A stretch of 64,000 nucleotides of DNA from Owenia fusiformis (lineage: Eukaryota; Annelida; Polychaeta; Sabellida; Oweniidae): contig CAIIXF020000012.1 of assembly GCA_903813345.2 (NCBI GenBank), positions 25,742,184 through 25,806,183 on the forward strand. Reading direction: 5' to 3'. The position numbers and the translations under genes were made by a program. The notes below the pieces were generated by a model. The model saw nothing but the letters and a program-made list of their open reading frames with translations, had not been told where the DNA came from and did not search any database. Positions 1 to 64,000 of this stretch are shown here, piece by piece. The stretch's first letter is position 1. Every line of letters starts with the position of its first letter.

Positions 1-520
1 TATGATATTTTTATCCCTAAAAGTCTACTTGGAATCTTTACCCATTTCAGACCAAAAAGGTTTATTTCATTATTATGACGATCACTTCCAATATACATAC
101 ACTCTGTTTTTTCTCTATTAATACTTAAACCTGATATTAGTCTGAAATCCTCAAAGATGTCAAATGCTTTTTGTAATGACGTTACGTCCTTAAGAGTCAA
201 CATGGTATCTGCAAAAATCGCTAGTTTTTGACTTGCCTCGCCAATGTAAGGCTAGCATCTCTATAACAAGTAAAAAATTCAAGCAACTGATCGGGTCCCC
301 CTGCCTGTATGAGCGTTTAACTCTAAACCAGCCAGTCGACACGTTGTTGTTAAGGACGCAACTTTTAATATCATTATTAAACATCTTAACCCATCGGATC
401 AGATCAGGTCATCTCCGAAATTAAACACCCTTAGTACATATGCTCAATATAATCAAACTCGACACTGTTGTAGGCTTTGAGAAAATCCACCATACAAACA
501 CCTCTCTCAGGCCCGTAAGA
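1..520 (-). pseudogene. Non-LTR retrotransposon reverse transcriptase, C-terminal fragment
   Basis: On the minus strand this stretch reads as the middle and end of a LINE reverse transcriptase domain. A palm block with KAYNSVEFDYIEH lies near 440-480. A block with RQGDPIS follows near 290-310. The catalytic FADD-type box near 206-218 reads FADT, so its second aspartate is missing. Downstream comes a thumb-like segment (GLSINREKTECMYIGS) that runs off the left edge. Stops and frame changes separate the blocks. The partner N-terminal piece is at 2207-3043, in the correct order. The clade is probably L1/Tx1-like, judged from the residue pattern only. The copy is clearly dead. Confidence 0.85.
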
Positions 521-526
521 CACTTT

Positions 527-2206
527 TCTCCAAGGGGGGTGCGGTTTTTAGCTTACTAAAGAGAATATAAAATTGTCATTTTTTTGCCGCGTAAATCAAA
601 TCGCGTAAGACAGAGGGGGGGGGGGTCAGTTACTCCCTATATTGGTTTGGAATTAACAAATACAACTTCCAAACGTTCCAATTGTTTTGTGGGGGGTGTG
701 AGGAGTAGTGCACTTCCCCTAGAAAATTTTACAGTTTTGAGATGCTATTTGGTGCTTTCTGGGCACTTTCAAAGTGTAAGTTTCTAAGTAGTACGCCACC
801 ACCACAAGGATAAGAGTTGAGTGAATAAAATACGAACATTCAGGGGGGTCTAGGGGTTCTCCCCCAGGAAAATTTTGAAATTTGGTTGTATTTGGAGCGA
901 ATTTGTAACCATCTGGTACGCCTGTGCGTTATGAGTCAATAAGAAAAATGTGAATTTTTTTCAAATTCTTTTGGGGGTGTCAAAGTGGATGAGAGGGTGA
1001 AGTGGGGTGGGGTGCCAGTAGGGGAGCAAGGGGTTGTCCCCGATAAACATTGACCATATCAAGGTGCTATTTGATGATGTCTGGGCACTTAAAAAATGTC
1101 TGAGACAATACATGAAATTCAGAATATTTTGTTTTGTGGGGGATGTGAGGGGTGGCTAACTCTCCTAGAAAATTTTACAATTTAAAGATGATATTGGGTG
1201 CTTCTGGGCACTTTTAAAGGTATTAGTCAATAAAAACATTGAAAAACAATCACAATTTTTTTCAAATTTTTGGGGTGTCAAAGGGGGGGGGAGGGGTGCC
1301 AGAGGGGGAGGTGGGGCTGGGGTACCAGAGGGGGAGCAAGTGTTTGTCCCCCATATCAAAATTTACAACATCAAGGTGCTATTCGATGAAGTTTGGGCAC
1401 TTTAAAAGTGTCTGTGCCTAAAAGCGCATATTTCCCAAGAAAATTTTACAATTATAAGATGCTATTTGGTGCTTTCTGGAGGGCACTTTCAAAATGTGTG
1501 AGTCAATAAAAAAATTTGAGGGGGAGGTGGAGTGGGGATGCCAGGGGGCGAGTAAGTGTTAGTCTTCAAGAATCATTAACTTTATCAAGGAGCTATTTGA
1601 TGATGTCTGGGCAATTTAAAAGTGTCTGAGACAATACATAAAACAAATTCAGAACCTTTTCATTGTTTTGTTTGGGGTGTGAGGGGTGGCCCACTCCCCC
1701 TAGAAAATTTTACAATTTTATGACGCTATTTGGTGCTTTCTGGGCATTTTCAAATTGTATGAGTCAATTAAAGAATTTGAGAAAATCACAATTTTTTTTT
1801 TGGGGGGGGGTCAAGGGGGGGGGCGCCAGAGGGGGGGGGTTATGCAAGTGCAAGATGCAAGAGGGGGAGCAAGTCCCCCAGAAACACTAACTATATCAAG
1901 GAGCTATTTGATAATGTCTGGGCACTTTAAAAGTGTCTGAGACGAACATTAAAATAAATTTAGAACTTTTCCATTGTTTTGTGGGGGGTGTGAGGGGTGG
2001 CCAATACCCCTAGAAAATTTTACACTTTTAAGATGCTATTTGGTGCTTTCTGGGTACTTTCAAAGTTTATGAGTCAATGAAAAAAAATTACAAAAAAATT
2101 TTTTTCAAAAAAAAAATTATTTTCAAGTTTTTTTCTTTTAAATTTTATTTTGGGGGGTAACAAAGGGGGGTGCGGTCGCACCCATCGCACCCCCCCATCT
2201 GACGGC
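527..2206. repeat. G-rich complex tandem repeat splitting the LINE
   Basis: Related sub-units of roughly 130-190 bp alternate, each ending in CTGGGCACTTT or a variant (near 759, 1080, 1206, 1393, 1608, 1738, 1917 and 2047). Larger units carry GTGTGAGGGGTGGCC near 690, 1145, 1677 and 1988. Runs of 6-10 G are frequent on the plus strand. The block lies exactly between two halves of one reverse transcriptase, so it was inserted into, or expanded inside, the LINE. Open frames here are low-complexity and not credible genes. Confidence 0.75.
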
Positions 2207-3043
2207 CCTGTCTCTTCTTGGTGTATTTCAAAAGATCCTCGACATAGCGAATATTTTCTCCAATAAACCTCCCTTCAATGCAGTTTGATCCGATCCAATA
2301 ATTTTACCTAGAACAGCATTTATTCTCTGTGCTATTGATTTGGATGCAATTTTATAATCAATATTTAACAAAGTAATTGGTCGCCAATTTTTTAAATATT
2401 CTGAATCTTTTTCTCCCTTCGGTATCAGGGATATAACACCTTGCCTTTGGCTCATAGAAAGAATACCCTTTTCAAATGCAAAATTGAATGAGTTAACTAC
2501 GGATTCTTTAATGTCCCAAAATTGCTTGTACCATTCGGAGCTAAGACCGTCACTTCCGGGTGTTTTTCCATTTTTAAATCTCTTTAAGGCTTTAAAACAT
2601 TCATCAGTTAAGGTTCCCTCACATGACCATCGTTCATTATTATCTAATTTATCTATTTGCATTCCTTCATCAAAACGTCTAAATTTCTCACAATCTTTTA
2701 ATGATTTCGATGAATATAGTTCTTCATAAAGTGCTTTTATTTGATCAAGAATTTCAGTCTCATCCGTAACAATGGCTCCATCAACAATAAGTCTTGTAAT
2801 GTGTTTTTTATTATGGTTAGATTTTTCCAAATTGAAAAAATACTGATTACTTTTCTCCCCCTTTTCAACCCATTCAGCCCTTGAACGTTGGATTGCCCCT
2901 TCAGGTTTATACTGATAAATGTCATTTAGCTTAGATTTTGCTTCATCGTATTTCCTACAGTTGTCTGCATTGAGATTATTTCCGTTGACCAGCTCACTGT
3001 CTAGATTCTCTAATAATTTAATTAGCTCTATCTCTTCAGTCAT
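2207..3043 (-). pseudogene. Non-LTR retrotransposon reverse transcriptase, N-terminal fragment
   Basis: A 271-codon minus-strand frame (3043 to 2228) carries the linker and the first part of a LINE reverse transcriptase. Near its start is RAEWVEKGEKSNQYFFNLEK, a typical L1/Tx1-group pre-RT segment. TPGSDGLSSEWYK follows, then VISLIPKGEKD and NWRPITLLNIDYKI of the RT fingers. The reading frame shifts near 2280. The following residues (GRFIGENIRYVEDLLKYTKK) sit in another frame and reach about 2207, where the G-rich repeat interrupts the domain. The rest continues at 1-520. No endonuclease domain was recognised upstream. Confidence 0.88.
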
Positions 3044-4199
3044 TCCATATATAAGGAGACATCCAAGGTTCCAAACTTTTGAAAAATGAACTTCGTTTCA
3101 TTGCATTTATTTTCAGATTTTGATTTTGTTTTATGTATCCTCTATAAAATCCCCAAGTTTTGGCATTTTAACTATTCTATATCAAAAGTTACACTATTTT
3201 GAAAATAAGAGGTGTAAAATTATAAAAAGCGTATAGTTTAAGATTCGTTCTCGATACCTGTTTTATTCTATGGGGATTTTAGCTAACTTGATATGCGATG
3301 TCTTCCTCTGGTAATCTCTATTCTATAGATCACTAAGAAACAAAACTATAAATTGCATTTGGGAAATCACTTATCACTTTAATCGAGAAATAACATATTT
3401 ACGTTGTAATGCATAAATGCAGTCGCTTCTCAAAAAAATTGTTTTACAAAACGCAACACTGTCATGTATTCTCATGATGTATAACACAACATGTGAAAAG
3501 TTATTTTGGGCATACAATGAAACTATGGGATTTCGCTTTCAAATCATCATATATTTGTATGTGGCAAAGACATCTAGTAATAATCAGAAACAACGTCGCT
3601 TAAAGTAATGGTTGACGCAATTGTTAATCCACCGAATCTTTCTCGTATATATCCAAAGTCTTAAAACACAAGCTCCTGTCCATTGTATTGTCACCATAAA
3701 CCATTTTATATCTTTTAATAGAGATACAAAATTACTTTGAAAATAATAACGTATCTTAATATTATTATCAAAACATTTTAACTCGATCAATATCATTTAC
3801 TTATTTGTTTAGAATATAAACTCGTGATATGACCAACTACAAACAATAACAACTTCTTAAACAACAAAACAACAAAACATAAAATGCTTCATAGCAGAGG
3901 CAAATGAAAGAGAACGTCGCTTAAATCTAAGACATTTCGTTCCTTTAAAAAAATGTCAAATGTTTACTTCACTGGAATAAGGATTTAGCCAACGTTTTCA
4001 CTAGATGTGCTCCACTTTTGCAAGATCAATTGCATGTCACTGGCGGCGATTTTCATCATCTTATTTCAATTGTTTTCCATTTAGCCCAGCACGGGGCACA
4101 TAGTATCGTCTTCTTCTGATACGTTCCTTTTCAAGGTATTTTTGTCCCTCGATTTTTTTCTTTCTTTCTCTACAGTGCGTATAAAAAAAACGCAACAGA
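3044..4199. other. Gene-free DNA
   Basis: The stretch is AT-rich with only short spurious frames. I recognise no gene, RNA or element here. Confidence 0.5.
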
Positions 4200-4625
4200 T
4201 TGTTATCTTAGAAAAGCACAAAACCAGTGATAACAGCATTGATTTCATTCAATGCACCATAAAGCCATGTGTCTCCTCTTTACAATGATATATCATTCAT
4301 TGATATTTGGTCATGGTTGGGTGAGTAATCATTCCATTTGCAAAGTGGGCCAAAATTAGCTTCGGGCCAAGTTATAAACATTGCAAAAGTCAGTGTACGG
4401 AGCCCAATGCAATATTGGACGAAAACATAAAACCAATGCTGACTGCATCCTTTTAATTCAATGTACCAAAAAGCCAAATTACTCTTCTTTGCAATGGAAT
4501 ATCATTCATTCACAGGGAGTCATCTCTGGCCGAATAATCATTAATTTTGCAAAGTGAGGCAAAATTCAGCTCGGACCCAAGTTTAAAACATTGCAAAAGT
4601 CAGTAAAAAGGGGCATATGGGCTAT
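4200..4625. repeat. Two-copy tandem duplication, about 215 bp unit
   Basis: Two diverged direct copies follow each other. Shared landmarks include ATATCATTCATT (near 4291 and 4499), TTGCAAAGTG (near 4338 and 4548) and ACATTGCAAAAGTCAGT (near 4377 and 4588). No coding capacity is seen. Confidence 0.7.
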
Positions 4626-5849
4626 TGGAAGAAGGTGTGACAGGTATGGCATAGACAGTACTGTAAAGTGTTCATACTCATACTCTTGCAAGAATAATCC
4701 TATACCCCTCCAAATTGGCAACACTTCCTTGTACATAAAGATGCGCTCATCTGTCCACGTCATGCATTGTTCAGCCCTGAATCATGTGTGGGTTAAAGCA
4801 AAGAAAAGCAGCCCATGGGCAAATCTTTCTTGAGGTTTTGCAATATCTGGTGGAGGAATTGTGAGCACAGATGCTCCTGAGATAGCTCCAAAAGAAAAAG
4901 TCACAACAATTAAATTCAGGGGAACTTCCATTGGCACTAAGCCCTTGCACTGATTTTTTTCTGAGCTCTTTTCGCATGATGTTTCGCAAAAACTCCCCCT
5001 TGTTAAATCCGCTCCCCCGATAAATCCTGGCTACGGGCCTGAAATTGGAATATAATATCTTGGTCTATAATTTATAAAGATGATTTTCTAGGTTTCATAG
5101 GCCGTCATTCCCCCAGAGGCCTCCTTGAAACATACCGATTGCAATGTTTACCCATTTCAAACATGTCTCTGTTTCAAACAAACCAGGAAAACAGATAACT
5201 AGAAATGAATGAAAGGACCCACTGTCCTGTGCTCACACAGATTGGAACCTTCAGAGGAATGTATATCCTGACTTTCAAACCAAAATATTGATTTGGATTT
5301 GTAGTCTCGAACTTTGAGAAACTTAGATAGCAAAGTTGTGTGACCCTAGTTTGATGACCTTTGACCTTGAAAATTTTACTTAGTCAGAGCTCAGTAAGGT
5401 CTTTTGTGAATAAGCTGACCAAAATTTACATCCAAAAATCAATTTGAAAAATCAACTTTTTTGACCTTTCGAAGATCACTGAAGGTCAAGTAAATGTGAA
5501 CTCCTGGCATCTTTTAGGTGACTTTCAAAAAAGTGGTCAAATTGAAGCAAGTTGAAGAATAACTTATTTTTACTGTTTTTTGACGTCAAATATCTCAAAA
5601 ACTGTAAAAATGTGATGCTGACATATATTGAGCAATATGTAGGGAATGCTTAAATCTAGTAATGCAAGAAATTCATTGCAAGAAATGATCAAGTATAAGG
5701 CAAACTTTGAGAAACTTGTCAATCACAAAACCTGCCATTGACTTTATACATGAGAAAGTTTCCTGAAAATGACTAAGTCCTACTTTTTGTCAAATTTTAT
5801 AGAGTAAACACCAAAAGCTGTAATTAAATGCATCAAATGTGGAATTTCT
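4626..5849. other. Gene-free DNA, probable left part of an old repeat element
   Basis: There is no credible gene. From about 5330 the sequence has TTTGACCT and TTTTGACGTCAAA wording. It resumes in the same orientation near 12960 (CCTTTTGACGTCAAAATC), as if one old element were split by the 5.85-12.86 kb insert. Confidence 0.35.
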
Positions 5850-5990
5850 AGTAATTTCCAGACGTGCTTAGTCGGTCTAGGAACTCCATGTATCTAGAGA
5901 TTTCTAGGCGTGCTTAGACGTGCTTAGAGCTGGCGTGGACAGAGAGTGACTAGAGTCTAGAAATCTCTAAGCACGCCGTGGTTAGACACA
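5850..5990. repeat. Left motif cluster of a possible 7-kb inserted element
   Basis: The cluster repeats GACGTGCTTAG and TCTAGAAATCTC in both orientations and begins TGGAATTTCTAG near 5850. The same words, inverted at the outer edge, recur at 12680-12860, which ends CTAGAAATTCCA. This suggests paired subterminal repeats. Confidence 0.4.
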
Positions 5991-6289
5991 AGACAAAATT
6001 AGTCGTTATTAAATTGCCATGTGAGATTTTGCGCTATATATGGAAACATTTAAATTATAATTTACCGCACGTGTTAATATTTCAAATATCAAATCAAAAA
6101 GAGTATGTTTTCACTTTATATCCGACTTGAGTCACGAAAAGTACATCGCAACATGGCTTCTTAATTGTTAACTTGTTATAAATTAAGAAGGTCTGTTTAA
6201 ATGGGTATTTCCACTAATCAACGCCCATTATTTCGCATTGACAAGTACCAGGGCCGAATCCAGCATTTGCTAAGGGGATGACTTTTGAA

Positions 6290-6567
6290 TTATTCCAGGG
6301 GTGAGGTCACATTTGATATTTGCTCAAAAATTACACGAAAACTGCTCAAAATGGTGAAAGAATTATTGGCCAGGGGATACGGTATTATTTTAAACTAGAC
6401 ATCTCTGTCGGCGAGGGGGGGCTAACTTATTCCAGGGGTGGGGTCAAATTTGATATTTGTTCAAAATCACACGAAAACTGCTCAAAATGGTGAAAGAATA
6501 ATTGGCCGGTGGATGCAGTATTATTTTAAACAATACATTACTGTCGGCGAAGGGGAGGGGGGCTAAC
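6290..6567. repeat. Two-copy tandem duplication, about 135-145 bp unit
   Basis: Two direct copies share TTCCAGGGGTG, ACACGAAAACTGCTCAAAAT and CTGTCGGCGA in the same order. The remaining sequence from 6568 to 8100 shows nothing I can name apart from poly-C and poly-G runs. Confidence 0.7.
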
Positions 6568-8097
6568 ATATAGTTGAAACTACAGAATACGCTTCCTTAA
6601 TTTTTGATAATCTATAAACATAATCTTGTCATAAACAACTACTGATTTATATATATGAACGGATATTTGTAAATTTGGTTTAAAAAGAAACTGAATATAG
6701 GGTAAAAATGAGGGAGACACAGACGTCGGAAGAGTGGGGATAAAATCTAATCAACACTCAAGACAGAATGAGAATCATATGTCTGGACTCGCAAGATTTT
6801 CATAAACATATTTGTTGATTGCTCGCGAAAACAAAAACAGAACAAACAAAATTTCAGGGTTCATTGGCATCACACAATATTTGCAAAATGGGGGAGAGCA
6901 TTTTCCCAGCTTTAACTATCAGATTCAGTAGCACCCTGCCCTTGATATATTAATACATAGTTTTCTTGTACCCCTTTTCAAAAATACAACGAACTAAATA
7001 CATAGTAATAATGATCTTGAAATTGATTTCTTTGATCTGTAATCTAGATCACACAATAACTTATTAACTGTTTGATTGCGTTTTTGCTTCTTCAAAGACG
7101 GGATGTCCCAAAATTACCTTGATTATAGCATGGGCTTTCAACAAGAGAGTCCACGATTGCAGTCTACATGGTCTATAGGCTATTTTTAATTTCTCGTTAT
7201 TCTAGTTGTGTATCTCTGAATCCCGGCTCTGATTATCATATACAATTTACTTTAACCAATTTTACCCGTTTTTTGAAATTCAAAACTGTCACATACATAT
7301 TGGTGGTCCCTAATCATATTAGGACCAATAACAAATAACATAATTTAACTGGAAAACATACAATACATATTCATCATCTCATCTATTTCTCCGATTTGTA
7401 TCTCTCGGTAATCGTTATGCCTTGAGCCCCCCCCCCCTTACAGATACTTTAGATACACTTATTTTGACGCTACTTAATTTGACGAATTTGCTCAATTTCA
7501 AATATTGGCGGCTATTTAATTTGGCGGAATCAGGACTGAAGTTTAATTTTTGTCTATGTCTATGCATGGGCTATCAAAAGATTCTCTTGAAAGCCCATGG
7601 TTTATGTCATTAGGACGGGTATTTACTAAAATATTTTCTGTATTTCTTTTGGAATAATGTCTGACATGTTGATGACATGCTCAGTTGACAGGAAAAGGGC
7701 CCCCAGAAGATTAATTTTTAAAGTGCATTTGACAAAAATTCCAAACTGAAAATTGACGGATTTTAATTTGGCGGATTTTCTGGCTCCGTCAATCCGTCTA
7801 ATTAAAACGGGAGCCAAATTAAGTGTATTCAGTTATATCAATATTATTTTTCATCTACATGTATATTGATATCTCGTTCTGACCATCGTGAATCCTGAAC
7901 ATTCCAAAAAGGGCATATTTTGTGTTCACCTTGACATAATGTACATGTAACTGTGTCTGTGATCTTCAGTCAGTGACAGTTGTAGAGACTAGTTGCAACT
8001 TTAAAAAGAAAAAAAATTAAAAAGAAAAAAAGAGACTAGTTGCAACTGGTGATGTTTTCCATGGAAAGCCGTGAGCACGCTTTGCAAACTATCGCTG

Positions 8098-8100
<3 letters not shown>

Positions 8101-8175
<75 letters not shown>
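8101..8175. repeat. (TC)n microsatellite
   Basis: An uninterrupted run of about 37 TC dinucleotides. The Ser-Leu and Arg-Glu reading frames over it are artefacts. It is followed by a G-run and a C-run (8186-8221) that recur at 10150-10375 and 11953-12225 with similar flanks (GAAAGCTGGC), so it probably lies inside a dispersed repeat. Confidence 0.95.
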
Positions 8176-8177
<2 letters not shown>

Positions 8178-8229
8178 GTGGAGGGGGGGGGGAGTTGCGA
8201 TGAGTGCGAAGGCACCCCCCCCAAAAAAA

Positions 8230-10674
8230 AAGCTTATAAAACATAACCATTAGATAGAAGAAAAGAGCTTTCAATTTTTTTTATTTGAAGTTTCAATCTC
8301 ATTTTTGAAGAATTTTGAAAGATGCATCCTATCTTGATTTCTATTATTCAAGATCAGATAAGCGGGCAGATAAGTAAAAAATACCGACTTGGAAAAGGCA
8401 AGAAGGTATCCCGGTGTGAAAGAAATGATGGCCCCCCGGGGATTAAGGTCCCCTTTCTTAACGGCCCTTACTGGCCCTGATTGTGTATAAGATAATGAGG
8501 GAAAGAGTTGTATCGCGGTCACCATATTAATCAATGGAGAGTAGGACCATAATTTGAAAGGACCTCCTACCCTTTTACACCGGCATAAATAATGTCAGAT
8601 CAACATCCTAGATATAGTGATATCTGAACACCCCCATCTAACGGCCCTGAGATTCAAAGTGCTCTCTGAAAGTGTCCAAAAAATGATGAAAACTGCATGT
8701 GATTGAAATTTTGGCCAGTCATATGTAAGAAATCCAGCCCCCCCCCCCCCCATCTACCCTTGGCTCTTACCATGGACATGGATGAAATTTAGGGGTCATT
8801 TTCAAATGCCCGATTACAAGATTACAGTGATTTATTTCCGCCCTTACATAACAGTGTTGTTGGTGGGCAGAGGAAATCGAGTATGTATTGATCTAGTTAA
8901 TTAGTGATTACAGATAGATTAAAGGAAAAGTGACTTGAAAGTGAATTCTCAAAATTGAGAATTCTGATTGTAATCAAAACTATATGAATTGACACTAATC
9001 GCACGGACATGGACTAGTATTTTGAATCATTTCATATCCTATCCAACAGCAAGTGAAATCAAATGATCAAGCTACATTATCTATTGAAACTTAAATAAAG
9101 GACAATATTTTTTTTACCTTTTATGTCAGTCTCAGATGTTGCTTGCAATTTTTTGAGTTTTTGAGGCGTACTTATGGCCACTTGTGTAACCATTAGAGTT
9201 TTTAATGGTCATTTTGACTATATATAATTGTTAAGTTTTAAGCGCAGTTTTGGTCTATATGCTTATAATAGAAAACTTTAAGGAGATGATTTGGTCTACG
9301 CTACCCTTTGCATTCGTTTGACTTCACTTCTTAAAAGAGAGCTTCGTCTTCGTAGTTTAACTAGACTCTGCACGCAGGGTAGGTCTACGCCATAACAAAA
9401 CCTTTAAAAAGAGGCATACTATTGGTCTAGACCAGAAAGTAAGGCGTATTAGAGGTCTACTTTTAGAGCCCAATCTAGAAAATAAAAGATGAAATCATTA
9501 CCCCCCCTCCCATACATTCACTATAATTAAGTCGTTGTTGAGTTCGGATGTTTTTCAAGTTTAAGTTTATGCTCAATCCAGATAACATATTCTTTATAAT
9601 AAAAATAAAAAGTACTATTATGTAGATATATATCTCCGATATTTCCTGTAAGAATGTGGCAACGAAAATGGTGCAACAAGACCTGGGCCTAAGACTCAGA
9701 CTCAGGCCATCTCTGCTATGCACAAGAATGATGACAATTTCCTGGGAACGATAGATGTATTTGCGATGTCCGAATACATGATTGTGGCCAAGATTGCGAT
9801 TTGCTAGATTCTGATTTTGGAATTTCTTTGATCAAATTTGAAATTCAAACTAACGGTCGTAGTTAGGACTCTGTGATAAATGTTTAAGGCCCGGGGTTTA
9901 AGGGATATTGAATTATTAGGGGCCCTGGAGAAACCAATGTGGAGGGGTCATAATATTACAAGTTCACGTGCACTTTGTCTCTAAAATGTGTAGCTTAACT
10001 CCTCTCAAATGATAAAGTTAATACGTACATAGGGGTTATGCACTGGAATGTTTTGGATATAGGGAATATTCTGAGGGATATTAATACAATATATCTTCCC
10101 GAGACTTCCCGCGTGTTAATGTCCTGTTTAAAAAACAATAGGTGTTACCAAGTGGGGGGGGGGGGTACGATGGGTGCGATAACCAATAAAAAATAGAACT
10201 ATGAGATAGAAGAAGAAAAGGGTAAAATCAAAATGCTTTTTATTTTGAGCCTCTAGCTCAATTTTGAAAGAAGTTGCATCAATATTTGTAAAATCCAAAA
10301 TAAATTTATTGGCCTGTTTTAGCCACAATGGTACCCCCCTGACTGATAACCGAAATTCGTTTGGGCATCACCCCCCCCCCCGACTGAAAGCTGGCATGAT
10401 TTTACCTTTTGGGATTCGATCAACTTGAGTTTTTCTGGGAAAATGAGGAGTCTTCAATGGTGCATCGACATAACATGGACTGGTGAAATACATGATGGTA
10501 TCCCGATGCTAAGTCATTGGAATGGTCAATGGTGTATTTGAAAAGTGCTCACAATGGTGAAAAGCTGCACGCTTTTGAAAGATCTAGACTTTTTGGCCGG
10601 GGGGGGGTGACGTGCACCAACCCTTCCAAAGGGACACGATACATTTCTCGAGGGCTCAGAGGGCCAGAGGTTAA
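8230..10674. other. Gene-free, repeat-derived DNA
   Basis: There is no credible gene. Poly-C and poly-G runs near 8740, 10157 and 10370 flank AT-rich filler. The segments at 8225-8400 and 10180-10330 resemble each other (AGATAGAAGAA followed by an ATTTTGAA-rich stretch), consistent with two copies of one dispersed element. Confidence 0.4.
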
Positions 10675-11222
10675 AGGGTTCCGATAAGCTTCCCGTATAA
10701 AAACAATATGGCGGCTCCTGGATCAGTCCATTTTTAAGAAATAAGGGGAGTTCTGTAAAATCCAGTTTATTGAAATTGTCTTTGAGATAAAGTAATCCGT
10801 TTATAATGATTTTGAAAACGTTATCCATAGAGTGATTGCGTTCAAAGAATATGTACAACAGCCAATATAAATCCTTGTATTAGAACTGATTTGTTTCATT
10901 TGTAGGATATTTCATATGCCAAGCTATGTGCTATTACGTTATGGGGAAATTTAGATGTCAATTTTTCCTTATTATACACAAATAGACGATCCTGAAACTT
11001 CACCCATAAATGTGGAATTGATTTGTCAAAATAAAAATCACCCTTTTATAAATGTGTGACGATCTATACATATACTTATGCTATATAACAGTTAGAGGTG
11101 TTGACACAACGACCTCGAGCCTGTGAACCCTTGAGTATTATTCCGGGATCGGGCCTTTTATACTAAACGGAGAGAAACACCATAAACGATCGTTCGATTT
11201 GCTAAAATATATGCGTCACCCT
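10675..11222. mobile_element. MITE with TTAA target duplication (piggyBac-like), long copy
   Basis: The element starts AGGGTTCCGATAAGCTTC and ends ATGCGTCACCCT. It is bounded on both sides by TTAA (10671-10674 and 11223-11226). A short relative with the same two ends, also between TTAA sites, lies at 18148-18252. TTAA duplication is the hallmark of piggyBac transposition. There is no transposase frame, so the copy is non-autonomous. Confidence 0.75.
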
Positions 11223-12679
11223 TTAATATCATGTTGTCACAGGGTATAAAACCATAGGCCATATTCAATTCCGATCATGATATTCCTAACTCTCTTCAAT
11301 GAAATATGAAGTTCGAAGTCCATATCTAAACTTTGTATGATGAAACAAAACCAGAAGTATTATATCATAAGTCTACAGAATATCCGAATGACTTAACTAA
11401 TGACATTTTGAAATATAAAATTTTATTGAATAATATAAACACATCAGCATCAAAAAAATCAACAAAACAATAAAACAGCGACCAAACAAAATCGCTTGTT
11501 GCTCAGATGTCTATGACTTTACTGTGTCAGAGCATGATGATGAAATTACCATTCGCCTGTGTTTAATAGGCTCAAACAGAGCTTCACACTCTTTTCGTTT
11601 CAAAATCTCTTAATTTTCAAATGGGAGACGAATTCAATTTTTGTTTTGAGGTGAATGCGATATTTGTGAGATGGATTGGTCAGGACAATGCGATTTTCTT
11701 TTCGAGCGATGGACGATGGACGGTAAACACAATATCGCGTCTTCATTACGTACCCCTTCCATTAGATTGGCAATCGTGTGTTTTCATTTCGAAGCATATC
11801 AATATTTAAATCTAATTCTTTCCTCAATTGCAACGCTAGATCTAGTAGTTCAGTTATTTGTGACATTTGACGAATTTATCTAAATCGCCAATCATAATCA
11901 GGCTTTGATTAGATAGGTGGCCGAAAAGGGGATCCTGTTACTAATTTTATGGAGGGGGGGGGGGGTGTATGTAATATTGACCACCGTCCAAACAATTATT
12001 TCCTGCACTATAGTCTATAGGAGAGAAGTACTCTAAAATGGGTTTCAAAAAACTATTTTGAAGGAGTTTTTGTTTTTAGCGTAACGTACACTGTATTTGA
12101 ATTCTTGTTTGCTTTATAAGATTAATTCAAAATAAATCTTATTTTCATGGCTTGTTTATGCAACAATCGCAACCCCGTGACTGAAAACCGAAAAGTTTTT
12201 GGCGATCGCGACCCCCCCCCCCCCCATCCTGAATGAAAGCTGGCTTCGCCCCTGCCCTATATCAATTAGTAATGATACATTGCATACACAATATAAACAC
12301 ATAGTTTTTTCATCCATTTGGTCAGACACACAATAATAATACTATTCTTGTATCTTGCTTGATACCCGGGGTTTGATGTAACAACTTGATAGATGCCCGG
12401 GAAAAAATATTTTTACTAGTTATCAGTAAAGCTTGTTTGGTATTTTACAACCTTTAAACAGTACGTGATTTATTATTCAATCATATATGTAAAACGACAT
12501 GGTATACGTGAACAGTTTGTTATACAAAATAATAAATAAAATAGATAAAAGATAAAAAGAAAACAGTATATTTCAGTGAAAGTATGTCTAAATTATGAAT
12601 GTTGATCATAATTGCTTATAACAATATACATTCATCTGATTCGATAATTACTTTATTCTAGATTTCAATCATTAGTCTC
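11223..12679. other. Gene-free DNA
   Basis: AT-rich DNA with poly-G (near 11953) and poly-C (near 12211) tracts. Short frames near 11621-11883 show no family features. Confidence 0.45.
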
Positions 12680-12860
12680 AAGGCGTTCCAAGACTTTTTG
12701 TCACACTCTAAGCACGTCTTTGCACTGCGTGTGCTTAGACGTGCCTAGAGATGTCTAGAGTTGGTTTCATCGCGTACCTAGACGTGTCAAAACTAGTCAC
12801 ACCTAAGCACCCGGCGTGCTTAGACTTAGTTTCTAGACGTGCTTAGTCTAGAAATTCCAT
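12680..12860. repeat. Right motif cluster of a possible 7-kb inserted element
   Basis: The cluster is rich in CTAAGCACG and GACGTGCTTAG words and ends CTAGAAATTCCA, the reverse complement of the start of the 5850 cluster. It is followed by DNA resembling that left of 5850. Confidence 0.4.
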
Positions 12861-13114
12861 TTTTCACGCAGTGGCAAGAGCTTTGAAATCTTCAGAGGAC
12901 ATAAGTTGCATATAAAGCAACTACTACAAGTTATCTGAAAGTTCTTCAACAAAGTGTCTAGTATTTACAGAAAATTTGACCTTTTGACGTCAAAATCAGC
13001 AATTTCTCGGAAACTGGGCGAACTTGGGAAATGGCAATGATAGGTCAAATAGGAAATATGGATATGCATAAAATGAATGTGGTTATGACTCAATCCGAAT
13101 AGCAGTGTGCGGCT

Positions 13115-13165
13115 AATGTTGATGGACGGACGGACCAACGGGCGGACGGACGGACGGAGGTCTTC
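13115..13165. repeat. GGAC-rich simple repeat at an element end
   Basis: Degenerate GGAC tetramers are followed by a conserved-looking tail with CGAACTTCGTTCG near 13178. This resembles the end of a dispersed element. From 13200 to 14424 I see nothing I can name. Confidence 0.5.
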
Positions 13166-14424
13166 ACTATATCCCTACCGAACTTCGTTCGTTGGGATAA
13201 TGATTATTTACGGGCGTTAAGACGGTTATTTTACACGCGCTGAGAAACATCTTCACGCCCGTCGAGTTTATTTTTAGGGCCGTAAATTATGAAAGTTAAT
13301 AACATACTCATGATTGTCTTGTGCCAGGAACAACTGTTGCATATGAAATATTATTTCTTTTCTGGGTATCTCGGTGCACTACATGTATTTGTGCAAATGT
13401 GAAAGATGTACATCATATAGTTATGTATTCCTGGAAATAACACGTGACTTTAAAGACGGCTGCATAAAGATTCCAAATAGTACACATCTCCCTAACACCA
13501 TTAGAGGAGTTTCTAAATAGCTTTGAAATCTCGCTAATTCTCGCTTTTACATGAGATTATAAGAGATTTGCATGATTTTCCTCTAATAAATTACTTTTCT
13601 TTATTTTTGATAGCATATTTGGATTCAGTGACAAATTTTCTCCAATTATAGCTTTGATTTAAACAGTTATGTCATTTAAATCATTTTCCATGACATTTTA
13701 AAAAAACTTGGGCCAAATCTCCATTGGTGCAATGCTGAAATTCATTAAAACCTTGGTTCATTCGTATGACAACCAATATCTTCATGTTTAATCACAATAT
13801 GTACATTGACAGTGTCATCCAATAGTATGCCATTCAAGTTTCAGACAGATTCAACCAACATGCTTTGATAAATCATGAAATTAAGTGATTGAATTGCAAG
13901 TTTCTAGCATTGGAATGGATCACACTACCCTACCACGTGACCACATTTAAAAATGATACAGGGTACGGTTAAGTTGCAAATGGAGCGGGTATTCTCTATC
14001 TTTGTCCATTGGGCTTTTCTGGTAATAATACGTTGCAAACTGCTCGATGAATCTATACAATGTATAGTAGAACACTTAGAATATGTGTAAAATCTAGTAT
14101 ACATTCAGAACTATGGAAATAAACAAACGTCCTCCATTTGCAACTTCGCTGTAGCCTGTACTTCTTTTAAAGGAATACAGGATACAGTATGGGGGTATAG
14201 TAGTGTGTAGGTGGAGGTCTGGCCCTAGAAAATCAAAGACAAACAAGGGTGACATCTATTATGTCAGCACTTTTCAGCTATTTAGAAACTACAAAATGTG
14301 TATACTAATATGTTGACTAGGTATACTAGGTATATAGGCTCATCTGACATTTTCAGTACATTTTCAAAAAATGCCAGATCTGCAGGATGTAGCTTTAGTC
14401 TAGAGTCAATTTGCAGTTGATCAT

Positions 14425-15034
14425 CAGGGCCCCGTTTTTGTACCGTTCGTAGTAACGAACGTTCGCAATTCGTAAATTCGTAAATATTTAAAAAGTTACG
14501 AATGAGTTACGAATTCGTAAAGTTGCGAATGGATCATTTTTGTACGCTTTCGTAAGTCATTCGTAACTTTCCAATTGTTTTGAGTAAGATTTACGAATAG
14601 GTTGGCGTCATATTCCACAGTTGTCAGGACAGATAGTACAACAAACAGGGTTGATCAAAATAATAAAACCAAAGTCATACAATAAGAACTTTATAAAAAT
14701 AAAGATTCCATGAAAAGTACTAAAATAGATATAGAAATAGGTTGATAATACGTTGATAACGGTGTTGCCCTTTGTGTTCTCTGATTTAGAATGACAAAAC
14801 GTCACAAATCACAATATAAATGAATAAATAAGAGGCCGTTCGCAAAGTTACGAAAGGGTCAGAGGTGGTATTAAATCTACGAACGAAAACAAGCATGACG
14901 TCACTATTTTCGTAAATTTACGAATCGTTCGTAACTTTACGAATCTTACGAAAATGCAACTTTGCGAAATTCGCAAATTAAACAATGGACTAACGAACGT
15001 TCGTTACTACGAACGGTACAAAAACGGGGCCCTG
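14425..15034. mobile_element. MITE with long terminal inverted repeats
   Basis: The left end (CAGGGCCCCGTTTTTGTACC) is repeated in inverted form at the right end (15015-15034). The inverted arms run about 40 bp. Inside, short words such as TTACGAAT and TTCGTAA recur in both orientations, giving many small hairpins. No coding frame is seen. I could not define a target-site duplication. Confidence 0.85.
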
Positions 15035-16128
15035 GTACTATAATTCTAGTATCTGAACACATCCTTTAGAGGGATAAGTTACATTAGCGATCTGACTGTA
15101 TAGTGAGACTCTGACTGTAAGCTGCAATGCGTGTGAGCTTAATAAGTCCCTACCTCTGAAGCCGACGCCTAGATTGGAGAATTATCCAAAAAATCATCGT
15201 ATTTAGAAACCAAACAAGTATACCTTCTCAAAATATACTGCAATTTTGTCAAGAAATACAAGAAAAGTATGTATTAATTAATATATCAAGTATTATATTG
15301 CACTAACTAAATGTCAGATGGGCGATTGGTGGCCTGTGGGCGGCAAATTAAATAAACAATAAATGATTAAAATGTCTAAAAATTCTATTTCAATATCCAA
15401 CAATCAGTCAGTATATCTACATAATCCAAAATATCCACTTCAAGTATTCAACTGTAACTGAGCAACTGAACTGAATAGAGCTACAATATGTATAAAACTA
15501 TGAATTAGAAAATATGTACATATAAGACCTGGAATGTCTCAAAATAAATAATACTGCATTTTAAATGGTCACCCATTAAAAGAAGCCCATGTCTTGGGAG
15601 GGACTCAAAAATTACAAATGGTCCTCTTTATGGTGACTGACTCAGAGTGACTCAAGCAAATTACTTGTATATAAATCAAGTGAGGAAAAATAAACCCAGT
15701 CATGGACCACAACCCCAAAAAATTCATCCAATGAAGACGAGGCTTTACGATACAAAATGCCACTACCCGCCATTTGTTTCAGACATCAACCGCCGAACAA
15801 TGTCCTCAAAAATGTTGACTGTAAGTATATGTCACCACTTCTGGTTAATTAATTAATCGAATGCAAAATACTTAATGTAATGCCAAGCAAATGGTCCATC
15901 CTCCGTAAAAGGTCCAAAGTGGCCTTGATGTCTTCGAAATAAATTCGAACATGACTGTATTAACGCCTTCTACAAACTGTAAACAAAGTCAACATTTCAC
16001 CCGGGGTATATTCGCGAACAAAACCCCTCGTAATATGTGTAATGTGTGATGGCATAACGGTGGGCCGTAGTAATGGTGGACACTAATGAATACTCGGAAC
16101 ATTTTGGTGAGTTTTCATGTTCGAATCG
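15035..16128. other. Gene-free DNA
   Basis: AT-rich DNA with no feature I can support. Confidence 0.45.
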
Positions 16129-16298
16129 TAATATAGACCTCAGAGCAGGTATGATATCGTCGAATACACCCCTTCAGGCTAGGCACAAAAGCTTTCGAAC
16201 CCCTCACTCCCTTCGGTCGTTTGGGGTACAGAAAATGTTTGTGCCTAGCCCTGCGGGGTGTATTCGACAATATTACCCCTGCTCTTCGGTCTATATTT
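16129..16298. mobile_element. Compact foldback element, arms about 57 bp
   Basis: The left arm (starting near ATATAGACCTCAGAGCAGG) pairs with the right arm (CCTGCTCTTCGGTCTATAT). The arms include CGAATACACCCC and GGGGTGTATTCG, then AGGCTAGGCACAAA and TTTGTGCCTAG, around a loop of about 45 bp. A fragment (CCCCTGCTCTTCGCAC) recurs near 16466. The perfect-looking arms suggest a recent element. Confidence 0.7.
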
Positions 16299-16836
16299 CT
16301 TAATTCAAAGACATAAATAGAAAATTATGCACATGCTCCAAAGTGACCATAGTTGTTCCTAAATGTGATCCAGAAGAGACATAAAACAACAGGTTGGGCC
16401 AAATGACCAGGGAAAGTGCGGTCCTCAACTCAAAAAAAAAACTCAAGTCAATTAAATGAAATGGACCCCTGCTCTTCGCACTGTCATCCACATCATTATG
16501 GCAACCAGTATTGTTTTTGATGCATTATCAAGTCATTACAGCTTTCAAATGGTATATCACAATTTAATAAATTTTTGGGATACAGTCCTTATTATAAGCT
16601 TCCCAATGGTATATTCAGCCATTTTATATTCTGTGTGAATATAACTGACCATTTATAGTTTATTTTGTGTATATCCGGCCATAACAATCGACCTATCCAA
16701 TGCACTGCTGTTGTTACTATAGCAACCATTGTTGTTTCCTACTGTTACAAGATCTAGTTCCTGATTACACCACCTGAAAAAACAAACCAAATCCAAAACT
16801 GAAATCTAGACAATTAAACTAGCAATTTTATGAGTA

Positions 16837-17118
16837 CAGTAAAACCTGTATATCTGAACACCTGTATATCTGAATACCTGTATATCTGAACACTTGTATA
16901 TCTGAACACCTGTATATCTGAACACTTGTATATTTGAACACCTGTATATCTGAACACCTCTCTAATCCAAACAACTCGAAATGGAAACACTTTTATTCTG
17001 TCCCACTTTCGTTACCTCTCATTGATTCACCTTTAAAGAAACCTTAAAGTGCGATCACCTGCTGACCCAAGCTCTTTTGACTGGTCTGAGTGGTGTTCTG
17101 GTTAGACAGATTTTACTG
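16837..17118. mobile_element. pogo/Tigger-like MITE with expanded end
   Basis: The element is flanked by TA on both sides (16835-16836 and 17119-17120). It starts CAGTAAAACCTGTATATC and ends TCTGGTTAGACAGATTTTACTG, the terminal pattern of pogo/Tigger non-autonomous elements. The left terminal sequence has been multiplied as about seven 18-bp copies of CTGTATATCTGAACAC (16853-16965). Confidence 0.75.
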
Positions 17119-17279
17119 TATTCAATTCTAAATTAAAGTGATGTGTCAGGCCCGTAGCCAGAATTTTCCAAGGAGGGTTCACTTTTCCAAAAAATTCTAG
17201 GGGGGGGGGTCACTTTGGCAAATTTGGCCAAAAATCACTCAAAAAATAGTCAGAATGGTGAAAAACTGCATGATTTTGA

Positions 17280-18020
17280 AAGAAAGGATAGGTATCGATA
17301 TGGAGAACTGAATTCAACAATGTTTTTCTCTTAAACCAATCATTGAAATATTCTGTAAAAAAACATGGTATTTTATGTAATGTTGACTGACTGACAACAA
17401 TTTAATGTGAAAATTATTTAGAAATATTTTATATAACCGTTTTTGTTAACATTTTTTTTTTTTTTTAGTGCAATTGTTTTTGCTCCTTTCTACCAATTCT
17501 TGAGAATGAAATAAAATGTCTTTCCGAACCTTGTTGGAACAAAATAGCATATACAACATGTTTTTACCTCTCAATATTAAAGTTATACAAAGGAATTTTT
17601 GGTTGATTTTAAAAAAGTATTCAAAAAATTAAAACAAAATCCCCCCAAAATAGATAAAAATCAAGAAAAAACTTTTATTTCATTAACAAGATACTTTTTT
17701 AAAATCAACCAAAATTTCCTTTGTACAATTACAATATTGAGAGACCTAAACATGTTGTGTTTATGTCGTTTTCTTCCAATGAGGTTCGGAAAGATGTTTC
17801 ATTTCACTCTGGAAACATGATACCAAGAACAAAACAAGTGTTTGATGTGTTTTTTAAAACAATATAGATGAAAGTATGTATATCTATTTCAAATTATATT
17901 GTTACCATTCAAAAGATGGCCATTAAATTGACAATTTGTAAGATTTTCAGAAATTTTTGATGACTGGTTTAAGAGAAACGTGTGTTCAAAATGTTCGCCA
18001 TATCAATACCCATTCTTTGG
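17280..18020. mobile_element. Large imperfect palindrome (foldback element)
   Basis: Left-arm words return inverted in the right arm. TCTCTTAAACCAATCAT near 17326 matches ATGACTGGTTTAAGAGA near 17959. TTGGTTGATTTTAAAAAAGT near 17601 matches TTTTTAAAATCAACCAA near 17695. ATCGATATGG near 17298 matches CCATATCAAT near 17998. The centre lies near 17650. Both ends abut G-runs (17201 and 18026), the left one read as GGTCACTTTGGC. Frames inside are not credible genes. Confidence 0.7.
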
Positions 18021-18147
18021 CCAGGGGGGGGGGCTACTGGCCTGTGTGTGGTTCTGTAAAGTGTGGATTTATGCCATCATTGGCATTGAAAAATGATTCT
18101 TCTAATCTCATTATACTATTATGACGAAATAGAGATTTGAGACTTAA

Positions 18148-18252
18148 AGGGTTCCGATAAGCTTCACGTATAAAATGAAAATCTCCCTTTTATAAATGTG
18201 TGAGCAACACCAGAAACGAGCGTTCGATTTGCTAAACAATATGCGTCACCCT
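18148..18252. mobile_element. MITE with TTAA target duplication, short copy
   Basis: The copy has the same ends as the element at 10675-11222 (AGGGTTCCGATAAGCTTC and GCGTCACCCT) and again lies between TTAA sites (18144-18147 and 18253-18256). It keeps only about 105 bp, so it is an internally deleted relative. Confidence 0.8.
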
Positions 18253-18259
18253 TTAAGTA

Positions 18260-19556
18260 TGAGGTACTATGTTGTCATAGTTACCTAGTTGCCACGGTTA
18301 TATCCTCCTCACAGTTAGACCATGCTGCATGTTCTATCAGACAGGCACCTGAAATAACAATGGATAAGATAGCAATGGTCAATCGCTAATGTAGCAATAT
18401 GGTATCATTTCCAGAGAGAAAGTAGGAGTGACAGTTTTTTTAAATGACAGATTTTATATTTGTATGAATGTTGCTTTATTGCTAATTGTAAAATAATTAA
18501 AATATATTTATTTATTTATTGCATTACCACAAATACAATGTACATGGGTATAGCTAAAAACTACAATATAAGATGATAAAACAAACTACTTCAATACTAC
18601 ACTGTTTAAATAAGGAGATATATAATACAATCAAATACATAAACTTTGAGAAGTTTGTTTGACACTAGTTTGGAAGATTATGTACTTAAATGGTTTCATT
18701 GATTCTTTACTGATAGCATGTATTGATGAAGTTGAGTATATCAGACATATTAGTTTTATATTGCATGATAAATGTGAATTTTTTTGCATTGTCTAAATAT
18801 ATAAACTGTTGATATAGATCGCAATATTGATCTGTGGAGTAATATATAGCCACTTAGCATGGATAAGTGGTACTTTATTACAATTGTTTTACATATTGTA
18901 TAATACTCATCACATCTTTTAAGTAATGATGGTATGCTATCAACCACCAGTATACTTTAGTTTTCTAACAGCAACCCAGAAAAGCACTCTTAGCACATGC
19001 AAGCAGCCAGCTTTTACCAAGGGTTTAAACCATGAAACCAACAACTCTAAAGCTAGAAGAACATTTTTTAACCATTTTTTCCATGAATTACAGTGTGCCT
19101 TTAATGATGAAATCCAGAATATCTCTATTGACATCATGGGCTTCCAATTCTAGTTGAAAGCCAATGATGACATCTAAAAAGACAACTTTCTTTTGAAAGT
19201 AAGCAACTTTTGAAAAACACAAGATTGTGGATTGTTATTATAGATTGTTATTCCATGTGTTCAATTTTGTTAATATTTGAGAAGGTTTAACAGAGTGAAA
19301 TAATAAACATTGGACTTTGTTGACTCAAACCACTTAATGCACTGGCATGCATTAAGTAATATTGATTCTTTTGGCTGAAATATAGGCTACTTGGTAAGTA
19401 CTTTGCTAAATAATTACAGTACAGTTACAAAACAGGATTAAACTGTACTTTTGCATGGATTTGTTAAACTAATGTAGAAATGGAATACTTCAAGCTTCAA
19501 GACAAATACAATATTGAGTATATACAATATGGAGGATATATCTATCAGAAAAACAA
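18260..19556. other. Gene-free DNA
   Basis: AT-rich DNA. Short overlapping frames near 18926-19153 on both strands have no recognisable family features. Confidence 0.45.
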
Positions 19557-19560
19557 TATA

Positions 19561-20119
19561 CAGGGTGATCCAGAAAGTGTTGCCATTTCAATATTACTTG
19601 ACTAATCATCTTGAAACAAATGTTCCCAAAACAACACTGAGATAAAGTCTGAAAATACAGCTTCTACTATTTGATTGGTTCATTTCATGGTTACTATAGT
19701 ACCCGATAGTACATAGTATATAGTGGGAACTGCAATGAAAAATATATTGTTAATGGTGGTAATTATAGAGAGTTACAATATCATGGGCATTCAATATTGA
19801 AAGCCCATGGTAATATGTTTATAATAATTGAGCAATGAAATGTACATGATTTAATAAAATAGAGTGCTTAAAACTAACATTAATATTTGTCTGTATTAAA
19901 GTTTTTATTCCATTTTCTACTAAAACAAATAATTTTCCCAGGGTGACGTCACATCAAGCTACCATAGTTACCATAAAATCAACCAATCGGACAGAAAAAT
20001 CTTCATATTGGGGGTATACACTCAGTAATGTTTCGGGACCATCCATACCAAGTTTCATAAAGATTGGTCCAGTAGTATTGAAATGGCAACATCTTTGACG
20101 TTACTTCTGGATCACCCTG
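19561..20119. mobile_element. mariner/Tc1-like MITE
   Basis: The element is flanked by TA. It starts CAGGGTGATCCAGAAAGT and ends ACTTCTGGATCACCCTG, giving inverted repeats of about 18 bp. GTTGCCATTTCAATA just inside the left end also pairs with TATTGAAATGGCAAC near the right end. It lacks a transposase. Confidence 0.8.
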
Positions 20120-20609
20120 TATATGACACTCAATATATAAGACAGGGACCAGAATCGATCAATGACATAATGTACTGAACCTACAAGCGGTTTTATTCAT
20201 TCCTGCATACAGCAAGATCTCTATTATTCATACGTTAATAAGAAATTGTAAAGGATTTTCAGTAAACAGTTAACTAAAGAAGGATTGTGACTACGGTAAT
20301 ACATTTTGTTATTTGAAATCACAGGATTTTAATACTGTTGATAAAGGATCCAGATAGGATTCACCAAATTCTGTGATTTCGAATTATAAAGCTTGTGAAT
20401 AGAAGAAAACTGTTTTTGTAATAAAAGCTTGTTTCTATTCCAGCTATATATTCAATAACATGGAGTTTACAGGTTGACATGACACCATATATACACAAAT
20501 ACACACTCAAGACATACATACTAGACAATATGAAGAAAAAGGTAAGATGTATATTTTATAAGGAGAACAATCCCTAATCTTTTAACGCAAAATAATTCTC
20601 ATTTACATT

Positions 20610-21430
20610 TAATTTAACACCAGTTGGGGTGGACCAAGGCTTCAAGAGGATTATTGGGCCCCCAAAAAATCACATGGGGGGGTGTTTTGAAATTTTGGTT
20701 AATTAACACCAGTATGGAGGGACCAAGGGTTCAAGAGGATTATTGGCCCCCCAAAAATTCACATGGGGGGGTGTTTTGAAATTTTGGTTAATTAACACCA
20801 GTAGGGAGGGACCAAGGGTTCAAGAGGATTACTGGCCCCCCAAAAATTCACATGGGGGGGGGGGTGTTTTGAAATTTTGGTTAATTAACACCAGTAGGGA
20901 GGGACCAAGGGTTCAAGAGGATTTTTGGCCCCCCAAAAATTCACATGGGGGGGGGGGTGTTTTGAAATTTTTGTTAATTAACACCAGTAGGGAGGGACCA
21001 AGGGTTCAAGAGGATTATTGGCCCCCCAAAAATTCACATGGGGGGGGTGTTTTGAAATTTTGGTTAATTAACACCAGTAGGGAGGGACCAAGGGTTCAAG
21101 AGGATTATTGGCCCCCCAAAAATTCACATGGGGGGGGGGTGTTTCGATATTTTGGTTAATTAACACCAGTAGGGAGGGACCAAGGGTTCAAGAGGATTAT
21201 TGGCCCCCCAAAAATTCACATGGGGGGGGAGTGTTTTGAAATTTTGGTTAATTAACACCAGTAGGGAGGGACCAAGGGTTCAAGAGGATTATTGGCCCCC
21301 CAAAAATTCACATGGGGGGGGGGTGTTTTGAAATTTTGGTTAATTAACACCAGTAGGGAGGGACCAAGGGGTCAAGAGGATTATTGGCCCCCCAAAAATT
21401 CACATGGGGGGTGTTTTGAAATTTTGGTTC
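20610..21430. repeat. Minisatellite, about nine copies of 89-93 bp
   Basis: Units are phased by CACCAGTAGGGAGGGACC at 20618, 20707, 20796, 20889, 20982, 21072, 21164, 21256 and 21348. Most length change comes from a G-run of 6-10 bases after TTCACATG. The array ends about 90 bp before the first fucosyltransferase ATG. Long frames across it are translated repeat, not protein genes. Confidence 0.95.
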
Positions 21431-21516
21431 ACTATGAAAACATCAGTCAATTTTTGAATAGAATTCAGGCTCATATAAAACAGGCCGATTTTTGAAATGA
21501 GGCCTAATTTTGGAAA

Positions 21517-23806
21517 ATGAGGCCCTTAAGGCCCATAGATCTACCAGTGCTCCATAATGAATTGTTAATTACCTTTCAGCTTGTCTTAGGATTGATTACT
21601 TGTTTTGTCTTCATCTCCTGCTCAATAGTAATCATCACAAACAGACCAGGAAGTACAAAATTAATACATCAACCCTTGCAGAAATCTCAATATGTTCCAT
21701 CAAAACAACAAGCGTTTGTAAGGGATACAGAGATACACAAACAAAAAGGAAAATTGGAATCTGAAACTGCAGAAACTGAAAAAGCTGACTCAGGATTTCA
21801 ACAAATAATCAGTAAATTAAAAAATGAAATGTTTAGGAATAGGGCAATGCTGAATGTAATAGGAGCTTCAAAGGATGTGACTTCATCAAGTATTACTAGT
21901 AATAGACTGAAAGGTATAAATAAACCACAGTATTATCAAAGTGTTTCACCAAATAACACAATATTAACCAACAGAACAATAACTTTGAACACTATAGGCT
22001 CATCTCATTTAAAACAATATGCAATGGATAACCATAAAAAGGTTGGTGCGATCCAGGAATCATATGCCATCAAAGACAATAGTGATGACATCAACGCTCA
22101 TAAAAAGACAAGAGAAATGGAGATCCTTATGTGGACGGATTACTACAGTAGAGTTCTCCCTTACTCCGGCCAATCACCATTCAACAAATGCCCGATAAGC
22201 TCGTGTTCTATACATTTCAATAAATCAAAACAAGCAATTATCAAAAGCCAAGCAATTATTTTCCACATGTGGGACATTAATTTCCAATCCTCATCCAAGA
22301 GACCTGAGATAAGGTTTCCATGGCAACAGTACATCTTTCTCTCAACAGAAGCGCCAACTAGAGACTTTTTCCGGAAACAAAATCTCAGTGCTCTAAATGG
22401 ATTTTTTAATATGACTGCAACTTATCGTTCTGATTCTGACCTTCCTCTGCCATATGGCTATTTCTATTGGTTGAAGAAGAAAAATAATCCAAAGGATTAT
22501 TTCAAGGGAAAAACAAAGTCGATACTTTGGGTGGTAAGCCACTGTGGGACAGAAAGCAAGAGAGAGAAGTTCGTAAGAATGTTAAAGACATTTGTAAATG
22601 TTGACACTTTTGGCAAATGTGGAAAACCAATGAAGGAGTCTTTTGAGGATTACGGTAAGTTCATGTTTGAAGTATTTGTTATTGTGTCCATTTAACCACA
22701 AGGCCAAAAAATTTATAAGGGGAGAGGTAAATCAAATTTCTTTGATAAAAAATGTCGATACCAACATTTTAGACATTCAATATGGTCCTTGTAATAATAT
22801 AGCAGTATACATTTCTCTAATTCTGCATCAAGGTGCCCAACCTCAGAGATACCATATTTGGAGTATGAAGAGACAAAGCTGAATATGATACAGGCCCCAT
22901 GTGAAGTTTGAATAGTTTACATGGGGCCTTTAAATGTTTCAGGCAAACTTTGAGAATCACATCCATGTTCATTATGCTATCTAACCATGTTTCAGGAAAG
23001 AACTACAAATTCTACCTGGCTTTAGAGAACAGTGACTGTAAGGATTATATCACCGAGAAAGTCTGGAAGAATGCTTATCAGAACAACATGGTATTGTGCA
23101 ATGTTAAACTTTTTTTATTCATTCTTCTAATCATTCAGTACATTTGTAAGTTCTAATTGTACCCTTAGATTCTCTTTATTAAACAATGAATACTAAGAAA
23201 CTACAAAGGGCAATAATTGAATGCTAAGAAACTATGAAGGAAAATATTTGGATAATATGAAACTACAAAGGACAATCTTTGATTACTAAGAAACTACAGA
23301 GGGCAATATCTGAATTAAAGAAACTACTAAGTGTGATATTTGAACAATAAAAAATTGATGAACAATAAAATATTGATTATGAACTACAAAGGGCAATATT
23401 CAAATATAATAAACAACAAAGGGCAACATTCAAACAAACTACAAAGGGCAACATTGGTGGTGACATAATGACATTGATGGGAATCTTTTACTTTCAGATA
23501 CCTATATTACGAGGCACAAAGGCAGACTACAAAGCAGTCCTACCTCCAGATTCCTACATTCACATGGATGATTTCAAATCTACAAAGGACCTTGCCGCTC
23601 ACATCATCAAAGTATCCAAAAATAGCCAACTTTACAACTCATATTTTAAATGGAAGGAGCGTTTTGGTGTTAAGTCTATAACAATGGGACTTTATAGTAC
23701 CAATGTGTTTTGTAGACTTTGTAAATTGATACATGAGCGGGAGAATAAGACAAAAGTTTATGATTTGAAGAAATGGTTAGATCCAGGACATCAATGTGTC
23801 ACCTGA
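21517..23806 (+). CDS. Alpha-1,3-fucosyltransferase (GT10 family), three exons
   Basis: The enzyme transfers fucose from GDP-fucose to GlcNAc-containing glycans in the Golgi. Exons are 21517-22654, 22996-23090 and 23498-23806 (stop), with matching phases and GT-AG introns, giving 513 codons. A hydrophobic segment (about residues 20-45) makes a type II membrane anchor. A long polar stem follows, then FNMTATYRSDSDLPLPYGY, ILWVVSHCGTES and the GDP-fucose site ALENSDCKDYITEKVWKNAY. The C-terminal VLPPDSYIHMDDFKS is also typical of the family. The protein is longer than the usual 350-450 residues because of the stem. The start is uncertain: a pyrimidine tract with AG at 21578-21579 could be an acceptor, with the true start upstream. 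The paralogue (FUT4/FUT9 type or arthropod FucT C type) cannot be assigned. Confidence 0.9.
23160..23460. repeat. Degenerate short tandem repeat in fucosyltransferase intron 2
   Basis: Loose copies of AACTACAAAGGGCAATATT (about 40-50 bp spacing) fill the intron and end about 35 bp before the exon 3 acceptor. The words resemble exonic sequence on either side (GAACTACAAATTC in exon 2, GACTACAAAGC in exon 3), but the acceptor itself is not repeated. Confidence 0.55.
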
Positions 23807-24553
23807 TATCATCAAAATGATAACTCGAACATTCTTTGTTTTTTTCTCCAGGGATACGTGCAATAGCAAAAATATAATAACTACAGTTACCTAGACAATT
23901 AAAATCATTGTCACTTAAACCTGAAACAATTGTTTGTTAGAATATAAATGAATGTTAATTGAGTAGAGAATTTAATGGGACTGCTTACCATGTACATGAT
24001 GGGTTTGTGTACCAGTGAACTCCCCAGCATTAAACCAAGTGGGCGCAGCACCCACCTGAGATTTTAAAAACAGGCTATAATGCACCCACTTGCAAATGAG
24101 GGAAGTGATGAAAAATTGGCATATTTTGGTCTGAATTTGGAAATTGAAAATTTTGCACCCACTTGAGAAAAATTTCTGTGGAGAACACTGTGTGTACATA
24201 AGTGGGGATGTCTCAACACCTTATCCGAACCAATCAAACCCTTTCACATTGCAAAATAATGATCATGGATTGCTGTCCTGAAAAAGTCTAGCTACAAGCC
24301 CTTGAGACCCCCCCCAACTACACTTCTCCCCACAAGTGATGTGTTGGTGAAGTAGATACGTTGGGGGGGGGGGGGGGCTCCAGTCTTGAAGCATGACTAT
24401 CCTGGATTAATTGAGGCCATATCAATATCATAACAAGGCATTAACATGCAAAATATCACCACCTGCCATTTGTTACAGATGCCATCCACCAAACACCGAC
24501 TGCCGAACACCATCCACAAAATAATAACAGATACACTTTTGAAGAATAAAAAA
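23807..24553. other. Intergenic DNA between two convergent genes
   Basis: The fucosyltransferase 3' end is followed by AT-rich DNA with poly-C (24308) and poly-G (24363) runs. I looked for the missing last exon of the dehydrogenase on the minus strand and did not find it. Confidence 0.4.
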
Positions 24554-24564
24554 CTAACACCTAC

Positions 24565-27500
24565 CCATATAAGTTCTCGCAAGACTGTACGCAAGATCTC
24601 TCGCGGCCATCTCCAGCTTATCCTGACTGCCCATTATAAATGTCCCCAATGACGATAGAGCACAAGAAACCCTCGAGCTTGGCCCAGAGAGTGATTGCAC
24701 GCTGGCTCCTGATTGGAGCTTTGTTTGGATCTCATTTGCATAGACCTCAAGTGATTCCCCACTACTCTTCATGAGGGCCCTTAGAATGTCCATTGAGAGG
24801 ATATTAGTTGTACCTTCCCATATTGGTAGCACCTTGAATTATAAGTATAACATGTAATGAAGAAAAGCAGTGTGAATAGATGGCGAAAGTGATGTATTCA
24901 AGTTCATCCTCAAGGAGGATTGGCTCCTAAAATGCAACATCGATATTCAGTCCCATATATGGTATTGTGTGTCGTGACCTTAACCTTATTTACACGTGAC
25001 AGTGGTTCCAGAAACATGCCACATATGGGACAGAATATCAATGTTGCATTCTGGGAGCCAATACTCCTTGTTCATCCTCCAATCACAGGACTCAATGATC
25101 CAGAATATCTTTGAGTTCTGTAGCTCTGTGTTTGGAGAATGAAAGAAAGATGATACATGTGTATGATAATCACTTACAAACTCTTAAGAAGTATATACAG
25201 TGCAGTGTTCTTAAAGGGTACAAAATTCTTATTTTCACAGCTCTGCCCAAAATGGTCAAAGGTACATGTACATATGTAGAGAAAAAAATTGTTTGTAGAA
25301 GAAAAAAATTGGTGAATCCTTTTTCTATTTATTTATTTCATAATTCCTTCATATAACAATAAATCGAAGTACAAATTATTTACAGTGGACACCTTATATA
25401 GGTGTATATACTGCTTGATTAAACATAATTAATTTAATTTAATTATCCTAACTTTATTAAATGGTGATTTCTCCAAAATGATGTAGAAGGCGATATAGAA
25501 GGTGAGACTGAATTACCAGTTTGGAATGACCCCCATAAAATGGAATAATGCAAAATACTTCATTACCTGTGCATCTCTTAATAAAGCTGGAATCCCTGTG
25601 TCTTCCATGTAACCTTGACCTCCAAAACATTCTAGACCCTCACTAGCTACAGCTACACCCTGAAAGTGTTAAATTACAGTCATGGCTACCAACATGCTAA
25701 TCATCATGACTTACAACATGTTTACAGATATGTCAACTGACACAAACTGTTGTGCGACGTGTATCAGTAAACTTACTGTATTTTCAATTTTCCCAAAGCA
25801 ACCATTGTGTTTATATCGTGCTGTAGCCTCGTTTCTAATACAGGCATGCATGGCTGGCCCACGTCACTTCTATCAACTATGAACTTATAAAAGGTGATCA
25901 AAATACTATCTTGCTTGTCATTTTTATTTGGTTATATACAATGTACATAAGAGGGGGAGAAACCCCAGGGTTCAAAGATGACATACGCTTATAATGTAAA
26001 TCTGTATTGAGATGACACCGTCGCTGATTGGTTTAGCGAGTCGATCGTTGATTGGTTTAAAACTAGCTCAATTTGAAAACTTTGAAAACCAAGATAGAGG
26101 GAATACATACTTCCGGGAAAGGAGGTGCGCGAAGGAGGAAATCGTATGTCATCAATTGAATCATGGGGTTTTCCCTCCTCTTAATGTACATGTAGTTCAT
26201 GGTTATACAAGAAAAATTAAGGAGGTTCTTCTATACAAAAAAACGACATGTACATTTAAAACTAAATTTACACATACATTCACCTTTGTTTATATCATTT
26301 GTATCAGATCATGAAGCAAATATTGTTACATGTATCGATTTTGAATTAAATGGATGATGATGGAATCCTTAAAATTTACCTGTTTGGCTGTGTACAGTTT
26401 TGCCATTGGTGTGAGGAATCTAAGCAGAAGCCGTTGCTGCTCTGTTGCTATGCCAGTCTCCTCTAGCCCCAGCAACCGTACCATCTCAAACACCAATCCC
26501 AATGCTGCCCTGGTCTCCACCTGAAAACAATCACCATAGCAACCAGAAAACAATGGTGGGTATACGTTCCGTAAAATACAATTCATTGAAATATACTATC
26601 ATTTCATGGAGTATGATTATTGCAACTGTATTTTGATGTTGAGAAATCTTGTGAAAAAGAAGGACTTACTATTAGTATTCAGTGTGTAGAGTTCTAGTGC
26701 TCCATTATGAGATACATGTACTTCACTTTAATATTAGCCAAAATAGGAAAAAGCAGCCTTAACCCAGAATATCCTGGCAAAAACTTGCATAGAGTAACTA
26801 CTATAAAAATGGCATTATGGGATATTACCTCCATTCTTGATAATGTCTGCATATGGAGAGAGTGATCACATATCAGTTTACCAAATGCCCGTCGCTTCGT
26901 GCTGAAGTCTCGCGCAAGTGCCACAATCCTAAAAATATCATAAACATTTCATATTTCAATTGGTAAGTTTTCATGGGATTTTTCATGAATATCAAATGAT
27001 GACTCCCTTGTGAAGATTCTTGATACTACTACACTTTTAAAGTGTATAGTTTCATTTTCACAATTTTGCCAAAAATGGTCTAATTATGCAGGTTTTTAAT
27101 TCTTAGTGTTAAATCCGAATAGCGAAAGTGGATCGGTAGGCTGGTATTCACATTAAAGTTTTTTAAGATGGAAGTCAGATTTAAAAAATTAGATTGAAAA
27201 ATTCACATTGAGAGTTTTCAGTTTTCAGATATACTTTTATTGAAATCATACATTTATCGAATGAAAAAAGCAGACATTGTATGAAGCAAATAGTATGAGA
27301 ATGCAATTTTCATATTTGTGAAATTAAAATGACAACATCTACAAAAGTAAAGTCTACCTTCTCATTCCAGCAACTGCACTAATAGAGTTGTAAATCCTTG
27401 TGATTGTTAGCATATGGGATATTGTAGCCACTCCCCTGCCCTCATCACTCACCTAAATCATGAATACATTGTATAACAGATATTGTAGCCACTCCCCTGC

Positions 27501-30500
27501 CCTCATCACTCACCTAAATCATGAATACATTGTATAACAGATATTGTAGCCACTCCCCTGCCCTCATCACTCACCTAAATCATGAATACATTGTATAACA
27601 GATATTGTAGCCACTCCCCTGCCCTTGTTACTCACCTAAATCATGAATACATTTTATAACAGATATTGTAGCCACTCCCCTGCCCTTGTTACTCACCTAA
27701 ATCATGAATACATTGTATAACAGATATTGTAGCCACTCCCCTGCCCTCATCACTCACCTAAATCATGAATACATTGTATAACAGATATTGTAGCCACTCC
27801 CCTGCCCTCATCACTCACCTAAATCATGAATACATTGTATAACAGATATTGTAGCCACTCCCCTGCCCTTGTTACTCACCTAAATCATGAATACATTGTA
27901 TAACAGATATTGTAGCCACTCCCCTGCCCTCATCACTCACCTAAATCATGAATACATTGTATAACAGATATTGTAGCCACTCCCCTGCCCTCATCACTCA
28001 CCTAAATCATGAATACATTGTATAACAGATATTGTAGCCACTCCCCTGCCCTTGTTACTCACCTAAATCATGAATATAACAGACATTCACAATTGGAACT
28101 CAAAAAGAAGATTTCATTTCTGATTTAAAAGGCTATAGATTGTCAATAGGAAATAGGATTTCTAAAATTACATAGTGAACAAAGGAGGATAGGAGCTGAC
28201 CCAGCATGCATTGTATTTATCTATAGTGAACAAAGGAGGATGGGAGCACCCAGCATGCATTGTTACCTTTATTGCAGGTATCCCAGTAAGCAACAGTTCA
28301 GCTGTAGGGAGCTGCCTTGTTCCTAACTTATCCTTTAGCCTCTGGATGGAAATGTTCTGAAGGTTGCCATCTTTGTCTCGTAACTCCAGGTAAAACATAC
28401 TTAACCCTTTGCTGCCCTAAAATAGCCCATAATGCAGCAGGTTATCAGAGTCATGTCCCATAATGCATCTAGGTCTGAGACAACACGTAGGCATATTTCG
28501 TTTTAGCTTGTCAATTTTCCACACTTATTTTTGGACTAAATCAATCATGAACTCTTTCTAACAAGATTTTTACACCGTTTCTTGAAAGGTTGTAGTTGGC
28601 CATTGATTACATCAAAAAGAGCAAAATTACCAGGATAATGAATGGACGGTGAACAGTTGATACAGTGATTATTAAGGACAAGGTCGAAAAATTAATCGAA
28701 GATCAACCAGAGATACTTCATAGCCATGAGACATTGGTCAAATTTATCAAGAAAGCTCTTAGAAGTCTTGAAAGTACAACACCTCTGATGGCGAACGTTT
28801 TTGAATCGTATCCTTGTTGAATTGAGACTGTCCGAGCTGCATGGGGAAACATACAAACTATTGAAAATGTGAAATATGAACATCACTAAAAATGCTCTTA
28901 AAAATTTGGAATTTAACCAACCTCTGATGGTGTGTGATCAGCAAATCAAATTCCCTTTAAGATGATATATAAAAACTCTATGTTATATCTCAATTAAAAA
29001 AGTTAAGGGGGAGAACAGACTTATTTGACACCTGTACATGTATATCCTGATAGGATTCAGGCCTTTACAAGTATCTACACAGCCAATATAATTCGACACC
29101 GTTTCGGCATCGAACAAATTCGGCACCGTTCAGGCACCGTTTCGACACCGTTCCGGCACCGAAACCTTTCAACACCAAAATTGGCTACCGGACTAGTCAG
29201 TCCATTTGGTGCCGAAACGGCACCGAAATTTGGCACCGAAACGGCGTCGAAAATTAGATTGCATTTTGGGGGTGTATTTGAATCTAAATCTAAAACTAAA
29301 CATCACAAAAATATTTTTTCTTCTTTTCACAACATTTATTTTACTAAACAGTACGTTTCAGATCCTGTCTGGATCCTTTTTCAACTGTATAAAAACTGAA
29401 CTGAAGCGCTACAAAACAATTAAATAAAAACAATATTACGTCATATTAATTCACCAAAAATTTATCCAAATTCCCGCAAATTTATAGTTCCCTTGATCCC
29501 TGTTCATATTATTATAGTTTATCTTTATAAAAATAGATTCTTTAATCCATCTTTCAAGTCTCTTATTGTCATTGTCCACAACCGTAGTATTGTTCCAGTC
29601 CATTATGCAATTATTCTGTAGACGTGGTCCAGTTCAGTTTTTATACAGTTGAAAAAGGATCCAGACAGGATCCGAAACGTACTGTTTAGTAAAATAAAGG
29701 TTGTGAAAAGAAAAAATATTTTTGTGATTTGATAATCCAACCTGAGGAACATGTTTAAGAATAAAAGTAAACATGTTTTTACTCTATGACTGTAGTTAAA
29801 ACTTACTGGAGTGGGTTGACCATCGTCATCTACTATACGGGCAAGGGTCAAGGCCATATCACTGTCTGTTGCCGATGTAAACCACTTGTAACCATAGAGA
29901 CGATAAGTGCCATCATCCTGTGCTACAGCAAGAGTTTCTGTACCTTCACCTTAAATTATTGAAGTAGAATGAGTTGATATGTAGTGTTGCATGATTGTGC
30001 TATTGTGTTATTGTGCTATAGTTTCTAGATCAGCAGATAGGTGGCATCGTTGTATAGTCTCGAACCAGAAGTAAAAATAAAGTTGAGTTTTAAAATCTCC
30101 AAATTAAATCGTTTATTATGCTGTTCTTAGGTGAAAATAATGAGTCTGTGTAAGTGGATGCCTTTGGTACCTAAAAATAGTTTTCTGTTTTTATTGGGAG
30201 GAGCTTCACTCACAAGGGTTTACTTTACAAAAAGTTATTGAACAGGACTTGAAAATGTGTTCCACTTAATTAGGTTTTATACTAACACAGGTTTTAGTGT
30301 AGTGGAAATAAATAAATGGGTACACACATTGTAATGTATAAACATGGTATCAACATGCAAAATGTCCCCACCTACCATTTGTTACAGATGCTGACTGCCC
30401 AAGGCCGCCCACCAAATAGTGACAACTGAACACCATCAACAAAAAAGTTGGAGACTATATAACAATACTTCAGGTGGTGACATAAAAAGTGAATTGAAAT

Positions 30501-33500
30501 GAAATACTGTACTTCTACTTAATTTAAGTAGGGCCAAATTAAGAAGAAGTACAGATGAAAACCAGAGAAAGCAAAATAAAAAATATCCTTTTCATATAAT
30601 CTCAGACAAACATTGTATGGGGCCATTTTGCCTTACAGTATAGTGTGCAAACTTTTGTAAAGTATTCATCTCGTGGATTTTGATAAAGGGTTTGGTTACC
30701 TTTGTTTAAAATGAATACATTTCTCAGGCATTAACAACATTAAAAATCTATTTACCAACATCAGAGCCACCTTTCCTCTCAGTCATCCACTGCCCTGAGG
30801 TCCAGAACCTCTTGGGGTCCCTAGATGTTAAGTGACTGAATGCCTCACCAAGGCTCTCTTTCAAATCTAGCGCCTGAAAGAGGTGTACATGTATTGTTCA
30901 GAACCTCTTGGGGTCCCTAGATGTTAAGTGACTGAATGCCTCACCCAGATTACCTTTCAAATCTAGTGCCTGAAAGAGGTGTACAAGTATTGTTCTCAAC
31001 TTTAAAGTGACTTCAGAATTCAGACCAAGATAATTGATAAGTAAAAGAATGGGTAAAACAGGTATAAATAAAAAGACAAATCCAATTATAATTTGGTTGT
31101 CACATTTAGCCCTATCTGTCACCATATCAACACAGTAAACTAATAAACAGTGTGATACAGATAAAAAACAAACCATCTGTTCAACACTCGAAAGCATGAC
31201 TGTTGAAACGTCAGATTATTATTTATATTGGAATTTGTACCTCAATTGATCTTGCAGCGCCATCTGTCATAGCGAGGGGACATGGGTAAAGACCTCCTGA
31301 GGGGTTGAATAAATACAGCTTGGCCATTTGGTAGAGTCGACTAAAATGTAGATTGAAAAAATTCTGACAAGGTATTTTTAGTCATTAGAGGATCATTTTT
31401 AGATTTATATACGTGTTGCACTTGCGTGCCTCTTTAACACAAACATTGACTTCACACTTTACAGGTATAATTTAAACCAATACAATACAATGCAATGCAA
31501 TGTTATACAATGCAATGCAATGCACTGCAAAACAGATTTTTACATGTCAGACTACTGGAAGAATGAACAAACCTCCACTGAGTATATACTTACAATACTA
31601 TACAATATAATACAATGCAATGCAATGCTATACAATACAATGCAATGCACTGCAATACAGATTTTTACATGTCTACTGGAAGAATGAACAAACCTCCACT
31701 GAGCATATTGTCTTTCGTATGGAATGGCAATAAGACCTTCTGTTGCAGAGACGTCATGTAGATCTCTCCAGGCTTGACACGTCACAATTTTGTCGACACG
31801 TTTACCCCAAGCATCATATTGTATCAGCCTTGGCTGCTCCTTTTCACACTGTTCTCCTAGTTTCATGATATCTGTTGCAACCCTATGACCAAATTTGGTC
31901 AAGTCTGGATTCACTGCTTCATACACCTTGTAAAATACAAATAAATAAGTACATGTAATCAGTACATCAGGAGAACAGTTTACAAAGTGAACAATACCTA
32001 AAAATTATATATGACTGCATGCCTCAAAAATTAATCCACATGCCCAAAAACTATTCTGTCCTAATTTCTTTACCAAGGAACTCTGAATTTTTTATCAGAG
32101 ACACATCCATTTTTTCCCTAATTGTCCTGATGAGACAAGATGACATGCGATTTCTTAGGGATTAATTGATTTTTTAGCTTCTTCACCCATACTGACTGGA
32201 TGAGCCAGAAGTACTCGTTGCCATAAGTTGCGGCCTCAAAACCCGGGTTTGCCATCATCCAAATCCGCCTTTGCAAAAATGTGAACGGTTCATAATAAGA
32301 CTCATTCCTGTTATTTTCGGGAGTTTTCAAACCTGGATTTAATTGTTTTTATTAGAAGGGTTCCTAGTTATCAATTGTAATATGTGAGATTTTGACCCAG
32401 ACTGACACAATAGAAATTGCAACACTGGAGGATGGTAATAGCGTGGAATTGTATTTAAATCAAATATTATTAATAAATATGAATACAAATAAATTTGTTT
32501 CAAGTTCCTCATCTCTACTGGCCAATTTTTCCTTGCTTTAGTAGCTGTTGTACCGATATATTATCTTAGTCAAAATAGAGAATGAACGAGTATAAGGGGT
32601 CTTCTAGCTTAGCACATTTTAGACCAGTCATAATACGTAACTATTTCCAATATGTTTCACGTCTTGGTACATGTAGATACAAAATAACACATATGAACAA
32701 TTCTAATAAAACAAACTTTTATATTTCGTAGCCTCATTAAACACCTATTTCGTTTGGAATGGCCTTAAACCCTGATCCGCAAAACAATCATTTAAATAAG
32801 GGATTGGCGCACCCTGGTCTGACTGTAAACCTCCTGTTCACTGTCGTATGAATTATGAAAGTACATGCAGTTTCGCACACTTGTCAACGGAAACAAACAG
32901 TGAACCAGTGCTTTCCCAAACCCAGGTTTCCAGGATTCGCCTCGCATGCCTTCGACTCTTTCTCGGATGAGCAGTAAAAGTCCAGCCAAAAAGTGCTCTC
33001 GTCCTGACAAAAGATCCTTACAATTAATCATGGTTTGTATAAAGTATATAAGACACTTTATTGGAATATTATATGACAGGTAAATAAGAGTATAAGATAG
33101 ATTAATGCTATGAAGAATATAAAAGTGTAACAACCCAAGGGCCTACTGGGGAATGGCCAACTGCCAAGCATCGTGTAACAAGCCAAACATATATAAAGGA
33201 AAGTGTGTTAAATATAACGCCCTGAGTGGGAATCAAAACCCAGGACTCTCAGGTTCAAAGTATGATGCCCTACCATTGAGGGATTAAGCCACCAGCTGTA
33301 TAACCCCCAAAGATGTGGGATTGGATTGGCATTTTTTATTTATTTAAATTATTATTATATGAGGCCAATGCAAATGTCAAAACTTAAAAAAACGCAAACC
33401 GGACAAACATTTATGTGGCAGAAACTGGAGTAGCACCTTGCTATCCAAGCCAGTGTTGTTACATTTAGGTTACATGCACATTTACATGTATAAGTCGCTA

Positions 33501-33800
33501 AAAACAAGTGACACTTTTCACAGCTTTACATACCTTATTTGGCATGAGTCTCTTAAGCGTATCTTGCAAGAAAGTATCCTCTGCAAATTGGTTTCCTAGG
33601 TTGGGCTGAGCTTGAAAGAATTCTCCAATTTGCTGTCCAGAAAAGGGCATTTTTTCTTGATTTTTTAGTTTTGGTTCTTGCATTTTTACTTCACTTTGCG
33701 CTTTTGATGATGTGTTGGAGGTCAAAGATGACAAAGTTCTGTAGATTTGCTGTTTTGATAACTGGTAAACCAATATCCCACTGCTCATATATCGTATCAT
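24565..33800 (-). CDS. AidB/ACDH-11-type acyl-CoA dehydrogenase, C-terminus missing
   Basis: An FAD-dependent acyl-CoA dehydrogenase of the AidB branch (E. coli AidB, C. elegans ACDH-11). Eleven exons on the minus strand, all phases agreeing: A 33800-33534, B 31926-31694, C 31340-31241, D 30873-30756, E 29949-29807, F 28416-28267, G 27452-27358, H 26928-26829, I 26520-26380, J 25659-25567, K 24832-24565 (569 codons). Family marks in order: [14 protein letters not shown] and [12 protein letters not shown] (B-C), PLAMTDGAA (C), [11 protein letters not shown] (D), [13 protein letters not shown] (E), [14 protein letters not shown] (J) and [10 protein letters not shown] (K). The first ATG opens a basic, acid-free stretch suggesting a mitochondrial presequence. 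Exon K has a good donor (ATGG|GTAGGT), and the family continues about 50 residues further. That last exon was not found. Reading through gives only two more codons and a stop at 24554. Exon B uses an unusual GTTTGT donor. Confidence 0.92.
24912..25069. mobile_element. MITE with 10-bp target duplication (Mutator-like)
   Basis: Inverted arms of about 50 bp run from AAGGAGGATTGGCTCC to GGAGCCAATACTCCTT. The 10-bp direct repeat GTTCATCCTC lies on both sides (24902-24911 and 25070-25079). A 9-11 bp duplication fits Mutator-type elements. A related pair of arms is at 34638-34763. Confidence 0.8.
27453..28075 (-). repeat. Tandem array of the exon G acceptor and exon head, 10 extra copies
   Basis: In the minus-strand sense each 61-bp unit contains the intron end TTTAG followed by about 38 bases of dehydrogenase exon G, starting GTGAGTGATGAGGGCAGG. 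Exon starts would be at 27513, 27574, 27635, 27696, 27757, 27818, 27879, 27940, 28001 and 28062. The functional exon starts at 27452 and is the last copy. Two unit variants (CTCATCACTC and CTTGTTACTC on the plus strand) are interspersed. The 61-bp period shifts frame with every copy. Confidence 0.95.
28170..28266 (-). repeat. Two-copy duplication next to the exon F donor
   Basis: Two copies, about 51 bp apart, carry ATAGTGAACAAAGGAGGA and CCCAGCATGCATTGT. In transcript sense they begin at or just after the exon F donor (AAAG|GTAACA). The second copy has lost the GT. Confidence 0.8.
29091..29258. mobile_element. Small palindromic element with GGCACCG words
   Basis: The left half repeats TTCGACACCGTTTCGGC and CGGCACCGTT. 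The right half carries the inverted forms (GCCGAAACGGCACCG and AACGGCGTCGAA). The whole can fold on itself. It lies in dehydrogenase intron E-F. Confidence 0.6.
29308..29730. mobile_element. Foldback element, arms about 95 bp
   Basis: The segment near 29308-29402, with CCTGTCTGGATCCTTTTTCA, returns inverted near 29632-29728 (TGAAAAAGGATCCAGACAGG) around a spacer of about 230 bp. Both arms contain AAACAGTACGTTTC or its complement. It is intronic in the dehydrogenase gene. Confidence 0.75.
30874..30985 (-). repeat. Upstream duplicate of the exon D acceptor and exon head
   Basis: A 96-bp unit holding CTCTTTCAG plus about the first 75 bases of exon D is present twice. The upstream copy is at about 30899-30969 in exon terms and the functional one starts at 30873. 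The upstream copy has changed AAAGAGAGCC to AAAGGTAATC, creating a possible donor five codons into the copy. In the exon frame it then meets TGA. Confidence 0.9.
31490..31730 (-). repeat. 120-bp duplication containing the exon B donor
   Basis: A unit with TGCAATGCAA-type simple sequence plus TACTGGAAGAATGAACAAAC is present at 31553 and again at 31673. In transcript sense it includes the last about 20 bases of exon B and its GTTTGT donor (functional copy at 31693-31694). The copy lies downstream in the intron. Confidence 0.85.
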
Positions 33801-34106
33801 AATGCAAATCTTTGCAAACGTAATCTGGTAACAAAGTTCAAAAGTTATCAGAAGAACAAGTTCAAAAACTTTGGAATATTTTGACAACCGGAAGTGAAGC
33901 TTTGTTGATAAACAATAAGAATCAAAATCAATTTAAATAAAAAAAAAAATCTTATCAATAGCTATTAATATCTAAAATTATAAACTGAATAATTGTATAA
34001 ACAAAAATTAAACATAATCAAGCAAATTGTATTAAATATCAGATTGTTATGGATAAAAATTGACCAATCAGAATCCAGAGCGGACGATTATACGGGAAAA
34101 ACAAAA
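33801..34106. promoter_or_regulatory. Divergent promoter region between dehydrogenase and PI4KA
   Basis: The start codons of the two genes (33800 on minus, 34107 on plus) are about 306 bp apart and face away from each other. This region must hold both transcription starts and 5' leaders. It contains ACCGGAAGTG (33887-33896), an ETS-factor-type site common in bidirectional housekeeping promoters. No TATA box is obvious. The role is inferred from position and motif. Confidence 0.6.
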
Positions 34107-37100
34107 ATGCCAGGTGAAAAGTCTCAGCATCTTAACACTTTGCTGAACCTAGCACGATCCCTTGCAGCATTGAAGCCAGCTTCATGGGAGAAGGTAAGGC
34201 ACATATAGAGGAATAGTTTGACCTTGTGTCGCGTTTTAATTCTTGCTAGAACAATGTGTTTTTTAATTTTTACTGAAATTAATTTTAGTCGAATATCTGA
34301 ATAATCAAGCAAACTGCAAATGCCCTGGATCACGGTTGTTTGAAGTTTAATACAAATAGTAATAAATATCAGGTAAGAAAGATCCATTTAGAATTTCATT
34401 TCTACAGTGGGGGACATAAAGAATTACAAAAGCTATGGAAATTACATGCTGTCGCACATGTAATAAATTCTTACTTCAGTGTATCCAGTGCTCTATCTTC
34501 TCCGTCCTAGTTAGTCCAAATATAGTAGAATTCAAGTCTATAATGACAAATAAGAACTTAAAAATTTGAAGTGGAATTCACATGTTATGCCAACTCTTCA
34601 AATGTTGAGGTGATTTTGGAGCCCAATTGCGCCGCAATGTTGATTGACTCCCAGAATGCAACATGACACGTGTCAGCTTTCAAAATGCTGTTCCGCCATT
34701 TTGAAATCTGTCACGAGTTAATAAGATTACCTGATGTTGCATTCTGGGAGTCAATCCTCCTTGGATCACAAACATGGCGATTCATGAAAACATTCGTTCG
34801 ATTTGGTAGGGATTTATCTATCATTTGCAGGTATGAAGCTTTGGATTCATTTATTGTGCTACTTAAAGTGAATGGGAATTATTTTTCTACCGCTTGGGAG
34901 AGTTTGAGACACGAAACTTTGAATTTAGCTCATTGTGACAACTTTTGAGGGTTGAGATTTATTTTTGTCCCCCACTTTACATGGATACTGCACATGTGTC
35001 CCGCAATGTCATTGGTCATAAGGTGGTGCTCGGGTCATTTTACGAATTTTATGAATTTTGCAGTGCTTACATTCACAATAGTATCTTGCTGAAATAGCAA
35101 GATTGAGGTATGAAATACATTTTCTAGATCCTTTAAGCTGTTATCTTGGGCCTGTATGACTGCCAAATCTCAAAAATCATGATAAAGATGTGTATTATCC
35201 ATTTGAAAAACATCAATACATCAGACAAAAAAGATTCCGCAGTCCGCACTTGTAGTTTTAAAAAATAATATGAAATTCTGTTCACTGTGCCCTGGATCCA
35301 AAGACAGTTGGAAGTTCATTACTTATAAACTGATATACAGCAGGTTATGAACATTAAATTTGGATTCCATTTCTTCATCCCTACATGCATTTCACGCTCT
35401 TATTGGTCAATATGCTCAAATAAGGCATGGCGCATCCCATTTTTGAAATGGTCGTTCATTTAAAGTATCATCTCGCCAGAATAGCAAAATTGATATATTA
35501 ATTTTTTTTTACCTATATCTTTTATGGTGTCATCTCAGGCTTGTTTGACTGCCAAATCTGGATAATCATGATAACAATATGTTTATTTTTTTGGAAAATA
35601 TTATTAATTTTTTCTGAAAAGCTTTTACGACCTCTTGATCCTTGCCTGAATCGAAATTGAAGGACTCATAGGAATAAGCTTGCGGTTTTCTCTCATGCAC
35701 GAACCACAGATGGTCCTTGGGTAATAAGAGTGTGAGGCACTACAATGTACAAGAATACAGATAGGTGGTTCGAGAGGTTGGAAAAGCTTGAATATATTTT
35801 GAAAAAAAATAAAATCATCCTCCAAGACATCCTCCTAAGCAGGTGTCCAGAATCCATACCTCCTTCTTCCCCCTGCTACAACCAATTTGGACGTGCCCGA
35901 TTTATCTGAATCACATGATCTAATCATGCGCAATGATTTATACATGATTTCTGTCACAGTGTTGTGACAGCCAATCAGATTGTGAGTTCTTAATCGGGGA
36001 AATGGTAACTGCTTATCGCAGGGGGTAAGAAGAAAGAATATGGTCTAGATTTTGAAGCCCTGTGATCGGAGGATGCCTCCAAGATAACCATATGATCTTG
36101 ATATTGTGTACTCCTGGTATTCCAGCGGTCAAAATGATGTAAATGGTAACTCATTTGGTTCACTATGGATTGAGATATATCTATAATGAGCTCCAATTTA
36201 GAGGCCATTATTGAATCTGCAATGAATTTACTAAAAAAAATTGAAAGATCACCTCCATTCATGAATGTTATTGAATTACCAGCAACAATTTCTTTTCCAA
36301 CAAGTCCATTTGGGTGTATTCTTCCAGATGATGTTGATGATAGATGTCTGAGTGAAATAATAAGCTGTAAATTAAATAAATTGTTCTGATTTCATATTCC
36401 TTTAGAAATTTTTGGACATTTTCAAACTGAAAGTCTTACTTTCGTTTTTACAGACATTATATAAAACAGATAAATTAAGCATACAAGAAATTCATTAAGG
36501 TTCGATGTCCATATGAATAAAAGTACATTTATTGCAATTTAGCATTGATATAATTGTGGACTATATTCCCTCACATGCTCAGCTGTCCTCGCATTAATAT
36601 ATTTTCTTTGGGACTGCAATAAACGTCCCAACTGACAATGGAATATGAGAATTAAAGCCATGAAGTCACATAGCTTATCGAACCTTACTAATTTAATAAG
36701 TCTCAAAAACTTACTAAAAGGTTACAGACTTTCGAGAAATACAATTTGCAATTTCGTAACTTTTTAGTATTTTTTAAAACTTACTAAATTACTTACTAAA
36801 AATATCTGCCTGACTGATAAAGTTGCTTCTGATTTGATAGTTAAGGTGACAGGTACATTTTTCACTTTAGTCGGAAATTCAGTCAGAAATATTGACAGAC
36901 TTTATACCACCTGTGTATGTGCATGAAAACATACACCTTTAAAGGTTTGTCATAGCCTCACTTTATGTTTATCGCAATTCTGTTCCTAAATAGCAAGCGA
37001 ATAAGAATAGAATCATAACTGGTGCAAAGCCAGAATACAGACACATACTTATCTTATAAGTCTTATACTACATTATATTAAATGTGTTATAGGTAAGCCG

Positions 37101-40100
37101 ATTAGTTGCCCTGTGCCCCAAAGTGAACAAAGATGCTTCTGCTCTGAGACTTGACAAGAGAGGACAAGAAGCCATAATTGCTCTGGGTGTATACCTTTTG
37201 GAATCGAAATTACAGGTAATTTATTTGTTTGTCATTGTGTTTATATTGTTTTTTGACCGTTTTTAGTGAAAAACATTTATGAAGAAATTTTTTCAACAAA
37301 GATTGTAGTCACAACCATATCAGATCTGAGTTTACATTCAGGGGGTGTCTTCAACTAATTTGGATGACGTGGCGGAGGCAGGTGTTTAACTAAAAAGCTA
37401 CTTATTCGCAGATAAAATGAACTGGTACATGCGATAACAATGTCAATCGTTTTCCTGTGAATAAGCATATTTTCAATAAAATAATTATTGTGTGTAAATA
37501 TTAAATATTGAAATTTCTTGTAAAAACGACCCGTTCCAACACATCATCCAAAGTAGTCGATGACATCCCGTATCATTCCAAGATAAAAATGATTATTAAA
37601 TGCTGCTAAAGCCTGCTATTAAGCATAAATCAACTGTTGTATAACCATATAATAGGGGATCAAACAATAAATTATTATGGGAAGGATTAACACTATTAGC
37701 TATTTATATATATATTAAGAGCTATTAAACAGGTTCATAAAACAACAAATAAATACATTTTTTGATACTTGTATAATGCAGAAATATATATAATCAGAAC
37801 TTATCCACAGTATTAACAAAGTATTATTAAACTGTATGTAATTTTCAAAGTAGACATTACATTGTTTTAATCTGTTGAAAAACTGTTTGCAACCTGCTCT
37901 AAAAAAGATGAAATATAATGATATATTTTCACAAAAACAAGTAAAATTGGGATTTGGGATTTAACACCCTGTTTTGTTGTGATTTTGACCCGGGGATATC
38001 ACTGAATAATAACTACAGTGAAACCACCTGATTACTCAAATACTAGTGCATAGATTTCCTTCACATTTGGTGGAAAGATGTACATATTGGAAAAAATTTT
38101 ACGCAAAAAAATTTTCATGATGGTTACCATTTTAAAATTGGGGGGACTTTTGCCTTGTTTAATCTCTCACAAAAAACTCAAACTATGAACCATTCTGATG
38201 GGCATATACTTTCAGCATTATGAGAAGATCCTGGTCTATTTATTGGACATTGTGAAACAACTCCCCAAAGCTCAATGGCATGATGGACCACAGAACAAGA
38301 ATGCTGACAGTGAGTCAATTATCAAACTAACAATTATTGTAACTCTTTCTTAAGAATTGTCTAACTTTTATTGTTACTCTTTTTTCAGAATTGCCTAACT
38401 TTTATTGTAACTCTTTCTTCAGAATTGCCGAACTTTTATTGTAACTCTTTCTTAAGAATTGCCTAACATTTATTGTATCTTTTTTTCAGAATTGCCTAAC
38501 TGTGAGGCATTCAGCTTCTGTCTCACTACAATACTGTGTGATGTGTGTGGGATGAAGGGGGAACTCCAGAATGAAATCGTGACAACCTTACTCGACCAGT
38601 TACAAATCCTTAGCAGAGCATGCTCTTCAGCCAATGAACAAAGCAAATGTAAGTCACCATTTTTGTTATTTTAGTTTTCTCTAGCGTTGGGTTAAAAAAG
38701 ACTCATTGTTACATTTTATTTTCATAATTGTCTTGTGAAATGTTAAAATGGTTTATATATATTTGTTACGTATAAACCACTTATTGTTGCATATTGAAAA
38801 AATTGGCAATCATGAAAAAATCAATGATTGTGTGTGACTGACAATTTTATTAAAAACAATCAATGTACTGCACACACAATTGTTATTTGACATATATTTG
38901 TGTTTGAATAGTCTGAGTTATTGGGGTTGAAACCCACAACTTTGACCATTTATGAGTTATACAAGTATGTGATATTTTTTTCCATTCAAAATATTTCTGA
39001 GTTTCAGATAAATATTCATCCTATTCTTGACTTCAAATACAATTCTTTCTAGGCTTTAATCATACTGACCATGTAATTATGATGTCACATGGCCTATCCC
39101 AATATTCGATGCTGATTCTTGACAAGAGATTCCAAAGTCTCGGGATTTTTCTGATGAATTTTATTTTGGAGACCTCCATTTACATTACTCTAACTTCAGC
39201 TTTTGGGGATATTTGGGGCTTTTTTATGAGGTATTAGTTACAAATTTATGTTGTTTTCCCATACAATGTATTTTGTAATTACTCATCCTCTTTTTGGCAT
39301 TTTTGCATATATATTAGATTCTAAAAATAAATTTTACTTTCAGTGGAAATTTGCAAGACCACCATCCCGATATTCATTGGAATAGTACGAGGATTTGGTC
39401 GCACGAGTACTGACGCCACACCACTTATCTGCCATCTATTTCCAACTGCGACACCCTTGATATGTCACCCAACACGACCAGTCACCAGCCCAAAACGAGC
39501 CTTCACTACATTTCGACCCATTATTCCCCGTGTGATGTCTAGGAATATTCTCACTGAGGGACTGTCAAGGAGTACTAGTCCTACAAGCCCTACAGGCCAA
39601 AGTAAGCAAATTTTTTGTTGTGAAATAGGTTATTGAAAAATTGCTGTGAGGTATCATAATACAAACACATCATAATTCATGAAGGTCCAAGATTTGGTTA
39701 AATAGTATGCCTGCCATGAATGGGTGTCTGTAATAAATGTGTTAGTTGATAAAATGGAAAATATTTTATGAAAATCTGTCACTAAAAGGTAGGTCATCTT
39801 GTTACAAAGACACTTTCTCTTTGTATTACGGTGTTCAATCAGAACTCATCTTAATGTGAACACTTTTCCAGTCCCAATTTTAGACCCATTGACTCACATA
39901 TAAAGAAACCTTGAAATATGAATATCCGCTAATCTGAACACTTAAGGGGGTCCCAGTGGGGTTCAGATTAGTCAGGTTTTTACTGTATTTTATGGATCCA
40001 CACTATTTTCAGGTGTACGATCCCGTTCAAAATCTCCATCTCCCGTAGAAGTCCCTACAACACCAAAATCTCCTGATGGCAGTGCAGAGGTCAGGGTCAA

Positions 40101-41498
40101 CTACTTTAGCGTTATTGGATCCAGTTTTCCACAAACAAACCTACCAACTTCACAGACGACCAAACCCGAAGAAGAAACATTCGGGAAAATCCATCTGAGC
40201 CAATCGCAGCTGAAATGTTTGCTGGGGATTGCGGTAAAGATGGTCAATAAGGAGTTAATGGTTGCGTTGGATGTGGATGCGTCCGAGTTATTTGCAGTAA
40301 GTGAATTATGCATAAGGTGACCCAAAACGCAACCCTAATTTCGGAATAGCTTTCTCAGAACCCGATGTCGCACATGGTATAACTCCACAGTTATCGATGA
40401 AGGTCTCACACCACTAAATATATATAAATATATGACAGTTAGGATTTAATTTTCTTGCATAACCCTCGAATTTTACATGAACTTTCTCAATTATTGTTGA
40501 ATTTTCTTACATTTTCTCAAGTTACATAGTATGTTCAGTGGTGCAAACAGTGCTTTACTTATACATGTATTGCAATTCACATACTATGAAAATGTTTTTT
40601 TATTCTAAGATGTTCTGTTTCAGGGTGGGCATGTGACTCAGTTTCCGTACAAATCTTTCAATGAGACCTTATACCTGGTGCTAGTGACTGTGCTTAGAGA
40701 TCTGCTTTACCACCAGAAAAGTATGTTTAATATTAAATGAAATATCAACTAAAAGTAAGAAGCATTCAACTTTAATTTTAGATTCAAGTTTCAACAAAAA
40801 ATAAGATAAGACTGAAAAGTGAATTCTTTAGCAGCATAAAATAAAGTTCTATTCAATATGATGAGAAATCTATACCAAACATTTCCTTTCAGATGTGCCA
40901 GCCTCATTTACTAAGGAAATCCAAGACTTTGTTAAAGTGCTCTATGCCTCTGGACAGACTGCACTTTCAGAGCGACCACGTGAAGATCGCAGCGAGCGTT
41001 CCAAGACACTAGATACATACAGTTTGATTGTGCAGAGTAATGCCGTCTGCATTGATCTATTGTTCTGGGCGATTCAGGAAGAATCGGGTATGCTGTTTTT
41101 AAGTATATCCCATAATTTAGCTGAATACTATATATCCCATAATTTCATTTATGTTTCTATATTTTATCGGCCATACATTTAACTGTGTTGTATTTAAAGA
41201 TATATATAAATACATAAAATCATGATATTACTTACCCATTAAAATAATACAGAATTTAAGAAACAAATGCACAGTAAATGTATATGAAAAATGAAATTGA
41301 ATGGTTGAAAAAATATGACAAATTATGGAGAGAAAATAATGTAATGATGAGTATTTTAATGTTTTTGCGTAAATGGCAATCGCATTGTCTGCTATAGGTG
41401 CAGAAAGCCTGTGTAGTAGACTATCTGAGAAGATCAATAGTAGCATGGACCACAAGATGATTCTAGCACATCAGCCTTTACTCATGGTCTGCATTCAG
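34107..41498 (+). CDS. PI4KA: PI4KA exons 1-9
   Basis: Exons are 34107-34193, 37093-37215, 38216-38309, 38490-38648, 39344-39601, 40013-40296, 40624-40720, 40893-41087 and 41398-41498. The start ATG opens a frame reading [21 protein letters not shown], close to the human [20 protein letters not shown], so the protein begins without the long glycine-rich leader of human PI4KA. Exon 2 gives ALGVYLLES. Exons 3-4 give [10 protein letters not shown] and [14 protein letters not shown]. Exon 5 holds [13 protein letters not shown], then a variable Ser/Thr/Pro-rich segment that continues in exon 6. Exons 8-9 give [12 protein letters not shown] and [12 protein letters not shown]. Exon 2 starts GTAAGC directly after AG. 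Confidence 0.93.
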
Positions 41499-44400
41499 GT
41501 ATGATCATCCAGTAAGGGTCATGAGATACTCTATATAAAGCAATCACAGGACTGTTGACTGACCACTGTACAATATTTAAGATATTTATGATCACCCATT
41601 AGGGATCCTAAGACACACTATATCATGCAATTTCTGACACCTTGTATCCATTGTAAAAAGGAAAAGACAAAATTAAAATGTATTTGGCTTAACCCCAAAC
41701 CCCTTAAACTGAATGCACTAGATTGAATAAAATTATGAAAAATATTATACATGTATAATCCAGGCCCATTATAATGATTAAATTCCTTTTACTCTTCCTT
41801 ATAGCCAATTTTAATCATATTTTACAGACTCTTGGAAAACTGGCTGAAAAATTTCCACATCTTGCAAATTCAGTTGTATCGTCACTTCGAGAATTTCTCA
41901 TCAATCCATCCCCAATTCTTAACAAATTGAACAAATACAGCTGTGTCGAGAAGACGTCCAAATTTGGTGCTCTGAGTGTTACAGTGACGGACGAGAGTAA
42001 GTCGAGTATAAATGCATCCAAAAGAGGACCCCGAACAAAAATTTTGACAGCATTTGAAAATTTACGAGACGCTGCGATTGAAAACATTTGCAGGTGAGAG
42101 ATTGGGATAAAGATGCTTATTGTAGATCAAACTAAGGTATAGCAAAAAAGTAAATGCATATTTTTGCATCGGAGATCCAATTGTGAATGTGTTTGTAGAC
42201 TTCGGAATACTCCAAATGAAGAGATTTGTAATTTATACTGAAAATTAAAGAATACAAAGAATGTGAAATTTATAATGTTATAAAAATACAATTTCAAATA
42301 CTTCAAAATAAATATAGTATAATATAAGTAACAATAAAGGAATTTGCAATTAGGAGTTCAGTTAGCTTCAAAATGATCCTTGAATATTTACAATACAATT
42401 CTACATAAGGTATCAGCTACATTTACACATATTTCCTCCAGGGTTCCGCCTATATCAAAAACCTTCAGGATATACCCTGTATCCAAAACCTTCCAGTACA
42501 TAACCCTAATATATTTCAGGGGGTTGCAGTCTGGTCTTGCAACTGATGCTGAGTGTGTTCAAGCATTCCTTGCAGCCCTTTCTAACAGACTCTACACAGC
42601 AGATATACACATGCACACATATTTCCTTCAGGATATACCTTGTATCCAAAACCTCCCAGTACATCACCCTAATATATTTCAGGGGGTTGCAGTCTGGTCT
42701 TGCAACTGATGCTGAATGTGTTCAAGCATTCCTGGCAGCCCGTTCTAACAGACTCTACACAGCAGATATACACATACACATGTACACATATTTCCTTCAG
42801 GATTTACCCTGTATCCAAAACCTCCCCGTACATAACCCTTATATATTTCAGGGGTTTGCAGTCTGGTCTTGCAACTGATGCTGAGTGTGTTCAAGCATTC
42901 CTAGCAGCCCTTTCTAACAGACTATACACAGCAGATATACACATGTACACATATTTCCTTCAGGATATACCTTGTATCTAAAACCTCCCAGTACATAACC
43001 CTAATATATTTCAGGGGGTTGCAGTCTGGTCTTGCAACTGATGCTGAGTGACTTCAAGCATTCCTTGCAGCCCTTTCTAACAGACTATACACAGCAGATA
43101 TACACATGTACACATATTTCCTTCAGGATATACCTTGTATCTAAAACCTCCCATTACATAACCCTAATATATTTCAGGGGGTTGCAGTCTGGTCTTGCAA
43201 CTGATGCTGAATGTGTTCAAGCATTCCTAGCAGCCCTTTCTAACAGACTCTACACAGCAGATATACACATGTACATATATTTCCTTCAGGGTATACCCTG
43301 TATCCAAAACCTCCCAGTACATAACCCTAATATATTTCAGGGGGTTGCAGTCTGGTCTTGCAACTGATGCTGAGTGTGTTCAAGCATTCCTGGCAGCCCT
43401 TTCTAACAGACTCTACGGAGCAGATATACACATGTACACATATTTCCCTCAGATATACCCTGTATCCAAAACCTCCCAGTACATAACCCTAATATCTTTC
43501 AGGGGGTTGCAGTCAGGTCTTGCAACTGATTCTGAGTGTGTTCAAGCATTCCTGGCAGCCCTTTCTAACAGACTCTACGGAGCAGATATACACATGTACA
43601 CATATTTTCCTCAGATATACCTTGTATCCAAAACCTCCCAGTACATAACCCTAATATATTTCAGGGGGTTGCAGTCTGGTCTTGCAACTGATGCTGAGTG
43701 TGTTCAAGCATTCCTTGCAGTCCTTTCTAACAGACTCTACACAGCAGATATACACATGTACATATATTTCCTTCAGGGTATACCCTGTATCCAAAACCTC
43801 CCAGTACATAACCCTAATATATTTCAGGGGGTTGCAGTCTGGTCTTGCAACTGATGCTGAGTGTGTTCAAGCATTCCTGGCAGCCCTTTCTAACAGACTC
43901 TACGGAGCAGATATACACATGTACACATATTTCCCTCAGATATACCCTGTATCCAAAACCTCCCAGTACATAACCCTAATATCTTTCAGGGGGTTGCAGT
44001 CAGGTCTTGCAACTGATGCTGAGTGTGTTCAAGCATTCCTTGCAGCCCTTTCTAACAGACTCTACACAGCAGATATGAGCGACAGGTACGCACTTTTACT
44101 CATTTTATTGTATAAATTTGATATGACATTTTATGACATTATATCTTTTATAATATTGTATCTTTGAATTATAGCTGTATATCTTCAGATGTTAAAGGAA
44201 TTCGAAAGGATAGAGAGTGCAATGTAAGCAATCCTTGCAATGATTCACCTGCAATTAAAATGAATTGCCGATATACTCAGATTTTGTCTTCTAGTGATAT
44301 ATTTTGAGAAACTATTACTGTAAATGGGATGAGAAAAACCTGACAAAGTCACATGCTAATTACCTCAAAGGTAAAGGGAACAAGTATAGGATTTACTAAT

Positions 44401-47400
44401 AGTACTTTCAGAACTCAGTCACCATCTGTCCAAATTTAGTAGCCAAATTACAGTATTTTTTCAGCATCAGGTCTTATAGAACATGTTCATATTCTTATTT
44501 GCTACCAATTCTGGTTCCTGTATTTTTTAGCCAGTATGTATTTTCTATGGATTTATGATTATTAACTGTTGTACACTAGATTCCCATTTTTGTACATTAT
44601 GTGATAGCATATTGTAATAACGATATTTACAATTTATCTATTTTGTAGATGTTTTACGTCATCTTCTGCATGATATTGTTAATTTAATTGCCTCATAATT
44701 TTTTTCATTGTACTTATGTGACTTTTTTAGATTCTCATTTTACTATTACTCTACCCATTAGTTAGAGATGACATAATTTGATGGAATAAATTGAATTTCC
44801 TCAAAAGATAATGCGTCATCTCAAACCCAAGTCAATTTGACTCATGGTCATCTCAACCCCAAGTCAGTTCGATTCATGGTCATCTCAACCCCAAGTCAAT
44901 TCAACTGATGGTCATCTCAACCCCAAGTCAACTCAACCCATGGTCATCTCAACCCCAAGTCAATTCGACTCATGGTCATCTCAGCCCAAAGTCAACTCAA
45001 CCCATGGTCATCTCAACCCCAAGTCAATTCAACTCATGGTCATCTCAACCCCAAGTCAACTCAACCCATGGTCATCTCAACCCCAAGTCAACTCAACCCA
45101 TGGTCATCTCAACCCCAGGTCATCTCAACCCATGGTCATCTCAACCCCAAGTCAACTCGACCCATGGTCATCTCAACCCCAAGTCAACTCAATACATGGT
45201 CATCTCAATGCCAAGGCAACTCAATCCAAAATTGTTTAAATAATAGTAGTATTATATTTTGTAAAAAGAAGTCTCTGAAGAGTTTTTACTATTTTTACAT
45301 TGCTTAACTTTAAAGGATGAGAGAAAGGAAATGTCAGTTCAACCTCATTTTCACTTGGTCAAGGTTTGGCATTATATTATAAAACTAAGACTGGATTTTA
45401 TATAAGAACATATGTACAATTTATTTACACTATATACAACATTACAAGAAAATTATACAAATCAGAAATAAACATGCATATTTACACAATATACAAATAT
45501 CATTAACACATGTACAATACAGTATTCAAAGTATATCTACGCCGTGATAGCGATTGCCTTTTTCTTCAGTTTATCATAAAACAGTGTCATTACACATCTC
45601 ATACACTGCCATGAAACAGTTCTTGTTTTCATGCTGCACTTGCTATGACTCGAAGTCATTTCTTCAACACTTCATGAGATGACTCTTAGTTTAGAAGATA
45701 CTGAATTCAGATTTGCTTTCATTAGTCTTCTGGCAGCTAATATCTTGTTTTGGGCTTGATTCGCTATCATCTTTCTTTAAGGCAGAAGTGATGGCGTATT
45801 TAGCTTCTCGTGCCTGAAAAATATAATTAAAGACACAATTAATTTAATTTTGAAACATACAATGACACAATTATTTCATTTACCCTTTTGAATGCAAATG
45901 AGGAATCAACAAATGAAACATTTGAGAAAGTTCTTACCCTTTTTCCTAATCTGTGTACTGCCCTCTCAAGTAGTGACCTCTTTGGGGGATTTGAAAATGT
46001 AGGATCATACACAGGTGACATCATTAAAATAGTCTCCATGTTGCGTTTTTTACCGGTGTAGATCCCATTTTTTCCATATTTGGAAAAGTCCATTTCAGGC
46101 CATTCTACCAGGTTTATTTCATTCAATTCAACAACTGGAGTGACTTCTTCAATTTCTTTTTCAACATCTTCTGGCTGAATGAAAGGAGTGATTCTATTAC
46201 TCCTTTTCCAAAATTGCTTCGTCTCCATCGATTTCCAAAAGCATATTTTGCTTGTCATGTTCCTTATCTTATGGCTTCTGTTAGGCAGTGGTGTCATTTT
46301 AGATATTATAAGATAGTTATGCAGTGTAAGATTCTCTTCAAATTGATCTTTGTCTTTGCTGTTCAGTAGTTTTGTTTATTCTGATCAGAGACAAGATTCC
46401 CAGGTGATATTGATTATGTTCTATGACATCACAATGATATGGTTGCTATAAAACAAGGAGCCCGGCAACAGTATTGTTTGTTCAACTGTGACATCACAGC
46501 CTATAATGGTTGCCATAAACAAAGCCTCTGGTGGAATTCAAATTATCCTATGACATCACAATAGAAATGAATGTATGGCTATGATGTCACGTTACATTAT
46601 CTAGAAAAATTAAGGGTTGTTATGGTTACAGCATTTGTTTAAATTTATTATGCTTACCCTGACAATCCCAATTTACAACAATTTACAATCAAGAGTGCAC
46701 CTTGTAAACCATCTACATTTAGTATCTGCTTTTTTTGCAAACATTTTACCATTCTTTTGTAGTTGAACAAAATTTGAAAGTAAAAGAAAGCCCTCTATGT
46801 TTGTCCATCTGTCTGTCTATCTGTTCGTTAATCCAACCTGATCTCAAATACCTGTGGACACATTTTCTTACCTCTTGGGGTTGAGTTGACCAAGAGCCTT
46901 CATATTATACTTTTATATTATATTGTCCCCAGGATATTTCAGAACATGAGCATAACATATCAATGTTCTATTTAGAGCCTCAGAGTATAGCATAGTTTCA
47001 TTTTTCTCATGTAGAAGTTTAAAAGATGGTCAGAAAGATGGGTTATTACGAGTGAAAGAAGGTCTATTGAATTTGAAGCACCTGACACCGCACTCCCAGA
47101 GAAAGATCAACAACCAACAAATGTACAGCTCTTATTTACTCTAATGGTGGTCATCATTTGTCATAATTTTGGCTTATACAAGGGTTTCACCAGAATTTCT
47201 CACAACAGGCTAAATAAATGAAAACAATGGGCAAAATTAATGGAAATCATAAATTTAACATGGAAAAGTTGAAAAGTCCCTAAAACAACAGGCGATTTTG
47301 TGAAAACAACTGGTTAAAATCGCCTATTGCCTGCTGTTAATGAAACCCCTGCTTATACTATGTCATTGACTATTTTATCCATGCATGTGGTCATTATGCC

Positions 47401-50400
47401 AGTGTAATCAAAAATCAACATTTTTCAAATACCTGTGTAAGTGGAACACCTTTTGGACCAAGAAAGTTATATTTTGTTATAATTTTGGCATTACTATGTC
47501 ATTGACTCTTATATCCATGCTCATGGTCTTTATACCAGTATAATCAAAAATTGTTTTCTTTCAAATACCTGTGTAAGTGGAACATGTTTTGGACCAAGAA
47601 AATTGTCTCACTGGTGCTTTGCCACTTACATACTCCTTGTTCCACTTGGCAATTTTCACTGCTGTTTCCTCCAATGGAAGTAACTTGTTACTTATACAGC
47701 AACAAATTATGACATTGATGATCACTATTATCTACAGGGTGACACCATATTAGGAGATTGCATTTCAGATCACCCTGTATGATACTAATTTATTGCATGA
47801 TTATTTTATTTTTTATAAAAATATTCTAGTTACTAGGAGCAACCAAAGATTTGAAATTAATCTATTTTTCATCTAACCAATAATTATTTTGTACTTAGGA
47901 AAGTTAGGATAGGGGTTGTTTATAGTATGATCATTTTTTGTGGTTACTCTGTATGTTTTGTCATTACACAGCATGGTGTTAGACGGATGATTTTGTATTT
48001 ATTAATTGTGGTATCATGTTTTGTAATACTTACTTTTAGAGCATGTCAGGGCAATTGTGTTTGCCAGAGTGGTTTATTATTATACCGGGTGACCCAAAAT
48101 TGCAACACTCTAACACAAAAATAACTCTTAAGTTTGGTGAAATCTTCTTGATTTTCTTGATTTTCCATTGAACTCTTACTTTCTTTTCACAACAAAACTT
48201 AAGATAGACGATAGACGACAAAACTGAAAATGTTGTTCCATAGATAGAAGCTTGTATTTTGGGTCACCCTGTAAATACTACAGAATGCAACCATTGTAAC
48301 TAGTCACTTTTATATAAAAATACTGAAATATTAACAGCATTTAATTAATTTGAAACTTTTCATCACTTCATGTAATGAATATTATGTACTCAAAATTTAA
48401 ACTATGGAGATGAAAAAACATTTTGAAAATCAAAAAAGTTAAGATTTTGTGGATGAATTGAGATCACTTGATAACTGAACATCCTAATGCAATTTTTATG
48501 AGTTAGGGTTTTTTCCTAAAGCCAAGAGAACAAAGTTAGTTTTACGATAAGATACATTAATGTAAATCAGAGTAGATGTAATGTAAATCTATAGATGATA
48601 AAGCAAAAATAACATCATTTCAAAATACTTGAGTTTATTTTTACCTTTGATTACAGAGAATCTACATTGATTTCGACAAACACAATCATGGTTCTGGGAC
48701 ACTTAGCTGTTATGTCAAAGGAAATGCCCAAAACAACAGAATCCGTTTTGCAGATTTTCCAACAGAAGTTCTGCAATCCTCCGTCTCCCCTTGACGTGCT
48801 GATAATTGACCAACTCGGCTGTATCATTATTGCTGGATGTGTAAGACCTTTTGTCGTTTTCATTACACTTTCCTCAGTGTTATATTGTCTGTATCTGTGA
48901 CTATGTATTTTTTGAAATGTGTATAAAACATTTAAGCCCAAGACTTCATGCATTGTGGCTGATTCATTCCACTCAGGCATTTTCCTAAACATAGCACTCC
49001 ACTCTGCAAATCTCATGCAAAGTTTGAAACAACACCATGGAGAAATGATAATCAGCCCACAATGCTGCACTTTACTTTACCATATTAAATGGCAGATCAT
49101 TACTGAGTTATTCCATTCTGATATTTCAGCCTACTATTCACCAGGAGGTGATGACAATGTTCAACATGATAAGCATAGAAAGTAGTGCAGCATACAGTAG
49201 AGCTGGAAACACACATGGTTATAGGTATGTGGAATTTTATGCGCAAAAGCCAAAAATGTCTGTTGACCTAGGCTTGGGTTTCATTCACATTGTTTGTAAT
49301 ATTACATGTACTAGCTGTTCTTAACTTGTAAAATGTGATTTATATGAAATAACCTTGAAAAAAGGGCAGGTATTTTCTTATATGTTACCCAAGGGTGCTC
49401 AAATGTATAATTGTCTAACTTGTTCAGAGATTAGTTTAGAACTATATTCTCAGGGTCCTAATATGTATTAATAAAGAGGAGAAAAATTGTAAAAAAAAGA
49501 AAATATTCAAAATACCTTCCAAAGGCCTTATTTCAGTATAAGTGTCCATTCAAGGAAGAACGTTCAATCCCTTGGATTTCATGCACAATAAGCGTTCTAC
49601 AGTATTTAATTCTAAACCATCTACTTCCATTTCCAGGCATGTGTCTCTAAATGATCAATGCATTTGCTGTCTTACCCATCTCTAGTTATATATTTAGTTC
49701 TAAACCATCTACCTCCATTTCCAGGCATGTGTCTCTAAATGATCAATGCATTTGCTGTCTTACCCATCTCTAGTTATATATTTAGTTCTAAACCATCTAC
49801 CTCCATTTCCAGGCATGTGTCTCTAAATGATCAATGCATTTGCTGTCTTACCCATCTCTAGTTATATATTTAGTTCTAAACCATCTACCTCCATTTCCAG
49901 GCATGTGTCTCTAAATGATCAATGCATTTGCTGTCTTACCCATCTCTAGTTATATATTTAGTTCTAAACCATCTTCCTCCATTTCCAGGCATGTGTCTCT
50001 AAATGATCAATGCATTTGCTGTCTTACCCATCTCTAGTTATATATTTAGTTCTAAACCATCTACCTCCATTTCCAGGCATGTGTCTCTAAATGATCAATG
50101 CATTTGCTGTCTTACCCATCTCTAGTTATTATATATTTAGTTCTAAACCATCTACCTCCATTTACAGGCATGTGTCTCTAAATGATCAATGCATTTGCTG
50201 TCTTACCCATCTCTAGTTATTATATATTTAGTTCTAAACCATCTTCCTCCATTTTCAGGCATGTGTCAAAGCATGCGTTCAGCAGTGATCAATGCATGCT
50301 AAGTCTGACTCATCTATAGTTATATATTTAATCCTAAACCTTCATTTTCTAGGCATGTGTCTCTAGCAGTGATCAATGCGTTTGCCAACATTGCAGCAAA

Positions 50401-53400
50401 CACATCAGGTCAGCAGGAGATGCATGACCTGCTTGTGCGTCTTCTAGAGCTGTTTGTTCAGCTTGGGCTGGAGGGCAAGAGGGCCTGTGAAAGAGCACCA
50501 GGGGCCCTGAAGGCATCAAGCAGTGCGGGTAACTTAGGTGTACTCATACCAGTTATTGCATTGGTAAGTGTTATATTATGTTGTCATCTTGTGTTGATGG
50601 GTGGTTGGTTAGGTTGGGCTAGAAATCTTGTCGAGAAGACCATTCACCTGTTTAACTGAAAGCATCTACTCGTGTCATGATCGAGATTTTAGGCATGCTA
50701 GGTTATAATAAGGCACCCATTTTGAAATTCAAGACTTTCCATCCCATTATGTCTCTTTTTGTCAAATCAGAATAAGTATAAAACATGTGCATTAACTTTT
50801 AAATGGTCAACTTTATGTCAGTATAAGGATAGTCACAATTCAATATCTCCCAAAATCACTAATTTAATATTTGGCCTCCTTTTGTCAATAATTCGCTCAC
50901 AATAATTTACAAATCCTTCATAGTATGTCCCATAATTTCAGCTGACACGCAGGATGCCACCTATAAAAGATCAAAAGCCTCGTCTTCAGAAACTATTCCG
51001 TGATTTCTGGCTGTACTGTGTTGTCATGGGATTTGCAGTGGAAGATTCTGGTAAGTGAATTACTTTCTTTGCTTCAGGACCTGCTTGCTAGACTCGTTAC
51101 ATTGTACATTGACCCCCCCCCCCCCCCACCCTCATTGACATCAAATGGAACTAAGACTCCCAAGTGAACAATACCTTGAATTGCTAGGCTTACTACTTTT
51201 TATGTTGACCCCTTATCAAATGTATCTAAGCACTGGCTGTTTTCTGTATAACAGTGTCAAGATATAGGGACAGAAAATATTCTAGCATAGTAAGAGCATT
51301 CAATATACAGTTAGCAAGTGTAACACAGGCCTTGAGTTTATTGATTTTCTCCCTATATCATGACATGTATATTTCTGTAATAATGGTCAGATCCATTCTA
51401 TGGGGCCATTGATAACAGTAGTTTGCTCCATTTGGCATGGCTGCTACTTATGTTAGCCCATTGAATGGTACCATTTTTGAGAAAATATTGACTTTAGTTG
51501 GACAAGAAATCATTTTGTGGAATCTTGGTTGGTCGAGTTAAATTATCAAAAAGTTTATGGAACTGTTTCCAAAAATACATTCTGATCAAGTTTAAAAAAC
51601 TAATTTATACTGGCATTGTCAATATTGCAGCTTAATATAAAAGTGCATATACATTACATTTATAGGTTTGTGGCCCCAGGAATGGTACGAAGGGGTATGT
51701 GAGATAGCTACAAAATCCCCACTCTTGATATCAAAGGAGCATCTACGTGCAGCCCTCACATACAATTCTGCATTGAAAAATGACAGTGTAGCACCCGTAA
51801 GTACAATTCTTTGCAATTAATTCTCAGCTATGTTTTTCTGCTGTGGAAGTTGGCCACGAAGAATAAAAAACGTTATATAATAAATGATAGGATAATTTAA
51901 TGCTTTTTCAAAGCCAGGGGTGTAAATATTGGGTCATTCAACAAAAGTGGGCACTTTGTTCTCCATTAGATACAATATGAAAATTATACTTTTTCCTTCC
52001 TTAGATATACTCAAAATTGCATTGAAGCTATGCTTTATACTTCACAAATTATGAAAATAAGAATAAAGGGATTTAGTGATGGTGTCAGGATGCCAACATT
52101 TGCAGTAAAATGATGTAAATTTCATTAGGGGAGGGGGTAAATGATGATTTTCATGAGTGAATTATGTTGATTTTTGTAAATGAAATTAAAATCAAATTTT
52201 CAAATGCTGTTATATGGAGGAGGAAGTTAATCCATGATGACATTGCTTTTCCAAACATTGGACAGCATCTCTTAATTTGACAAAAAACATCACTTTGAAT
52301 TTTGCTACTGAGAGACAAATTAAGCCCATAGTTAATCAATCAATTGAGTACTCCCCTAAACACATTGTTTTACTTTCCTTATTCCCACTTAGTCATTTGA
52401 TTGTCTTTTGAAACTTTCTTTGCTTTTCAGTTCTTATTTTCTATTTAGACATTTTGATAAATTATTTTTCTTAAAGGCCCCATGTAAAGTTTAAGAGCTT
52501 TGCTATAGCCTTTACTTCTCACTGGAGTCTATTTTTTGAGGGGATTTTAATAGATTTGCTAATATTCAGCCACTAAAGGACTTAGACTCTTCTGAGCATA
52601 TTTTTCGACCTGAAGAACTTTGATTTAATTGTAAATGTATTTATTTCAATTTACTATGATTTTCATCTTTTCTGAAAAAGGTCGGGCTAAATTCCATTGA
52701 CAATTTTCAAACATTGATTCACTCTTAAGAGTCACAATTGTAAGGTTAAATTACAATAACCATGTTAACGAGACCATCTAATTGGCATGGCAATGGAGTT
52801 TACATTATCTGATAATTCAGGAAATAAAGTAACTGTTGTGAGCTGAAGTCTCCATAATAGAAATTAGAATATGCTAGCCCGACCAAATCTACCACTGCCA
52901 TCTATGTTAGACTATGTATCCATCTGTATATAGCAAGTCCCCTATTTTTCCCAAATCTTTATTTTTCGTCATGTGTTTCTTCTAGAATGAAACTGAGCTC
53001 CTGTTGTTTCACCCCACGTACTATGAAAGTAACGTCATGTATTTGGTACATAAATCAAAAGTCGAGGTTTGTAATATGTTAAATGCAAAGCTTTCGGATA
53101 TTTATATATAGCTTTTTTCGCCATTCTTAATTAATTAATACACACTTTTCCATTGTTATTATTAATTTCCTTGGGATCATGTGTTTCTTGATTTTTGAAA
53201 CCCTTGCCTTTTCTGTGACACCTCTCATGATTGGATAGAATCTGATTTAAGGCAGAGAAATAGAATGTTCCTTTGTCGGGTGTTGAGACAATGGCTTGAT
53301 GGGTGGTGGCCACCTATAGGCAAAAACAAGAACTGTTCATGAACTATTTGAGAATATTTCATGAACATATTCTTGAACTGGCAAGCATTGGATCATTGGG

Positions 53401-56400
53401 AATATTTGGATTTCACAGAGTTCTTAAAAATCACAGTTAAAGAATGTAAAAGATGTAAAGGACAATTTTTGCTGTCATCATTCTTCGTCATGACCTGCCC
53501 AATTTCTGAAATTCCAGAATAATTCATTGATCTTTAAAGCAAAGAATTGAAACATAGATAAATATATAATATCAGGATTCCGGAAAACATTGTATGGATT
53601 TCAAAACAATTGCTTCCAATAGTTTACACTCCCTTGGAATCTCATTCCTTTAGATACATGAAAATTAATGAAGTCACCAAATACAGTTGAACTGTAGTGT
53701 ATTAAAGGGCCATTGTCAACATCTGTGTTCTGTAATTCTGATTCTGAATTTCCCCATAATGCAAAACAATTTTAATCCTAGTTTTATGCAGCGTGCGCTC
53801 AGTAGCCTAATAGCTAATGCTTTTCGATATGATCTAAAGCTTGAAAAAGTACTATTGATGGCAAAAGTTAAAATCATTATGAATTGAAAAAAAATATGGT
53901 CAATTATGACCAGAATTACAGACAATGTCCCTTTAAACTTAGTACTAAGATGGCACTATTGTACAGGAATAGCATATTTCACTTCACTCGATAGCGTAAA
54001 TAGAGAAGGTTCCCTTGTTTTTAATAAATTATGGATGCATGGGTTCACTTTCCTCCTCTTATGGATGAACTTTATATTTCTCTATTTCTCACCCTTTCCC
54101 TTGTCCTAAGATCAGTCTTATCTATATCTTTCCTTTGTCTAGATCAATCTTTCTACCTTTCTTATAAACATCTTTGATCTATCATATGGATATACATTTT
54201 TGCAACCATTTATGTATGTTATGGTTAAGATTGTATGTGTTACAGTTAAGATTGTATGCGTTACATTTTGTATTATATGTGCTACATTTAAGATTGTATG
54301 CTTTGTACTCTTCTATGTTATTACAATATTACGTGTAGTTTCTTGTAATTGTTATAAGTACATTTAATATACATCTTATATGCTTATTTGACCAACAGTG
54401 CACATTTGCGCCTATACAAGCTATTGCCAGGGGGCTGAAGGGTTTGTACCCCCTGTGGTCTTTGGATCAACAAAAAACATCATTTTCGGCATTTGAATTT
54501 CATTCTAAAAAGAGGCATTATTTTAGTGAAAATTTGGCTTTATATTTTACAGGATTTGAATGAATCCTCTCGCCATTATTTAAAATGTCAAAATAAAAAT
54601 GAAAAAAATGTTGACAAAAAGAAAAAATAATCCTCCACACAAAATCCAGGAGGGAAAAGTGCATGTGCTACAACTATGATTGTGTGACATTAGTGTTTCA
54701 TTTAAGAACCTTATGTTAAATTTTAACTACATTTTAAATGACATGTGTTCAACTAAGATTAGATTTATAAGATTGCTAAAGGGTTTGTTCCAAATTTTGA
54801 CAATTGTGAAATGAACTTTGAAACTGTTGATTTGTCATTCACTTGAATTTCACTCAATAAAAACATTTTTCAGGTCTGGGGGGTTCAAATTTGACAAGTT
54901 TTGCCCAAAGTCACTTAAAAAGTCCTCAAAGTGGTGTAAAAGTTGCATGATTTTGAAAAAAGATTTTGGTCACTGTCAACATTTGGAAATCAACCCTAAA
55001 TCAGATGATAGTATATCATATGTAACATATTGACAGTTCGACCTATCCTTTGTTTTCTGTCTAGTTAAGAATGTGTTTGGAATAGTTTCTTTGTAATATG
55101 TGATTGTAGGAACATTTTCTTTGTAACATGTGATTGTAGGTATAGTTTCTTTGTAACATGTGATTGAAGGAATAGTTTCTTTGTAACATATGATTAAAGG
55201 AATAGTTTCTTTGTAACATGTGATTGTAGGGACATTTTCTTTGTAACATGTGATTAAAGGAACATTTTCTTTGTAACATGTGATTAAAGGAACATTTTCT
55301 TTGTAACATGTGATTAAAGGAACATTTTCTTTGTAACATGTGATTAAAGGAACATTTTCTTTGTAACATGTGATTAAAGGAACATTTTCTTTGTAACATG
55401 TGATTGTAGGGAGAACTGAATGAGTTGAGATTGAGTATATGTAATCTACTAGAACACCCTACTGATGTGGTCCCCCTCGTGAACAAACTCAGCTTTTCAC
55501 AGTGCACATACCTTCTCTCAGTATACAGGCTAGAAACGCTAAGGTATTGTTATTATACAGGGTGTTTTGTAATGACCTTACCTCACCCACAGTCAAGCAA
55601 ATATTTTTATTTTTCTCAGCATTACTGAGTCCAGAATTAAACAAGCTTTCATATGATGTATAACACATGGGGTTAAGCTATCAAGGATTGGGTGTTGATG
55701 GGAAGGTCATTATGAAACACTGTGTATTTTAGCACACAATGAATTCATGTACATCTCCTAATGATAAGATTAATGGTTGAATCGGAGACAAAATTACAAG
55801 CAACATTTCCATTTCCAAAAATGAACAAAAAATGAAAAAATCTAATCTCTACCTTTTGAAATATCTGAAAAAGATATGTGACACCTAAATGAACTGAGCA
55901 ATTATGTGGATTTTAACTTGATCTCATGATTCTGTTGATACTGTGAGTTAGCTAGGTGGTAGCATAGCAAAGGCATGGACTATATGTGTCTGAGCCGACT
56001 TGGCAGTCATTTCGGCTCCACGCAGATCTTAAAATGCTCACGTTACGTTGAGTTCTGGTTACAACCTGTGAGTTATTTGAAATTAAGATTTAGAATTTGT
56101 GAGTTCTTCAAAGTCAGAAAAATCCAGATTTATATGCCAAATGTAAATACCGGTAAATCTTCATCTGACCAAATTTTACCGAGAACACAATGAAACATAA
56201 TGCAATGGATTTTTGGAAAATAGTTAAGAAAAGTTACACTGAATCAAATTCTACATTGCACTCATGTATACATATCTCCATGTGCATAAAAAATTAGAAA
56301 TTGATATCATTTTTGCAAGGATGTAATGTATTGTTTTAGGGTGGCCCATTCCCCAGAGAAAGACGCATTCCATAACATATTCCATTATCTTGAAGATGAC

Positions 56401-59400
56401 ACCATTATCAAAGACAAAGCTGGTAAGATATCCCATAATGCACTTCTCTAAAAGCAGACGATTCATTTGATTAAAAATCATGCATTTTCAGTTTTGCCAG
56501 ATATATTGAATAACTTATATTTAAGATACAGTTAATGCGTCTGTAATGCCTCCACTGTTGGTGCTTTGTATAGACATGTAGCTTAATTTATTGTATGTTA
56601 TGGAAAATTTTGCATTAATTAATAAAAGGTGAAGAAGTCTGTATTTTCAATATGTGTAATTTCAAGGTATGTGGCAATGTATATTAGCAGTAGGAGACCG
56701 GGCATTTAAGATGTTCCTCAACTCTATGTCAGAAATGGTAAGTTATGTAACCAATCAAATCCAGCCAAGATTAGTAATATACTGTATAACATGAAATATT
56801 GCCGTTGAAATAAAGTTGCCGAATGTTAAACAGAAACGGCAACATAAAATTTGGCAATATAATTAAGTAATTGAAGATCGATCTTAGTGGGAGATAATAT
56901 GGAAGTTGTCTAACGTGCGTCAACTTACTGTAATAGGGTAATTTTCGAACGAGTATCAACGATAAAATCGAAGCTTTAATCCCCAGCATAATATTACAAT
57001 AAAAAGTTATTAATAAAAATGTTGCAGTTAAAATGCATGCAGTAAAATCTATAAAATATTAAAAGGATTGTCATGTTAAAGAGTTAAAATGTCAGAAGAT
57101 CTAATTGTATCCAAGTGCTTTGGAAATCCCAGTATTAAAAGTTTTTAATCCCAATATTAAACGTTTTAATCCTGGTATTAATTTTCCTGAGTCTATCGAA
57201 TGCAGGTATTATGTGAATAAATCACTCGAATTGTCACTCATAATGTCAGGATGTCAGGTTTTCTGAGTCAGTCAAATGAAGGTGATTAAAATTAGGGGTG
57301 TCAGCGTAGCAATATTTTATTTGGCTTTACATTTAGGGGTGTCAGGTCGGCAAACTTTTATTCGGCAATAACAATTTTAATCCAATTCAGAAAATAAAGC
57401 ATCCGGGATTTAATACATGTTATACAGTATCCCATAATGCACTTCTTTAAAAGCAGACGGATTCATCAACTTCAGATTCAGACAAATAATTATGTGGCTT
57501 GATTTGGAATGAGACAATATTTATTATATTATATATTATTGTAACCAAACCACCCGAAACACAAATAAGTTGTCGAGAAATCTCATAGGAACACAGTTCA
57601 TAGACATTACTACAGTTAAACCAGACATACTGTTAAACCAGACATAATTTACTTTCATTTATTACTTTCAGCCAAAAACTGAGGCAAAAACAACTGAGTT
57701 AGAAATGCACGCTCAGTTCCTATTGGTCAAATTCAATCATGTACACAGACCTATTCGAAGAGTGGCGGACAAGTATCTCTCCCAACTCGTTGACAAGTAA
57801 GGAACATCACAAATAATATATATGACAGCATTTTTGCGCAATTTGTATGAAATATATTAATTACATGTTTACAATTAGTGTTGTCGCGATGTGCCATAAT
57901 CGTACATCGATGCATCGGCAATTTTCAGGAGTGAACATCGATGCACATCGCGATGTACATCGAGAAAAAGTCCGAGAAAAGTGCACTGAAATACCGAACG
58001 CTAATGCACTAAAATACCGAACAGAACAAATTAATAAGAGTACGCTGGTACATCCGGGAACTTCTAGTAACGGTGAAATGAAAGTAAAAGTAATTTTTTT
58101 AGATTAATGGTTCATTTCGACTAGCTAAAGCAGTTTTAAAGCAAAAGAATATCAGAAAACATTGGAAAATGAAATAATTCATGAGAAAGGTAAGCGATTT
58201 GCGTCAAAATAAGATAAGAAAGGGTGATTTTTAGCAAATTAATTATTTTTTAAAAACATCGATGTTTTGTTTCAGACATCGATGCATCGCCAGAATCAGC
58301 TTTGGCGATGTATATCGCGATGTATCGATTAATCGCGACAACACTATTTACAATCGTATTATATAAAATTGTAGGAAATTAATTCTTTATCCATTTCCTT
58401 ATCAGGATTATGATTTGAAAGAATAATAGAATACATATCAAGTAATTTTACTTAGAACTATTTTTCTACTTGTTCATTATATTAACAGGTTTATCACTAA
58501 TTTAATTTGGTACTAAATTAGTATTAATTTGGTACTTACAATTTTAGTACTTATGTGCCATTTTAATTAGCACTATTCCCTATAATTCATTTATTAATCT
58601 GTATTGTCTGTTACAGGTTCCCACATTTGTTGTGGAGTGGGGTTGTATTGAAGACTGTACTAGATGTTCTACAGATACTCTCCCAGTCACTACAAATGGT
58701 ACGATATATTCTACTAAACTAATTAAGCTACTATTTTAACATGTACAAGTACATATTTAACACTTGTGGTATTTAACACTTGTAGTGTACACATCCACCT
58801 GCCCCCACCTCCAATATTCTTATACAATGCATTCTTTCGACTTGAGAATTACCACACTTTTATACAGTTACATGACTATGTTCAATCGAAAAATATCTGC
58901 ATTCATATTTTTGTAAAATCTTGATTCCTCATTCCTAGCTACAGTCATGAATATATGACAAAAAAGGCTCAAAGTTTTAGGCACTGGGTCCCTTTAAGTA
59001 TAATCCATTTTTATTATTAGGACCCCCATGCGGAGACCCCCCAGATTGCTGTACCTGGCACGCCATACAGTCTCCGGTTCATGGACAATATGTCAGTAAG
59101 AGAAAGCACTGTAAAAGACTTTGCTGCACGGAGCGTCGGCATACTGCAAGAGTCGATGAAATGGGCCCCGAATGCCACTAGGAGCCATTTGATGGAATAT
59201 CTGAGGGTTCAAAGTCTAACGCAACATAGCGGGCTTGCCCTTGCTACTGAGTCAGTACTCAAGTATGCAGGTTATAATAAATCCAGTGCACCTCTGGGGG
59301 TAAGCTCATATCTTATTTTATATCAAATATTATATCTTTGATAACACTTTACCCCCTTTTTGAAATATTTCAGAGTGTAACTCATAGAGACCCCATTGTT

Positions 59401-62015
59401 GAAATATTTAAAGGTGAAACTCTAGACATTATTAGAAACCTCTTTGTTGTAATATTTCAGAGTGTAACTCTATACATTATTAGAAACCTCTATGTTGTAA
59501 TATTTCAGAGTGTAACTCTATACATTATTAGAAACCTCTATGTTGTAATATTTCAGAGTGTAACTCTAGACATTATTAGAAACCTGTATGTTGTAATATT
59601 TCAGAGTGTAACTCTATACATTATTAGAAACCTCTATGTTGTAATATTTCAGAGTGTAACTCTATACATTATTAGAAACCTCTATGTTGTAATATTTCAG
59701 AGTGTAACTCTATACATTATTAGAAACCTCTATGTTGTAATATTTCAGAGTGTAACTCTAGACATTATTAGAAACCTGTATGTTGTAATATTTCAGAGTG
59801 TAACTCTATACATTATTAGAAACCTCTATGTTGTAATATTTCAGAGTGTAACTCTATACATTATTAAGACCTCATTGTTGTAATATTTCACAGTGTAACT
59901 CTCTACATCATTAGTATAGAAACCTATTTGTTCTAATATTTCAGTGTGTAACTCTAGACATCATAAGAAACCTCTTTGTTGTAATATTTCAGAGTGTAAC
60001 TCTATACATTATTAGAAACCTCTATGTTGTAATATTTCAGAGTGTAACTTTAGACAAGAGACCTTCATGTGTGAAATATGACTCTTCAATATTCATGGCA
60101 AAGCTGAGCATGCGTACAAGATTTGCTGGTGAGGTGGCTGGTATGAAGGTTGCACTACAGGATGACCAGGTACTCTCCAAAACTCTGGCAAAGCAGATTA
60201 AGAATGCTGAAGCCAGCAAAGATGGTAAGTTTATGATGATTCTCTAACCTTTAGCAGATAAGTTGTTCTCATCAGGCACAATTTTGAAATAGTTGAAAAA
60301 GATGGCCAAATCAGTGAAAGTAGGATGTCGGTAGAAACAAAACATTTGTACTCAGTTAAATGGTTTCTATCAGGTTATTTCTGTTTTTCATATATATATA
60401 TTCTCATTATTTGATCAATTCTCATTTTAAAAAAAAGGTGTTGTAATATGTTTTATTTCTTCATAATTGATAATAATTGGGAATTATTATGTCACCATCA
60501 GAAGATATTGTTATAATCTTCAACTTTTTTGTGGATGGCAGTTGGCATTCAGTGGTTGGTGTTTGGCAATCAGTTTCTGTGGCAAATGGCAGGTGGTGAC
60601 ATTTTGCGTGTTAATGTCTTGTAATATGTATTGTTGTTCTTTAGGGAGATACTGTAAGTATGGCCATATTGTAGATACTGGCTGTACTGATATTGTAAAT
60701 ATTGGCATTACTGATATTGTGAATATTGGCAGCACTGATATTGTAAATATTGGCAGTACTGATATTTTAAATATTGGCAGTACTGATATTGTAAATATTG
60801 GCAGCACTGATATTGTAAATATTGGCAGTACTGATATTGTAAATATTGGCATTACTGATATTGTAAATATTGGCATTACTGATATTGTAAATATTAGCAG
60901 TACTGATATTGTAAATATTGGATGGAACACTTATTCTCTTTCAGGTAACTATGAGGACTGTTTGTTTAGGATTACTGCATACCTGATTTCAATGCCACAT
61001 GTTAATAGACAGTTATTGCATGAACTCTGTTGGTCTCCCGCAACATTGTTCACAGAGAAGTCCATGGAAGCAGCTGTTGCATGCTGGGAATGGCTCCTTG
61101 CAGCAAAAGAAGATCCAGAAATAACGTTACAGGTGGGTACAATGAAGGAAAAAGTTCTTGGCGGCATTTTGTGTGATACAATTTTTTTTAAGTTCATTCC
61201 TTCAATAATTGGATTGTTATGCAGTGTTGTTGCCTTTTTTGCCTTACCATAAGAAATATAAATTTGGTTTGGTCGTGACATATTGTTATAGTCTTCAATG
61301 TTTTGTGGATGGTGTTCGACATTCAGCAGTCAACATTCTGGGTTCAGCATCTGTAAAGTAAAAGTCTTGTTTTACTGTTTGATTAAGTAAAAATCTCTTT
61401 TTGTTCTCTTTATTACCGTATATGTACAATGAGCCATATATTGTATTTTATTTCTTTGAAATGACATTATTGTGTTTAATTTCAGTTTATGCAGGAGATG
61501 TCTTCTTCCTGGCAGATGACAATTGACAGACGGTTAGGGCTGTTCTCTGTGGAGGATCCTGAAGTTGATCCCCTAGCTGTCTCTGAGGGTGAACCCCCCA
61601 GGCCTAAACCACCATTCGTCTACCCTCATGCTATATGGTCTAAGGTAAGAGAGCCACTAGGGCTAAACTACTATTTTTCCTCAATTTTTGTCAAACCGTC
61701 TGCTTTTTGAAATGCATTATGGGAATGATTTCCATATCTTCAGTTTATATAAAATCTTCAGCGTTTTGAAATGCATTATGGGAATATTTCCATTTCCTTC
61801 AGTTTATATAAAACCGTCTGCTTTTTGAAATGCATTATGGGAACAACTTCCATTTTCTTTCAGTTTCTTGCTGAAAGACTAGAGATTGCCAAGTACCACA
61901 GCATCGACCAGGTAGAGATCTTCGCCAACATGCTCCACAAGTCTTTAGGGATCCATGTTGGACGACCTAACAGTGTCATGAATAGACATATTGCTGCAGT
62001 AGGCACCCGTATGCG
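34107..62015 (+). CDS. PI4KA: Phosphatidylinositol 4-kinase alpha, N-terminal two-thirds in 26-27 exons
   Basis: PI4KA (yeast Stt4) makes PI4P at the plasma membrane together with TTC7 and FAM126. The 27 exons found join without a phase error or stop into 1,342 codons (1,315 without candidate exon 17). They match human PI4KA from its N-terminal region to about residue 1,290 of 2,102, the alpha-helical solenoid. Strong blocks include [80 protein letters not shown] and QVEIFANML. Exon 27 ends at a clean donor (62015|GTAAGC). No later PI4KA exon precedes the opposite-strand gene at 62839, so the lipid kinase domain is absent from this window. Exon groups are listed separately. Five acceptors sit at the end of exon-head tandem arrays, a sixth (exon 18) at the end of an acceptor-only array, and exon 25 just after another array. 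Confidence 0.95.
34194..37092 (+). other. PI4KA intron 1
   Basis: It contains three repeat features. A MITE-like inverted pair lies at 34638-34763 (GACTCCCAGAATGCAACAT and ATGTTGCATTCTGGGAGTC), whose arms match the element at 24912-25069. A diverged direct duplication of roughly 430 bp lies at about 34970-35630. A short element at 36496-36687 is bounded by TAAGGTTCGAT and ATCGAACCTTA. No gene is seen inside. Confidence 0.6.
38326..38489 (+). repeat. Tandem array of the exon 4 acceptor and exon head, 34-bp unit
   Basis: Units read as a TTATTGTAACTC tract, then TTCAG or TTAAG, then AATTGCCTAAC. Copy boundaries after AG are 38355, 38389, 38423 and 38457. The functional exon 4 starts at 38490 with the same AATTGCCTAAC. 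Two upstream copies keep a good pyrimidine-CAG (38388 and 38422). The others have TAAG. The period is not a multiple of three. Confidence 0.92.
39838..39991 (+). mobile_element. pogo/Tigger-like MITE fragment in PI4KA intron 5
   Basis: The right end reads TCAGATTAGTCAGGTTTTTACTGTA, matching the pogo/Tigger terminal pattern seen at 17096-17120. The body has TCTGAACACTTAAGG. The left end is diverged. Confidence 0.5.
41828..51796 (+). CDS. PI4KA: PI4KA exons 10-16
   Basis: Exons are 41828-42093, 43990-44085, 48657-48840, 49130-49224, 50353-50563, 50942-51050 and 51666-51796. Exon 10 ends [13 protein letters not shown], as in the human protein. Exon 11 gives [20 protein letters not shown]. Exon 12 gives [20 protein letters not shown]. 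Exon 14 gives [11 protein letters not shown] and [15 protein letters not shown]. Exon 15 gives [11 protein letters not shown] and exon 16 ends LKNDSVAP. Intron 11 (44086-48656) is the longest here and contains a nested gene. Exons 11 and 14 are the last copies of long exon-head arrays. Confidence 0.95.
42425..43989 (+). repeat. Tandem array of the exon 11 acceptor and most of exon 11, nine extra copies
   Basis: Each 162-169 bp unit contains about 70 bp of intron end (TAACCCTAATATATTTCAG) and about 87 bp of exon 11. Exon-like starts are 42520, 42683, 42852, 43015, 43178, 43341, 43503, 43665 and 43828. The functional copy is 43990-44085. In the extra copies the exon end (GATATGAGCGACAG and its donor) is replaced by GATATACACATGTACAC. 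Copy 4 has a TGA in the exon frame. Copies 5-7 resemble copies 8-10 as a higher-order unit of about 487 bp. Confidence 0.97.
44820..45235. repeat. Minisatellite, about 13 copies of 32 bp
   Basis: Units of GGTCATCTCAACCCCAAGTC plus a variable AACTCAACCCAT lie in PI4KA intron 11, downstream of the nested gene. Overlapping frames in all three phases are repeat translation, not genes. No splice site is involved. Confidence 0.95.
45691..46297 (-). CDS. Small two-exon gene nested in PI4KA intron 11
   Basis: Exon 1 is 46297-45884 and exon 2 is 45813-45691 (stop), joined in phase after AAAAGG|GTAAAT to give 178 codons. I do not recognise the family. The protein is polar and basic. An acidic middle ([17 protein letters not shown]) leads to a compact motif-like stretch ([20 protein letters not shown]), then [17 protein letters not shown] and a basic helix-like region ([13 protein letters not shown]). 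The C-terminus is Ser/Lys-rich. There are no membrane segments. Evidence for a real gene is the good splice sites, the frame kept across the intron and an AATAAA on the minus strand about 270 bp past the stop (45420-45425 on plus). It is antisense to PI4KA. Confidence 0.65.
47180..47350. mobile_element. hAT-like MITE with 8-bp target duplication
   Basis: The 8-bp repeat GCTTATAC flanks the element (47172-47179 and 47351-47358). Its ends are inverted, from AAGGGTTTCA to TGAAACCCCT, with further pairing of CAACAGGC and GCCTGCTGTT. It lies in PI4KA intron 11. Confidence 0.8.
47735..47777. mobile_element. Remnant 43-bp mariner-like MITE
   Basis: A TA-flanked fragment runs from CAGGGTGACACC to GATCACCCTG. 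It is short enough to be little more than two terminal repeats. Confidence 0.55.
48085..48271. mobile_element. mariner-like MITE
   Basis: A TA-flanked element runs from CCGGGTGACCCAAAATTG to ATTTTGGGTCACCCTG. The terminal pattern is shared with 19561-20119 and 47735-47777. A lone half-end (AGGTGACCCAAAACGC) is also present near 40316. Confidence 0.7.
49610..50352 (+). repeat. Tandem array of the exon 14 acceptor and exon head, eight extra copies
   Basis: Units of 88-94 bp contain a TTTCCAG acceptor, then GCATGTGTCTCTAAATGATC, which resembles the start of exon 14 (GCATGTGTCTCTAGCAGTGA). Exon-like starts are 49637, 49725, 49813, 49901, 49989, 50077, 50168 and 50259. The functional exon is at 50353. 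The copy at 50259 is a hybrid that keeps AGCAGTGATCAATGC. Confidence 0.95.
52986..53066 (+). CDS. PI4KA: Candidate 81-bp cassette exon of PI4KA (exon 17)
   Basis: An open 27-codon block in phase 0 at both ends lies between TTCTTCTAG and the donor GTTTGT. Joining exon 16 directly to exon 18 already reproduces the human order (NDSVAP then GELNELR, compared with NDTVTPAELSELR). This block would therefore be an insertion without disturbing the frame. The GTTTGT donor is weak but is also used by dehydrogenase exon B. It is either an alternative exon or a pseudo-exon. Confidence 0.4.
53706..53932. mobile_element. MITE with TTAA target duplication in PI4KA intron 17
   Basis: TTAA lies at 53702-53705 and 53933-53936. 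The ends are inverted, from AGGGCCATTGTC to GACAATGTCCCT, and TCTGTAATTCTG pairs with CAGAATTACAGA inside. This is the second TTAA-flanked AGGG-ended family in the window, different from 10675-11222. Confidence 0.8.
55081..55409 (+). repeat. Tandem array of the exon 18 acceptor, 11 copies of 30 bp
   Basis: Exact 30-bp units read TTTTCTTTGTAACATG, then TGATTGTAGG or TGATTAAAGG. The last unit is the real acceptor (AG at 55408-55409) of exon 18. Usable TGTAG ends survive at about 55109, 55139 and 55229; the other copies read TAAAG or TGAAG. Extension of the exon upstream would meet TAA in the first added unit. Minus-strand frames over it are translated repeat. Confidence 0.95.
55410..59299 (+). 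CDS. PI4KA: PI4KA exons 18-23
   Basis: Exons are 55410-55543, 56340-56422, 56667-56737, 57672-57796, 58617-58698 and 59021-59299. Exon 18 gives [13 protein letters not shown] and [14 protein letters not shown]. Exon 21 gives [20 protein letters not shown] and exon 22 gives [14 protein letters not shown]. Exon 23 gives [20 protein letters not shown] and [12 protein letters not shown]. All are close to the human protein. Exon 20 starts GTATGT directly after AG. Confidence 0.95.
55558..55724. mobile_element. MITE directly after PI4KA exon 18
   Basis: A TA-flanked element runs from CAGGGTGTTTTGTAATGACC to GGTCATTATGAAACACTGTG. It begins only about 14 bp after the exon 18 donor. Confidence 0.75.
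57876..58346. mobile_element. hAT-like MITE with 8-bp target duplication in PI4KA intron 21
   Basis: TTTACAAT lies on both sides (57868-57875 and 58347-58354). The ends are TAGTGTTGTCGCGATG and CATCGCGATGT-type sequence finishing AATCGCGACAACACTA. Internal words such as CATCGATG and ATCGATGC recur in both orientations. No transposase is encoded. Confidence 0.9.
59366..60040 (+). repeat. Tandem array of the exon 24 acceptor and exon head, about 13 extra copies of 48 bp
   Basis: Units read AGTGTAACTCTATACATT, then a linker, then TTGTAATATTTCAG. Copy starts are 59374, about 59413, 59461, 59509, 59557, 59605, 59653, 59701, 59749, 59797, 59845, about 59892, 59945 and 59993. The functional exon 24 starts at 60041 with AGTGTAACTTTAGAC. 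The period is 16 codons in the exon frame. The two nearest upstream acceptors (59944 and 59992) are open into exon 24. Confidence 0.97.
60041..62015 (+). CDS. PI4KA: PI4KA exons 24-27
   Basis: Exons are 60041-60224, 60945-61132, 61486-61644 and 61864-62015. Exon 24 gives [19 protein letters not shown] and RFAGEVAGM. Exon 25 gives [13 protein letters not shown] and [16 protein letters not shown]. Exon 26 gives [15 protein letters not shown] and YPHAIWSK. Exon 27 gives [20 protein letters not shown] and [14 protein letters not shown]. The order and spacing follow human PI4KA. The donor at 62015 leads into an intron with no further exon before 62839. Confidence 0.95.
60645..60930 (+). repeat. 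Minisatellite, about ten copies of 27 bp, just before exon 25
   Basis: Units of TACTGATATTGTAAATATTGGCA (with TTA, GCA or GTA joins) end about 20 bp before the exon 25 acceptor (AG at 60943-60944), in the branch-point region. The acceptor itself is not repeated. Confidence 0.93.
61681..61863 (+). repeat. Tandem array of the exon 27 acceptor, three units of 59-61 bp
   Basis: Units read TTTATATAAAACCGTCTGC, then TTTTGAAATGCATTATGGGAA, then a pyrimidine tract and TTCAG. Units end at 61743, 61802 and 61863. The last end is the working acceptor of exon 27. The first bases after each AG (TTTATA and TTTCTT) are alike, so only about three exon bases are shared. Confidence 0.9.
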
Positions 62016-62838
62016 GTAAGCAAACAATTTTCTTTGGCAAATTATTGCAAAGGTCAAGATATGTTTGTTGATACTGTATCCCTAGTTCTAGCTGCTCTAC
62101 ATGGTTCGAGCACTCATATGGTCTTAAATTGGATAGTTGTTTGACAGATTGATTTCAAATTTTTAGGAATGATTCTTTGTATGAAAATCTTGAACTGATT
62201 AGATTTTGGCATTCTGGGTTAATATTAAGGGAGCCATTTTGGATTTTTGTTCTAAATCTTGTCTCTTCAACTGATTAGTGTGGGCATTCAGGATCAAAAA
62301 TCTATGATCACCGATTTTTGGGGACAAGTTGTACTTGTTTGTGTCCTTGTATTATATTAGAGAACTGTTGTGTTTTATTGAATAGTGTATATATGAGTAT
62401 TAGTCTATAACTTTTTTTAATGAAATAGTCTTTCGCAGAATATATAAGTTTTAAAACACCCATCCATTCAAAGATAATAACCTCCTCATTATAAGATACT
62501 ACAGTTATTTTGTAGGAATTCAGTGAAATGATTAAATAAATAAGTGCTTAGCATACTTCCTTGCATAATTTCCACATATCTTTGTTAAATATTGATGTTA
62601 TACCATGTCACATTTAAAATGCCAATAACAAGAAAAAAGAAAGAAAAGTAAGAGATATAAATCTACTTGCATCACTTTAGAATAGAGAGTTAAGATCAAT
62701 ATTTATTTGTTGTTAAATGGTACACAACAATTGTAATAAAATAATAAAAGTGATAAATAAAAGTATTGAGTTGTCATTAAAACATCAGCTGGGATTTCAT
62801 TTCAATTCAGCATTTAATCTTTAAGTATGTTTACCATA
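62016..62838. other. PI4KA 3'-side intron and convergent 3' flank
   Basis: No exon is recognised. For the minus-strand gene this is the 3' region. A plus-strand TTTATT near 62702 would be an AATAAA signal about 135 bp past its stop. Confidence 0.5.
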
Positions 62839-64000
62839 CTAAAGTTTGTTTAAAACAGAACTACATCTCTTTAGACGTGATAGTTTAAATCTCTTATAAA
62901 TGAAATAGATCCCAAAAATGGCAACAATTATGGATATTTGAAGAGTTCCCTTGGGGGTTGTTTTGCTCTTCTCGTCATTTTCTGCAAGGACCTTATCTAG
63001 ATCAAACGATGGGTCATATTGGTTGGTAAAGATCACTTTATCAGCTGAATCTTGTACATGCACAACACATCCTCGATTTGAGTCACCGTTGCCATGCGCT
63101 ATTGATATCAGGGTATTTTCATTGTTTACTTTAAGTTTAATCTCAGTTTTTGTATTTAAGTGTGGCGTAATTTGGACATCTTTTAAAGTGATGCTTGGAG
63201 AATGGAGTATGTAGAAGATATCTGTTGTCCTGCCCTGGAGATTGCTCGATATGTTGAGGTTGCTCAATGTCCATACTTTGCCATCTTTAGAGCTCACTAT
63301 TTCAGTAATATTCACATCTGGTTGGTTCTCTGAATCTGCCACTTTAACAATGATTCGATACTCTTCATCATCGATGACCATTTTAGCTCCTTTGTGACTA
63401 AAGTCATTGAGTACTTGGAATTTGTTTTCATAGTTATTGAAGTATGTACTCCAATGGGTCAAGGGGCTATCAGTGGCAACTTCGACATGATCGGATATCA
63501 GAAGAAGTTGGCTGTTTAGCAACAGCAAATGCCTAGCAACAGATTTGAGCTTTAAAGATTTAGGGTATGCTTTTGCAGCCTCCCCTACGAGATACAGCAT
63601 ACCCTGCATTTGGCTCACAAATACTATTTTAGCATCCATCCATTCTGTCACTCCATTTACTCGCCGAAACTCCAACCATTTAGCACAGTCCTGAATCTGG
63701 CCTGCCCATGGCTTGCTACATTTGCTGGCTGTGGATGGACTAAACATCATCACATTATTTGTATAGGTCCACTTCATAGAGTACAATCCATCAGTGACAA
63801 GTAGTTTTCCATTTGGGGCAAACACAAATGAGTTCTGGTCTGGATGCTCATGCCCTGGATTGAAATTAGCCCAGGATAAACCTTTATGCTGTTTTTCAAC
63901 AAGGGCTGAAACGACTCTACCATGAAGCTTACTGGATTTAAATGAAAGGAATGTCGCTCCATCTTTGAGGTCCTGTCCCCCTCCATATGTGACCACCCCC
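62839..64000 (-). CDS. Dermatan-sulfate-epimerase-like protein, 3' part
   Basis: The frame is open at the right edge, and codons VVTYGG at 63996 onward match human DSE (VVTYGS), so the N-terminal part lies outside. DSE converts glucuronate to iduronate in chondroitin/dermatan sulfate in the ER or Golgi. The key block NFNPGHEHPDQNSFVFAPNG carries the HEHPDQ histidines of the epimerase active-site region. NNVMMFSPS and LLLLNSQLLLISDHVE also match the family. About 385 residues are visible. The C-terminus is short, with one hydrophobic segment (TLQISIIVAIFGIYFIY) and a basic tail (FKLSRLKR) instead of the two segments of human DSE. It is probably a DSE or DSEL relative, but the exact orthology is open. 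Confidence 0.88.
   Translation of the reverse strand, partial: GVVTYGGGQDLKDGATFLSFKSSKLHGRVVSALVEKQHKGLSWANFNPGHEHPDQNSFVFAPNGKLLVTDGLYSMKWTYTNNVMMFSPSTASKCSKPWAGQIQDCAKWLEFRRVNGVTEWMDAKIVFVSQMQGMLYLVGEAAKAYPKSLKLKSVARHLLLLNSQLLLISDHVEVATDSPLTHWSTYFNNYENKFQVLNDFSHKGAKMVIDDEEYRIIVKVADSENQPDVNITEIVSSKDGKVWTLSNLNISSNLQGRTTDIFYILHSPSITLKDVQITPHLNTKTEIKLKVNNENTLISIAHGNGDSNRGCVVHVQDSADKVIFTNQYDPSFDLDKVLAENDEKSKTTPKGTLQISIIVAIFGIYFIYKRFKLSRLKRCSSVLNKL

Follow-up and report, generated by a model that had tools for sequence, protein, structure and literature searches.

Tandem arrays across exon–intron junctions of a PI4KA gene and an ACDH-11-like gene

Genes and exon models of the window

The window, by which we mean the whole 64,000-nucleotide stretch of DNA analyzed here, contains a PI4KA gene and an acyl-CoA dehydrogenase gene on opposite strands, for which the exon ends are throughout models built on homology, GT/AG dinucleotides, and reading frame. 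The PI4KA gene (34128..62016, + strand) has 26 exons by spliced alignment, and a PDB comparison of its exon pieces, once joined, finds human PI4KA (best E 1e-174); the exon model comes from a splice-aware alignment with a human sequence and has identity at 661 of 1275 aligned residues. The 5′ end of the first exon is unplaced and the alignment ends at reference residue 1351, the gene being incomplete in the window. The ACDH-11/AidB-like acyl-CoA dehydrogenase gene (24563..31923, − strand) has 10 aligned exons, and its nearest PDB entry is ACDH-11 of C. elegans (E 1.2e-154). Both spliced protein alignments read through with zero stops. One of the 35 acceptors counted below, at ACDH exon 1, is incompletely modelled: it is set by the point at which the protein alignment begins, and an AG lies three bases upstream of it. 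PI4KA exons 18, 24, and 27 of a preliminary description of this DNA are exons 17, 23, and 26 here.

Other features lie around these genes. A fucosyltransferase-like gene (21508-23803, + strand; Pfam Glyco_tran_10_N and Glyco_transf_10) has two introns placed by eye; a degenerate 31-bp array (TRF 23187-23331) occupies the intron preceding its last exon and does not cross the acceptor, and a 92-bp x 9 array (20609-21429) lies upstream of its frame. Just past PI4KA exon 26 on the opposite strand, though PI4KA is incomplete there, a long open frame (62842-63999, − strand) matches dermatan-sulfate epimerase (PDB 6hzn, E 6.8e-47), with a Pfam Hepar_II_III_C match under the cut-off. There is also a LINE reverse transcriptase-like fragment (2231-3097, − strand; RVT_1, under the Pfam cut-off), and a dehydrogenase intron contains short tandem repeats of GGCACCG type (29119-29252). 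A scan of viral contigs with a 94-residue piece of PI4KA gave eight pattern matches and no confirmed relatives.

Arrays at acceptors and donors

Tandem arrays that repeat the splice junction are present at 8 of the 35 modelled acceptors of the two genes; the preliminary description had counted the same eight, in a total put at about 40. We searched 69 junctions by an ungapped scan for a shifted copy crossing each, and six acceptors score at least 20 (PI4KA exons 4, 11, 17, and 23; ACDH exons 3 and 6). PI4KA exon 14 scores 18.5, and all other acceptors score 10.5 or less, including exon 26, whose 10.5 is no better than that of junctions lacking arrays. The chain script returned zero copies for exons 14 and 26, and gapped alignments were therefore used to identify both. 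As earlier proposed, the TRF periods extend from 30 to 163 bp and the units have between 3 and about 87 exonic bases.

In the dehydrogenase gene, the exon 6 acceptor (exon 27358-27452) lies in a 61-bp x 10.8 array (27418..28076, − strand) whose unit comprises the intron end, the AG, and 35 exonic bases, and the exon 3 acceptor (exon 30756-30873) lies in a 96-bp x 2.0 array (30803..30995, − strand) with 74 exonic bases per unit. The PI4KA arrays are all on the + strand. At exon 4 (start 38490), a 34-bp x 5.2 array (38327..38501) includes 12 exonic bases per unit, and at exon 11 (43990-44085), the unit of a 163-bp x 9.9 array (42462..44076) takes in 87 of the 96 exonic bases. The array at exon 14 (49603..50385; exon start 50353) has a unit of 88-94 bp (TRF period 88 bp) with about 32 exonic bases; the TRF interval stops at 50267, and gapped alignment joins the functional copy to it. 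A 48-bp x 13.7 array (59397..60056) with 16 exonic bases per unit reaches exon 23 (start 60041).

These six of the eight acceptor cases are clear, with at least 12 exonic bases in the unit. At exon 17 (start 55410), a 30-bp x 10.9 array (55079..55409; TRF interval to 55405) repeats the acceptor region virtually without exonic sequence, as had been noted before, its three shared exonic bases being at chance level. Exon 26 (start 61864) also has three exonic bases per unit, in a 59-61-bp x 2.9 array (61693..61866; TRF period 59 bp). We regard exons 17 and 26 as marginal, with acceptor-region arrays as an alternative name. A 24-bp x 10.7 array (60666-60921, + strand) falls a little short of the acceptor of exon 24 (60945), which it excludes.

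The AG is kept in 45 of 47 upstream copies in the six chainable arrays, a count from which exons 14 and 26 are excluded because the strings used to find their heads contain the AG or lie next to it. The earlier observation that the last copy is always the functional one follows largely from the geometry of any tandem duplication across an acceptor, and says little in favour of a special mechanism.

Duplication is not confined to acceptors, as had been supposed, and amphioxus donors are affected too in the account given in PMC3087553. The ACDH exon 1 donor (exon end 31694) is spanned by a 121-125-bp x 1.9 array (31478..31708, − strand) with 15 exonic bases per unit, in which the first copy adjoins the exon. 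A weaker case is the ACDH exon 5 donor (exon end 28267), where two copies (about 28172..28272, − strand), with no TRF row, extend 6 bases across the junction, and copy two lacks the GT; its score is 28.0, which only one of 300 intronic positions drawn at random outside TRF arrays equals or surpasses. One clear and one weaker case are thus found among 34 donors, and the array overlap with these modelled donors shows no excess over expectation. The proposed enrichment at acceptors over donors is seen in these two genes when only the clear donor is counted (8/35 vs 1/34, Fisher P 0.03), but with both donor cases it is not significant (8/35 vs 2/34, P 0.08), nor is it under strict TRF intervals (6/35 vs 1/34, P 0.11).

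Chance overlap, splice-site choice, and copy variants

The most durable alternative is that a minisatellite-rich genome with dense exons will have some arrays that touch acceptors by chance. The array set comprises 14 arrays covering 5761 of 37454 bp, 5 of which lie off junctions, and random placement of whole arrays already gives 4.24 expected acceptor overlaps, with P(≥8)=0.021; moreover, 30 of 150 intronic positions drawn at random reach a shifted-copy score of at least 20. An array begins, however, with a single unit and only later adds to the length of its intron, for which reason we prefer a null in which every array is collapsed to one unit and placed at random. Under this null, 0.94 of the 14 arrays are expected to span an acceptor and 8 do so (P 3.2e-7), with little change when units may not be placed within an exon or across two junctions (P 4.2e-7), when the set is restricted to arrays of at least 2.8 copies (7 of 10 observed, 0.56 expected, P 7.7e-8), or when it is enlarged to 16 arrays and 37 acceptors with the fucosyltransferase junctions drawn by eye (P 8.9e-7). 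Strict TRF intervals, in which six arrays cover an acceptor, also give small values at five thresholds (P 7.1e-5 to 5.0e-4). All of these P values are post hoc, since there are two genes in a window picked for its visible pattern. The description of the overlap as far beyond chance is sustained under the single-unit null and much less so under whole-array placement; a junction overlap above a reasonable chance model is supported, with an outcome that depends on the null, and we consider chance overlap alone unlikely.

A different origin is suggested by ACDH exon 6, where the exon and all ten upstream copies read AG|GTGAGT. The exon 5-6 join recreates a donor-like site that scores 7.5 on a generic matrix, compared with a maximum of 6.9 among the 34 modelled donors, and each copy could in principle act as a recursive splice site. 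Intron birth in the Rogers model, which starts from tandemly duplicated AG|GT proto-splice sites and has been discussed for the amphioxus globin mirages, would predict such units, but GT begins only this one of the eight exon heads, and the other seven begin AATTGC, GGGGTT, GCATGT, GGAGAA, AGTGTA, TTTCTT, and GCGCTA, making intron birth a very improbable account of the arrays.

The acceptors themselves do little to mark the copy in use. Scored with a generic matrix, arrayed exons do not have stronger acceptors than others (mean 2.8, n=8, vs 2.5, n=25; Mann-Whitney P 0.92, with one acceptor whose score tied with an arrayed one omitted, as was ACDH exon 1). Scores are equal for the used and upstream copies at ACDH exon 6 and within 0.6 across nine copies at exon 11, and at exon 23 the AG-keeping copies are all equal to or stronger than the used acceptor. 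The upstream acceptors are weaker in three of four copies at exon 4, with one stronger, and in seven of ten at exon 17, with two equal and one stronger. Judged by these scores, acceptor strength may mark the used copy at exons 4 and 17, though not generally.

Use of an upstream acceptor would introduce a stop in 16 of 20 hand-picked copies from the eight arrays. The four stop-free copies, namely the nearest two at exon 23 and the nearest one each at exons 11 and 4, would extend the exon in frame, the exon 23 acceptors adding 16 and 32 residues. The 48-bp array before exon 23 (59397-60244, + strand) is open across long stretches. Exon 11 offers a further hint of constraint, in that its upstream copies diverge less in the exon-derived than in the intron-derived part (0.047 vs 0.089), and among the 13 distinct differences that set their exonic part apart from that of the functional copy, 6 are synonymous, compared with 25% expected for random changes. 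Such features could signify that the arrays are useful, providing redundant acceptors or alternative ones that insert peptide repeats. Against this stand the stops in most upstream copies examined and the restriction of the exon/intron contrast to one array, where homogenization from the functional copy could produce it, and we give this reading little credence.

Variant patterns within the arrays point to exchange among copies. At exon 11, the functional and third upstream copies have private variants in common, both in their intronic part and where the exon begins, upstream copies one and four are identical across the aligned stretch, and TRF likewise gives a 487-bp period of three units. 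A three-unit block exchange thus appears from these patterns to have reached the working junction, although it would not have been a clean copy, as the functional and third copies differ at four positions deeper in the exon. The ACDH exon 6 array has two variant types in mixed order. In both clusters the variant patterns fit concerted evolution.

This sharing of variants between non-adjacent copies at exon 11 and ACDH exon 6 argues against a simple assembly artefact in which repeats were collapsed or over-expanded. Assemblies are often wrong in the copy number of near-identical arrays, and an aberrant draft assembly is reported for an amphioxus globin mirage (PMC3087553), so that copy numbers here may yet be off; however, the copies differ from one another, and the two-copy cases are only 91-92% matching, and an artefact seems extremely unlikely. 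A single repeat family is ruled out because units are unrelated between loci, and an RNA-gene or tRNA origin is rejected, with nothing at the Rfam gathering threshold and zero tRNAs from ARAGORN. The unrelated units and differing periods support a recurrent process at exon–intron junctions, which the earlier view had placed at acceptors.

Origin of the arrays and comparison with mirages

We conclude that these arrays are probably mirages, minisatellite-like tandem duplications of exon–intron boundaries. The preliminary description knew of no named class for them, but one has been described under that name in amphioxus (PMC3087553 and PMC3902484). We envisage that a duplication of ~30-160 bp would originate across a junction, mostly an acceptor, and that slippage or unequal exchange would expand and homogenize the duplicate, a step partly demonstrated here. 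The unit beside the intact exon body and donor would then be used, since under exon definition the donor is paired with the closest acceptor, and the remaining copies would be removed with the intron. As damaged exons would be selected against, additional copies would stay on the side of the intron. The excess at junctions over intron interiors would most likely stem from a bias in the sites at which duplications begin or survive.

The identity of the host bears on how widely mirages occur. The GC content of the window is ~35%, and that of Branchiostoma about 41%. Coding GC is 45.3% in PI4KA, 47.2% in the dehydrogenase, and 40.2% in the epimerase-like frame, and two of these three fall within the range of 42.5-53.4% given for most chordates. 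The CpG observed/expected ratio, 0.46 overall, falls to 0.35 in PI4KA introns, and such depletion, in contrast to the coding GC, fits poorly with the low CpG methylation that a 2026 paper reports for B. floridae. Composition thus leans weakly away from Branchiostoma, and a spread of mirages beyond cephalochordates is possible. More tentatively, and with much less confidence than we place in the class assignment, we speculate that the host lies outside Cephalochordata, that mirages are wider in animals, that duplication targets acceptors at a high rate (e.g., at the polypyrimidine tract while it is being transcribed), and that the ladder of eleven AG|GTGAGT sites at ACDH exon 6 is possibly recursive.

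With ten candidates in two genes, the locus lends itself to asking how the spliceosome chooses among near-identical acceptors, and whether duplications arise preferentially at splice junctions. Should the bias toward junctions be genome-wide, it would be an input to models of intron gain and of exon-length change.

The arrays resemble ordinary intronic minisatellites in copy structure and unit sizes, but differ in having the splice junction inside the unit, with at least 12 exonic bases in six of eight. Tandem repeats are mentioned in amphioxus huntingtin (PMC2206037) and in an earthworm intron (PMC12783039), where the available parts of the papers do not state that they span junctions. The Rogers model of intron gain through tandem genomic duplication, cited in PMC3087553 and with a reported case in potato RdRp (PMC4974935), likewise involves within-gene tandem duplication with splice sites. 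Unlike that model, the duplicates here lie beside modelled exons and within introns, and one of the eight heads is AG|GT. The introns of amphioxus VCBP3 contain exons, whole or partial and in some cases with canonical splice sites, near the exons that they resemble (PMC2632668); unlike the arrays here, these are not described as tandem junction arrays in the part of that paper available.

Amphioxus mirages are the closest parallel. The available parts of PMC3087553 describe tandem repeats over 3′ or 5′ exon–intron boundaries in the globins BflGb6 and BflGb9, with 10-160 bp units, concerted evolution, and apparently regular splicing; two of 15 globin genes have mirages, and a third has degenerate repeats. 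A boundary duplication in amphioxus PGBD5 is described in the corresponding parts of PMC3902484, mirages in Adh3 and troponin C are cited, and the mirages reported in these parts are from cephalochordates only. These two papers were the only ones found to use the name among the matches listed, mostly judged by title or opening lines in a search with most subscription journals outside it, and mirages look little studied. The arrays described here share with amphioxus mirages the boundary-spanning minisatellite-like repeats, a real exon adjoining one array end, involvement of both 3′ and 5′ boundaries (the latter at the ACDH exon 1 donor), and periods of 30-163 bp with consensus units that differ between loci. 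Unlike the amphioxus globins, with mirages in two of 15 genes, they affect 8 of 35 acceptors and one or two of 34 donors in two genes of one sequence. The class itself is already described, and the main interest of the locus is its local density of arrays and their bias toward junctions.
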